From Limnoperna fortunei (lineage: Eukaryota; Mollusca; Bivalvia; Mytilida; Modiolidae), in contig OX104113.1 of the NCBI GenBank assembly GCA_944474755.1, positions 60,842,074 through 60,906,073 of the forward strand: DNA of 64,000 bases, given 5' to 3'. The translations under genes and the position numbers were made by a program. Below, in pieces: positions 1 to 64,000 of this stretch. The notes beneath the pieces were generated by a model. The model saw nothing but the letters and a program-made list of their open reading frames with translations. It did not search any database and was not told the DNA's origin. The number at the start of each line of letters is the position of its first letter. The first letter of the stretch is position 1.

Positions 1-567
1 ATATTTGCAGTAATCTTTTTCGCGATTGAGGTGTGGACATTGATTTTCGTGGAAAACATATGTAGTATAATTTCATATTGCTATACTTTATCCGCTGTGA
101 ATTTTTCCTTGGCGACTTTTGAATTGATACAGTAAATACCATTAATTCTTCAAATGTATCTTATAAAAGAGTGTGCACATTTAACATAAAACAAGTAACA
201 TCAATCGCCCTAGGAAGCGAAATTAGAAAATTAATATTGGAGATATGCAAATGTCGCCCGACTCTATCTATCTATCTCTTACGGTTAAGATTGGCACTGG
301 AGTGCCACGTCGGTGAGACAATTATACTTCTGCGCAAACGCAATCTCCTTACATTGCTAAAATACTGCTCTCTGAAAGTTATTATCGACAACAATATGCG
401 TTAATTTCTTATTATTTATAGAACATGTATAACAAAGCTTTTGTTTAGTTAGAACATGTACAACGAATCTTTTGTTTAGTAAAACATTAATTAAGGCGTA
501 TATATGAATACTGATATGTTGTACATTTTAAATACAGTTCATTTAATTGAAATTGTGCTGGTTTTAG

Positions 568-597
568 ATCAACCTAATGTGAGCCGACCATTACAGG
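568..597 (+). CDS. Microexon A1 (30 nt)
   Basis: Pyrimidine-rich tract ending TTTTAG precedes it and GTAATA follows as donor, slightly weaker than the GTAAG of the other copies. Read in phase 1, with G carried over from the preceding exon, it encodes DQPNVSRPLQ with an NVS sequon. The other two frames contain a stop. Confidence 0.65.
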
Positions 598-1405
598 GTA
601 ATAAATCTCGTATGTTGTCATATTTAATAGCGAATGTAAAATAATGATCACATACATACTAATTGAAAAAAAACAACTAAAATCCAGCTTTTCTTTAGAT
701 ATTTCTATGCTTTCATAGCCACAAACTGGGTTTAAACCGTGAATATCTTAATTAATACAATTTTTGGAGACCTAAAATATAAGAATGAAACTAATTTAGA
801 TTTGTCTGCTTACTATATAAATCTCATAAAATGTAAACACTTTAAGTGATCAAAAGATATAATATTCATACAATATTGATCTTATTTTCTTCGCTGCAAA
901 CGACATTTGAAAGCAATTTTTTTGAGATCACCATGTGGACATAGATGTACGCACTCATCATTTATGGTATAATTTCAAATTGCAATACTTTTATCTGCTG
1001 TGAATCTTTCCTTGGCTACGTTTGCACTGATGAAGTAAAAACATTAATCATTTAAAGCCATCCTATAAAGATGCCTGTTCATTAAGCATCACACAACATC
1101 AATTTTAGGTATGCAAAAGTGCACAAACTCTTTCTCTCTTTCTTTCTGTCTCGCTCTCTCTCTCACGTTCGTAGTACAAATATAATTATATGCAAACTTA
1201 ATCTCTCAATCTTTTGATATAAGTAAAATATTAATCGATGAAAGTTTAATATCGACAACAATTGATTTAAAATTCGTTTAAATAGATACATCATCTAATA
1301 GAAGTCTTTTGTTCAGCAAAGTAATTTATTATGGAATATATAGGAATACTGATACAGTATGAATTTTAAAGACATGTCATTTAACTTAAATTGTTCTTCT
1401 TGTAG

Positions 1406-1435
1406 ATACAATTAACAGGAGCCCTCTATTAAAAG
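1406..1435 (+). CDS. Microexon B1 (30 nt)
   Basis: Acceptor TTCTTCTTGTAG, donor GTAAGCAG. The phase-1 frame encodes DTINRSPLLK, with an NRS sequon; the usual second proline of the B type is leucine here. The other two frames are closed by TAA. Confidence 0.65.
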
Positions 1436-2293
1436 GTAAGCAGACTCATATGACGTTATAATATCCAGTATAAAAAGTTAAATAATGATCAATCATCTGC
1501 TAATTGGAGAAAGAAAATAGGTGTCACAAATAATTAAAAATCAGCTTTCCAAGAGATATTTCTCTTCTTTCATTATTGTAGATTGGTTTGAATTTTTTTG
1601 AATATCACTATTAGAATTGAACTAATTTAGTTATGTCTGCATATTTTATACATCTATTAAAAAGCCAACATTTTAAGTAAGCTTTAGATTTAATATTCAT
1701 TTGATAATAATCTGCAAACGATATTTGCAGTAATCTTTTTCGCGATTGAGGTGTGGTGTGGACATTGATTTACGTGGAAAACATATGTAGTATAATTTCA
1801 AATTGCTATATTTTTATCTGCTGTGAATTTTTCCTTGGCGACGCTTGAATTGATACAGTAAATACCATTAATTCTTCAAATGTATCTTATAACAGAGTGT
1901 GCACATTTAACATAAAACAACTAACATCAATCGCCCTAGGAAACGAAATTAGAAAATTAATATTGGAGGTATGCAAATGTCGCCCGACTCTATCTATCTA
2001 TCTCTTACGGTTAAGATTGGCACTGGTGTGCCACGTCGGTAAGACAATTATAATTCTGCGCAAATGCAATCACCGTACATTGCTAAAATACTGCTCTCTG
2101 AAAGTTATTATCGACAACAATGTGCGTAAATTTCTTATTATTTATAGAACATGTATAACAAAGCTTTTGTTTAGTTAGAACATGTACAACGAATCTTTTG
2201 TTAAGTAAAACATTAATTAAGGCGTATATATGAATACTGATATGTTGTACATTTTAAATACATTTCATTTAATTGAAATTGTTCTGGTTTTAG

Positions 2294-2323
2294 ATCAACC
2301 TAATGTGAGCCGACCATTACAGG
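2294..2323 (+). CDS. Microexon A2 (30 nt)
   Basis: Acceptor TTCTGGTTTTAG, donor GTAAGAAG. Encodes DQPNVSRPLQ in phase 1, identical in peptide to the 568-597 copy, 1726 bp away. Confidence 0.7.
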
Positions 2324-3121
2324 GTAAGAAGTCTCGTATGTTGTCATATCTATTAGTGAATGCAAAATAATGATCACATGCATACTAATTGAAAAAAAAC
2401 AACTAAAATCCAGCTTTTCTTTAAATATTTCTATGCTTTCATAGCTACAAACTGGGTTTAAACCTTGAATATCTTTATTAATACAATTTTTGGAGACATA
2501 AAATATAAGAATGAAACTAATTTAGATTTGTCTGCTTACTATATAAATCTCAAAATGTAAACCTTAAGTGATCAAAAGATATAATATTCATAGAATATTA
2601 ATCTTATTTTCTTCGCTGCAAACGACATTTGAAAGTAATTTTTTGAGATCACCATGTGGACATTGATGTACGCGCTCATCATTTATGGTATAATTTCAAA
2701 TTGCTATACTTTTATCTGCTGTGAATCTTTTCTTGTCTACGTTTGCACTGATAAAGTAAAAACATTAATCCTTCAAAGCCATCCTTTAAAGGTGCCTGTT
2801 CATTAAGCATCACACAACATCAATTTTAGGTATGCTAAAACTCTTTCTTTCTTTCTTTCTGCCTCGCTCTCTCTCTCTCTCACGTTGGTAGTACAAATAT
2901 AATTATATGCAAACTTAATATCTCAATCTTTTGATATAAGTAAAATATTAATCGGTGAAAGTTTAATATCGACAACAATTTATTTAAAATTCTTTTAAAT
3001 AGATACATCATCTATTAGAAGTCTTTTGTTCAGCAAAATAATTTTTTAAGGAATATATAGGAATACTGATACAGTATGAATTTATATACATGTCATTTAA
3101 CTGAAATTATTCTTCTTGTAG

Positions 3122-3151
3122 ATACAATTAACAGGAGCCCTCCATTAAAAG
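3122..3151 (+). CDS. Microexon B2 (30 nt)
   Basis: Acceptor TTCTTCTTGTAG, donor GTATGA rather than GTAAG but still a plausible GT donor. Encodes DTINRSPPLK in phase 1. Confidence 0.65.
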
Positions 3152-3999
3152 GTATGAGACTCATATGATGTTATAACATCCAATATAAAATGTTAAATAA
3201 TGATCAATCATATGCTAATTTGCGAAAGAAAATAGGTGTGACAAATAATTTAAAATCAGCTTTCCAAGAGATATTTCTCTTCTTTCATTATTGTAGATTT
3301 GTTTGAATTCTTTTGAATATCACTATTAGAGTTGAACTAATTTAGTTATGTCTGCATACTTTATACATCTATTAAAAAGCCAACATTTTAAGTAAGCTTT
3401 AGATTTAATATTCATTTGATAATAATCTGCAAACGATATTTGCAGTAATCTTTTTCGCGATTGAGGTGTGGACATTGATTTACGTGGAAAACAAATGTAG
3501 TATAATTTCAAATTGCTATACTTTTGTCTGCTGTGAATTTTTCCTTGGCGACGCTTGAATTGATACAGTAAATACCATTAATTCTTCAAATGTTTCTTAA
3601 AAAAGAGTGTGCACATTTAACATAAAACAAGTAACATCAATCGCCCTAGGAAGCGAAATTAGAAAATTAATATTGGAGATATGCAAATGTCGCCCGACTC
3701 TATCTATCTCTTACGCTTAAGATTGGCACTGGAGTGCCACGTCGGTGAGACAATTATACTTCTGCTCAAACGCAATCTCCGTACATTGCTAAAATACTGC
3801 TCTCTGAAAGTTATTATCGACAACAATATGCGTAAATTTCTTATTATTTATAGAACATGTATAACAAAGCTTTTGTTTAGTTAGAACATGTACAACGAAT
3901 CTTTTGTGTAGTAAAACATTAATTAAGGCATATATATGAATACTGATATGTTGTACATTTTAAATACATTTCATTTAATTGAAATTGTTCTGGTTTTAG

Positions 4000-4029
4000 A
4001 TCAACCTAATGTGAGCCGACCATTACAGG
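4000..4029 (+). CDS. Microexon A3 (30 nt)
   Basis: Acceptor TTCTGGTTTTAG, donor GTAAGAAG. Encodes DQPNVSRPLQ in phase 1. Lies in the recently duplicated 1718-bp unit. Confidence 0.7.
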
Positions 4030-4838
4030 GTAAGAAGTCTCGTATGTTGTCATTTCTAAAAGCGAATGTAAAATAATGATCACATACATTCTAATTGAAA
4101 AAAAACAACTAATATCCGGCTTTTCTTTAGATATTTCTATGCTTTCATAGCTACAAACTGGGTTTAAACCTTGACTATCTTTATTAATACAATTTTTTGG
4201 AGACCTAAAATACAAGAATGAAACTAATTTAGATTTGTCTGCTTACTATATAAATCTCATAAAATGTAAACACTTTAAGTGATCAAAAGATATAATATTC
4301 ATATAATATTGATCTTATTTTCTTCGCTGCAAACGACATTTGAAAGTAATTTTTTTGAGATCACCATGTGGACATTGATGTACAAGCTCATCATTTATAG
4401 TATAATTTCAAATTGCTATACTTTTATCTGCTGTGAATCTTTCCTTGGCTACGTTTGCACTGATAAAGTAAAAACATTAATCCTTCAAAGCCATCCTATA
4501 AAGGTGCCTGTTCATTAAGCTTCACACAACATCAATTTAAGGTATGCAACAGTGCACAAACTCTTTCTCTCTTTCTTTCTCTCTCGCTCTCTCTCTCTTT
4601 CACGTTGGTAGTACAAATATAATTATATGCAAACTTAATCTCTCAATCTTTTGATATAAGCAGAATATTAATCGATGAAAGTTTAATATCAACAACAATT
4701 TATTTAAAATTCGTTTAAATACATCATCTATTAGAAGTCTTTTGTTCAGCAAAATTATTTATTATGGAATATATAGGAATACTGATACAGTATGAATTTT
4801 AAATACATGTCATTTAACTGAAATTGTTCCTCTTGTAG

Positions 4839-4868
4839 ATACAATTAACAGGAACCCTCCATTAAAAG
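4839..4868 (+). CDS. Microexon B3 (30 nt), sequon lost
   Basis: Acceptor TTCCTCTTGTAG, donor GTAAGCAG. Encodes DTINRNPPLK: serine of the NRS sequon is replaced by asparagine. Confidence 0.7.
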
Positions 4869-5717
4869 GTAAGCAGACTCATATGATGTTATAATATTCA
4901 ACATAAAATGTTAAATAATGATCAATCATATGCGAATTGGAGAAAGAAAATAGGTGTTACAAATAATTTAAAATCAGCTTTCCAAGAGATATTTCTCTTC
5001 TTTCATTATTGTAGATTGGTTTGAATTCTTTTGAATATCACTATTAGAATTGAACTAATTTAGTTATGTCTGCATATTTTATACATCTATTAAAAAGCCA
5101 ACATTTTAAGTAAGCTTTAGATTTAATATTCATTTGATAATAATCTGCAAACGATATTTGCAGTAATCTTTTTCGCGATTGAGGTGTGGACATTGATTTA
5201 CGTGGAAAACAAATGTAGTATAATTTCAAATTGCTATACTTTTGTCTGCTGTGAATTTTTCCTTGGCGACGCTTGAATTGATACAGTAAATACCATTAAT
5301 TCTTCAAATGTATCTTAAAAAAGAGTGTGCACATTTAACATAAAACAAGTAACATCAATCGCCCTAGGAAGCGAAATTAGAAAATTAATATTGGAGATAT
5401 GCAAATGTCGCCCGACTCTATCTATCTCTTACGCTTAAGATTGGCACTGGAGTGCCACGTCGGTGAGACAATTATACTTCTGCTCAAACGCAATCTCCGT
5501 ACATTGCTAAAATACTGCTCTCTGAAAGTTATTATCGACAACAATATGCGTAAATTTCTTATTATTTATAGAACATGTATAACAAAGCTTTTGTTTAGTT
5601 AGAACATGTACAACGAATCTTTTGTGTAGTAAAACATTAATTAAGGCGTATATATGAATACTGATATGTTGTACATTTTAAATACATTTCATTTAATTGA
5701 AATTGTTCTGGTTTTAG

Positions 5718-5747
5718 ATCAACCTAATGTGAGCCGACCATTACAGG
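5718..5747 (+). CDS. Microexon A4 (30 nt)
   Basis: Exact counterpart of A3, 1718 bp downstream, with the same acceptor and donor. Encodes DQPNVSRPLQ. Confidence 0.7.
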
Positions 5748-6556
5748 GTAAGAAGTCTCGTATGTTGTCATTTCTAAAAGCGAATGTAAAATAATGATCA
5801 CATACATTCTAATTGAAAAAAAACAACTAATATCCGGCTTTTCTTTAGATATTTCTATGCTTTCATAGCTACAAACTGGGTTTAAACCTTGACTATCTTT
5901 ATTAATACAATTTTTTGGAGACCTAAAATACAAGAATGAAACTAATTTAGATTTGTCTGCTTACTATATAAATCTCATAAAATGTAAACACTTTAAGTGA
6001 TCAAAAGATATAATATTCATATAATATTGATCTTATTTTCTTCGCTGCAAACGACATTTGAAAGTAATTTTTTTGAGATCACCATGTGGACATTGATGTA
6101 CAAGCTCATCATTTATAGTATAATTTCAAATTGCTATACTTTTATCTGCTGTGAATCTTTCCTTGGCTACGTTTGCACTGATAAAGTAAAAACATTAATC
6201 CTTCAAAGCCATCCTATAAAGGTGCCTGTTCATTAAGCTTCACACAACATCAATTTAAGGTATGCAACAGTGCACAAACTCTTTCTCTCTTTCTTTCTCT
6301 CTCGCTCTCTCTCTCTTTCACGTTGGTAGTACAAATATAATTATATGCAAACTTAATCTCTCAATCTTTTGATATAAGCAGAATATTAATCGATGAAAGT
6401 TTAATATCAACAACAATTTATTTAAAATTCGTTTAAATACATCATCTATTAGAAGTCTTTTGTTCAGCAAAATTATTTATTATGGAATATATAGGAATAC
6501 TGATACAGTATGAATTTTAAATACATGTCATTTAACTGAAATTGTTCCTCTTGTAG

Positions 6557-6586
6557 ATACAATTAACAGGAACCCTCCATTAAAAG
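6557..6586 (+). CDS. Microexon B4 (30 nt), sequon lost
   Basis: Exact counterpart of B3, 1718 bp downstream. Encodes DTINRNPPLK, so the Ser to Asn change predates the duplication. Confidence 0.7.
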
Positions 6587-7439
6587 GTAAGCAGACTCAT
6601 ATGATGTTATAATATTCAACATAAAATGTTAAATAATGATCAATCATATGCGAATTGGAGAAAGAAAATAGGTGTTACAAATAATTTAAAATCAGCTTTC
6701 CAAGAGATATTTCTCTTCTTTCATTATTGTAGATTGGTTTGAATTCTTTTGAATATCACTATTAGAATTGAACTAATTTAGTTATGTCTGCATATTTTAT
6801 ACATCTATCAAAAAGCCAATATTTTAAGTAAGCTTTAGATTTAATATTCATTTGATATTAATCTGCAAACGATATTTGCAGTTATCTTTTTCGCGATTGA
6901 GGTGTGGACATTGATTTACCTGGAAAACATATGTAGTATAATTTCAAATTGCTATACTTTTATCTGCTGTGAATTTTTCCTTGGCGACGCTTGAATTGAT
7001 ACAGTAAATACCATTAATTCTTCAAATGTATCTTATAAAAGAGTGTGCACATTTAACATAAAACAACTAACACCAATCGCCCTAGGAAGAGAAATTAGAA
7101 AATTAATATTGGAGGTATGCAAATGTCGCCCTACTCTATCTATCTATCTCTTACGGTTAAGATTGGCACTAGAGTGCCACGTCGGTGAGACAATTATACT
7201 TCTGCGCAAACGGAATCTCCGTACATTGCTAAAATACTGCTCTCTGAAAGTTATTATCGACAGCAATATGCGTAAATTTCTTATTATTTATAGAACATGT
7301 ATAACAAAGCTTTTGTTTAGTTAGAACATGTTTAACGAATCTTTTGTTTAGTAAAACATTAATTAAGGCGTATATATGAATACTGATATGTTGCACATTT
7401 TAAATACATTTCATTTAATTGAAATTGTTCTTGTTTTAG

Positions 7440-7469
7440 ATCAACCTAATGTGAGCCGACCATTACAGG
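7440..7469 (+). CDS. Microexon A5 (30 nt)
   Basis: Acceptor TTCTTGTTTTAG, donor GTAAGAAG. Encodes DQPNVSRPLQ in phase 1. Confidence 0.7.
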
Positions 7470-8277
7470 GTAAGAAGTCTCGTATGTTGTCATATCCAAT
7501 AGCGAATGTAAAATAATGATCACATACATACTAATTGAAAAAAAAACTAAAATCCAGCTTTTCTTTAGATATTTCTATGCTTTCATAGTTACAAACCTGG
7601 TTTGTACCTTGAATATCTTTATTAATACGATTTTTGGAGACCTAAAATATAAGAATGAAACTAATTTAGATTTGTCTGCTTACTATATAAATCTCATAAA
7701 ATGTAAACACTTTAAGTGATCTAAAGATATAATATTCATATAATATTGATCTTATTTTCTTCGCTGCAAACGACATTTGAAAGTAATTTTTTTGAGATCA
7801 CCATGTGAACATTGATGTACGCGCTCATCATTTATAGTATAATTTCAAATTGCTATACTTTTATCTGCTGTGAATCTTTCCTTGGCTACGTTTGCACTGA
7901 TAAAGTAAAAACATTAATCCTTCAAAAGCCATCCTATAAAGGTGCCTGTTCATTAAGCATCACACAACATCAATTTTAGGTATGCAACAGTGCACAAACT
8001 CTTTCTCTCTTTCTTTCTGTCTCGCTCTCTCTTTCACGTTGGTAGTACAAATATAATTATATGCAAAAATAATCTCTCAATCTTTTGATATAAGTAAAAT
8101 ATTAATCGATGAAAGTTAAATATCGACAACAATTTATTTAAAATTCTTTTAAATAGATACATCATATATTAGAAGTTTTTTGTTCAGCGAAATAATTTTA
8201 TTATGGAATATATAATAATACTGATACAGTATGAATTTTTTTAAATACCTGTGATTTAACTGAAATTATTCTTGTGG

Positions 8278-8307
8278 AAACAATTAACAGGAGCACTCTA
8301 TTAAAAT
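8278..8307 (+). pseudogene. Broken B-type microexon
   Basis: Homologous to the other B microexons and still 30 nt, but the acceptor AG has become GG (CTTGTGG) and the last exon base before the GTAAG donor is T instead of G. Without an acceptor it is unlikely to be spliced in. It is the last microexon before the retrotransposon insertion at 9007. Confidence 0.6.
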
Positions 8308-9006
8308 GTAAGCAGATTCATATGATGTTATAATATCCAATATAAAATGTTAAATAATGATCAATCATCTGCTAATCGGAGAAAGAAAATAGGTGTCACA
8401 AATAATTAAAAATCAGCTTTCCAAGAGATATTTCTCTTCTTTCATTATTGTAGATTGGTTTGAATTTTTTTAAATATCACTATTAGAATTGAACTAATTT
8501 AGTTATGTCTGCATATTTTATACATCTATTAAAAAGCCAACATTTTAAGTAAGCTTTAGATTTAATATTCATTTGATAATAATCTGCAAACGATATTTGC
8601 AGTAAACTTTTTCTCGATTGAGGTGTGGACATTGATTTACGTGGAAAACATATGTAGTATAATTTCAAATTGCTATACTTTTATCTGCTGTGAATTTTTC
8701 CTTGGCGACGCTTGAATTGATACAGTAAATACCATTGATTCTTCAAATGTATCTTATAAAAAGTGTGCACATTTAACATAAAACAACTAACATCAATCGC
8801 CCTAGGAAGCGAAATTAGAAAATTAATATTGGAGGTATGCATATGTGGCCCGACCTTATCTATTTATCTCTTACGGTTAAGATTGGCACTGGTGTGCCAC
8901 GTCGGAGACAATTATACTTCTGCGCAAACGCAATCTCCTTACATTGCTAAAATACTGCTGTCTGAAAGTTATTATCGACAACAATATGCGTAAATTTCTT
9001 ATTATT

Positions 9007-9442
9007 AAATATATTCTTCGGGAGGGCAGGAAGTTAAAGATCCGACGTCACAATTCTGGGTTGTTATTTTAGACTACTATAATTTTCTTAAAATAGCGAG
9101 AACATGCCAATTGCAGACCTCAAATGCTTCAAGTGTATACAAAATCCAGGTCAAGTTTAAAACAATGTACAATTCTTGACAAAATCAATATCAAACACAA
9201 CAAACAAGTGTCAACAAATAAAATAAACAAACAGAATATTTTGGCTGGTAATTGTCATGGCTTTATTTACAAATCAATACACAATTCAAATCAATCAAAA
9301 TTATTCATATGTGAATACACAAATCAAATGAATCAAAAAATGTCCATCACAAATGATGAAAATAAAATACTATTGAGCGATCCAATAGTGATATTAAAAA
9401 CATTGGGCGATCCAGAGTTGAATTGTATTTCTAAATCCGCCA
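9007..9442 (-). repeat. Split direct repeat B2 of the Ngaro-like element
   Basis: Direct copy of 9800-10234 at an offset of about 792 bp, with a few percent differences by eye. It forms the 3' end of the element as read on the minus strand. Plus-strand open frames within B1 and B2 are not conserved in length between the copies and are not regarded as genes. A unique segment of about 180 bp separates it from A2. Confidence 0.85.
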
Positions 9443-9621
9443 GCTAGAAATCAGGAAATCCCTGCTCTACTATCAGTACATGTAGCACAAACGTCAGGAA
9501 ACAAAAGTAGAAACTGGAACTCGACATAGATTAAATGTCCCATAAACCATGACCATATTCATAATTGAAATAAAAAACTAAAAAGAGCAATATATATATT
9601 CTAGAGGGAGTGCAGGGAGGG

Positions 9622-9799
9622 TTTTTCCTAAAAGAGAAACGTGGCGTTGCGTGGTCAAAAGCACGAAAAGACCGTGGCAATCAAGTGCACCGTTTTTATA
9701 CCTAAGTGCCGCTTAGGTAATTGAAGAGTTACAAGACAGATAATTCGTCGAATAATTATAATAAACTAATTTCATTTCGATTATTAAATTGCATTATTA
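9622..9799 (-). repeat. Split direct repeat A2 of the Ngaro-like element
   Basis: Direct copy of the other terminus (14736-14911), beginning TTTTCCTAAAAGAG and ending GCATTATT. Its junction with B1 recreates the head-to-tail joint of a circular form. Confidence 0.85.
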
Positions 9800-10234
9800 A
9801 ATATATTCTTCGGGAGGGCAGGAAGTTAAAGATCCGACGTCACAATTCTGGGTTGTTATTTTAGACAACTATAATTTTCTTAAAATAGCGAGAACATGCC
9901 AATTGCAGTCCTCAAATGCTTCAAGTGTATACAAAATCCAGGTCAAGATTAAAACAGTGTACAATTCTTGACAAAATCAATATCAAACACAACAACCAAG
10001 TGTCAACAAATAAAATAAACAAACACAATATTTTGGCTGGTAATTGTCATGGCTTTATTCACACATCAATACACAATTTAAATCAATCAAAATTATTCAT
10101 ATGTGAATACACAAATCAAATCAATCCAAAAATGTTCATCACAAATGATGAAAATAAAATACTAATGGGAGATCCAATAGTGATATTAAAAACACTGGGC
10201 GATCCAGAGTTGAATTGTATTTCTAAATCCGCCA
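9800..10234 (-). repeat. Split direct repeat B1 of the Ngaro-like element
   Basis: Internal copy of B2, starting AAATATATTCTTCGGG and diverging after TCTAAATCCGCCA at 10234. Lies between the last ORF and A2, as the A1-ORFs-B1A2B2 layout requires. Confidence 0.85.
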
Positions 10235-10443
10235 ATGAGAATACGATAAAAAACAAACGTATTCTCACTGCCAAACAGTTTAGAAATACAAATTACCAGC
10301 CTCAATAATGTGGATATACATGAATATGAGGGTTAGCAAAGAAAGTTTCAAGAGCGCCTTGTAGCGCATTGATCAATCATCATTGAACAAAGCGGGAAGT
10401 CTATCTTCGAAATCGGGATATTGTATTATGTAACAATTTCGTT

Positions 10444-10785
10444 TTAGCATGTGAGACCTTGCAAAGCGATTAATTCTTCTTCTAGTTCTATCCATTTAAC
10501 AAGATTTGACGAATATCGCCACTGCAATCTCGGAAGAATATTTGACCATATTATTGCAGTCCCTGGTAAATAATGAAACATAATATTTGCCAGTGTGTAT
10601 TTGATATCATAAATAAGATAGCCGCAAGGATTTTTGGGGCTTCCGATATCATTTCCCCCGCAATGAATGACTACAGCGTGAGGCAATCCATAACAACACA
10701 ACAGACCTGACAAGAGAGGCATAAGGTTGCTCCATCGCATCCCACTCATTCCTACCCAGACGAGGTAGACGCCTTGTCTTTCCAT
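10444..10785 (-). pseudogene. SGNH/GDSL hydrolase-like ORF of the retrotransposon (decayed)
   Basis: The open frame from the methionine gives 113 residues; in-frame sequence upstream to about 10875 adds a likely block I (WIVGTSI). Block III is clear as HCGGNDIG, followed by the hydrophobic IIWSNILPR segment common in SGNH hydrolases. The C-terminal block V with the catalytic Asp-x-x-His is not intact: the downstream frame reads LFNDD followed by a stop. SGNH domains are known accessory parts of some Ngaro-type elements and their role there is unsettled. It lies downstream of the recombinase and before B1. The call rests on motif order and context. Confidence 0.65.
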
Positions 10786-10898
10786 GCCAAGGTTCTTCTT
10801 AGTTGGTCTGTGACATGTGTGACGGTATGCTTCCTTAATTATCGAGGTCCCTACAATCCATACAGTCTTGATACATAAAATACTAAAACTGAGTTATA

Positions 10899-11739
10899 AC
10901 CTAATATATCGCTGATACGAGTTAGATAGCCAACGTCCCTTACATTGAATTTCTGCATCACTACTACCCGTTTTGGCTTGTGGCGCCACCTATCCTAAAT
11001 GAATGTGTATTTATATTTCGTGTGTTGTAACCCATAAATTTTAGAGATGAATGTAAAACTGAAACAAATTGTTTCCTTGTAATTGGTTTTCGATTTAAAT
11101 GGGCCTTCAAAGACTGGCCTCATTCGCATGTAATCGCCCAACAACTTGAATAAAGAAAATGGCAGATTTTCATCTGACTTGATTACAATAACGCACGATC
11201 TACCAAGCTGATCCGTTTTTGAATATCGGAATTTTATCTTGCACGATTGATCACATGGCCCAAACACATGTCAGTTTCTTGAATAACTTTATTGATATCA
11301 TACTTGTTTGAACATGTAATTTCACCTACTCTTAGCAAAGCAGAAAATGCTAATGAAAAGGCAGTAAAAATTATAAGCTTTCGTAATAAGAAGAACATAC
11401 ATGGCTTAAAGCTACTGGAAATTTTCTCATCATTTCAATAGTTACAGGAAGACGCAAATCTGGTGCCCCATTTAACCTGGTCATACCCTTCAACATTTGC
11501 TTAACAAGAAATAATTGAGTGGTATCGTCTAGCCCTTTGTTTTTTAAAGTAAAACTGAGACCACTTACATACAATTTCGCAGTCGCCGGGGCATATGAAT
11601 TGTAAGACAAGTAAGCAATAAAATTTGCAATGTGATCTACAGCTGGTGGCCATATATTAGGCAAGCCATACAAGTTACGAAATTCATTAAATTTTGCTAA
11701 TCCATTCTCATAGGCATTCCAAGTATTCTTAGACAGGGA
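10899..11739 (-). pseudogene. Tyrosine recombinase domain of the Ngaro-like element (frameshifted)
   Basis: This enzyme would integrate the circular DNA copy. The N-terminal core-binding region is in the C-terminal half of the frame that ends at 11371. The catalytic Arg box (LLRVGE, about 11320-11337) follows in a second frame. The Lys region appears as RYSKTDQ (about 11210-11235) in the frame 10995-11267. The HSFRIG box (about 10988-11005) is in a further frame, and the KGRW...YIR segment with the presumed nucleophile Tyr (codon at 10906-10908) in yet another. All members of the R-H-R-Y set can be seen, but at least three frameshifts and several stops separate them. Confidence 0.85.
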
Positions 11740-11831
11740 AGCTTCAAACAAGGTGTTTGCTTCTAGTACAAAAGGTTCCAGAATTCCACAGGAACTAGAC
11801 AAGGCCCGTGGTACCAATACTCTGAATTGGT

Positions 11832-13393
11832 CTACCTGCCCACGAGAGATGCAATCGGCTATTTTATTACTTTTAGATTCTATATAAGTCGATTTTAACT
11901 GTATATTCAATTTTAAACTGCAATAAATAATGAACCTTAGAAGTGACATCACAGTCTCAGATCTTGAACTCTTGTTATTTAAAATCGTAACTACAGACTG
12001 ATTGTCACAAAAAACACGACCTTTTTGTTCGAAAATTCGTGCCCCCAAAGAAAAATTGCTAAGGCAATGGGAATTATTTCCAAATATGTGATATCCCTTA
12101 AAATAGAAGTACATTTCCAATGTTTTGGGCATTGTAAAAATGTCCATTTTCCTGCATAAAAAGCACCGCATCCTTTTGCCGAGTCACCAGCACTGTCTCT
12201 GTAAAGTTGTAAATCATGATTCGTTGTCCAATTAACATCAGGTATGCAAGATACGCCATTAAAATTAGCAAGAAATTCTTTCCAAACCCTAAGATCACTC
12301 TTCATCGATAAAGTTACCCTAATAAAATGATGAGGTTGGGATGCTTTATTTAAAGAAGCATATACACGTCTTATAAATGCTCTACCGGCCGGAAGGGCTC
12401 GTGAACAAAAGGCCAACGAACCAGCTAATGACTGAAGAGTTCTAAGTGTCACTTTTTTATTTTGTAAAACATATTCAAGTTTGTCATTAAGCTCAACAAT
12501 CTTATTGGATGGAATTTTGATAACCATATCATCGCAATCGATTGTAAGGCCGAAATATTCAATTTTTGTTGTTGGACCCTCCGTTTTTTCATGAGCAATT
12601 GGTACACTCAAACGTTCACAAACAGAATGGAACGTTGCCATTAAATTCCTGCAATCGTCTGTGCAGACCTTTCCCGCAAAAAAGAAATCGTCTAAATAAT
12701 GATCTGTATCTTGGCAATTACTCGCTGTTCTCACAGCCCACTCAATGAAAGTTGAGAACCTCTCAAAATAGGAACAAGATTGAGAAAGGCCCATTGGCTA
12801 CATTTTGTCTATAAAATAAGTCCCATTGAATTTAATACCTAACAAGTCAAAAGATCCTGGATACATTGGCAGCAAGCGAAATGCCGACTTAACATCACAT
12901 TTCCCACAAAGTGCATGTTTACCTAAGCGTTGAATAATACAGACAGCATTATCAAACGAGGAGTATTGAACAGTAGCATGAGACTGGTCAATATAAGAAT
13001 TAATTCCATGACCTAATGGATAAGACAAGTGGGTTATAAGTCTAAATCCTCCTGTTTTTTAGGAACTATACCAACAGGGCTGCACCTGAGGTTTGAAATA
13101 GGTCTTTCGCAGAATGGTCCTAAAATTCTACCCAATTCGATTTCGGCTTGAAGTTTTTGTGCCACAAAATCAGGAAATTGATAAACTGATTTTAGGTTTT
13201 TACAATCCACAGCTGATCGTGGTCCTGTGTAATGTATCGGAAAGCCAAACTTGAAACCATTTTCTAAAATTAAAGCACTGTCATAGTCGGGATAATGCTT
13301 CAACATACGACATAATTCAACAACATTTATAGGCGATTTACCTAAAGACCAGAGCTTATCTCTACTAGTAAATTCTGCAATAAAGAAACACAA
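11832..13393 (-). pseudogene. Reverse transcriptase-RNase H of the Ngaro-like element (disrupted)
   Basis: The N-terminal part (13034-13393) has the SPINV and FKFGFPIHYTGP region and the SPVGIVPKK motif. A frameshift near 13030 leads to the palm motif KCDVKSAF. An in-frame TAG at 12798-12800 stands where the family has leucine before PMG. The catalytic YLDD follows at residues 33-36 of the next frame, then RNase H with LYRDSAGD and an LEI acidic site. The last RNase H Asp (FCDNQ) is in another frame because of a shift at the A6 run 12009-12014. RT and RNase H are fused directly to the recombinase, as in DIRS and Ngaro groups. No protease or DDE integrase is present. Confidence 0.9.
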
Positions 13394-13496
13394 ATTTCTA
13401 CCTTTATATAGTTACATGCTACTTTGACGGCTGCTTAGCCTTAAATAAATGGCTGGGTTTTTGCAACGAATTTTTATTCTGAGTTTGTTGAGCTTT

Positions 13497-14390
13497 TCAG
13501 GAACCAGCTGAACAGTTTATAATAGGATGATTCATCTGACGTTTAAGACATGCATGTCGATAAGTGCAGCTGAATTTGTTGCATGTACCCTTATAGTTGT
13601 AATCATAACAATATTTAGACGACGTTTGGCTAGTAGCTCTATTAAAAGGTGTAGCAATAAAACGTAACCATAGCTCGCCATCAATTGAACCCCAAGACTT
13701 TAATGGGTTCATGGAAATTCTCAACCTAAATTGCTGGTCATAAAGTAACCACCTGCTAGTTTTTTTCAGCCACGTTTCAAATAAGCGTTATGTAACGAAT
13801 AAGCTCACCAGCCTTATGTGGATGATTTTCTATCATTATAGATACGTAATTAAGAAATGCATTTGTCCATGAGCTGATAGAATCTATGCTTTTAGTTTTT
13901 CGTTGCCTAGGTTGCAAAACAAGTTTGCCGTTTATTATTTCTAAATTACTTGATCTTTGATCAACATTATTTTCAAAATTTTGCTTCAAAAATTGAGCTA
14001 GGTCTACATACTCGAAATTCCAAACTTTTTCTTTTAAATTAGGAGTTATAAATACATACGTTTCATTTGCATACATGGGAATTAACAGCGGCTCATTTTA
14101 GGCTACCGATGTGCAAGTTTCAATATTATTTATCAAAATAGAATCATTACCCTGTCTAACTGCAGTATGATTATGAGGAACATGCTGTTAAGCGGCCCTT
14201 GAACTCCCTGGACAACTGGGGCTGCTGGTTCGGGATCAGGTCTCCGCAGCTCTGGGACAGGACCATGCTGAACGTGCACCGGTAATGGATCGAGTCTCTG
14301 TGGTTCAGGTACAAGTTGTTCTGGAACCCTATTCCGTAAAGGATACGGACCCCTTCTTTGAATAGCCCCGCGACCACGTCTTCGAGGCAT
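13497..14390 (-). pseudogene. Gag-like ORF1 of the Ngaro-like element (disrupted)
   Basis: It begins with a basic, proline-rich stretch (MPRRRGRG..., 14390). A second frame (13777-14076) contains the SISSWTNAFLNYVSI helix region, and a third, ending at 13497, contains the LLYDQQFRLR segment followed by a cysteine-histidine cluster CYDYNYKGTCNKFSCTYRHAC. The spacing C-x8-C-x4-C-x3-H then C suggests a zinc-binding nucleocapsid-like module. At least two frameshifts and stops (around 14100-14150 and 13730-13780) break it. The assignment uses position before RT and the motif; ORF1 of such elements binds the RNA copy. Confidence 0.7.
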
Positions 14391-14735
14391 GTCAGTTACT
14401 TGAAAAATGTTTCAATAGAACAATAAATTTGCAGTAATTTATATATTCTAACAGTTTACAAGAGAAAATTGAAATAGACAAATTAACTTAAATTTAAGAA
14501 AAACGCCATACCTTTGTTAAATTCTTCTGTAATTAGAATCATTATTCATAAACAGCATGAAATCGGCTTTATGCGATATCGAAATATCCGGTGTTTTTTT
14601 TTACAGTTCCTAAAATAAAATTAATCATAAAATTTGAAAATTATTCCTGTAATGAATACTAAAGGTGTTATTAAACACTGTTATCATGTTAAACATTCAT
14701 GCTAATTATTATACAAACTATCTTCAACTTCTTTT

Positions 14736-14911
14736 TTTTTCCTAAAGAGAAACGTGGCGTTCCGTGGTCAAAAGCACGAAAAGACCGTGGCAATCAAGTG
14801 CACCGTTTTTATACCTAAGTGCCGCTTAGGTAATTGAAGAGTTACAAGACTGATAACTCGTCGAATAATTATAATAAACGAATTTAATTTCGATTATTAA
14901 ATTGCATTATT
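14736..14911 (-). repeat. Split direct repeat A1 (5' terminus of the Ngaro-like element)
   Basis: About 176 bp matching 9622-9799 with few differences, ending GCATTATT at the array junction. The 14400-14735 interval between it and ORF1 is AT-rich leader sequence in which nothing else was recognised. Confidence 0.85.
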
Positions 14912-15062
14912 TATAGAACATGTATAACAAAGCTTTTGTTTAGTTAGAACATGTATAACGAATCTTTTGTTTAGTAAAACATTAATTAAGGCGTATATAT
15001 GAATACTGATATGTTGTACATTTTATATATATTTCATTTAAGTGAAATTGTTCTTTTTTTAG

Positions 15063-15092
15063 ATCAACCTAATGTGAGCCAACCATTACAGG
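15063..15092 (+). CDS. Microexon A6 (30 nt)
   Basis: Acceptor is a long T-run ending TTTAG, donor GTAAGCAG. Encodes DQPNVSQPLQ in phase 1. First microexon after the retrotransposon. Confidence 0.7.
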
Positions 15093-15900
15093 GTAAGCAG
15101 TCTAGTCTGTTGTCATATCTAATAGCGAATGCAAAAAAATGATCACATAAATACTAATTGAAAAAAAACCAACTAAAATCCAGCTTTTCTTTAGACATTT
15201 CTATGCTTTCATAGCTACAAACTGGGTTTAAACCTTGAATATCTTTATTACTACAATTTTTGGAGATCTAAAATATAAGAATGAAACTAATTTAGATTTG
15301 TCTGCTTACTATATAAATTTCATAAAATGTAAACACTTTAAGTGATCAAAAGATATAATATTCATATAATATTAATCTTATTTCCTTCTCTGGCAACGAC
15401 ATTTGAAAATAATTTTTTGAGATCACCACGTGGACATTGATGTACGCGCTCATTATTTCTGGTATAATTTCAAATTGCTATACTTTTATCTGCTGTGAAT
15501 CTTTCCTTGGCTACGTTTGCACTGATAAAGTAAAAACATTAATCATTCAAAGCCATCCTATAAAGGTGCCTGTTCATTACGCATCACACAACATCAATTT
15601 TCGGTATGCAACAGTGCAGAAACTCTTTCTCTCTTTCTTCCTCTCTCGCTATCTCTCTCACCTTGGTAGTACAAATATAATTATATGCATACTTAGTCTC
15701 TCAATCTTTTGATATAAGAAAAATATTAATCGATGAAAGTTTAATATTGACAAGAATTTATTTAAAGTTCTTTTAAATAGATACATCATCTATTAGAAGT
15801 CTTTTGTTCAGCAAAATAATGTATAATGGAATATATAGGAATACTGATACAGTATGAATTTTAAATACATTTTATTTAACTGAAATTCTTCTTCCTGTAG

Positions 15901-15930
15901 ATACAATTAGCAGGAGCCCTCCATTAAAAG
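15901..15930 (+). CDS. Microexon B5 (30 nt), sequon lost
   Basis: Acceptor CTTCTTCCTGTAG, donor GTAAGAAG. Encodes DTISRSPPLK: the Asn of the sequon is Ser here. Confidence 0.7.
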
Positions 15931-16744
15931 GTAAGAAGACTCATTTGATGTTGTAATATCCAATATAAAATGTCAAAAAAATAATCCATTATGTGCTAAT
16001 TGGAGAAAGAAAATAGATATCAGAAATAATTAAAAATCAGCTTTACAAGAGATATTTCTCTTCTTTTATTATTGTAGATTGGTTTGAATATTTTGAATAT
16101 CACTATTAGAATTGAACTAATTTATTTATATCTGCATATTTTATACATCTATTTAAAAGCCAACATTTTAAGTAAGTTTTAGATTTAAAATTCATTTGAT
16201 GTTAATCCACAAACGATCTTTTTGCGATTGCCGTGTGGACATTGATTTACGTGGAAAACACTCGTTGTATAATTTCCAATAGCTATCCTTTTATCTGCTG
16301 TGAATTTTTCCGTTGCGACGCTTCCATTGATATAGTAAATACCATTATTCCTTTAAATGTATCTTATAAAAGAGTGTGTACATTTAACATCAAACAACTA
16401 ACACATCAACAAACATCAATTGCCCTAGGAAGCGAAATTAGAAAATTAATATTGGAGGTATGCAAATGTCTCTCGACTCTATCTCTTTCGGTTAAGATTG
16501 GCACTGGTGTGCCACGTCGGTGAGACAATTATACTTCTGCGCAAACTCAATCTCTTTATATAGCTAAAATACTGTTCTGTAAAAGTTATTATCGACAACA
16601 ATATGCTTAAGTTTCCTATTATTTATACAACATTTATAACAAATATTTTGTTTAGTACAACCATTAATTAAGGTGTATATATAAATACTGATATGTTTAT
16701 ACATTTTAATACATTCCATTAAATTGAAATTGTTCTTGTTTTAG

Positions 16745-16774
16745 ATCAACCTAATGTGAGCCCACCTGTAAAGG
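16745..16774 (+). CDS. Microexon A7 (30 nt), PPVK variant
   Basis: Acceptor TTCTTGTTTTAG, donor GTAAGCAG. Encodes DQPNVSPPVK. From here on A exons end in lysine instead of glutamine, closer to the B type. Confidence 0.7.
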
Positions 16775-17394
16775 GTAAGCAGTCGCGGATGCAATCATAT
16801 GTAATAGAGAATGTATAATAATGATCAAATAATTACTAGTTGGACATGAAAGTGTGATGTACAAAACAAGTAAAATCCAGCTTTACTTTTGATATTTCTA
16901 TGCTTTCATAACTACAAATTGGTTTCAAATCTTAAATATCTTTATTTATACAATTTTGGAACCTTAAAATTTAAGAATCAAACATATTTAGATTTGTCTG
17001 CTTACTATATAAATCTCATTAACTGTTAACACTTTAAGTGAGCAAATGACGTAATATTCATATGGTATTAATTTTATTTCCTTCGCTGCAAACGACATTT
17101 CTAAAAAAATGTAAAATAACACAAAGATCTAGGCAATAAATTCTGCTACGCCTGACGCGCGTTACGTCTATTCAAGAATCTTCAGAGGCGTTCTACCCCA
17201 AAAAAATTGCCTTACACTTTATGAATACGAAAAAACATCAAATGCGCTAGGAAGCAAAATTAAACCATTCAAATTGCAGGGATGCAATAGATTCAAAACT
17301 ATCTTCTCTCTCTTTCTCTCTGGAATTAATAGGAATACTGATACAGTATTAATTTTAAATACATTTCATTTAACTGAAATTGTTCTTCTTGTAG

Positions 17395-17424
17395 ATACAA
17401 TTAACAGGAGCCCTCCATTAAAAG
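17395..17424 (+). CDS. Microexon B6 (30 nt)
   Basis: Acceptor TTCTTCTTGTAG, donor GTAAAC. Encodes DTINRSPPLK. Confidence 0.65.
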
Positions 17425-17555
17425 GTAAACAGACTCATTTGATGTTGTAATAGCCAATATAAAATGTAAAATAATGATCAATTATGTGCTAATTGGACAA
17501 AGAAAATAGATGTCACAAATAATTAAAAATCAGCTTTACAAGAGATATTTCTCTA

Positions 17556-17830
17556 TCTTTTTAGAATCAGAATGATGTACTTTATTGAAATATGTCATTT
17601 CATGACAGGAAGTGGCCTTTTGTCACAAGCAATTGAATGAAAGTCCTTAACAACCATATAGTTTTTGGCTCTGGATCACATTCTTTACTCAAATAACTCA
17701 TTTTTATGACTGAAAGTGACATTTTGTTCTATAGCAAGACACAAAACCCCATAGCATCTCCTAAATTTTCTGACTTTAGAGGAACAGTGGGAAAGACCTT
17801 CTCATTTGTTCTCAGAACAAATGACGGTTT
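17556..17830 (+). repeat. Dispersed repeat R1, copy 1
   Basis: Shares a long segment, with words such as GGAAGTGG, AAATAACTCATTTTTATGA and TTGTTCTCAGAACAAATG, with 27600-27895 and 28610-28862. It interrupts the array monomer after GAGATATTTCTC. No coding capacity was recognised; the type of element is unknown. Confidence 0.7.
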
Positions 17831-18304
17831 AATTTCAAACTGCTATCCTTTTATCTGCTGTGAATTTTTCCTTGGCGACGCTTCCATCGATATAGTAAAT
17901 ACCATTATTCCTTCAAATGTATCTTATAAAAGAGTGTGAACATTTAACATCAAACAACTAACACATCAACTAATATCAATCTCCCTACGAAGCGAAATTA
18001 GAAAATTAATATTGCAGGGTATGCAAATGTCTCTCGACTCTATATCTTTCGGTTAAGATTGCCACTGGTGTGCCGGTCGGTGAGTCAATTATACTACTGC
18101 GCAAACTCAATCTCTTTATATAGCTAAAATACTGCTCTGTAAAAGTTATTATCGACAACAATATGCTTAAATTTCCCATTATTTATATAACATTCATAAC
18201 AAATCTTTTGTTTAGTACAACCATTAATTAAGGTGTATATATAAATACTGATATGTTTCTACATTTTAATACATTCCATTAAATTGAAATTGTTCTTGTT
18301 TTAG

Positions 18305-18334
18305 ATCAACCTAATGTGAGCCCACCTGTAAAGG
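18305..18334 (+). CDS. Microexon A8 (30 nt), PPVK variant
   Basis: Same splice signals and peptide (DQPNVSPPVK) as A7 at 16745, so the two monomers are sister copies. Confidence 0.7.
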
Positions 18335-18426
18335 GTAAGCAGTCGCGGATGCAATCATATGTAATTGAGAATGTACAATAATGATCAAATAATTACTAGT
18401 TGGACATAAAAGTGTGATGTACAAAA

Positions 18427-18612
18427 CTAAGCCGAATTTTACTGCCGTTATAATCCGAAGTTAGTTTTGTGATTTGGCGTATTAACCGCAGAATTCAGGC
18501 CTATAGCTCGTAATGTAGCAAATAAAAAATTCTAATTTCGGTCTATTTATATAAAATTCAAACATAATAGTCATCTTCTTTACGTTATTAAAGCTGTAGA
18601 CATTGCGAAACT
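18427..18612 (+). mobile_element. Truncated copy of the 717-bp TIR element
   Basis: 186 bp nearly identical to 19805-19990, placed after the same array words (GATGTACAAAA). The element was therefore present before the two monomers were duplicated, and this copy then lost its right part. Confidence 0.7.
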
Positions 18613-18855
18613 ATTTGCAATAGAGCCGAAACCCCTTCTCTCTTACTCTCCTCCTCTCTCTCACGTTGGTAGTACAAATATAATTATATGCAAACTCAAT
18701 CTCTCAATCTTTTGATATAACTAAAATATTCATCGTTGAATTTTTTCAATATCGACAACAATTTAGCAAAATAATTTATTATGGAATTAATAGGAATACT
18801 GATACAGTATTAATTTTAAATACATTTCATTTAACTGAAATTGTTCTTTTTGTAG

Positions 18856-18885
18856 ATACAATTAACAGGAGCCCTCCATTAAAAG
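18856..18885 (+). CDS. Microexon B7 (30 nt)
   Basis: Acceptor TTCTTTTTGTAG, donor GTAAGCAG. Encodes DTINRSPPLK. Confidence 0.7.
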
Positions 18886-19682
18886 GTAAGCAGACTCATT
18901 TGATGTTATAATAGCCAATGTAAAATGATGATCAATTATGTGCTAATTGGAGAAAGAAAATAGATGTCATAAATAATTATAAATCAGCTTTACAAGAAAT
19001 ATTTCTCTTCTTTCATTATTGTAGATTGGTTTGAATATTTTGAATATCACTATTAGAATTGAACTAATTTATTTATATCTGCATATTTTATACATCTCTT
19101 AAAAAGTCAGCACTTTAAGTAAGCTTTAGATTTAAAATTCATTTGATGTTAATCTGCAAACGATATTTGCAGTAATCTTTTTCGCGATTGAGGTGTGGAC
19201 ATTGATTTACGTGGAAAACATTCGTGGTATAATTTCAAATTGCTATTCTTTTATCTGCTGTGAATTTTTCCTTGGCGACGCTTCCACTGATATAGAAAAT
19301 ACCATTATTTCTTCAAATGTATCTTATAAAAGAGTGTGTACATTAAACATCAATCTCCATAGGAAGCGAAATTAGAAAATTAATATTGGAGGTATGCAAA
19401 TGTCTCCCGACTCTATCTACATCTTTCGGTTAAGATTGGCACTGGTGTGCCACGTCAGTGAGACAATTATACTTCTGCGCAAACTCAATCTCTTTATATA
19501 GCTAAAATACTGCTCTGTAAAAGGTATTATCGACAACAATATGCTTAAATTTCCTATTATTTATATAACATTTATAGCAACTCTTTTGTTTAGTACAACC
19601 ATTAATTAAGGTGTATATATAAATACTGATATGTTTATACATTTTAATACATTCCATTTCATTGAAATTGTTCTTATTTTAG

Positions 19683-19712
19683 ATCAACCTAATGTGAGCC
19701 CACCTGTAAAGG
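19683..19712 (+). CDS. Microexon A9 (30 nt), PPVK variant
   Basis: Acceptor TTCTTATTTTAG, donor GTAAGCAG. Encodes DQPNVSPPVK. No B exon follows before the next A exon at 26568. Confidence 0.7.
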
Positions 19713-19804
19713 GTAAGCAGTCGCGAATGCAATCATATGTAATATAGAATGTATAATAATGATTAAATAATTACTACTTGGACATAAAAGTGTGATGTAC
19801 AAAA

Positions 19805-20521
19805 CTAGGCCGAATTTTACTGCCGTTATAATCCGAAGTTAGTTTTGTGATTTGGCGTATTAACCGCAGAATTCAGGCCTATAGGTCGTAATGTAGCAAA
19901 TAAAAAATTCTAATTTCGGTCTATTTATATAAAATGCAAACATAATATTCATCTTCTTTACGTTATTAAAGCTGTAGACATTGCGAAACTAACGGGAAAC
20001 GATCTTTATTGAAGAAATTTCTTTTTTCCTCTTTGAAGATGCACGTGGAAAATGCTATGTTGATCATTTTGCGTATATGGATAATGTGACCTAATTTTAT
20101 TATAAACGTGCTAATTTGCATACAAAAACAACCATTCCATAGTGAGAATCCAGTAATTTACATATGTATTACCCAAGATGCAACACCCCATTCAGTTTCG
20201 GGTTTCTCAATGTTTTTCATGTAGTAAACGTAATCAAAAAGAGACACGAATGTCAATTAATACACAACGCACAGCGGGTTATTAAAAACGGCAATAACTA
20301 TCATCACGTATCAATAATGATCGATTTTAAACACAAAACCGATAAAAAAAATGGTGACACTGTCGAAAGATATCAAGATCGGCCACGTCTGATTGTATAT
20401 GCACTTCTTTTGGACATCAAAGTGAGGGGAGTGATTCACTCCCGCTCTGCTACATTACGAGTAATGGGAGTAAATTTGTACCCTCGCCATAAAAAAGCGA
20501 GGGTACGATTATTCGTTCTAG
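19805..20521 (+). mobile_element. 717-bp short-TIR element with a subterminal hairpin
   Basis: Left end CTAGGCCGAAT and right end ATTCGTTCTAG are inverted repeats (CTAGNNCGAAT), flanked by TACAAAA on the left and TAAAAAA on the right, an imperfect 7-bp target duplication within the array. A perfect 10-bp stem (20478-20487 with 20497-20506, GTACCCTCGC) sits 11 bp inside the right end. The hairpin followed by CTAG and T also recalls a Helitron 3' end, so the class is uncertain. A 123-codon open frame at 20164-20535 runs past the element and shows no recognisable domain; it is not called as a gene. Confidence 0.55.
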
Positions 20522-22470
20522 TAAAAAACAAGTAAAATCCAGCTTTACTTTTGATATTTCTATGCTTCATAACTACAACTGGTATCAAATTTTTATATCT
20601 TTATTTATACAATTTTGGAGCCTTAAAATATCTGCTTACTATATAAATCTCATTAACTGTTAACACTTTAAGTGAGCAAATGACGTAATATTCATATGGT
20701 ATTAATTTTATTTCCTTCGCTGCAAACGACATTTCGAAAAAAATGTTAAATACAACTAATTTATTTATATCTGCATATTTTATACATCTCTTAAAAAGTG
20801 AGCACTTTAAGTAAGCTTTAGATTTAAAATTCATTTGATGTTAATCTGCAAACGATATTTTCAGTAATCTTTTTCGCGATTGAGGTGTGGACATTGATTT
20901 ACGTGGAAAACATATGTAATATAATTTCAAATTGCTATACTTTTATCTGCTGTGAACTTTTCCTTGGCGACGCTTGAATTGATACAGTAAATACCATTAA
21001 TTCTTCAAATGTATCTTATAAAAGAGTGTGCACATTTAACCTAAAATAACTAACATCAATCGCCCTAGGAAGCGAAATTAGAAAATTAATATTGGAGGTA
21101 TGCAAATGTTGCCCGACTCTATCTATCTATCTCTTACGGTTAAGATTGGCACTGGTGTGCCACGTCGGTGAGACAATTATACTTCTGCGCAAACGCAATC
21201 TCCTTATATAGCTAAAATACTGTTCTCTGAATGGTATTACCGACCAAAATATTGTACCGTTTCCGGCACGTCGCGACTGGAGTCTCGGTGTAGTTGAGCT
21301 AGTAGAATATTCTAATATTATTATAAGACAGACGACTGACGCTAGCGATAATAGCATAAGCCCGACTTATATACATGGGCAACCATTTTACGCTACTGAT
21401 TTAGACAAACAAAAGTTAATATTGTTTAATAGTTAACATAGTCAATTATTCAGCAGTTAAAGACAATTTTCAAAAGTTTTAAGGATGTTCGCTGCTTATA
21501 CTCATTATAAATAGGATGCTTTATTTCAAGCATTTTTGGATGTAGTATACATATATATTTAAAAATACCGTTATGCAAAAAAATTCATAGGTTCGTGTGC
21601 TCGTTTTTACGGTAGGGGTAGATTTCTTACATGTGTAATCATCTATGATCACAAAATCTGGACATGGGCATCATATCATAAAAGCAATAAAAAATCTTTA
21701 TCAGCTGGTAGATTATTATAATCTCATTAATAACAATTAGATAATATATATAGTTCGCATTTTCAAAAAGAAAAATATAATATTGTACATCTCAACTTCA
21801 GTTAAATACAGTACTGAAAAAAGTACGGGAAAATGTATCACCCATAGTTTTTTTCTTCAACCCTTTCTTATAAATACAATATAAAGTCCCAAAATTTTAA
21901 CAAAAATATTTATATTACCTTTATGTTTGTATACATGAAGAACAAAATGTAGGTTCGTGTTCCAAATTTTTTGAAAGGTCGAAAAAACTGTTATTTTATT
22001 GAAAAAATACGGGAAAAATGATCCATTTTTTATATTTTTCCCATTATTTCAAGTTTTGCCCTTAAAATATCTGTCAATGTATTTATTTAAGTAAACTAGC
22101 TAATATATTTCATATAACATGTGTTTGCTAAAACTAGGTGCTTTCTATAGCCTGATAAGCATGCACAGCATTTCAAGTGCTGAAGTGTCAAAAAGGATAA
22201 ATACATGTACCTAACAAAAAAGACATTTCAGGTACAAGAATTTTTACATCAATGTTTAGATTCTAATACAATTTTACAAGAAGGTAGAGCTGTTTTTGCC
22301 TAGCAATTGCACATGCTTTATTGATAATCAATCTAATACAATTTTCTAAATATTTAGCAGAGCGCAATACGACAGCAATATGTTGAACCATGTATGTTGG
22401 GGGGGGACAAAGTGGATACAAAATTTATATTGGAATACACTTACAAATAGTGCACTTTCCCTAGCAATAA

Positions 22471-22715
22471 AGGGACCTTGGTGGTCGAGTGGTTAAGGCA
22501 GTTCGTCTAGTATAGATTACATGGTCTGTCAACACTGAGGTTGCAGGTTCGAGTCTCACTGCTGGCAGGATGTGCTCGTCTCCAATTGACAAGTATTGCC
22601 AGTTTTCCTACCAAAGGTCGGGGTTTTCTCCTGTTACTCCTCCCCAATGAAAACTGGACACCATCATATAACTGAACAATTGCTGAAAGTAGTGTTAAAC
22701 ACCATTAAAACAAGA
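22471..22715 (+). mobile_element. tRNA-derived SINE
   Basis: Pol III promoter boxes are visible: box A GTGGTCGAGTGGTTAAGG (about 22481-22498) and box B GGTTCGAGTC (22546-22555). A core follows with CCAAAGGTCGGGGTTTTCTCC and a tail with AAAACTGGACACC...GTGTTAAACACC then an A-rich end. The acceptor-arm sequences do not pair well, so this is a SINE rather than a working tRNA gene. Similar cores occur at 43685-43850 and 58985-59105. Confidence 0.75.
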
Positions 22716-23048
22716 AAAAAAATTGGAATTAAATGGACATTGTATTTCAATTTCCTAAAAATCAATCCACTATTACTCAAGTTACAACACTGAAACCAAT
22801 TTTGCTCTTTAACGCTAGTAGATAAAGGAACATATGCACCAATTTCAATAAAATCATTCAACTATTACTCAAGGTAGAGCACGGAAACTAAATATTTAAC
22901 AATGATCACACCAAAAGTTATTCTATATGTGCCTTTCACATTCGTGATTGTGGCACAAAAACTTGAATTCAAAGTTGTATAGATTTCGTAATTTTATATG
23001 TTCAAATAATATCAACAAATAGCCATGTTCATGTCAACAAATTATAAT

Positions 23049-23330
23049 CTAAATGTTATGCTCCTTTTTACTCGGCTTTTTCACAAAATAAACTACAAAG
23101 AAGCTTGAGTTATGCCCCTTATATATATATCTCAGTGTTACATTATTGATGGATGGTATTGGTGGCTCAATAATAGGTAATCTTGGTGCAGGTATTTCAG
23201 CTACATATAATTCATCATTTGCATGTACTTCTGTCAAGTCTATGCCTTTTTCATAACGGGTACCCTCTGTCGCTTCACAACTTGTAGTTTTCTGATCATG
23301 ACTGAAAAAAAATATATATATATAAAGAAC
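23049..23330 (-). CDS. Possible terminal exon, unrecognised
   Basis: A minus-strand open stretch of up to 112 codons. The part after about residue 35 (from TTSCEATEG to the stop) looks more protein-like than the low-complexity start. A pyrimidine-rich tract ending in CAG near 23310 could be its acceptor. It contains a proline-rich PAPRLPIIEPPIPS segment and has no domain I recognise. It may belong with the candidate exons at 24296-24749 on the same strand. Confidence 0.2.
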   Translation of the reverse strand, partial: VLYIYIFFFSHDQKTTSCEATEGTRYEKGIDLTEVHANDELYVAEIPAPRLPIIEPPIPSINNVTLRYIYKGHNSSFFVVYFVKKPSKKEHNI

Positions 23331-24295
23331 ATTGGTATCACTATAACATATGAAATGACAGACAATTTTACTAATCTCTATAGCCATTTCAATAGAAATG
23401 GTGGGTTAAACTTTGTTTTATGTGCCAAACCTCCCTCTTTGAAAGACACAAATTAAAACAAAGTGGTCAACAGATTCCAAAAAACAAATGGCAAGTACCT
23501 GAAAACAATTTCTTATAACCCTGATCTAAACGTTGGTCAAAAATAATATATAGAATTAAAAAATTCAAAAAATTAGTGCTACCAAAAGAACTTAATGATC
23601 AGACCATTCAACATTTCTGAAGGCCATATTTCTGGTTATATTTTATAGTTATGGTAACCATTTATGTGGGATATGATTTACAAAAAAAGTTTTGCTTAGT
23701 ATCAGACTGCCATATCTCTCAGGAAACAACCTCTGTATAAAAACTAGGAGATAATCCAAACTTTGTATTTACAATGTACCTACAAATTATAATATAACAT
23801 GTTTCAATGTCATTTAAAAAAAAGTGTATACATGTATATGCTTAATCATGAAATTACGCAAATATTTAACAATGATTTTTATCGCTATACTACTACTACT
23901 AGTATATCCAAGTTAAAAAGTATATAAAATCCTTTTTTTTTTATATAAAACCATTGAAACCAGTAAATGACAGAAAATGTGACATTTACACTGTACCCGA
24001 AATTATGTATTGTGAATTAATGTTACTAGTATTAAATTAACATAAGTACTGTACAATAAATAGTTTTTTTAATACATAGTGCATTTCCAAATTTGCTTTT
24101 CTTTTAATTTAAACCACTGTGGTCATTTTCCTACATACATTAAGTTTTCTTTATCATTTGTATGCAAGTAAAAATAAGAACAGTCATTGTATGGTATGAA
24201 CTTCTCACTTTCCCCATGACACCATCAAGATGGTTAGCAAAATTTATAATGTTATAGATATAACATCAATATGTATTTCAATTTTTACCTCAGAC

Positions 24296-24749
24296 ATGGC
24301 CATCATCATGTTTTTTCTCTTTTGGTATGATGTTTACACGTTGGCATTTACACGAAGTATTTTTAAAGTAGCAGCTCAAGTGTTTACACATTTTACACAG
24401 TTTTACTGAGTAATAAGGATTTTCACATTCCTTGCAGGCTGATCGTCAGTCGGCAAGTACAACCAATTCACCGAACCCTGCGCCCATCTTTACACTCATC
24501 TAAAGCTAGGGTTAAGTAATTTCCTTTATCATTAATTACTTCTTTTTGAGCACAGCGGGATATATCAGGTGTGATAAGTTGGCATAAGAATCTTTTGCAG
24601 CAAAGCGACTTTCCTATACCCAGCGCATTTGACCACGTGCTTTTGAGATATTTTCTTCTGCTTTTCAGACTAAAACACAATCTTACGTCTAGCCACGGGA
24701 ATAAGACTAAAAAGGTTAAAATAATATCAAAATTCTTGTCTGACGACAT
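24296..24749 (-). CDS. Possible minus-strand gene piece with a Cys-rich segment
   Basis: An ORF starting at 24749 (MSSDKNFDII...) runs 93 codons to 24468 and includes a basic KSRRKYLK patch. In a different frame directly downstream (about 24296-24440) is a cysteine-rich stretch: CKEC, nine residues, then CKMC and three further cysteines, consistent with a small zinc-binding fold. It ends at a GTAAAA donor-like site at about 24290. A stop and a frame change separate the two parts, so this is either a spliced gene or a decayed one. No family is assigned. Confidence 0.25.
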
Positions 24750-26567
24750 CTCGTGTTTATTCCGGAAAATGGCGGGTATTTACCGTAAATGTCGTATTTT
24801 CTTTGAAAATCAAGTTATTTGTTTAAAAATCCGATTTCTTTTATATACTATTATTTAATTCATAACAAATCTTTTGTATTTTGTGGATTTCTTTAGTCTA
24901 TATAAATTTTTGTGAAGTTTTACTGATAACAACATCAATAAATTGATGACAAAATACGACCAGCGAATATCCTTAAGATAACATTTATTTTAATCAACAA
25001 TTCAGCAAGCAATCTGGTTTCCGGCAATCTGGTCAAGTGTCCCAAATAAACCACCTAAAATATTATATTAGAATTACAAAATATTTTTGTTTTTCTTTAA
25101 GCGTAAAAGGAACTCGGCAAATCTATTTCTCTGTGTACCAATTTGTAATATGATTCTCTTATATGAGCCTCAATATATGATAAGGAATGCAACGTCGAGT
25201 GAGTCTCTGTAATAACCTCTATTTGTTTTTATTTATTAATGTTGACGCTATGAGCCTTTCGAAATTGTACACTTTCAATATAGTGAGTATTTTTGTGTGA
25301 GTCGTTTTATATATATTTTCTAATTAAATCGTGTCATTTTATGAAACAAGAGTTAATTGTATATTAACCTTGCAATTGGGTGAGTTCCCTTATTGTATCA
25401 CCGTGAAAAGACACTATTTGTAGCGTTTAACGACTTTGTTAAGATTCAGTTTTCGATCGAACTTAATTCATCGAGAGTCGAATCACGACTGAAGACTATT
25501 GAAAATTCGGGTCTTTTTATACTATTGAGGGACTCGCTATGTTTTACGAAAAGGAATACTGATTTACGGCAGTGACTCTTTATAAACAATATAGCGTTTA
25601 CGTCACCTTTTGTGTTTGTAAAACCATCAAAATATTGATGCGTCTATCAATCAGTTCATCATACAAATGGAAAATCTGTACTAGACGTACTTGCATCAAA
25701 TAAATTCTTAGTTTATAATCTATTTGGAGTAACTAGTGCAAGGAATATTTCGAAATCGCAAAATAAACTCTATGACGGCAATATGAAATAATGACGTTTT
25801 TATGTCCAGAAGATTTAAATAAGGTAATCCTTGTAGTCAAACTATCATAATTTCTGTGAAATTTCTTGACAAAACAAAATACAGCCAAAAAGTATCATAT
25901 CTCTATGGATTTTCGTAACTTTTGATAATTTCGATCATGGCGGAAAAATTATTATTCCCGAACATTACTAACGTTCTAAATGTTTAAATAAATGTTAGTA
26001 ATGTTAAAAGTGAAAGTAGATTTATGACGTCAACAATCAGATCTATTAATAGAATTCGTTTCCAAAAATAGTACAGTACAATTTAACAAAACGGAATAAT
26101 TCAGTCAGGAGGGAGAAGCTTATCCAAGGATTCAGACAGCATTTCAAAATCCGTTACAATATGCATAAATTTCTTATTATTTATAGAACATGTATAACAA
26201 ATCTTTTGTTTAGTAAAAACATTAATAAAGGCGTGTATATTAATACTTGTCACAACTTTGGTTTTTATTACAACTTTTGGGAACTAGCACTGACTAAATA
26301 AAACACGTCTGCTCAAAAAGACATTTTATCCAAACGCCAAAACGAGACTAGTACATTGCACATAAATGATAAGACACATTTCCGGACATCACCGTATACG
26401 AAACCCGGAATAATAATGTGGTTAATGAGAAAGGTGACAAGAGACAATCATACGAAATACAAATGATAGATATATGAAATAACTGAATTACACATCAATA
26501 TCATAATATACTGATATGTTGTACATTTTGAATACATTTCATTTAATTGAAATTGTTCTTGTTTTAG

Positions 26568-26597
26568 ATCAGCCTAATGTGAGCCCACCATTAAAGG
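26568..26597 (+). CDS. Microexon A10 (30 nt), PPLK variant
   Basis: Acceptor TTCTTGTTTTAG, donor GTAAGAAG. Encodes DQPNVSPPLK, intermediate between the A and B types and closest to the SPLK of the last exon. It is the last microexon with both splice sites intact before 34336. Confidence 0.65.
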
Positions 26598-27053
26598 GTA
26601 AGAAGTCTCGTATGTTGTCATATCTAATAGCGAATGTAAAATAATGTTCACATAAATACTAATTGAAAAAAACCAACTAAAATCCAGCCTTTCTTTGGAT
26701 ATTTCTATGCTTTCATAGCTACAAACTGGTTTTAAACCTTTATCAATACAATTTTTGGAGACCTAAAATATAACAATCAAACTAATTTAGATTTGTCTGC
26801 GTACTATATAAATCTCATAAAATGTAAACACTTTAAGTGATCAAAAGATATAATATTAATCTTATTTCCTTCGCTGCAAACGACATTTGGAAGTATTTTT
26901 TTAGATCACCATGTGGACATTGATGTACGCGCACATCATTTCTGGTATAATTTCAAATTGCTATACTTTTATCTGCTGTGAATCTTTGCTTGGCAACGTT
27001 TGCACTAATAAAGTAAAAATACTAATCCTTCAAAGCCATCCTATAGAGGTGCC

Positions 27054-27118
27054 CCGTCCTAAATATAGCTGAAATAAGTAAAGCAAACATCCAATCAATC
27101 AATCAATATACAGGTGCC
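27054..27118 (+). mobile_element. Short 3' tail of a SINE-like repeat with 7-bp target duplication
   Basis: About 58 bp ending in (AATC)n-like sequence, inserted between two copies of AGGTGCC (27047-27053 and 27112-27118). The uninterrupted array has one AGGTGCC followed by TGTTCATTAAG. The tail words AATATAGCTGAAAT and AAGCAAACATCCAATCAATC match the dispersed repeat R2 at 33691-34035. Confidence 0.85.
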
Positions 27119-27352
27119 TGTTCATTAAGCATAAAAAACATCAATATTAGGTATGCAACAGTGCACAAACTTTTTCTCTCTCGCTCTCTCTCACGTTGGT
27201 AGTACAATTATAATTATATGCAAACTTAATCTCTCAATCTTTTGATATAACTAAAATATTAATCGATGAAAGTTTAATATCGACAACATTTTATTTAAAA
27301 TTCTTTTAAATATATACATCATCTATTAGACGTCTTTTGTTCAGCAAAATAT

Positions 27353-28862
27353 AAACCATAAAAGATAGAAGCAGACAATAAAGGGAAAAATACTCCTCTT
27401 ATCGAAAATTTCATTTGGTACATTGTCCCAAACCAGTGCGATGAACCGTTTTCGAGTTACAGCCCTTGATACGTTTCGGCTAATCGGTTTTGGTTAAAAC
27501 TTGAAAACGGTTAGAGATAATATAGTAAACATATAGGTTTAACGTGATAGGTAAGAAAAGAGCTTCAACGTCATACCATAGCAACAAGGTAACTGTTATA
27601 AAAAGTCCTTAGCAACCATATATTTTTAGAATCATGTACTTTAGTGACATATGTCATTTTTTGACCGGAAGTGGCATTTTTTCCCTAGTAATGGTTATAA
27701 AAGTTCTTAACAACAATATATTTTTTGGCTCGGGAACCACATTCTTTACTCAAATAACTCATTTTTATGACAATAAGTGACATTTGGTGCATAGCAACAG
27801 ACACAAAAGTGTATGGCATCATATTTTCTGACGTTAGAGGGACAGTGGGAAAGACCTTCTTATTTGTTCTCAGAACAAATGGCAGTTTAATTATTTTTGT
27901 TTTCTTCTTCCGCGGAGGTTTGCCAAAAAAACGTCTCCATATATCATTTCGATACTTGGTACCATTAATCGGTCATATCCGGAGATGACATGGCTCATGC
28001 TTTTAGGCAGATCTATTTTTAGTAACAGAGTTATCTACCCGAACACGAAAACCCTTGTTAGCAGATAAACTCAGAAAACATAACCGATTCTCAAAATCTG
28101 AAGTGTACAAAATGTAGGCTGCCCTATGGCGATGATTTAACATGCTAATTTTTTTCTTCCAATCAACTTCCTGTTTAGGCGTTTTTGACCCGAAAAGTGT
28201 CGCAACTCGTAAAAACTTTTTTCTCGAAAACCGTAAGTGATAGAGACTTGGGATCACCACCATTAATCCTAAGTGACATATATTACATTTTAAAATGTCA
28301 AGTTCAAAGGTCACCATTGGTCTTGTTATCACTATATCTCATAAACCATAAAAGATAGAAGCAGACAATAAATGGAAAAAATACTCCTCTTATCGAGACC
28401 TTCATTTGGTACATGGCTCGAAGCTGTGCAATAAACCGTTTTCGAGTTACAGCCCTTGACGCCTTTCGGTTAATCGGTATTTGATTACAACATGAAAACG
28501 GTTAAAGATAATATTAGTAAACATATAGGTTTAAAGTGATCAGTAGGAAAAGAGCTTCAATTTGAGCCAAAGGTCAAAGGTCATAGGTCAAGCTCATACC
28601 ATAGTAACAAGGTAACTGACATTACTGAAATATGTCATTTCATGACCGGAAGTGGCATTTTGTCCCAAGCAACGGGAATAAACGTCCTTAACAACCATAC
28701 ATTGTTTAGCTCGGGACCACTTTCTTTACACAAATAACTCATTTTTATGAAGAGGAATCTTTGCTTAGCAAGACAAAAAATACAATAGCATCAGATATAT
28801 TTTCTGACTTTAGAGCAACATTGAGAAAGACCTCATTTGTCCTCAGAACAAATGGCGATTTA
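27353..28862. repeat. Dispersed repeat cluster (R1 copies 2 and 3 plus a second repeated segment)
   Basis: Two segments, 27353-27600 and 28338-28600, are clear copies of each other (ACCATAAAAGATAGAAGCAG, CGTTTTCGAGTTACAGCCCT). Each is followed by an R1 copy (27600-27895 and 28610-28862) related to 17556-17830. The structure suggests one composite element present twice. A minus-strand open frame at 28003-28332 lies between them and has no recognisable domain; I do not call it a gene. Confidence 0.65.
28571..28590 (+). promoter_or_regulatory. Triple AGGTCA direct repeat with 1-bp spacing
   Basis: AGGTCA at 28571-28576, 28578-28583 and 28585-28590, each separated by one base. This is two overlapping DR1 sites of the kind bound by RXR/HNF4/COUP-type nuclear receptors. 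It is inside a dispersed repeat, and the sister copy near 27570 lacks it, so function is only a possibility. Confidence 0.35.
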
Positions 28863-28884
28863 ATTGAAATTGTTCTTGTTTAAG

Positions 28885-28914
28885 ATCAAGCTAACGTGAC
28901 CCTTCCAGTAAAGG
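28885..28914 (+). pseudogene. A-type microexon with lost donor
   Basis: Acceptor TTGTTTAAG is still usable and the 30 nt encode DQANVTLPVK in phase 1, keeping a sequon (NVT). The donor has changed from GTAAG to GAAAG, so normal splicing out of this exon is not expected. Confidence 0.55.
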
Positions 28915-30570
28915 GAAAGCAGCCTCGGATTTTGATAACTACAAATTGTTTTCAATTCTTAAATATAATTATTATTACAATTTTTGCAGACCTAAAATAT
29001 AAGAGCTGAACTAATTAATATTTGTCTGCTTAACATATACATCTTTAAGTATACAAAAGACGTAATATTCACATGCTATTTATCTTATTTGCTTAGCTAC
29101 ATGCGATATGTGGCCGGAATCTTTTTCGGGATCGCCGTGTGGACATTGATTTACGTGCATATCACTGGTAGTATTAGTTTATTGTTCTACTTATATCTGC
29201 TGCGAATGTTCCCTTGGAGATGATACAGTAACTATTATAAATCCTGCAAAGCACTTTAGTAAAAGCGCTGGTACATTTAACATCAAGCAACAGACATAAT
29301 CAGCTAAATTAGACCATTCATATTGCAGGTATGCAAAAGTGCTAATAATCATATCTAACAGAGAATGTAAATTACATGTAATGACCAATACATGCTACTT
29401 AGTGAAAGAAGATGGCGGCGTCACACAAACCCGGTTTTTCAAGAGTTATTTCTCTTCTGTCATTACTGCAAATTAGTTTGATTTTTTTTAAATATCATTA
29501 TTATAATTTGCAGCCCTGAAATATTACAATCAAAATAATTAAATGATTTATCTACTTACTATATGCATGTCTTATAAATTCAGCTTTTAAGGTATGAGAC
29601 GTAATATTCATATTCGTATTTGCATAGCTGCAAATGACATTTTGCAGTATTTTCTTTTAATATCACGGTGTACATTCATTACGTGCATATCTATTCGGAT
29701 TTAAATGAAGGCAATAACAAAATACCGTACACCGTGGAAACTGTCTAAAAAGACAATCCAAAGACCGGCAAACTTTTAAACCAACTCCAAATTAGGTAAG
29801 TTAAAATTTCTATATTTTTATATTTCCTGTCAATATTTTACTTGTCGACGCTTGAATTGATAGGTAACTGCCATAAATTCTTCAAAGAAATCTTTTAAGA
29901 GCATCTGTACATTTAAAATCGAACAACTAACATCAATCGTGCGAGGAATCTTAAATATATCATCCGAAATGCAGATATGCAATTGTGCCCAAACTCTCCC
30001 TCTTTTCACTTTATCTCACTGTCTCTTTTTTCTCCTTTCTCGTTACCAATTATTAACAACTTGTGTATGAAGCAGAATATATCAATCTATGTCCTATCTG
30101 AGTCTTTTTTAATACATACTTTTATATGCAAACTCAATCTCTTTCTACGGGCAAAATATCGTTTGCTAAGTCGAAGATTATGTCCGCCCCTTCTTGTACT
30201 GGATACCGAAACCTTCACAAAAATCCATGCAAACAACGTTTTATAGGAGGATCGTCCAAGTGTACCACCAAAACACTATCACAACTCCTGACAACTCTTT
30301 TAACAATAAAAACGGGACTTCAAAAAATAAAAGTGACACTTTTCACTCCAGGATTGGCATAAATGAAATGTGAATTTGATTTTTTGACACTCTACATGGC
30401 CATTCTTAATATGCAGCTTAAAACCAGGCTTAAAGATCGAATTTAACGATGCTTTTTCAAGAAAAACGGAAAGAGATAATATAAATACCTAGTAATTAGC
30501 CATGAGAGATCTGTCAAATGTTTCATTTTCTGATTGACAACATATTTGTCATGTTTGGAGGACATGTTTG

Positions 30571-31260
30571 TTAACAAACTGTTGTATTCCATTGGGTACT
30601 AATTGTGCTCCTCTCCTCGCCGACGTGTTTTTGTACTCCAATGAGGCATAATTCCTAGAAAGCCTTCTGAAGAAGAAAGAAAAGACACTGGTCCATACCT
30701 TTAATTTCACCTTCCGCTATATTGATGATGTCCACAATGCTAAATTTGGTGACTATTCACATTCAATTTTCCGTAGCGAGCTTGAAGTTAAAGACACCAC
30801 CAATACACTAAGGTCAGCCTCCTACTTAGACCTACTTCGAGAAATAGGAAATATACTTGGGGGGTGGGGGACTACAAACTAGACTATACGACAAACGTGA
30901 TGACTTTCCAATAGTCACCTTACCGTTCATTGACAGCAACATTGCAGCAGCTCCAACGTATGGTGTGTACATTTCACAACTTATACGTTATTCTAGATCC
31001 TGCGATTGGTATTCCGATTTTCTTTATCTATAACTGCTGTTGACAACAAAACTACTCTAACAAGGGTTTGTTGTACCTAGGTTGATGTTATCTCTCTAGA
31101 AGTTCTATCGTCGTCACCATGACTTAATTGATCGTTATGGGAAATCAAACTCTCAAATACTACTATAGTATCAGACATTTTCTTTTAGTGATAGGCAGTG
31201 TTTCCTATTCCTGGATTTGATTTTTTCCTAGACATGACAATGAGTAGTAACTCGACGGTT
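30571..31260 (+). pseudogene. Penelope-like reverse transcriptase fragment
   Basis: Translated pieces resemble the C-terminal half of Penelope-like RTs: GTNCAPLLADVFLYS near 30597, FRYIDDV with the catalytic DD pair near 30712-30735, then SASYLDL, LYDKRDDF and a YGVYISQLIRYSR segment near 30958-31000. Frameshifts and stops are frequent, so it is dead. It replaces array sequence between about 30165 and 31470. A T-run followed by a long G-run lies downstream at about 31347-31378. Confidence 0.7.
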
Positions 31261-31614
31261 GTCTCATTAGATGCAGGTACTGCTTAAATGTCTGCAGAAC
31301 TGATATTTTGATTGGATTCGGGTAAATATCTTTCTGCTTTTGCGTTTTTTTTTTTGGGGGGGGGGGGGGGTGGGGGGGTTGCGTTACGCTGTATATGTTT
31401 GTCTGTATCCGGATTTGTAATTGTCCCTTGACTTTCGGCTCTTATTGATCAGTCGGTTTTTGTTTATATCAACAATTTAAATTCTTATTATCTATATAAC
31501 ATGTAAACAAGATAAAAATCTTTTGTTTAGTAAAAAAATAATAATTATGGGCTGTGTAGGACTACTGATACATTTCAAATACATTGACGATAATTTAATT
31601 GATTGTGTTGCAAG

Positions 31615-31645
31615 TCGAGCAATAACATGAGCCATCCAATAATGG
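31615..31645 (+). pseudogene. Decayed A-type microexon (31 nt)
   Basis: Between CAAG and GTAAAAAG there are 31 nt, recognisable by ACATGAGCCATCCAATAATGG. The extra base and a TAA in the phase-1 frame would break the reading frame if it were included. Confidence 0.45.
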
Positions 31646-31939
31646 GTAAAAAGCATCAAATATTATCATATCTAATACAAAATGTGAAATATTGAACATT
31701 TATATAGTAATTGGAGACAGAAATAGCTGGTGTCCTAAACAAGTAAAATTAGCTTTTTTCGTGAGACATTTTTCGTCTTTTATTACTGCAGATTGGTTGA
31801 ATACTTTATTATAATTAACATAACAATTTTTTGCTCGCTAATATATTTAAATTTAACTAAGTTAGAGTGTTCTTCTGACTATTTACATATCTCAAAAGTC
31901 AACAAAATGAGATTGCGCTAACAGAACACGTAATCAAGC

Positions 31940-32290
31940 ATGATTTCTCAGCTGTGGAACATGTTCTAGCAGACTGGCTCTACCTATGACCACCAGAGAA
32001 GTTGGCCACCTCGCATAGTCACTCCAGGTCAAGATCTGGGCCTTTCCTTTACGGAATCAAACCGTTTCAGTCACTGAAGTCGGAATGCCTGGAATGAGAA
32101 AAAACAGATCACAAACAGTCCCCAACCAACAATATGGCACTGGACCAAACGGCGTATTTTGGAGCAGATTTAATAACGTTAATAGAGTCCGATGGCGCAG
32201 AAGATTGAACGGCTGGACATTCCGTAACTTCACAGAATCTAGTTCAGCAAGGGTCCAGTGTTCTGCTATAAAAACGTGATGGTATAATCC
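31940..32290 (+). pseudogene. Possible Tc1/mariner-like transposase remnant
   Basis: An open frame at 32085-32279 contains a basic, tryptophan-rich segment RVRWRRRLNGWTFRNF that resembles the region before the second catalytic Asp of Tc1-type transposases. No catalytic residues or TIRs were identified. Low confidence. Confidence 0.25.
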
Positions 32291-32457
32291 ATGTATTCTG
32301 GCGCAGAAATGAACGCTTTTCTTCTTCTGTGTAGAAAGTAAATAACTTAAATAAAGTTAATAAACGATAATACTAGCGTCACGACGTGGGCGGCGATCCT
32401 TAAAGACCGTAAATCAGAACTTACATATACTGGTTTTTGCAAACGTCACATTTCTTC

Positions 32458-32900
32458 GGGATAAACTTATAAATCAAGGTTTCAAGAAAAAACGACTCGT
32501 CCGCGCCTTTAATCAGTTTTACTATAGATACAACTTCCTTATCGAAAAATATTCTATCTCGTTAGAAAATATGGCTGCAGATAGTTTTCCCAAATTTGAA
32601 TTCCGTGTACAGTAAACGTGCTACGATGATTGTTTGATACACCTATAAGTGACAAGTGGTATATGATACCCATCTATTTTAATCAACTAACCAACTCACA
32701 TTCTACAGTAATGAGAGCGGGAGGATTGGAATGCCATAAAACCTGGTTTAACCCACCATTTCTTTTGAAATGACTGTACCAAGTCAGGACCATTGCTTTA
32801 TGTTTGTTGTTGGTTCTGGAATTTGCCGGTTTCTCGGACTTTGATTTGATGATTTCTTTTTTTGACAGTTTCATCGGTGTTTTGGTATTTTGTTATTACC
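32458..32900. repeat. Dispersed repeat R3, copy 1
   Basis: Matches 45061-45370 plus 45628-45790 over its length (AAGAAAAAACGACTCGTC, GATACACCTATA, GACTGTACCAAGTCAGGACC). On the minus strand the matching reading KKEVVSIVKLIKDADESFF-like in the second copy suggests that it derives from a retroelement, possibly of Penelope type. Confidence 0.65.
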
Positions 32901-33690
32901 TTTATTTACATGTCATATGCAATTTAACGGCTCAAAGGTATAGAGACAAAATTATCTACCCTCAACCATGATTGACCGACAATGGTAGTTGCTACAACAT
33001 GGCAATGTGATATCTCAAACAGCGCGCTAAACAATTGACTATTTTAAGCAGAAAAGAATTCTTCAAAGGATCTTATAACATGCAACTACTAAAAGTTACA
33101 GTTATTATTAGGATTTATATAGCTCTAAGATATTGTATAAAAATAATTTAGGCTGTTCTACATTCTAGAAACATATTGGATAAAATCCACATACACAGTT
33201 TAGGTATGCAAATGACGACCACAAGTATGCAAAACATAATACATATTAAAGAGATTTGCATCGAACGAATATCTCCAATTCTCCAACTATACTTTAAATA
33301 CCAACAAAAAATCAATTGCAGTATATGATGAGATTGTGTACATAGACACCCTCAACGTAATGGTCATATTGTTTTATTAAAATTTCTTGAAAAGTAGTTA
33401 TCAACGACATTCGCAGTAATAATTTTGCGATCGCCGCTTGTATATTGATTTACGTGCATATGATTTCAGGTATAAATGCTATGGTTTTATCTGTTGCGAG
33501 TTTTTAGCATGGCGACGCTTGTATTGAGTAAAGACCAGACAGTGTACAAACATTTCTGGCATTGCTACATAACAATTCCTTGTACCACCAATCGAACACA
33601 TTTATCATAGTGATATATAAATTCAAAAATATTTGCTGTTACCCTACTGTAAGGGTTCACTGTGCTCGACCCACAGAGCTAACCAGCGCG

Positions 33691-34035
33691 TCCTCGAGTG
33701 GCGGATAAGGCATCCCCTCTGGTTTTGGGTTGTCATGTCAAAATAAGGAAAGCCTGACCGCGGACCAGTGGTAACGTGTTTTGAAATGCCACACTCCTTC
33801 AACGATAAAGACCACTTTTGTAGATTTATATAACAGTAAACTCGTTCGTTGTAGCCGCTACAAAAGGCTAAATTTTCCGCCCCTATCCATACCCCATGCT
33901 TTTCCAGTGGCAGTCAACATTTTTTACCTAGGGTCCATCATTTTCAATATATGTTTTGTGTGTTAACTTGTTCCCGTCCTGAATATAGCTGAAATACTGC
34001 TCGCTGGAAGTAAAGCAAACTTCCAATTAATCGAA
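33691..34035 (+). mobile_element. SINE-like dispersed repeat R2, copy 1
   Basis: Head with a box A-like CTCGAGTGGCGGATAAGGC at about 33693. The body has GATAAAGACCAC, GTAGCCGCTACAAAAGGCTA and CCAGTGGCAGTCA. The tail is CCTGAATATAGCTGAAATAC then TGCTCGCTGG and TTCCAATTAATC. Further copies at 37247-37520 (minus), 43290-43535 (plus) and 45371-45627 (minus). It sits about 300 bp before the last exon. Confidence 0.65.
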
Positions 34036-34335
34036 GTGAAATATTTACATTGAGCAATTTTCAGCTAAACCGAGACGTCGGGTTTCGTTGGGATTACGAG
34101 CCAAAGCACCTGGTGGGAATTCTCGATCTTCGGCCGGGAAATTGGCAATTATTTTTTGCACGTTGGAGTCTAGCAAACCTTCCTACTAGTCAGTCGCGAA
34201 CACATCTTCAGTTATTAACAGTTTTTTAGACTTACAATTACCTAGACCAGACCATTCGGCCACCTACATGTAGGTCAATGATGTGGCTACGTTAGAGCAT
34301 TTAGCAATTGTGCATTTGATTTATTCTCGTTGTAG

Positions 34336-35021
34336 ATAACAGCTCTCCCCTGAAAAACCAGATGACTGATTTAGGATTAGACACTGCTTTAAAATTACTA
34401 AACGCTAATGCAGTTGTTGCTGGTGTAGCACTCGATAATAATAAAATAAACAAGAAAATTGATACGCCTATAGGTGGTGTATACGTTTCTGCAGGCAGTG
34501 ATGGATTTAGTGCTGGTACAAAAATTAAAGTTCCGATCGTTGGTGGTCTGGATGGGTCTATAGAAGTTGATCACGTTAACAAAAGTGTTAAGGCAGATGT
34601 TTCCTTAAATGTTAATGGGGTTGGAGAGATTGGGGGTCATGTAAATATGGACAAGGAAGGAAATGTAAGCGGAGGTGGTAAAGTTGGAATTTCTGTTGGT
34701 CCTATAGCACAAGTCGGAATGCACGTTGATGTTGATAAAGATCGTAATGTAAATGGGGGAGTCAATGCCAAAGCAAACTTTGGACCTGTTGGTGTTGGTG
34801 CCAAAGTTAATGTTGACCAAAACAAACAATTGTCAGGTGGTGTCAATGCTGAAGCTAATATTGGACCACTTGGAAGTGTAAGCGGCAGCATTGATGTTGA
34901 TAAGAATGGAAAGTTCAGTGGCAGTACAACTGTCGAGGGTAGTTTAGGTGACCATGTGAACGATAATGTTAATAAAAGTGGAAATGTAATGGGAGCTCCA
35001 ATTCTGAAGTCGAAGTTATAA
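34336..35021 (+). CDS. Last exon of the microexon gene: Gly/Val-rich repeat protein C-terminus
   Basis: The acceptor TTCTCGTTGTAG is like those of the microexons, and the exon opens with a degenerate decapeptide (phase-1 D, then NSSPLKNQ) before the methionine at 34362. The frame set by the microexons continues into this ORF with no stop. From that methionine there are 219 residues ending at TAA (35019-35021). Residues about 70-190 form four to five imperfect units of roughly 27 residues, each with a GP(I/V/L)xxV turn, a VxVDKxxxxSGG segment and alternating hydrophobic residues, suggesting a stacked beta structure. No transmembrane segment or cysteine is seen in this part. A signal peptide, if any, would be upstream of the window. 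The pattern loosely recalls glycine-rich antimicrobial or matrix proteins, but I do not recognise the family. Confidence 0.85.
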
Positions 35022-35362
35022 CATGTAATTAGTACGTATTTTACTATTTTACTTTTTATTTAAAATTTTAAAAATGAAATTTTCAAATGTGTCCACATTC
35101 TTATTGCTAATCACACAATTTACTACAAATGCCTATAAATCATGATTTAAGCATGAACGATCTCTTGTTAGAACTCCTTAGAATCGTTGTATACTTAAAC
35201 TTTATTGGTCGATTGTTAACATACATAATGAGACAAAAATAACGATATTCCAGGTCTAAATCGGGGAAACCCGAATTTCATATTTGTTTTCCTTTTTTTT
35301 AAATTATTTTGACATTTGTTTTTGTTTCAGCCTCGCTAATAATAGACCAAATGCAGACTTCA

Positions 35363-35368
35363 AATAAA
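35363..35368 (+). terminator. Candidate polyadenylation signal
   Basis: First clear AATAAA after the stop codon at 35021, about 340 bp downstream and followed by a GT-rich stretch (CTGTTTTGTGCAG). A TTTTGTTTCAG acceptor-like site at about 35320-35331 leaves open a spliced 3' UTR exon. The region 35022-35890 otherwise looks AT-rich and non-coding. Confidence 0.45.
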
Positions 35369-35904
35369 ACCACTGTTTTGTGCAGTATTGTCTGCCGCAT
35401 CTCTTTCATCCATTTAACATGATTTACATGGTAACTGCATACAATAATACTCTTAATAGTTGTTAGAAAATTGAATTATTAGATTTAGTAAGATTTTAAA
35501 ATTGTATTTACTTTATTTTTTACTTAGAACTGTAATACATTGAATTTACATCATTTGAATGCTTTATATATTCCGAAGATAGTATTTATTTAAATTTGTT
35601 ATTTATTAAAAATTGTACACGAAAATCTGATGAGAATTATAAATTTATTTCAGACTTTTTAATACTTTTTATGTGATTTATGCAATACTATTTTTTCAGT
35701 TAATTTCTAATATAATCTAATTATATTGACATTTTTAGTCATTACTATTAACTAATATATTCAGAAAATTATATTTGTAATTAATAACTCAAATTTATAC
35801 TTTGTGAAATAGGAAGAAATTGAGAATGAGATGTTTACATGGAGTGGAAATCTATACTAAAAATGAACATGTACGGATTTATGTTTTTTGTACGACATAT
35901 TAAA

Positions 35905-36843
35905 GGTGTGTTCCCCGAACGCCTACTGGATACAAACAACACCTCATTAGGTAGGGGGATTAAGGGGTCTATCAAGGGGAATGTCATAATTAGTTTACCT
36001 GTATTTACCTTGAAATTTATAATGAAGTATAGTAGACATTGAGAAAGAGGGGATGATTTTATTGACTGTAAAGACAAAGAAAAAAATTGTCGTTACAATA
36101 GCTTAAATAGCAATACCAAACTAAATGAAGTATGGTCCTGTATAAAAAAAGATGTTGGGTAAATCACCGGGAAAAAAAGAAATACCTGATTTAATTGCAA
36201 ATGGTATACATTTAGAAACCCCTATAGAAAAGCCATATCTGATACTAACAACAGTTCTACTTGTAAGGATAAACTATGTTATAATATGTTCAAGCACTTG
36301 TCAAATAACGTTAAAGGAACGTTACCAGACAGGCATCATCGACTGAATGACCTACGCCGACTCGGCATCAAAGCTCCTCAATCTCGAATAAGTGACAAAA
36401 TGACTCTGTGTTTAGTTTAGTGCTCTGGTTTTTTTTTTTTGGTTACTTAATTATTATTATTACATAGATGTATAGTGCTATATCATGAAATAGTTGTAAT
36501 GAATTTAATTTAATTTAATAAAATGTATGAATGAAGTATTTTCTTTAGTTTGAATTTGTTTTCAACCTTACATTTGTCTGCTACCATATTCCATACTTAA
36601 AAAAACCATAAAAACACAAAAACGTACATGTATATATATTTCACAAGTGAAAAATTCAAAATTATTCAAATATGTAAATACCTATATTATATTATGAAAT
36701 TCCTAATACTTTTCTAATTTGATATTTTACCTATGCTAAAAACAGGTGACACTAAATTAGACACCCCTTAGAAGGCCCCTTAATCCCATACATTAATTAG
36801 ATGTTTTTTTTAATCCAGTAGGCGTTCGGGGAATAAACCATAT
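35905..36843. mobile_element. TIR-type element with about 100-bp inverted repeats
   Basis: The left arm (about 35905-36008) and right arm (about 36735-36843) are inverted copies sharing TTCCCCGAACGCCTACTGGA, GGGATTAAGGGG and an ACCTGT segment, with many substitutions elsewhere. The interior (36060-36530) carries a retroelement fragment. The ends and target duplication could not be fixed. Confidence 0.6.
36060..36530 (+). pseudogene. LINE-like fragment inside the TIR element
   Basis: Translated pieces such as MLGKSPGKKEIPDL followed by NGIHLETPIEK (36152-36220) resemble the linker before the reverse transcriptase domain in molluscan LINEs. Stops follow quickly and no RT motif is present. An AATAAA occurs at about 36518. 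Confidence 0.35.
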
Positions 36844-36847
36844 TAAA

Positions 36848-37246
36848 ACTGCTTAATATATAATTTTTTAGTTAAAAAACTGTGCGAACTGTAATTAACA
36901 ATTATTTCCTTAAGTTGTTCAATTATAATTTAATTATAATTGCGTTTTATCAATGTAATTATTATAATTGTTTTTATAACTAATTGAAATATTAAAATTA
37001 CCCAATGAATAATGGCTTTGTAAATTTGTTTTCGCAAAATCCCCTCTTTCATGTGTTCCGCTTTTTTGTTGGTTTCTCAGCGAATAAAATATACAAAAAA
37101 ATGCTACTGCCGTACAACTCAACAGAATAAATACTGTACTTATATTATCTCAGTGAATGTGGTAAAATTAATTGTAACACACGCTGTGTTTAAGTGTATT
37201 TAATTGTATTAAAAAAAAAACACTTGTAATATACACTGAAAATTGA
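36848..37246. other. AT-rich spacer, nothing recognised
   Basis: Contains only short AT-rich inverted repeats such as AATTATAATTTAATTATAATT near 36920-36942. Confidence 0.5.
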
Positions 37247-37520
37247 TTGATTTACTCATGCTTAACGTCCAACAAGCAGTATTTCATTTATTTTCAGGAC
37301 AAAACCAAGTCAACAAACAATAAATTAACGTGAAAAATAATGAATCAAGGGAAGCAAAATTGTGTTTGCCACGGGACAAGTATAGTTTGTGGTAGAGACG
37401 AAGAATTTATCCCTTCGTAGCTTCTCGATTTGCCTACTTCGAAATCTACCCAAGGGGTGTTTATCGTGCGAGGAGCGTGCTACTCTCTTAACACGTCGCT
37501 TACTACAGTCCGCAGTCTTG
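37247..37520 (-). mobile_element. SINE-like dispersed repeat R2, copy 2
   Basis: Reverse orientation. The tail (TTGATTTACTCATGCTTAACG, then AAGCAGTATTTCA and TTTTCAGGACAA) is at the left, and the body with TTTATCGTGCGAGGAGCGTG at about 37457-37478. More diverged than the copy at 45371. Confidence 0.55.
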
Positions 37521-40500
37521 CTTTTCGAATAATATATAATCTGACAACTCATCAATAAGACGCTTCCGCCATCTGGGGGGAGGCTATGGACAGCTCTTGG
37601 GTCGACCACTTAATGTAAAGATTGGTATAAAAAAATCCTTCACTTTGCATTCAACAAAAAAGTCAATGTGTTAGTATTTAATTAATTCATCAAAACTGAA
37701 TGAATAATTTTTTAGCAGATAATTTGTCCTAAGTTTGATTGATCTGACTGTTGCATTAAATATCGTTTGCCAGTTAATATATGACGAGAACATATTGAGT
37801 GATAAATACATACATCAAGGAAACGCTTGGAAGTTTCTAAACCACGCACTGCTTCAATCTTCTTTGACATAACTTTCGTTCAGCTAGGGGTTAGGCATTT
37901 GAGAACGTTGCTTCCGCGCATTTGTAGGACATAGTCCGTTGAGTTCTTCGATCATGCTATTCCAAAGTCCGGTCTTCGACCAACCAAGGCTCTTTGTTTC
38001 GGTAGCTGACATCTCCTACCTTACAAAAATCTTTATATCATATATAATAAATAATGCAATGGGAACTAAAATAAGTTTATTTAATACTGATAATTGTTCA
38101 GTTTGTAAAATATTTGGACCTTAATGTGTACTATACATGCATGCTGTGCGAGATTTTTGCAAAGTGTTAAAGGAATGACAAAATTTACAAAAATACAACA
38201 ACAGAGAAGCAATAAATCATTAGTTTATTGTCTTTTAACGGAAAGCGCGATTATCATCAATGATCAAATCATATACAGTGGATGATAATTATCAAACAAA
38301 CAAGATTCATATACATGTACTGATAATGCACGAAGATTTACTGCATAACAAGTCATTATAAATTTACCTACGATTAAGAATGTGTTTCTGACTTTCAGCA
38401 ATTTTTTCGGAGGGGGAAGGTAGTCGTAGCATCTAATGAACCCCCTCCCATATCTCTGTAAGAAACAATGTCAGATTGGAGTCGAGCACACATTGCTTGA
38501 CCTCACAACCTAAGTGTTGACATAGTAGTTCACGTTATTTTAGCCTTGGTTTTGTGTATTGAACGCCACATATAACAAACGTATTTCGTATTTCAGTAAT
38601 ATTGCGGCAACCTTTTTCGAAGGTGCACAAATTGAACAGCACTGGTTGTGCATGTATGTGCGTCGATGATAGCCGAACATTTTTTTTTTAAATATAAGTT
38701 TATTTATTTCCGTAATGAAAAAATTATAAAAAGTTCATTTATTTCTGTAATTTACAAGAAGATACGTAACAATGCCTCGGACCCCTTTTGTTTAACTTTT
38801 ACACAGTTATTTTTCAAAAGAATTGCATAAAATAATAGAACTACAATAGTGTTGATATATTGTAAAAAGACATAAAGAAATTCTTACTATTTTTAATGTA
38901 TAGTAGTTCAGAGTGACCCGGCATATTAATGCTTTTCTCTTTAATATATCTAAGCAGTTTCTACTGTAAATCTGTTTATTGATACTATTTTAAAAGGTTA
39001 ATTTTCAAAGCCATTTAATGTAGAAGAGGGTCTTTTTAACTGTATAAAGTGGAAAGCCTATTATTAGTTCAGTAGAATGAATGAACTTATATTTTTCACA
39101 ACTTTTTGTCATAGCCAGCGAAATCAAATACGAGGATCAAGAAAACATAGTCTGTTTTGTACAGTATGAAAACAAACAAAAAAGCCGAACAAACAAAGAT
39201 TTATGTGAAATTATACTTCAAATCCCCACCCCGCATGTTCTGCACCTGTTTTCTTACTTATTTTTGAAACACGATTAATTGAAAATGTTATTACTTTTTC
39301 CATTTTTCGATAGTATACAGAATGCAATGGTTTTGTAGGCGTACTGAAAAGAAGACTATAAATTGAAGACAAAACAAACCTAATACTATACTAAAAGAAT
39401 GTACATCAAACAAATACATTGGCTGAAGACGTAAGGCAACTGAAGTCCGTCCAAGACAACTTTGAAAAGTACTTGTTCAAACTTAGCAACAACAGTTTTT
39501 AGCAAGACGATGGATAATATTAGAAAACGTGTAGACATCCGACTGTTTGCGAGCAAAAACAGCACACTTAAATTAATTTTCACACCAAACTTTAAAAGAA
39601 CACCCGTATTAAAAGTTCCGGTGATTAAAAATTGTGTTTGACGAGTCAGTCTACCTATAGATTTTGTCATTCGATCTGTTCGATTCGAAAAGCTTGATGG
39701 TAGATTTTAGAAAGTTATAGGCGTCTATGCAAGTCTCTACCTCATTATATCAAGTTTGTTTCTTTAAATATTCTGTCTCGTATTATCCTTGATCCTTCAT
39801 CGCTTTGATTTTCTTTGAATGGTGTTATCAATGCTGACAGCTGCAATGTTCCAGACACCATTATTTGTAGCAACGATTTACCACGCACTGCAACGTTGTA
39901 TCAAACACATTAGCCATTAATCATTAACCATATACCAGTACCAATTCCATTTTGATCATATAGTGTTCATTGTTAATTCTTCTTGCAACCATTGTGAGAT
40001 TAAAAACTGGGTAAATGCTACCATTCATCCCCGTTATACCAGTTGTGAAAATGCTTTAACACTCTGTAGACGGGATCATCACCCTCAAAATTCATTAACA
40101 CATAAGCCACCTTGTAATACTTGGTTTTGACTACCTGAACCCTTTGTTTACCTCCCCATTTTGCTAATTATCTATGTCTATACCTTTCAAAACACTTAAG
40201 AGAAAAAATATAAATTGGCCCAACATATTGCAGTTGCAAAATAAATAATTGAATATAACAAATTAGGCAGTTCATAATCGGTTGAAATTTTTTGTAAGTC
40301 TTCAACCCTAGATGTCACATTGTTCATTGAAATATGTTCAATATCTTTCAATTCATGTGGCAACTTTATCATATTATACTTTTTAAAAAAATCCAGTTTG
40401 ACCTCTTTTGCAATAACTTGAACGAAAGGTATCAACATAATCACACCGACTTTGCTGGCTATAAAAAGGTAATAAAGTCATGTGATCATTATTAGTAGTA

Positions 40501-40688
40501 TATGTTTCATTTAAAGTAATTTATCCTAAATACTTTTTTATTACTTGACGTTTTCGTTGAACCTTGACAAACTACAACTTTTGTAGTGATTACATAAGAA
40601 CTAGACGGTATGCTTTGAGCCAATTGCAAAATAGAGACTGATTCTGTTAAAGTTTTGGTAATTCCTTTCAACAAAGTTATGAAAACTC
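37521..40688. other. Intergenic AT-rich stretch, no gene recognised
   Basis: Only short open frames without domain-like sequence are present, for example the 94-codon minus-strand frame at 39386-39670. No splice-linked exon chain, RNA gene or clear mobile element was seen. Confidence 0.45.
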
Positions 40689-40818
40689 GGGAAAACTGCA
40701 AACTAGACTTTACGACAAACGTGATGACTTCAACTCTCCAATCGCGTGAACTTCCCGTTCATCGAAAGCACCATTTCAGCAGCTCCTGCGTATGGTGTGA
40801 ACATTTCCCATTATGTTT
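40689..40818 (+). pseudogene. Short Penelope-like fragment
   Basis: Nucleotide words CTAGACTTTACGACAAACGT and CAGCAGCTCCTGCGTATGG match the LYDKRDDF to YGVY part of the fragment at 30571-31260. Frameshifted. Confidence 0.6.
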
Positions 40819-43289
40819 AGCGCCTAATATTTTTATATACGGAATCTAACAATTCTTTCACTACAAAAAGGAAAACAGAATGATCTAACGTTTTGTGTTT
40901 AACGCCGTTTTCGACAATTTTAAATGACGTCCACTGTTTATTAGGTCCCTCGTGCGTAAATTCGAACAACAAAACCCGATAAGTAACTTTGACATTTTAA
41001 TGTTAAACCGCCTGTAGTCCTGAAGACAATAACAAAAGCATGTTTTAATTCCTCCTAAAATTTACTTTTGCCATTTAAAAATCCATGTTTTTTGTAAACT
41101 TCAAACACATAAGTTTAAGTTAAATAAGTAGTAAATCACCTGTTTTACTATTTGTTAGTTTAACTTCATCTCCCATCCCCACCAAAAAGAGAAAGAAAAA
41201 ATGTTATCATGTTCTGAACTAGAATGGATAAACGGTCTGTCACCATTACAATTGACTTTAGAATTGCGCAGATGAAACTTCCATAAATTCTGATATTAAT
41301 ATTCATAAATGTTTGTTATAAAAGTTATTCGTTTTAATTTTATTTCTGAAGTCTTATACGCACACGCGTTTAAAATAAAACAACTTTCAAATATCGGTTA
41401 CGTATACTACTCCAGTAACCAGTATTTTGACCATATAATTCTTCAGTCAAGACACTTCATTCAGGACATAAGAACATATAAAATACGTTATATGTATGAA
41501 ATTGATTTATTTGCACAAGCTAAGGACAATTTCGTTTCAATACAGAGCGAGTCGATTTCAATACAACTCAAGTCAGGCATTTAGTGTCCTTCGTTATTTT
41601 TTTATTTAGTAATTAATGTTTTCACACTAATTGGTTTTCTTTATAAGTTAAGGAACAGTTTGTGAAATTAAGTTTCAGTTCGACTTACAAAAATCAATAT
41701 GGAGTACGTAAAAATAATTAAATAAGTAAGTATTTTCTTATATATGTAGTTTTTATTTTTAAATTTAATTAAATCGCATTGAAAAGATTTTTTTTAAATG
41801 TTAAAAAGACTTCTTAAAAGTAAGAAAAAAGAGTTACATGACCAATTTCTCATTGTACGCTTCAGTAGACTCGCTAGACCCAATTGTTTGTATAAATATT
41901 TACATTTTGCATGTATGTGTTTCGGGAAATTTATATTAAAATATGTGTTTAGATTTCAATCAAAGTTTCTGTTCATAAGTCTTTATAAAATATTTTGAAT
42001 TGGAATAAATTTCATGACTTAAATATTGTTTAAATTATGAAATAAAAAAGATTGCAAAACGACCGAAAACATACCAACATACAAACTTAAAAGTTATTAT
42101 AGTTAACCATTGTAAAGTTTTGTAGGGCTTGAATTAGTAACGTAATTTAATTACGCTTTTCGTCGATAGTTAATTATTTTTTTTATTGGATAATAAGGTT
42201 TAAGGCTAATGTACAACAAGATTACCTTTCTAAAAAGCTAGACGTCTCTTAGCTGCATTACCCATTTTATGGATATTATAAAATTATCTGTTGTTTGTAA
42301 TTTATATGTAGGATATGTAAGCATTGTACCTTTTAAGGACATTGTTTACGCTTACCTATTAACCAATGGTGTTTGAGAGATTTAAATACCTGTCGCCACA
42401 CGGGGTTTTTGAATTTTGAAAAATAATTAGGGGTAACTAGGGATACTTTTAGGTTCTGGTCTGCGGACGGAGATTTGAAAACCCAAACTGTTTATATATT
42501 TTCAAACGTTATGAAATGGGACCTAATCTTATATTGAATTATTAAATCAAACCTATTCATATGTTTTATTACTGCACATCCCCATTGACAAAATAGTCCA
42601 TTCACCACAAACATGATCAAGTGATGTTAATGGAACACTTTGTTTGTAAAATCACTGTGGTTTACATGGATTTAAGATGAGAATTGAAGCATGGATATAT
42701 TTAGATAATTTACAACTACCCAATGATACATTTTTCAATGAAAAAAGCCACCGTTTCATATATTTTCGGGCCGCACATCCGTATTACCCTATATATATTA
42801 AGTTACCCCCCCCCCCCCCCCCCGTGATCAAAAATTTACTCCCTGAACTAATGTTCGAAATAAGCGGTAAAAATATGTGTTGTTCTATTTGCATCAATAT
42901 CACGAAAATAAAGATATATAAAATATCATTTTTTTCCCAAACAGCTTTAAAGATAAGGTAGTTTTTGGTGCAAAGTTTACCTTTTCACGTGATTGTCGTA
43001 TATTTGTCGCGTTGCACTCTCTTGTTCTGGTCTGATTAATTACATGTATATATATGTCTCTGATTACAATTAAAATCAGTATTCGCTTTCCACCAATGTG
43101 GGACGCACACGGCAGCTCCGTGGGTAGGGCAATAGGATTCGTCACCAGTACTCAATCTACAGCACTGGAGAATGTAAACAAAACACGATTCCTTTAACTT
43201 AACAAGGAAGCACGCTAAAAGTGTATATCTTTAAATAAGATTTAATTGTTTTAATATTTAAAAAAAAAAAAATTGCATCCTGCGCTTTC
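40819..43289. other. Intergenic AT-rich stretch with a poly-C tract
   Basis: A run of C residues at about 42806-42823 is the only striking simple sequence. Open frames such as 41309-41584 have no recognisable domain. Confidence 0.45.
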
Positions 43290-43535
43290 AGGTTATAATA
43301 CGACAACCGTGATCGCAGACTATAGCGAGTGGCTGTGCTTGCCACGGTCTTGGAAATTTAACATTCCGTTGTTGAGTAAGATCATTATAGCAATAAAAGG
43401 CTAAATTCTCCATTCTTACCAAACTCTCCATTTTCCGGTAGCAGTCACAATTTTCCGTTTCTTGGTCCCTCCCCATCACCCAAAATGATTCAGTGTTTAC
43501 TAACTTGTTCTTGTTCTGAATGTTAAGTCAATCCA
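43290..43535 (+). mobile_element. SINE-like dispersed repeat R2, copy 3
   Basis: Body words AAAAGGCTAAATTCTCC, CGGTAGCAGTCACAATTTTC and CTTGTTCTTGTTCTGAAT match the R2 copies at 33691 and 45371. The characteristic tail is missing after TGTTCTGAAT. Confidence 0.5.
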
Positions 43536-43684
43536 TCAGTGCCGTTGAGCATTGATAATCTGTTTTATAGTACAGAGCAAACATAACACACAGGTCTTTT
43601 CTTTTCGCTTGCTGCAAATTCGCACCAAACGTTTAACAAATTAACGCAAAAAGGTCAAGATATTTAGTCATCTAGTATTGATCA

Positions 43685-43850
43685 CCGACGTGTTAACAAT
43701 ACGAGTTCAAATCTGACTTCAGGTATAGTGTGTGATAAACCCCGGATTGCCAGTTTCCTTCCATGGTCGAGGGGGTTGTCCAAGTACTCCCAAATAAAAA
43801 CTGGACGCCGTGTTACAGCAAAAGGTTGATAAAACATCATTCAAAGAAAT
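43685..43850 (+). mobile_element. SINE fragment, same core type as 22471
   Basis: Box B-like GAGTTCAAATCTGACT near 43704, then GATTGCCAGTTTCC, a diverged core GTCGAGGGGGTTGTCC, and AAAAACTGGACGCC followed by a TTGATAAAACATCATTCAAA tail. Confidence 0.55.
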
Positions 43851-45060
43851 ATACATACATCCACAACTAGTATTGGTAATTTGTTTGTATGTTTTTTTTT
43901 AACATTAACATAATACACAATTAATTGTAAGGCCCCTTGTAATTAATACGACAATTATTTGTAAGTTGCAAAACAATTCATGACGTTATCTTCTTAAAAT
44001 TGTCTTTTGATTTTGACAAATCCCGATGATATAGTGCTAAACACGTTAGAATCCGCACGATTTGTCTTGTATTGAACAGGGGGGGTGATGCGGGCGGTGT
44101 TTGTATAAGAGAGGAGCGGGCAAAAGGGGGGGGGGGGCTGGTTCCCCTTATTGGTACCAAGTTTAGATTGATATTGTGCAAAATTTAATGATTATCTGGA
44201 AAATTAATATTGCGTCGCCATATCCCTCCCATATTGCTAAGACAAACTAATTTAAAATGGCCACAGATAATATGAAAAAATTACATATTAAAAGTCATTA
44301 ACCGAGTTACTGCTAATATGAAAGAAAAGGCGTTTATGCGGAAATTTAAGCCACAATTTACATATGTAGCATAGTTATAACACTTAATTCCTTGTCCTAA
44401 TATTGAAATTTTAAATGCAAATGTTTGAGAAGATTTAAAAGCAAAACACATTTCCTTGTGGTTTTAATTAATGTGTCTGCGAAAGTCTTAATGAAATATT
44501 TTACACTTTTAAATTTTATTGAATTTAAAAAAAAAATATTTTATTTTATCCATTCAAAAGCAATTTAAAGTAGCAGAATGTTATTTTAGGTCCGGTCTTT
44601 CTTCCAAAACCATAAATCTAAATGGATTTAAAAAGAAGTGTATCTCAATTTACCTATACAATGATTCCACCTATTTAATTGAAAAGAGGCGTGTACGGTG
44701 CATGCAGTAAAACTTGGGATTGTATTTGTTGTACTTTTATATGTTGCACTTTTATGATCGACACTTCTTCTTTTGTATACAGAACGGTGGTTTAGGCATA
44801 TTACATGTCACAGTCAAGAACAAATAATATATAAAAATTGCACGCTTATCACAAATCACAGTGAAGAAAATAACAGTAACGGAACTTAAAAAAGCCCAAT
44901 ACTACTTCTAATTGATCCGAAATATCTGACCTGTCCCCCCCTTATGTGTATAAAGTCTCCAATTTCGTCTAAATGAAAATCTCGCTAAATGTAAATAGTA
45001 TGTTAGAATGTTTTGCCCCTTGAAAACATCTCAAGACACTTATAAACGTGTGTCTCGTTA
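43851..45060. other. Intergenic stretch with a G-rich tract
   Basis: G-runs at about 44080-44140 are the main feature. Open frames here are short and without domain-like sequence. Confidence 0.45.
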
Positions 45061-45790
45061 TTGGTACAATTTCTTAGGGTAAACTTATAAACAAAGGTTA
45101 CAAGAAAAAACGACTCGTCAGCGTCTTTAATAAGTTTTACTATAGATACCACTTCTTTGTCGAAAAATATTTTATCTCTTTTGAAAATATGGTTGCATAT
45201 AGTTTTTGAACTGTACAGTGCGTGTGCTACGATGATTATTCGATACACCTATTAGTGACTAGTGGTATATGATACCTATCTATTTTAATCAACAACAAAC
45301 TAACATACTACAGTAATGGAAGCGGGAGTTTTGGCTTGCCATAAAACATGGTTTATCCCACCATTTCTTATGATTGATTGATTGGATGTTTGTTTACGTC
45401 CAGCGAGCAGTATTTCAGCTATATTCAGGACAAGAATAAGTTAAAAAACAATAAATCAATGGAAAAAGGGGTGGGATGGGACACAGTGAACAAAATTTTG
45501 ACTGCCACTGGAAAACTACGGAGTATTGGGTAGGGTCGGAGAATTTAGCCTTTTGTAGCGGCTACAATGAGCCTACTCTTTTTCGAAATCTACAATAGGG
45601 GTCTTTATCGTGCAAGGAGCGTGAAATGCCTGTACCAAGTCAGGACCATTGCTGTAGTTACTATATTTTTGGTTGTTTGTTCTGGATTTTGCCGCTTTCT
45701 CGGACTTTGATTTGTGGATTGTCTTTATGACAGTTTCCTCTTTGTTCAGTATTTTATTATTTTTACCTTCATGTATCCTAAATTGCATGC
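45061..45790. repeat. Dispersed repeat R3, copy 2, split by R2
   Basis: Sequence matching 32458-32900 is continuous from 45061 to about 45370 (CCACCATTTCTTA) and resumes at about 45628 (CTGTACCAAGTCAGGACC). The middle is an R2 element. Confidence 0.7.
45371..45627 (-). mobile_element. SINE-like dispersed repeat R2, copy 4, nested in R3
   Basis: Best preserved R2 copy, reversed: GATTGATTGGATG tail, CCAGCGAGCAGTATTTCAGC, the TGACTGCCACTGG body, TTTTGTAGCGGCTACA and the head TTTATCGTGCAAGGAGCG. It lies inside R3, so it inserted later than R3. Confidence 0.7.
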
Positions 45791-46970
45791 AGCCATAGAT
45801 TGATAATTATACTAGGCCGATTTGCTCACAAAATTTTAACTGAATAAATTGCAGTTATGTCGAATTTTGTCAGAGATGAAATTGCATTTATAACAATCTT
45901 TCCTACACACTTTGAGACAAAATAAACAGGATATATCATCAAACTTTCCGTTAGGTGCTATATTTGGGTGCAATTAAATTTTCTACCATGACGTCATCAA
46001 AAAGATGTGTCGATGTATACACTTTACCCATTAACACTACTTTCACCAATTGGAACACAACAAGTATAAAATACTGAAATTTCAAATGTTTTATTACTTT
46101 GTTTGATCCTATTTAGAACTTTTAATACAAATATCAAAAATAATAAAGCGACTACATATGTATAGCATATGTTGTGAAAGTGGAAGTGTCTTGTTATTAA
46201 ACAAACAAAACGTTACCCCTATGAAAAGAAATTCTATAGTAATAGACATGTTCAACACTGAGCTCTCATTTAAAACAAATCTTTGTTTCTGACATTTTCA
46301 TTGTCCTGTTTTATTTAAAGATCTATTGAGTTAATGTAGCGTCAGGTTTTAAATCAATGTTAATTCTGAACATGCTACAGAAAAAAACTATTATATAATG
46401 TTTGCGAACGCTAATTACAACATGTAAATTTCAAAACATATCCTTATCTAAATAAATACTATTTCTGAATTTTAAAAGTGTCTTAATTTCCTACCCACGA
46501 AAAACAAAATAAATCTACACCACAACGTGTAGTATCAAAGATATGGTACTTAGATGCACACACCTCAAATGCAAGAGAGCCATATATATCAAACTTTAAA
46601 AGTTTTTAGGTTTCTGTAAATCTTAAACAGTCATGTAGTTCTAGTTTAAGTTTATTCTATACAGTAGATTTTAAACGTATAAAATTACATACATATAACG
46701 ATTTAAATTTTGGCCATTGTAACTTCTTGACTTAATATGTAATTATTTCTTTATTCTAATGCATGACTTCGAAAAGTTTAAAAGAAAAGACCTTGGAATA
46801 ATTAGAAAACATTCTGTGTTTGTGCCTTGGTGTCAATAAACGTTTATGGGGAGTTAATTATACTTCGTTAACTACTAAACACTACTTACTTTACGTAGAT
46901 TTGTTTTCCTACGGAAGTGTATATTGGTCTCCTCTTAGTTGCTTATTAACTACTATTGTAATTGAAATAG
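45791..46970. other. Intergenic AT-rich stretch, nothing recognised
   Basis: No repeat, RNA gene or coding pattern was identified before the LINE fragment. Confidence 0.45.
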
Positions 46971-46976
46971 GACACA

Positions 46977-48460
46977 TTGTTGATATCCTTTAATCAGACT
47001 GGCTTTCGTAAAGGACATTCAACCACAGACAATATTTTTGTCCTGCATGCTTTAATATCGCTATACCAGTCATTTGGTAAGAAATTATTTTGCACCTTTG
47101 TAGATTTCCACAAAGTTTTTGACACGGTGTGGAGAAGTGGCTTGTGGACAAAACTACAAAAGAGTGAAATAAAAGGCAAAATCTTCACAATTATCTTTAA
47201 CATGTACGACAATATAAAATCGTATGTTCAGTATAATGGTGAACAGTCAGAGTTTTTTCCATGTTTGACAGGTGTCAGACAGGGAGAAAACCTGTCACCT
47301 TTCCTTTTCTCCATCTTTTTAAATAATCTAGAAAATTTTTCCCTAGAACTTGATGGTTCACCTCTTGAATTAGTTAAAGAAAAGTGCTTAAGTGAGCTAA
47401 ATATTATAATTAAACTGTGTATTATATTATATGCCGACGATACGGTTATTTTAGCGGATACTTATGAAGGCTTGCAACATGCTCTAGATATTTTTCAATC
47501 TTACTGTGACACATGGAAATTAGAGGTTAATATAAGTAAGACAAAGGTATTAATCTTTAGTAAAGGAAGAGTACGCCAAAAATTTGAGTTCAAACTACAT
47601 AATAATATATTAGAACCAGTAGATTCTTATTCATATTTGGGCTTAATGTTTAAGTTTAATGGGAATTTTTCTGATGCTAGGAGCAAATTACCAACCCAAG
47701 CACAGAAATCTTTGTATGGTATTTATAGGATAATAAGAAATCAAACCATCCCTATTGATCTCCAACTGAAACTGTTTGATTCTATGGTAGAACCAATACT
47801 GCTTTATGGGTCAGATATATGTGGTTTTGAAAATTTAAAAATTATTGAGCAGGTACATCGGAGTTTTTGTAAAAGTATATTAAAAGAAAGTTAGATCTAC
47901 AACTCCTAACTATATGGTTTATGGGGAACTGGGAAGATTTCCACTAGAAATTAAAGTGAAGTCTTAGATACATTTTTGAAAACCAAATAGAATTTATTGA
48001 CAATATCAATTAATTACACAAGTACTTCGAGACCAGTTTATACAGAAATGGTTCAGTGATACCCGTGTCTCATCTAGAGGCATATTCTATAGTACTTTTA
48101 AAAAAGAGTTTGGCTTAGAAAAATACTTGATTAAACTACCTGAGCAAAACAGAGTTTGGATCTGTAAATTACGTACTTCAAATCTCCCAATAACTATTAA
48201 AACTGGTAGATGGTTCAATATACCAAAAGAAGGCAGAATATGTACACTATGTAAAAATGACATTGGAGATGAGTTTCATCTGCTATTTACTTGCAAAAAC
48301 ATGAAAACAGTTGAATTTCGAAATTAGTATATGCCTGTTTACTATACAAGTAATCCCAACCACATAAAAATGGCCGGTTTATTAGCATTAGGTAATGATG
48401 ACTTGTACAAGCGACTATCTGTTTTTGTAAAAAAAATAAGTTGTTTATTGTAAACAAGAC
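46977..48460 (+). pseudogene. Non-LTR retrotransposon (LINE) RT and C-terminal fragment
   Basis: A 305-codon frame (46977-47894) carries RT motifs in order: NQTGFRKGHSTTDN, motif A FVDFHKVFDTV, GVRQGENLSPFLF and the catalytic YADDTVILAD, then the thumb region NISKTKVLIFSKG. In this family FxDFxKAFD is usual, so the Val in KVFD is a change. After frameshifts the C-terminal part continues at 48127-48327 with CTLC...FHLLFTC, a zinc-binding element typical of LINE C-termini. No endonuclease domain is present, so the copy is 5'-truncated at about 46975. LINE is certain; the clade is not assigned. Confidence 0.85.
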
Positions 48461-48474
48461 TGAAATGGAAACAA

Positions 48475-50410
48475 GCTTATTAAGTATCGGATCGACAAAA
48501 CATGACGATACAGCATAAACAAAAAATAATATACAAGTCTAGAAGATTATGCAACGATACAAATGACGGTGTTTCTTGTCAAAAATTTAGACAAAGACTG
48601 ACCAACGAATGGCCTTAGTCATTGAATGTCAATATAAATAAATGACGTAAACAAGTCATAACATATTGATCTTAAACTTTCTCATTTCCAACTTAACCCA
48701 AAATAGTTGTTTCCCAGTCCGCCAGCCGCGGACGTGCCGTGCTGTTACTTGGCTTTGCTCAAATATTACAACAAGATGTAATCAAAATTACCAAGGTGAC
48801 AAATTCATTACGCCAGACGCGCGTTTCGTCTACTTAAGACTCATCAGTGGCGTTTAACTCTATATTCTTAAATATTTTTTCATTTGGTGATGGAATAATA
48901 TAAGTCCACTGGGATCGTGTAAAAACACAATACAGGTAGTTCAAAATATTAAATAAAAAAGTCTAAAGAGTCTACCAACCAGCAAGCTTATTAAGTATCG
49001 GATCGTTAAAACATGACGATACAGCATAAACAAAAAGTTATATATACAAGTCTAGAAGATTATGCAACGATACAAATGACGGTGTTTCTTGTCAAAAATT
49101 TAGACAAAGACTGACCAACGAATGGCCTTAGTCATTGAATGTCAATATAAATAAATGACGTAAACAAGTCATAACATATTGATCTTAAACTTTCTCATTT
49201 CCAACTTAACCCAAAATAGTTGCTTCCCAGTCCGCCAGCCGCGGACGTACCGTGCTGTTACTTGGCTTTGCTCAAATATTACAACAAGATGTAATCAAAA
49301 TTACCAAGGTGACAAATTCATTACGCCAGACGCGCGTTTCGTCTACTTAAGACTCATCAGTGGCGTTTAACTCTATATTCTTAAAGTATTTTTTCATTTG
49401 GTGATGGAATAATATTAGTCCACTGGGATCGTGTAAAAACACAATACAGGTAGTTCAAAATATTAAATAAAAAAGTCTAAAGAGTCTACCAACCAGAAGC
49501 TTATTAAGTATCGGATCGACAAAACATGACGATACAGCATAAACAAAAAATAATATACAAGTCTAGAAGATTATGCAACGATACAAATGACGGTGTTTCT
49601 TGTCAAAAATTTAGACAAAGACTGACCAACGAATGGCCTTAGTCATTGAATGTCAATATAAATAAATGACGTAAACAAGTCATAACATATTGATCTTAAA
49701 CTTTCTCATTTCCAACTTAACCCAAAATAGTTGCTTCCCAGTCCGCCAGCCGCGGACGTGCCGTGCTGTTACTTGGCTTTGCTCAAATATTACAACAAGA
49801 TGTAATCAAAATTACCAAGGTGACAAATTCATTACGCCAGACGCGCGTTTCGTCTACTTAAGACTCATCAGTGGCGTTTAACTCTATATTCTTAAAGTAT
49901 TTTTTCATTTGGTGATGGAATAATATTAGTCCACTGGGATCGTGTAAAAACACAACACAGGTAGTTCAAAATATTAAATAAAAAAGTCTAAAGAGTCTAC
50001 CAACCAGCAAGTATATTAAGTATCGGATCGACAAAACATGACGTTACAGCATAAACAAAAAATAATATACAAGTCTAGAAGATTATGCAACGATACAAAT
50101 GACGGTGTTTCTTGTCAAAAATTTAGACAAAGACTGACCAACGAATGGCCTTAGTCATTGAATGTCAATATAAATAAATGACGTAAACAAGTCATAACAT
50201 ATTGATCTTAAACTTTCTCATTGCCAACTTAACACAAAATAGTTGCTTCCCAATCCGCCAGCCGCGGACGTGCCGTGCTGTTACTTGGCTTTGCTAAAAT
50301 ATTACAACAAGATGTAATCAAAATTACCAAGGTGACAAATTCATTACGCCAGACGCGCGTTTCGTCTACTTAAGACTCATCAGTGGCGTTAAACTCTATA
50401 TTCTTAAAGT
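48475..50410. repeat. Tandem repeat, about 512-bp unit, nearly four copies
   Basis: Units start at about 48475, 48986, 49499 and 50011 (TTATTAAGTATCGGATCG), giving periods of 511-513 bp, with very few differences. The last copy is cut at 50410 directly before the gag-like ORF. Each unit includes the segment ACGCCAGACGCGCGTTTCGT followed by ACTCATCAGTGGCG, which also appears diverged at about 17148-17195, so it exists as a dispersed repeat too. A 63-codon plus-strand frame recurs in each unit; it is probably incidental. Confidence 0.9.
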
Positions 50411-50416
50411 ATAGAA

Positions 50417-51334
50417 CTAATACGAACTAGAAAATGGAATATTCATATTAGTTGGAGGACCACCATACATAAATACAGGAATCGTCGCCGTGTTAACTGT
50501 GTGAGGTGTAGGGTACACAGGAGGTGGAACAGAAAACAAAGGAACAGACGATGAAACAAACTTATTATTCAAGATATCGACCGACGTTGGTGGAAAGTTC
50601 ACAGTAGGCGACGGAGCAGCAGGTAAGGTCATAGGTTTATCCAAGACAGGTCGCGACACGAAGTTTTGCGAATCTTGAATGAATCGTCGCATGTCCTGTT
50701 TTTTATCTGAAGCTGGGAGAGGTGGACCAAGATCACCGTCCTTTTCTTCAAGAATGCTTACTTCTGCTTCGGCCGCAGCTACTTTACCTTCTTGGTGAAC
50801 AAGGTTTATATTTGCCTCTATCTCAGCTTTCTGTTTTATAAGTTCATTTTCTTTCTTGACAAATTCTAATTTTGCACGTTCTGCTGCTGCTTTAGCCCGT
50901 TTTTGGCTACTCGTTGATCCTGCCCGCGAGGACCCACTGATCTGTGATATCGCTTCGACAAGTTCTAGTTTTCTATCACGAATGTCATCTCTAGCCTTGA
51001 TTTCAGTATTTCTACACTGTTCAAAGTGTTTACACAATGATTCCAGCTCTATGTTCGCTTCTGAAGTGCCCTGTCTAAATAAAAACTGTTTGAAACTTTC
51101 CGTATGTTTACAAAAGTCACTAAAATGACTGTCGATGTCACTATCGAGTTGACGGAGTGCTTTAACGTCGTTACATTCAGGTAATGTCATTAACAGATCT
51201 TCAATCTGATTCCACAAAGAGTCACAAGTTTGTCGTTGTTTGGAGCAGTTATCTTCGAACATTATTTTTCCTTTTTCTGAAAGTTGCCGGTCTTGGCGAG
51301 GTCCGTACATGAGTCTTTGTTGACGGTCCACCAA
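50417..51334 (-). CDS. Gag-like coiled-coil ORF, probably retroelement-derived
   Basis: A single 305-codon frame. Residues about 1-140 are mostly helical with a KARDDIRDRKLELVE segment. Residues about 145-200 form a strongly charged coiled coil rich in Ala, Lys and Glu (AKAAAERAKLEFVKK and KVAAAEAEVSILEE). The C-terminal 80 residues are proline-rich and of low complexity. This arrangement resembles the N-terminal part of BEL/Pao-type polyproteins, but no protease, RT or integrase sequence adjoins it. The ORF is intact, and its stop lies right at the edge of the 512-bp tandem repeat. It could be a stranded gag, an exon of a host gene or a domesticated copy. Confidence 0.5.
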   Translation of the reverse strand: MVDRQQRLMYGPRQDRQLSEKGKIMFEDNCSKQRQTCDSLWNQIEDLLMTLPECNDVKALRQLDSDIDSHFSDFCKHTESFKQFLFRQGTSEANIELESLCKHFEQCRNTEIKARDDIRDRKLELVEAISQISGSSRAGSTSSQKRAKAAAERAKLEFVKKENELIKQKAEIEANINLVHQEGKVAAAEAEVSILEEKDGDLGPPLPASDKKQDMRRFIQDSQNFVSRPVLDKPMTLPAAPSPTVNFPPTSVDILNNKFVSSSVPLFSVPPPVYPTPHTVNTATIPVFMYGGPPTNMNIPFSSSY

Positions 51335-51394
51335 TCTTTTTACTATACTGCTAGGAGCTTTGCAGACAGATAACCATATCAGTTGAAAGATGCT

Positions 51395-53920
51395 TTATTC
51401 AAATACTGAATCATGATGGTAAAAAGCTACAACAATAAAAAAAGGTTGTTGTACAAATTTGAACATACAAAGTACAGATAAACATGGTGTAGAATTTATG
51501 CATACATTCAAACAGTAAATAAACTTCCAATATGTATGAAAACCTTTCAGAAAATACCCCAAAAGCATACAAAGTACACCCAATCAAAGAAAACATACCG
51601 ACAAGTTACAATTTCTATTTAATTTTACTGTAATTAAAATTGTTTCAAAAAATTTGCAATTAAATGTGTTTCAAACGTCAAACTAGCATTCATGTCCATA
51701 AACATTGCTAAGAACTTTATAAAATTTTCAGAATTTAAAAATTTAAATAAAAAAAAAAAAAAACAATTAGAAGAAGAGTCTTATTTTGCAAAACAATTTA
51801 TGAGATTATTAACTCTATGATGTTGATGACCTTTATTCGAACGTAACTGATTTTTTTCTTTTGTATTATTATATATATAACTTGCTTCGTTAAAATAGCT
51901 CAACATCAAAATTTTTAATCTTGAATTAAATAAAAATCTATATCTTTTGTGCTTTTTTTATTATTGAGAAATTTCTTTTCCCTACTAATTTCTACATTTT
52001 TCACTGATTCAGACATCAATTTTTTTTAAATAACATGCCTATTTGAAAATCTAATTTTTATATAAAAATCATAATCTAAATTTGCATTTTAGCGGCTTAT
52101 TATGCGTGTCTAATTGGTCTTTTATTATTACCTTTCATCAAAGTTCAGTGTCAGGTAATAAATAAACAAGGCACATCTAATATACAATTACATCACAGAA
52201 ATATCTCTGCGCCCCCCCCCCGCCCTTTTAAAACCATCACTACCACACAGGAATCGTTCACGAGAGTTTGGGATTTCGAAACCGTCAATAAACAAAACCC
52301 AGGGAAATTAAATTTAATGTTAAAGATTGACTAATTTTCTACGTAAAGGTTCCATTTTCTACCTTATAAATTATGAAATAATCCAGAAATAAGATCAAGG
52401 CTTTCTGGATGAGTGGTCACATGCGCGTTAAACAAAATCTAAAAATGCACTTTTATTATCATATTATCTAAGTAACTAATAAAAGAAACAGAAAAAATAC
52501 ATTTTATCATGTTAAAATAAGAATGCATAAACAAATTACGATGCTTACTATATTGATCATGAAATAATCCAAGAAATACAATTGAAGCGATGAAATACAT
52601 AACGTAATATAACATAACAAAATTTTAAAATGTTTATTTATAGCATATAAATGATTTTTTGACAAACAGGATTTTGTATCTAATTTGCAAGTCGGTATAG
52701 ATAACGTCATTCAAACAGATTTATCAGTCTTTATTATTATCTCCCTTCTCGTATCTCCCAACAGATGGCGTTTACTCCAGTGTATTACACCTACACAAGC
52801 TTTGCACATTTGGGCACGTGCATTAGGATTAGATAGTTTTAAGTTAAGTATAACTTCTGATGTTAGTCTGTACTTCGTAACTATTAATATTATGTTTAGC
52901 ACTTATTTTGCAAGCGTTTCCTATTTTCATAACTCAAATCATTGCATTGTATCACACATGGGGTTATAACTAATTTCGGGTACGGTTTACTGAACTATTG
53001 CGCGAAAATATAGTTCGATGTTTACATTTACCGAAGTAAGTAATTTTTATCTGTAATATTGTTTTTATTATTTTTCAGGTGAAAAACAGTATGTTTTGTA
53101 TTGCGAAATGTAATAATTTTGTTCTTTGCATTTGAAAAAATATAATTCTGTTCATATATTCTTACGCGATCAAGCTGGCTAGGTAAACGATCATATTATC
53201 ATAAATTTATGCACATTCAATCTGCTTTCTTCTGAATTGTTAATTATATAATTAACGCATAATGGCTGCCTGTGCTGCTGCAGCTAATCATCATGATGAA
53301 TAACAGTAAACAAGATTTGCACATGTACAACTTTGATCATCTTTGCAAAATAAAAATAACACATAAATCAACGTATTAAGGGACCGATCATTTAACTTGC
53401 AAGGGAGGCATTGGTTTTTTTAAAAAATTTTGGAAACAGAGGGTAAGAAAAAAAATATTCTGAAGAAGGATTTCTGCTATATAAAATAATGCTAATAATG
53501 AAAAAAAAAATTCTGTCACGACGCCTTCAAAAATTTTCTGACCAAAACAAAAAACCAAGCCCCCCCTTCAAATTAAATTGTCTGTCCCTAAGAATATCTA
53601 AATAATTTGGGACAAAGATGGCACACCTACTTGATGAGAGAAGTATTACGAATCTGTAATTCCTGTCGAAAATTAAAATGATGAAAACGTTTCTACTTTA
53701 GCATTTTCTTATTTTTGGTTTTATGCACTTTTTAATTTTCCAGTTATTTTGTTGTTGTCGCATCAAATAGAAATAAATTATTTCAATTTTTTTAAATACA
53801 GGTCTCAAGTGCAATTCCTTGCATCTTTCTTTTACTTTCAGTAATTCAAATGTCCAAAAATGTTATCTGGTTTATTTACTATGCATGCCTACTATTTTTA
53901 TACGACCGAAAAAAAATTGC
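51395..53920. other. AT-rich non-coding stretch, nothing recognised
   Basis: An AATAAA on the minus strand at about 51390 could mark a transcript end, but no matching gene was found to its right. A poly-C tract lies at about 52211-52220. The short open frames have no domain-like sequence. Confidence 0.4.
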
Positions 53921-53924
53921 AGGC

Positions 53925-54440
53925 GTATAATGGTATGATGCTTTCGTCTGCGTCGTTGTCTGTTAACTAAAGTGTTCCCACAATAACTTTTGTTCTAGTT
54001 ATCCAATTGCTTTGAAACTTTACAGTAATGTTTATTACAATAAAAGGATGGATGGGATTGATTTTTAGTGCCCCCCCATTTTTCGTTTAGAAATTAGGGA
54101 CCCAAAAGGGGCCAAAAATGCCACTATTTTGTTTGTTCCCACAATAACTTTTGTTCTAGTCATCCAAATGAAAATTTACAATGATTTTCCATACCATTAA
54201 TAGATAGATGGATAGGATTGGGTCCCCCCTTTTCTAGTTTAAAAATTAGGGGCCAAAAATGGTACTTTTTTATTTGTTTCCACAATAACTTTGGTTCTGG
54301 TTTACAGATTGCTTTGAAATTTAACAATAATTTTTCTTATCATAAGAGGATGAATTTGATTTAGTTTGGGGCTCCTCCTTTATCCTTTTAGGAATTAGGG
54401 GCCCAAAAGGGGCAAAAATGAGTTGGGTTTTAATATATGT
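53925..54440. repeat. Dispersed repeat with three diverged internal units
   Basis: The sequence CACAATAACTTTTGTTCTAG, a TTGAAA...TTACA stretch, GGATG/GATGGAT and ATTAGG..CCAAAA..GGGGCC recurs at about 53970-54110, 54140-54260 and 54280-54420. Period about 150 bp. No coding function is visible. Confidence 0.7.
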
Positions 54441-55160
54441 TTTAACAGATCTGCCAAATATCAATATTAATATAAACATATTTTACAAAATAACACTAAA
54501 AGTACATCTAACACAAATTTTTCTGTAATATATTTTACTTTTTATGTCTTGTATTGTATTATTTAACTCGTTTCCTTAATATCTATGCATTATTATTTAA
54601 AGAACCAAATGTTTAGAACTCTGATGTCTCGGATGGTCATTCTCTTATATCAAAGAAGAAAAAGCAACACATGGCAAAGACAAATCATAAAAAATTTGAT
54701 TGTATTAAATGATCCTGACTTGGTTAAAGCATATTATAGAATATCATAAGTACATTATATCTTCACAAGCTGTAAACAACAATTAATCTCTCATATTACA
54801 ATACAAATGGGTTCCTGTTTTAATCCTCTAATTACTTTAATTGAGTTTCCCGATATAATTACAACCATATCTTTTCTTGTTTCGATAATGTTATATTTTG
54901 TGAAGCACGTGTCATTTGATAGCGTATACACACTTTAGGTTCTACTTTTGCTCTTTGACACGTTTTTAAAAGCTGTTATTCTTTCTTATGGATTAGAGTT
55001 TTAGCTAACGCATTTATGAATTTTAAGTAGCTAGTCCTGCTTAATTTAGTTATGAAAGTGAAAACAGACTGAAATCGAGACCACGTGAGAGTTCTCTTCT
55101 GTTCGGCATAAATTCTTACTATTTATTTCAAACTTATGTTTTTGCGTGTAGCTGTATTGA
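54441..55160. other. Intergenic stretch, nothing recognised
   Basis: No repeat, RNA gene or coding pattern identified. Confidence 0.4.
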
Positions 55161-55169
55161 TCAATCGTT

Positions 55170-55534
55170 GCTGAAGGGGTCATTGTCGACCTGGGTACTA
55201 TATCAGCGTACCCAGGGTACGTTTATAATTCTAAAAAGTACCCTGATAAATTAGTTTCATATAAACGTACCCAGGATATAAGAAGCGGCTGCAATCGTAC
55301 CCTGAAAGATGCAAAGAAGATAATCAGCATCATCAACTTTGGTACGAAAAATCGCGAAGATCCGGAAAGGCTTTTGATCACGTGATAGTAGAACGAGAAC
55401 AGGGTACGATTGCAGCCGCTTCTTATATCCTGGGTACGTTTATATGAAACTAATTTATCAGGGTACTTTTAAAAATTATAAACGTACCCTGGGTACGCTG
55501 ATATAGTACCCAGGTCGACAATGACCCCTTCAGC
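55170..55534. mobile_element. Foldback MITE with long TIRs and 9-bp target duplication
   Basis: 365 bp bounded by TCAATCGTT at 55161-55169 and 55535-55543. Arms of about 135 bp (55170-55304 and 55400-55534) are inverted and nearly perfect, starting GCTGAAGGGGTCATTGTCGA. The spacer is about 95 bp. Within each arm the word GTACCC and its complement recur, making smaller stem-loops. Long TIRs with a 9-bp target duplication fit a non-autonomous Mutator-like (MULE) element. No coding capacity. Confidence 0.85.
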
Positions 55535-55543
55535 TCAATCGTT

Positions 55544-56883
55544 GGTATAATATCAACATTTGGAGTCTTTCTATTGACAGTATGTATGTGTACTTATGTT
55601 TTACAGGCTTCTTTATTTATTGTTGAGGTAAATAGTTTTATCATAATTGCAGTATATATAAGTAGGTATTTACTAGGATGCTGCTCTATCCAGTTAAAAT
55701 GTAACTGTGGTAGGTGTTGCTACATTTTTGTACTGCTGATTTTTATGGTGATGTCGTGAAATTCTATGATGTAATAAGTGTTTATTGTAGTGGTCTGTGT
55801 TCGGTTAAAACTTTTGTCGTTAACATGGAAAGTCTAAGAATAACTCATTTCTTATGAAACATTTATTTTGCTAGTAAAACTGTTAAAGGGCTTTTCTACT
55901 TGAATAGGGAAAATCACAGGTATATACGAGTCCATTAATTTTTGGCAGATGCCACCTGATTAATTAAACCAATTAATGAATGTTATAACCCTAGATGTAT
56001 GTAGTCATCTGATGTGTATTTGTTACATCTTAGCTAGCGAAGATATATGTGCCGAGGCGTGGCAGAAATGTATTTTAAAGCGGCGCTTGAATTAAAAAAG
56101 AATATGTGTGGCCAACCGGCAGACAATACCAGCCTATGGTGCTGAATAATATTGCTGCTCTTGTTTGTTTATGCTACCTAAATTGATATGAAGGGTATTT
56201 TATGTTTGGAGTTGCATAGATACAGGTAACACAGTCTGTATATACAGTCCAACTTTTGTATGCTTCACATATATGGATCTGTATCTTTTGATTCAAGCGG
56301 TACACGGAAATATGCAAATGGTACATGTTTGTTATACTAAGCAGATATGCTTCTGCAACAAATTGTTATGTCGCTGAGCAGTGCATGGAAGTTAAATATT
56401 TTAAATAGTGTTGGACAATTTCTAGTGGAAAATATGCCCTATATCAATAAATATTTTACCAGGATATGCAAGTATTAATGTTTTTTATTTATATATATAA
56501 GTATAAAGTTATGTCTTCTGTAATGTTGTGTAAGCACATGTACTGTAATGCATCTATCAATCAATCAACTCTTTCCTGAAATGTATATTGTGTGTTATAT
56601 TTAGTTTGCCTTTTACAGGCTCATTATTGGTAATAAAGAATTTACTTATTTAATTCTGATTCTCCCTAGTTCGAATCAGGATGTACACTTGTACAGATAA
56701 CTCTAATTGCATTTACGGCACATGAATGTTTTGCTTGGCATATATGGTGCCGAATAGTAAGGTTCGTGTTAAGGCTAAAGTTAGCAGATTCTGTTATGTA
56801 ATTGTTTTGGGTCACTAGACTGTATAAATCAATTAAATTGTTTAAATGACCTGTGTCAGACACATCATTCGATTGTTGCGTGC
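55544..56883. other. Intergenic stretch, nothing recognised
   Basis: AT-rich sequence without recognised gene or repeat up to the TIR element at 56889. Confidence 0.4.
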
Positions 56884-58984
56884 AAACCCACACCGATCAA
56901 TCGACTTATATCATTTTGGTGAGAAGTAGTATGACACGATGAAAAAAGATATAAACAAGTTAAGACCTATACGTATACAGATGACTTTTTTCAAATTGCT
57001 ACGTTAAAAACTCACTGTATCAAATATAGTATATTAAAACATTATTTAGCATATATTTGTCCATCAACATATTCAATCGTTTTAGTTACTTGTTTCATTT
57101 GTTATATGAAAATATGTTCCAAAGGTACTGGAATCACAAATTTTAACAAAAAATGCAAAATATACGCTTCTGCACAATATTTTTCTGTATCTAGTGTTTT
57201 TGTTCAAAAGGGCATTTATCCAACTTTTTTCTGACCCCAAAATTATTCTTCCAATTGCAATTTATTAGGAGTTTGAATCATTTTTCTTTACGCATTTACT
57301 GAAAAAATGATACGATAAAAATCAGCTCATCTTTTTATAATGACACGATGAATAAATGTCAATTGACAGGATTGAAAACAGCCACGTATTTCTTAAGTGA
57401 TTAGTCTTATACTTCCACATGGGACATTTCAATGACTTTTTGCAACTAATGTCTCTATATCGTTAAATATTATACAAAAAGTCTACAATTTTTAATACAA
57501 TAGGACTATGATGTATACATTCTTGACACAAATCACTAGACATGGTAAAAGGTAACAAGCAGCGGAGCAGCTTTGTAATTCATCTTAAAACCAAAGTGAG
57601 GAATTAAACATAGAGGAAATGCTCTCATTTAGACAATCCCAGATCAGGGCTTAAGCGGAAATCTGTGTTATATGTCGATAACGCTCTACATATGAGTTCT
57701 CACCTATCAACAAATAACACATAACGAACAAGATTTTGTACAAATATTTCCTACTATGTCGACATTAAATAGTATAAAACGGAACCATCTACTAGGTAGG
57801 TCATTATATTGATGTCAAACTTTTTTTTACAAATTATAAGGTATGAATTTAGGCAAACATTATCAAATGTGCTGCCTACAATAAGGAACCTATATACTAG
57901 TCCAGCTACAATTTATAATAAAGACGAAGAGCGAGAAATTTAAGGTTAATTAGCGTAAGAATGAGAGTTATATCTCAAGAATTAATACATCATATATAAC
58001 TGTAACACGAATACTGACTATGTCTAATAATTTTTAACATTATCGGTTGCAAATATTTTGAGAATTCCACAGTAATCTTTTACATAAAAACAGAAAAGGA
58101 AAACGTGTAAGACATGTAGTTACTAAGGAGAATATTATATCATTCGAACAGACCGCGAGATTTACCTTCATTGACCGAATTATACACAATTTTCATCGCG
58201 TATTACGCCTGTAGACACCTGAAGATACACAGAAAAGAATCTACGAATCTGGCTAGAGAATACTTACACAAATGTACAGTTTTATTACAAAATTATTTAT
58301 ATTTATGGTTTAATTACACGTTTTCTTTCATTCTAATAAATGAATAATAAATAATGATAAACAATCAAACAAACAAAAATCAAAACACCCTGCCTTTAAC
58401 GATGTCATATAATATTGTCTTTATTTTTATGTCAACGCCCCAAATGCGAAGGCACCTTTAGACGGTGACATAAAAATTCAGATTTGCAGAAACGACGGTT
58501 GACATTTATTTTGTCACTCTTTTGGGTTTTCTTCAATCACAATATTTTGATGATTGATATGGTGTTTTGTGCAAACGAATAGTACGTTATAGGCTCTTAA
58601 CCGACAGAACCCTACATCTTGTTGGCTGATGTGCATTACAATGATTTTAGTTTCACATTTAACCCCTTCTGGAAATTGGAACGGTTCGATATTAATAGGC
58701 AGTAAGTTCTGCACAAATCTCACTGTCGGCCCTCTACTTTCTGCTTGCAGCTTATACGTATTGAACTTCGTCAAGCGTTGCTCGTGTTTCGTTTATCGTA
58801 GTGGTTGGATATTTCATATTATGGTTTATACTAATGGATTGTATACGATTTAAAACCCTGGTACTTATTTGTCAATTAAAACAAAATGCGAATGGACTTG
58901 TCAAAGTTCAAAGTCTAAGGTCCACAACCATGATAGGAGACCCATTGTCTAATAACTATCTACCCACATGGCAAATATGAAAAG

Positions 58985-59105
58985 CTTAGCCTATTTCACC
59001 GAAGGTCGGGGTCTTCTCTGGGTACTCAGGCTACCACTCCCAATAAAGACATCATACAGCTGATAAATTGTTGAAAGGCATTAAAAACCAGTCATACAAG
59101 CAAAT
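58985..59105 (+). mobile_element. SINE fragment inside the 3.5-kb TIR element
   Basis: Core CCGAAGGTCGGGGTCTTCTC, then CAATAAAGACATCATACAGC and a TTGTTGAAAGGCATTAAAAA tail. It matches the SINE at 22471-22715 without its tRNA-like head. Confidence 0.6.
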
Positions 59106-59303
59106 AAACAGTCAAACAATTATTTTAAAAGTCATAACCGGGCGCGAAGCAATGACTAAAAAGGAATTGATGTTATCCTGGGGGGGGGGGGGGGTCAAAT
59201 TTCGAAGTTAAATATCCCGGACACGAAGCAATCACTCAAAAGGCTATGATGTGACCTTGGGGGTCGAATTTTAAATTAAATGTCAGCACCTATGACATGC
59301 GAA

Positions 59304-59370
59304 ATATCGATTAGTTATAATCTACCCACATGCCAAATATCGATTAGTTATAATCTACCCACATGCCAAA
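59304..59370. repeat. Two-copy 33-bp direct repeat
   Basis: AATATCGATTAGTTATAATC followed by TACCCACATGCCA occurs twice in tandem. A diverged copy (TAATAACTATCTACCCACAT) is at about 58950. Confidence 0.8.
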
Positions 59371-60799
59371 TATCAAAAAGCCTACCTAAAAGGATAAAAA
59401 GAAATATCCCGGACAAGATTTGTAATGGCTGCTCGGAAGGACACACAACAATATGTCGACCTTCTTTTGCCTCTTTTACCAAAAACCCAATACGAACCTC
59501 CTAAAAATTAAAAGTGTAATGTAACACTAGATAAAGCTATCTTACATATTATAAACGTGTATTAGCATGCGATTTGCAGTGTCAAATAAATTTGGCTGAA
59601 AATATCAGCCTTAAAGGAGAAGAAAAGAAAAAAGAAGATGATGTAAATTACCAGACAAAAACAATATGTCTCTTATTTATCTTCGTTTGGTATAGATAAT
59701 AAAATAAGAGTTGCATACAAATACAAAGTATAGTTTGAAAGCTTTTCTGCAAATGTTATTGTGTGTCGCAATTTGTTCATTTCATATTTTATGCACAGTA
59801 ATCAAAATTATTTTCCCCATCCTCCTCTTCATGCTTGATATTGACAAGAAAATAAAAAAATTACATATATTATTACGTTACGAACTCTTAAATTGCATAC
59901 TTATTCAATCGGTTAGCAGAATTTAATAGCTTATACAGAGTCATATTTCTTGTTTTAATCTTATCATTGAACTGATTTACATCGTATCGTAATTTCTATG
60001 ACAGTGCAATTAAAATCAAATTAATATTGTTAATGCATTATGTTAAAGATACATTTTTAGCACCAAGCAAAAGCTTAAGGAATATTCTTTATATTTAAAT
60101 GGCCGATTAGAAATAAAATTATATCATAAAAGGTCATTTCAGCATTTAAATAACTATATATGCATGTTTTCGTTTATTTTTTAAGATAAGTTGGACAAAA
60201 ATAAAAGCAAGAGATTAAAGAACTGAATATATCTATTGCCAAATATATGCTAAATAGTGTTTTAATATATTTTATTCGCTACAGTAAATTTAAAACATAA
60301 AAAAATTTGAAAAACTGACCTAAGTTTTCATCGCTTCTAACATGTTTATATCTTTTTTCATCGTGTCATACTACTTCTCACCAAAATGATATAAGTCGGT
60401 TGATCGGTGTGAAACCGTGTTATCTAAATATTCCTAACTAATTTAAAGGCGAAGAAAGCACATTAAGTTCAAGGGCGAGAAAATACGTTAATTTAATGTT
60501 ACATAAAGCATGTAAAGAGATAACAACAACAAGACAATTAGGTTTATGTCCACCAAATGTTCTTTTGTATGGTCATCTGCAGTCAATATAAATAATGTTA
60601 TGCCTTAACTTTTACTTGCGTTTTTAAGCTGAGATGAGTTATGTTGATTTAGTGAAAGGGAATGGACGGTGTCTAATTATTTTGTATATATTAACATGCA
60701 CATATAGGAATATTAGTGTTGATAAATAAAGAAACCATTGAGACATACACAACTACATTTAACCTTAATGGTACCTACAGTGTACTCGTTTAACATGGT

Positions 60800-61445
60800 G
60801 CTTAAGTTTTTTCTGATCGTGTACTTGTACTATAGAGGTCTAATTTATTATGCTCGGCTCATACTTGTTTTGCATAGCACGTATGTACTAGTGCTGTTTT
60901 TTTCTGTGCCTTTACTTGTGGCATACATGTTCCCACTTGTTGGCTTAGCACAAAAGGTGCCCTCTCCCCCTTTCCTGAACTAATGTGTATACTAGTTCAT
61001 TCTTGTTTTGCTTAGCACAGATGGTGCCGTATCTTTTGTCATGAACAAGCAATCTACAGCTTCATATTTGTAATGTGTATACTAGCTCATTCTTGTTTTG
61101 CTTAGTACAGATGGTGCCGTATCTTTTGTCTTGAACAAGCAATCTACAGCTTCATATTTGTTATGATTAGTACATGGGGTGCTGAATATTCTCTGTTGTT
61201 GTACTAATGATATACTGGTTCTTATGTGTTATGCTTAGCACAGATTGTGCTGTTTATTTCTGCTTCTCTACTTATAGTATACAGATTCATACTTGTAAGA
61301 CTTAGCACAGTTGGCGCTGTTGATTTTCTGTTCCTGTTCCAGCGGTCTACAGGTTCATATTTGTTATACTTATAAGGTGCAGTACATTTGCTGTTATTGT
61401 ACTTGGTATACTTGTTTTTATTTGGTATGCTTAGCACAGCATAGT
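60800..61445. repeat. Minisatellite field 1 (about 80-90-bp units)
   Basis: Diverged units carry TTGTTTTGCTTAGCACAGATG, GGTGCCGTATCTTTTGTC and TATACTAGTTCATTC. The two copies around 60990-61070 and 61075-61155 are nearly identical. About seven units in total. Weak open frames on both strands are by-products. Confidence 0.75.
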
Positions 61446-62290
61446 ATTAAGCTAGTGACTTATGATGTTATTTCTAAGCAGTTTTGATTCAATGTCACGA
61501 TTATCAGCTGCTATTAACTAAGAGATTTTAATCGACAAGTGTGTATTGGAAGATGTACACCTTTGATCCAAGAAGCTAATAAACTACTTAGGAAGAGTAA
61601 AAGAAAAATACAAATGTATTTTATTGGAATATAAGAGGCATAAGTTAGATATTTTTTTTTCAACTGGCAAAATATTATTGTCTTTGGCGAATTTGTTTTC
61701 CGCCTGAGTATGTTAAGTTGCAAACTCACTAGAAGTAAAAGATAAAATTAAAGGAATTCTTCTAGATCTGACACGCAAACGCACACGAGTTGTACAGAAG
61801 TTAGATAATGTTTATGACCCGAATCAATCTTCACCACAGCAGGGGTCAAATCGTAGTGTTTGCAGTAGTTGATCGCCCGTACTTTCTTTTCAAGTAAAGA
61901 CTTTGCACATTATCTGTTTTGCTCATTAAGTTTTCATAGGAAAAAAAGAGGAACATCTTGAAAACAGAATAACTAATTTGTTTATTTGGTGTGTTTATTT
62001 ATATGTAGGCTTTCAGCCCTCACGGGGTATAAATGTGTTTTAATTGATTAAGTACTTAATGCAGTATTTGCTTTTATGTTAATAGTTATCTTAAATAGAA
62101 AAATGAAATTCCGTCCTACATTCTGATTATCAACTTGCTTTTTCAAAGCATGATCAATGATATAATCATAAGAGTGGTTCTGTCATATGTATATATGCAT
62201 GTATTGTATGTTTTCTTATTGAACATACCCGGTACACGAAGAAAAATAAAGGCTTCTTTCTTACTATGTTGTACTTAAAGTACTGTACAG
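61446..62290. other. Intergenic stretch, nothing recognised
   Basis: No repeat, RNA gene or coding pattern identified. Confidence 0.4.
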
Positions 62291-62294
62291 TAAA

Positions 62295-63840
62295 CAATTT
62301 TGTTGTTCCAAGTGTAACTGCACCATTCATGTTTATGTATATTTTTCCTGCAGATGTTAATTTTGGAAACCGATAAATTTGACACTAAATGTTTCCTAAC
62401 AAGGTTGTGGGCGCAGATTACACCTAGATGTTGTTTTATGTATAGGGCTTATGGAAGTTTGTGCAAATATGACACCTTGGTGTGTTTGTGCAAGTTGTGG
62501 TATAGTCCATAAGGGACATTGATGTTTGTGCAAATTGCACTTGTGATATGACGCCTTGTTTAATGTAAATAAAATCTTGAATCTTGTTTATGTGCAGTTG
62601 CACCTGAATGTTTATTTACTAGTATGCAATTTAAAATTAATTCTACATTTTTTTCAACTGTCTTCTTAAAGCATGACAAATTATTTAATCTTTTTAACAT
62701 ATTCATGTATGTCATGTTTATTTTCCGACCGAACATGCATAAAAAATGACGTTTGTTTTCATGGTATTACTAAGTAGTTGAGTTGTAATTAAAATACCTT
62801 ATGGTAACCAATTTTGTGGTGCCAGGTGTAACCGCACCATTCTTGTTTATGTATATATATTTTCTGCAGATGTCAATAATTGAAACCAGTAAATTAGCTT
62901 TCTTATGCAGGCTGTGGGTGCCGATGACACTTAAATGTTATTTTATTACTATGGTATTTAGAATTTACAATGGTGCATTTTATGTTTTCGCAAGTTGCAC
63001 AGTGGTGCAAATTGACCTTGTTATGTATAAGTAATGCTATGGTGCAATACGCACATTGTCGTTTGAGCAAATTACATTGGTGCAAATGACACCTTGTTGC
63101 TGGTGCAAATTGCACTATTGCATATGGCATCTGGATTTTTTTTGTGCAAATTGCACAATTGTGCATTTCGCACCTTGATGTTTGAACATATTACACTGAT
63201 TCAAATGGCTCTTTGACGTTTGTGCAAATTTCACTAGTGCAAATGACAGCTTGATGTTTGGGTATGTTGCATATAGCATCTTGACTTTGTTTTGTGCATT
63301 TGCACACTGGTGCATGACGCACCTTGATGTTTGAACAAATAACACTGGTGCAAATGGTACCTTGATGTTTGTGCAAATTTTCACTGGTACAAATGACATC
63401 TTGATGTTTGTGCAAATTGCAATGTTGCTTATGTTATCTTGTTTTGTATGAATTGCACAGTTGTGCCTAACGCACCTTGATGTTTGAGCAAATTACACTT
63501 ACAAAAAAGGCACCTGGATGTTTGTGCAAATTTAACTGGAGCAAATGAAAGCTTGATTTTTGTGCAAATTGCACTGTTGCATATGGCAGCTTCACTTTGT
63601 TTTATGCAAATTGCCCAGTGGTGCAATACGCACCTTGTTATTTGAGCAAATTACACTGGTGCAGATGGCACCTTGATGTTTGTGCAAATTACACTGGTGC
63701 AGATGGCACCTTGATGTTTGTGCAAATGGCGCTGTTGCATATGGCATGTTGATATTTTGTGTGACACAGTGATACATATGGTATCTTGATGTCTGTGCAA
63801 TTGCACCTTAATGTTTATTTATGCCAATTGTACAGTGGTG
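62295..63840. repeat. Minisatellite field 2 (TGTGCAAATTGCAC-type units)
   Basis: From about 62950 to 63840 units of roughly 38-60 bp repeat TTTGTGCAAATT, GCACTGTTGCATATGGCA and CACCTTGATGTTTG with many variants. A larger duplication of about 510 bp is also visible: 62300-62390 resembles 62810-62900 (GTGTAACTGCACCATTC, TTTATGTATAT, CTGCAGATGT). Cys/His-rich frames on the minus strand are a by-product of the repeat. Confidence 0.8.
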
Positions 63841-63848
63841 CATTTGAC

Positions 63849-63874
63849 ATATATATATATATATATATATATAT
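63849..63874. repeat. (AT)n microsatellite
   Basis: About 13 AT dinucleotides directly after minisatellite field 2. Sequence from 63875 to the window end shows nothing recognisable. Confidence 0.9.
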
Positions 63875-64000
63875 TGTCTTTTATTTAGCTCTGGTACTGT
63901 ACGATGGCAGTTGACTGATGGCAAGTTCAATTATGGTCCTGTCATAAAGAGAAGGAATACTGCAAGGACTAAGTGTCCAGCATACTGACTTTGTCACGGC

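What the first reader, a model, noticed from the sequence alone, without database searches (positions are those of the whole stretch)
568..35021. A gene built from a tandem array of symmetric 30-nt microexons
Seen: at least 17 copies of an exactly 30-nt segment, each between a pyrimidine-rich AG acceptor and a GT donor, spaced by about 0.55-0.9 kb in directly repeated monomers. In both types two of three frames contain stops, and the one open frame (phase 1) is the same in all and is also the frame in which the last exon at 34336 opens. Inference: a single gene whose transcripts string together variable numbers of decapeptides (DQPNVSRPLQ or DTINRSPPLK types) before a Gly/Val-rich domain. Since every cassette is 1-1 symmetric, any skipping or copy-number change keeps the frame, so both alleles and splicing could vary protein length. 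I know of no described gene with this exact design, though PEVK-type and Dscam-type exon arrays are partial parallels.
Basis: partly seen in the sequence, partly recalled or inferred. Interest (0 to 1): 0.93.

Follow-up and report, generated by a model that had tools for sequence, protein, structure and literature searches.

The report
Gene with 63 repeated ten-residue microexons
A stretch of what is probably a mussel genome carries a long row of tiny, same-sized coding pieces that could be skipped or added without breaking the protein, so the protein could vary in length between cells and between animals; whether it is actually transcribed is not yet shown.

Summary
The window has 17 intact 30-nt AG..GT cassettes in phase 1-1 and 3 decayed ones. 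Fetched upstream DNA carries the array to window coordinate -61683: 71 copies, 63 intact, one strand, two decapeptide types in near-strict alternation.

The last exon (34336-35021) is a family exon. Two paralogous genes on another contig place its homologue behind three exons, the first with a signal-peptide-like start, and have only one or two 39-nt symmetric microexons. The array monomers also hold remnants of the family's asymmetric third exon: an acceptor AG survives in 3 of 58, against 63 of 71 intact symmetric cassettes.

Best reading: a schistosome-MEG-like micro-exon gene that arose independently in a bivalve (probably Limnoperna), grown from 1-2 to 63 cassettes. Gaps: no transcript evidence; no homologue of the family's first exons within about 96 kb upstream; in the paralogs microexons lie 3', not 5', of the beta-repeat exon. 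The design is not unknown (MEGs, aphid microexon genes); the scale, uniform size and two-type alternation are unusual.

The parts
568..597 (+). 30-nt type A cassette, DQPNVSRPLQ
1406..1435 (+). 30-nt type B cassette, DTINRSPLLK
2294..2323 (+). type A cassette, DQPNVSRPLQ
3122..3151 (+). type B cassette, DTINRSPPLK (donor GTATGA)
4000..4029 (+). type A cassette, DQPNVSRPLQ
4839..4868 (+). type B cassette, DTINRNPPLK
5718..5747 (+). type A cassette, DQPNVSRPLQ
6557..6586 (+). type B cassette, DTINRNPPLK
7440..7469 (+). type A cassette, DQPNVSRPLQ
8278..8307 (+). decayed type B cassette, acceptor AG lost
15063..15092 (+). type A cassette, DQPNVSQPLQ
15901..15930 (+). type B cassette, DTISRSPPLK
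16745..16774 (+). type A cassette, DQPNVSPPVK
17395..17424 (+). type B cassette, DTINRSPPLK
18305..18334 (+). type A cassette, DQPNVSPPVK
18856..18885 (+). type B cassette, DTINRSPPLK
19683..19712 (+). type A cassette, DQPNVSPPVK
26568..26597 (+). type A cassette, DQPNVSPPLK
28885..28914 (+). decayed type A cassette, donor GT lost (GA)
31615..31645 (+). decayed cassette: AG and GT 31 nt apart, stop in frame
33472..33546 (+). remnant of the family's third exon (e3), with a stop, inside the last array-monomer fragment, 0.8 kb upstream of the last exon
34336..35021 (+). last exon: phase-1 start (G|AT), 227 codons after the split Asp, Cys-free, Gly/Val-rich beta-repeat domain, stop at 35019-35021
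35363..35368 (+). AATAAA polyadenylation-signal-like hexamer after the last exon
1..9006 (+). tandem array of 1.7-kb A+B dimer monomers (continues upstream of the window)
14898..21250 (+). second block of array monomers
26156..33537 (+). third, decayed block of array-monomer fragments

Best explanation
A micro-exon gene of schistosome-MEG type that arose independently in a bivalve. Shown by sequence: two related genes in this genome with a signal-peptide-like first exon, two further small exons with Cys, one large beta-repeat exon entered in phase 1, and one or two 39-nt 1-1 microexons; and, on contig C3, a 36-nt and 63 intact 30-nt 1-1 microexons in repeat units that also carry remnants of exon e3. 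Inferred: a segment holding e3 and a microexon was duplicated in tandem. The asymmetric e3 copies (85 nt) would break the frame and lost their acceptors, whereas the symmetric 30-nt copies could be added or skipped freely and were kept. The transcript would join a variable number of decapeptide cassettes to the beta-repeat domain, giving an extracellular protein with a proline-rich, sequon-bearing stalk. Its length would vary by splicing (30 nt is near the size where inclusion becomes inefficient, recalled) and by unequal crossing-over between near-identical monomers.
For: 63 of 71 copies keep AG, GT and the phase-1 frame, against an AG at the acceptor in 3 of 58 e3-like stretches of the same 224 kb. 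Within types exon plus acceptor is the least diverged part: four diverged A copies exon 0.10 vs median 0.29 (7.0% of windows as low), four diverged B copies 0.033 vs 0.26 (3.4%). Chance scan: 14 vs mean 0.3. Last exon: 227 open codons, paralogues at 56 and 47% identity; dN/dS about 0.48 (C3 vs a), 0.60 (C3 vs b), 0.36 (a vs b), from the NG86 values; its acceptor and phase agree with the paralogs'. Array remnants reach 33537, 0.8 kb before the last exon. The cassette profile hits the paralogs' microexons: gene a E = 4e-6, second copy of gene b E = 0.07, first copy of gene b not hit.
Against: No RNA evidence. No homologue of e1 or e2 in the 160 kb upstream of the window and only weak signal-exon candidates from -120 to -61.6 kb. 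In the paralogs the microexons lie 3' of the beta exon. Between types A and B the exon is as diverged as introns (0.375 vs median 0.41), mostly by replacements (1 silent, 10 replacement for 2294 vs 3122); pairs with an old 5'-edge copy differ at 3-12 of 30 exon positions against 5-13 of 51 in the adjacent intron, so the peptide is not clearly constrained. Uniformity of the core can come from homogenisation without selection. 26 of 58 e3 remnants still have one open frame. The e3 match rests on a 22-23-nt core. Similarity of the last exon's start (DNSSPLK) to the decapeptides is weak: rank 4 of 1193 acceptor-like sites.
Confidence: 0.58

Rival explanations
1. Satellite by-product: a unit with one once-functional microexon was amplified as a tandem repeat after the 5' half of the gene was lost; the cassettes are intact only because the array is young and homogenised, and the locus makes no protein.
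For: No 5' exon found; 8 of 71 copies broken, 5 of the 8 at the two edges of the array; core units about 90-97% identical to one reference unit.
Against: Exon plus acceptor is a local divergence minimum among diverged copies within each type; the diverged copies at -61683, -46228 and -39014 keep splice sites, length and frame; e3 in the same units lost its acceptor in 55 of 58; the last exon is open and conserved.
Confidence: 0.22
2. The array is the 3' microexon tail of a separate upstream gene, as in the paralogs where microexons follow the beta exon; the last exon at 34336 is a second, independent gene copy.
For: Order beta exon then microexon in genes a and b, with phase-1 GTAAG donors near the end of both beta ORFs.
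Against: No beta exon in the 160 kb upstream of the window at E 1; array monomers run to within 0.8 kb of the last exon on the same strand and the cassettes are in phase with it; the e3 copy just before it carries a stop.
Confidence: 0.15
3. Chance exon-like pattern in a repeat, with no relation to a gene.
For: Any tandem repeat multiplies whatever motif it holds.
Against: Related 39-nt and 36-nt 1-1 microexons with similar splice context in two paralogous genes and at the array's 5' edge; an in-phase family exon at the 3' end.
Confidence: 0.05

Closest known systems
Micro-exon genes (MEGs) of schistosomes and tapeworms
   Same: Runs of micro-exons mostly divisible by 3, so skipping keeps the frame; a long 3' flanking exon; secreted products; fast-evolving coding part; Thr/Ser/Pro-rich disordered stretches in several (PMC4350168, PMC4671649, PMC7653826; passages read).
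   Different: MEGs 'appear to be restricted to platyhelminths' (PMC4350168); their micro-exons vary in size (under 36 bp) and 26 of 33 in MEGs 26-32 are symmetric (PMC4671649). Here 63 cassettes share one size and one phase, in near-identical 1.7-kb dimers of two alternating types, in what is probably a mussel.
Aphid cassette effectors (KQY/KHI) and bicycle genes
   Same: Large genes, small secreted proteins, many tiny exons, in bicycle genes nearly all of one phase (PMC7495047 section 5 and passages; PMC9168663 passages).
   Different: Bicycle internal exons are phase 2, here phase 1; in KQY1a 33 of 37 exons are 15 bp or less, and the passages I read do not describe a homogeneous tandem array.
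Tropoelastin, titin PEVK (recalled, no call)
   Same: Many small symmetric exons, two alternating exon types in elastin, length variation by splicing.
   Different: No sequence relation tested; exons there vary in size and are old and diverged (recalled).
Mussel foot protein 1 decapeptide repeats (recalled, no call)
   Same: Ten-residue repeats with PP near the end, in mussels.
   Different: No Tyr in the decapeptides here; gene structures not compared (the paper search was empty).

Membership tests
Micro-exon gene (operational criteria of PMC7653826) | micro-exons under 70 nt and divisible by three | tested here: met
   63 of 71 copies intact at 30 nt, one 36-nt exon; predicted exons, not cDNA
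Micro-exon gene (operational criteria of PMC7653826) | at least 7 exons, micro-exons at least half, run of at least 4 | tested here: met
   64 predicted intact micro-exons before one large exon; predicted structure only
Micro-exon gene | signal peptide in a 5' long exon | tested here: inconclusive
   No first exon found on C3; paralogs a and b have a signal-peptide-like first exon
Micro-exon gene | transcripts differing by micro-exon skipping | not testable with these tools
   no RNA data
Micro-exon gene | sequence membership in a described MEG family | not tested
   no MEG sequences compared
Micro-exon gene | platyhelminth host (reported range, not part of the operational rule) | tested here: inconclusive
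   Points to a mollusc: of 120 listed of 1186 LINE relatives the two carrying an animal's name are molluscs; assembly 1.335 Gb, C3 112 Mb, against L. fortunei 1.34 Gb, 15 chromosomes, largest 115 Mb; contig numbers differ, 285 vs 309
Aphid bicycle genes | internal exons in phase 2 | tested here: not met
   the 63 intact cassettes are open in phase 1

The most novel reading that the evidence does not exclude
A bivalve gene that generates protein-length and glycan-number diversity combinatorially: about 63 interchangeable 30-nt cassettes of two alternating types, chosen by splicing per transcript and by array length per allele, made by a 'symmetry filter' in which tandem duplication copied a whole e3-microexon segment but only the frame-neutral exon stayed alive.
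Probability: 0.35. Interest if true: 0.86.

Novelty: new variant of a known kind. Interest (0 to 1): 0.7.

Why it matters
If transcribed, it would be a micro-exon gene far outside the flatworms and aphids, with an inferred path from one or two microexons (genes a, b) to 63, and with an internal control (dead asymmetric e3 next to live symmetric cassettes) that makes the idea 'only symmetric exons survive tandem duplication' directly testable. It would also be a locus where allele length and splicing could both tune a secreted protein. Such exons are hard for gene finding and read alignment (said of MEGs in PMC7653826).

Tried and rejected
Identity of the last exon's domain: no Pfam match at cut-off, no PDB chain by sequence, no hit at E 0.001 among 3202 candidates of the large protein set, none in viral contigs. 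Single-sequence AlphaFold model: mean pLDDT 57.6, antiparallel beta meander; Foldseek best E 0.045 to porins with TM 0.35, none at E 0.001: not used. The N-terminal part (e1 to the start of the beta exon) has no Pfam match at cut-off and no convincing PDB match. Gag-like ORF 50420-51394: no homologue at E 0.001.

N-glycosylation idea: 48 of 63 decapeptides carry N-X-S/T, but only 29 without a following Pro; kept as a hint. Positive selection on the cassettes: differences are mostly replacements but few and not independent; not claimed.

Signal-exon scans on C3 (-120 to -61.6 kb) gave weak candidates, none preferred. An e3-like stretch at -66907 looks decayed. The e3 remnant in the reference monomer: 0 of 200 shuffles reach the score of e3a or e3b, by a core of 22-23 nt; e1 and e2 show nothing (79, 39, 64 and 73 of 200 shuffles).

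Literature (open-licence library only; listings and starts of abstracts unless said otherwise): peptide strings absent; bivalve, mollusc and tandem microexon searches showed no such gene (11 of 11 listed, 20 of 382 listed); foot-protein gene search empty; other searches (15 of 15; 8 of 735; 8 of 605; 6 of 6). DeMarco 2010, the founding MEG paper, is not held.
Full report
What is in the window. Ten of type A and seven of type B, each 30 nt, have AG before and GT after and read in phase 1 (G|AT = Asp) as decapeptides such as DQPNVSRPLQ and DTINRSPPLK. Three more copies are decayed (8278, 28885, about 31615). A pattern scan that knows nothing of the exon sequence finds 14 candidates on the plus strand over seven lengths from 24 to 42, each an array exon of 30 nt; the minus strand gives three, of 24, 27 and 33 nt. 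For 30 nt alone the first-order Markov expectation is 0.3, maximum 3 in 200. The repeat unit is a 1.7-kb A+B dimer; non-array DNA lies between 9006 and 14898 and between 21250 and 26156.

Beyond the window. One search of the window's own assembly was answered: the window is G000:C3:60842074-60906073 in a 1.335-Gb assembly. I fetched 160 kb upstream. The array runs to window coordinate -61683, with a related 36-nt 1-1 exon at -64410. In these 224 kb the exon profile finds 71 copies at E 1, 63 of them intact: 17 in the window and 46 upstream; 8 are broken. The types alternate almost strictly; exceptions are where copies are missing or broken and at the 5' edge, where the first seven are B-like. 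The listed hits are on the plus strand.

The last exon belongs to a gene family. Its 227 codons match two loci on C10 (56 and 47% identity) and a decayed one on C15 with three stops. On C10 I could read two genes. Each has a first exon with a signal-peptide-like start (MYLSFLLVFLAFVVAATPAYLRTCVCVENN, MSVSFLVVLLALVVPATVGYLRTCVCVENN), exon e2 (83 nt), exon e3 (85 nt) and a large beta-repeat exon entered in phase 1 with an Asp codon, as at 34336. These exon borders are my reading of sequence and conservation, not cDNA. After the beta exon come 39-nt 1-1 microexons, one in gene a and two in gene b, and both beta ORFs have a phase-1 GTAAG donor near their end. The cassette profile hits the gene a microexon at E = 4e-6 and the second of gene b at 0.07, and misses the first of gene b. 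Another 8 kb downstream of each gene shows no more of them, and I did not find the genes' terminal exons. NG86 on the beta exon gives dN/dS near 0.48, 0.60 and 0.36 for C3-a, C3-b and a-b, so the C3 exon was coding for much of its history.

An internal control. The peptide search for e1-e3 hit the array unit itself. A DNA profile of e3 finds 58 e3-like stretches that begin at the exon start in the 224 kb (best E 1e-4); one of them, at -66907, lies outside the array. e3 against the reference unit scores above 200 of 200 shuffles by a 22-23-nt core, whereas e1 and e2 do not stand out. In these stretches an AG at the acceptor survives in 3 of 58; one of three frames is open in 26 of 58. The e3 exon is asymmetric, so each extra live copy would shift the frame. 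The neighbouring 30-nt exon is symmetric and intact in 63 of 71. The simplest reading is that a segment with e3 and a microexon was duplicated in tandem and only the frame-neutral exon stayed alive. This is inference from decay patterns; homogenisation means that the copies are not independent.

Constraint on the cassettes. Within types, exon plus acceptor is the least diverged part of the unit (four diverged A copies 0.10 vs median 0.29; four diverged B copies 0.033 vs 0.26; 7.0% and 3.4% of windows are as low or lower). Between types the exon is as diverged as introns (0.375 vs 0.41), mainly by replacements. Pairs with one of five old 5'-edge copies differ at 3-12 of 30 exon positions against 5-13 of 51 in the adjacent intron; these five keep length and frame, and three of them both splice sites. 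So length, phase and splice sites are kept better than the peptide.

How it most likely works (inferred). A primary transcript of about 100 kb or more is spliced so that a variable run of decapeptides precedes the beta-repeat domain. Thirty-nt exons sit near the size limit for efficient exon definition (recalled), so skipping is expected and harmless. The product would be secreted if, like its paralogs, it has a signal peptide; that exon was not found on C3. 48 of 63 decapeptides have an N-X-S/T sequon, 29 without a following proline. Length variation between alleles is expected from near-identical tandem units.

What speaks against. No transcript was seen. No homologue of e1 or e2 was found in the 160 kb upstream of the window, which reaches about 96 kb beyond the 36-nt exon, and the signal-exon scan covered only -120 to -61.6 kb. 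The paralogs have the microexons on the other side of the beta exon. A dead or silent locus, or a split between two genes, therefore remains possible (together about 0.37 in my estimate).

Host. Of the 120 listed (of 1186) relatives of the LINE protein at 46971, two carry an animal's name, Mizuhopecten yessoensis and Patella caerulea; the top ones are unnamed and one is filed under a Thiodiazotropha MAG. The scaffold number differs (309 against 285 contigs), so this is probable, not proven.

Comparison. By a published operational rule for micro-exon genes (exons under 70 nt and divisible by three, at least seven exons, at least half micro, a run of four; PMC7653826, passages) the predicted gene qualifies. 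MEGs were said to appear restricted to platyhelminths (PMC4350168, passages). Aphid bicycle genes are another large class; their internal exons are nearly all phase 2 (PMC9168663, passages). I call this a new variant of a known kind: it works like a MEG, and is not shown to be related to one.

Noticed in passing
window 48810-50389, - strand: Four type I hammerhead ribozymes at about 512-nt spacing in four 98-100% identical repeats, a metazoan retrozyme-like array; mussel retrozyme repeats are reported at about 350-390 bp (PMC7229834, passages).
   Followed up: partly
window 10444-13411, - strand: ORFs with a weak integrase N-terminal match (E 3e-4, just under the Pfam cut-off) and a weak RNase H-like match, probably a DIRS-type element between cassettes 8278 and 15063.
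   Followed up: partly
window 46971-47894, + strand: LINE reverse transcriptase ORF (Pfam RVT_1 E 2e-29); the two listed relatives with an animal's name are molluscs.
   Followed up: yes
C10 gene a locus (L014-L016), opposite strand: A further, more diverged copy of the beta-repeat sequence (about 32-40% identity) on the other strand, about 4-5 kb upstream of gene a's first exon.
   Followed up: no
L026 (window coordinates -112405 to -111815 on +, -118585 to -119229 on -): Two tandem-repeat stretches open for a Lys/Pro-rich repeat (NVNKKPPHVKIKPL-like), about 48-55 kb upstream of the array's first microexon.
   Followed up: no
window 63115-63492, - strand: ORF made of a tandem repeat (FAQTSRC...), no family match at cut-off.
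   Followed up: no
C10 gene b upstream (L017-L019): Satellite-like repeats spread over the roughly 23 kb before gene b, seen as many repeated weak profile hits.
   Followed up: no
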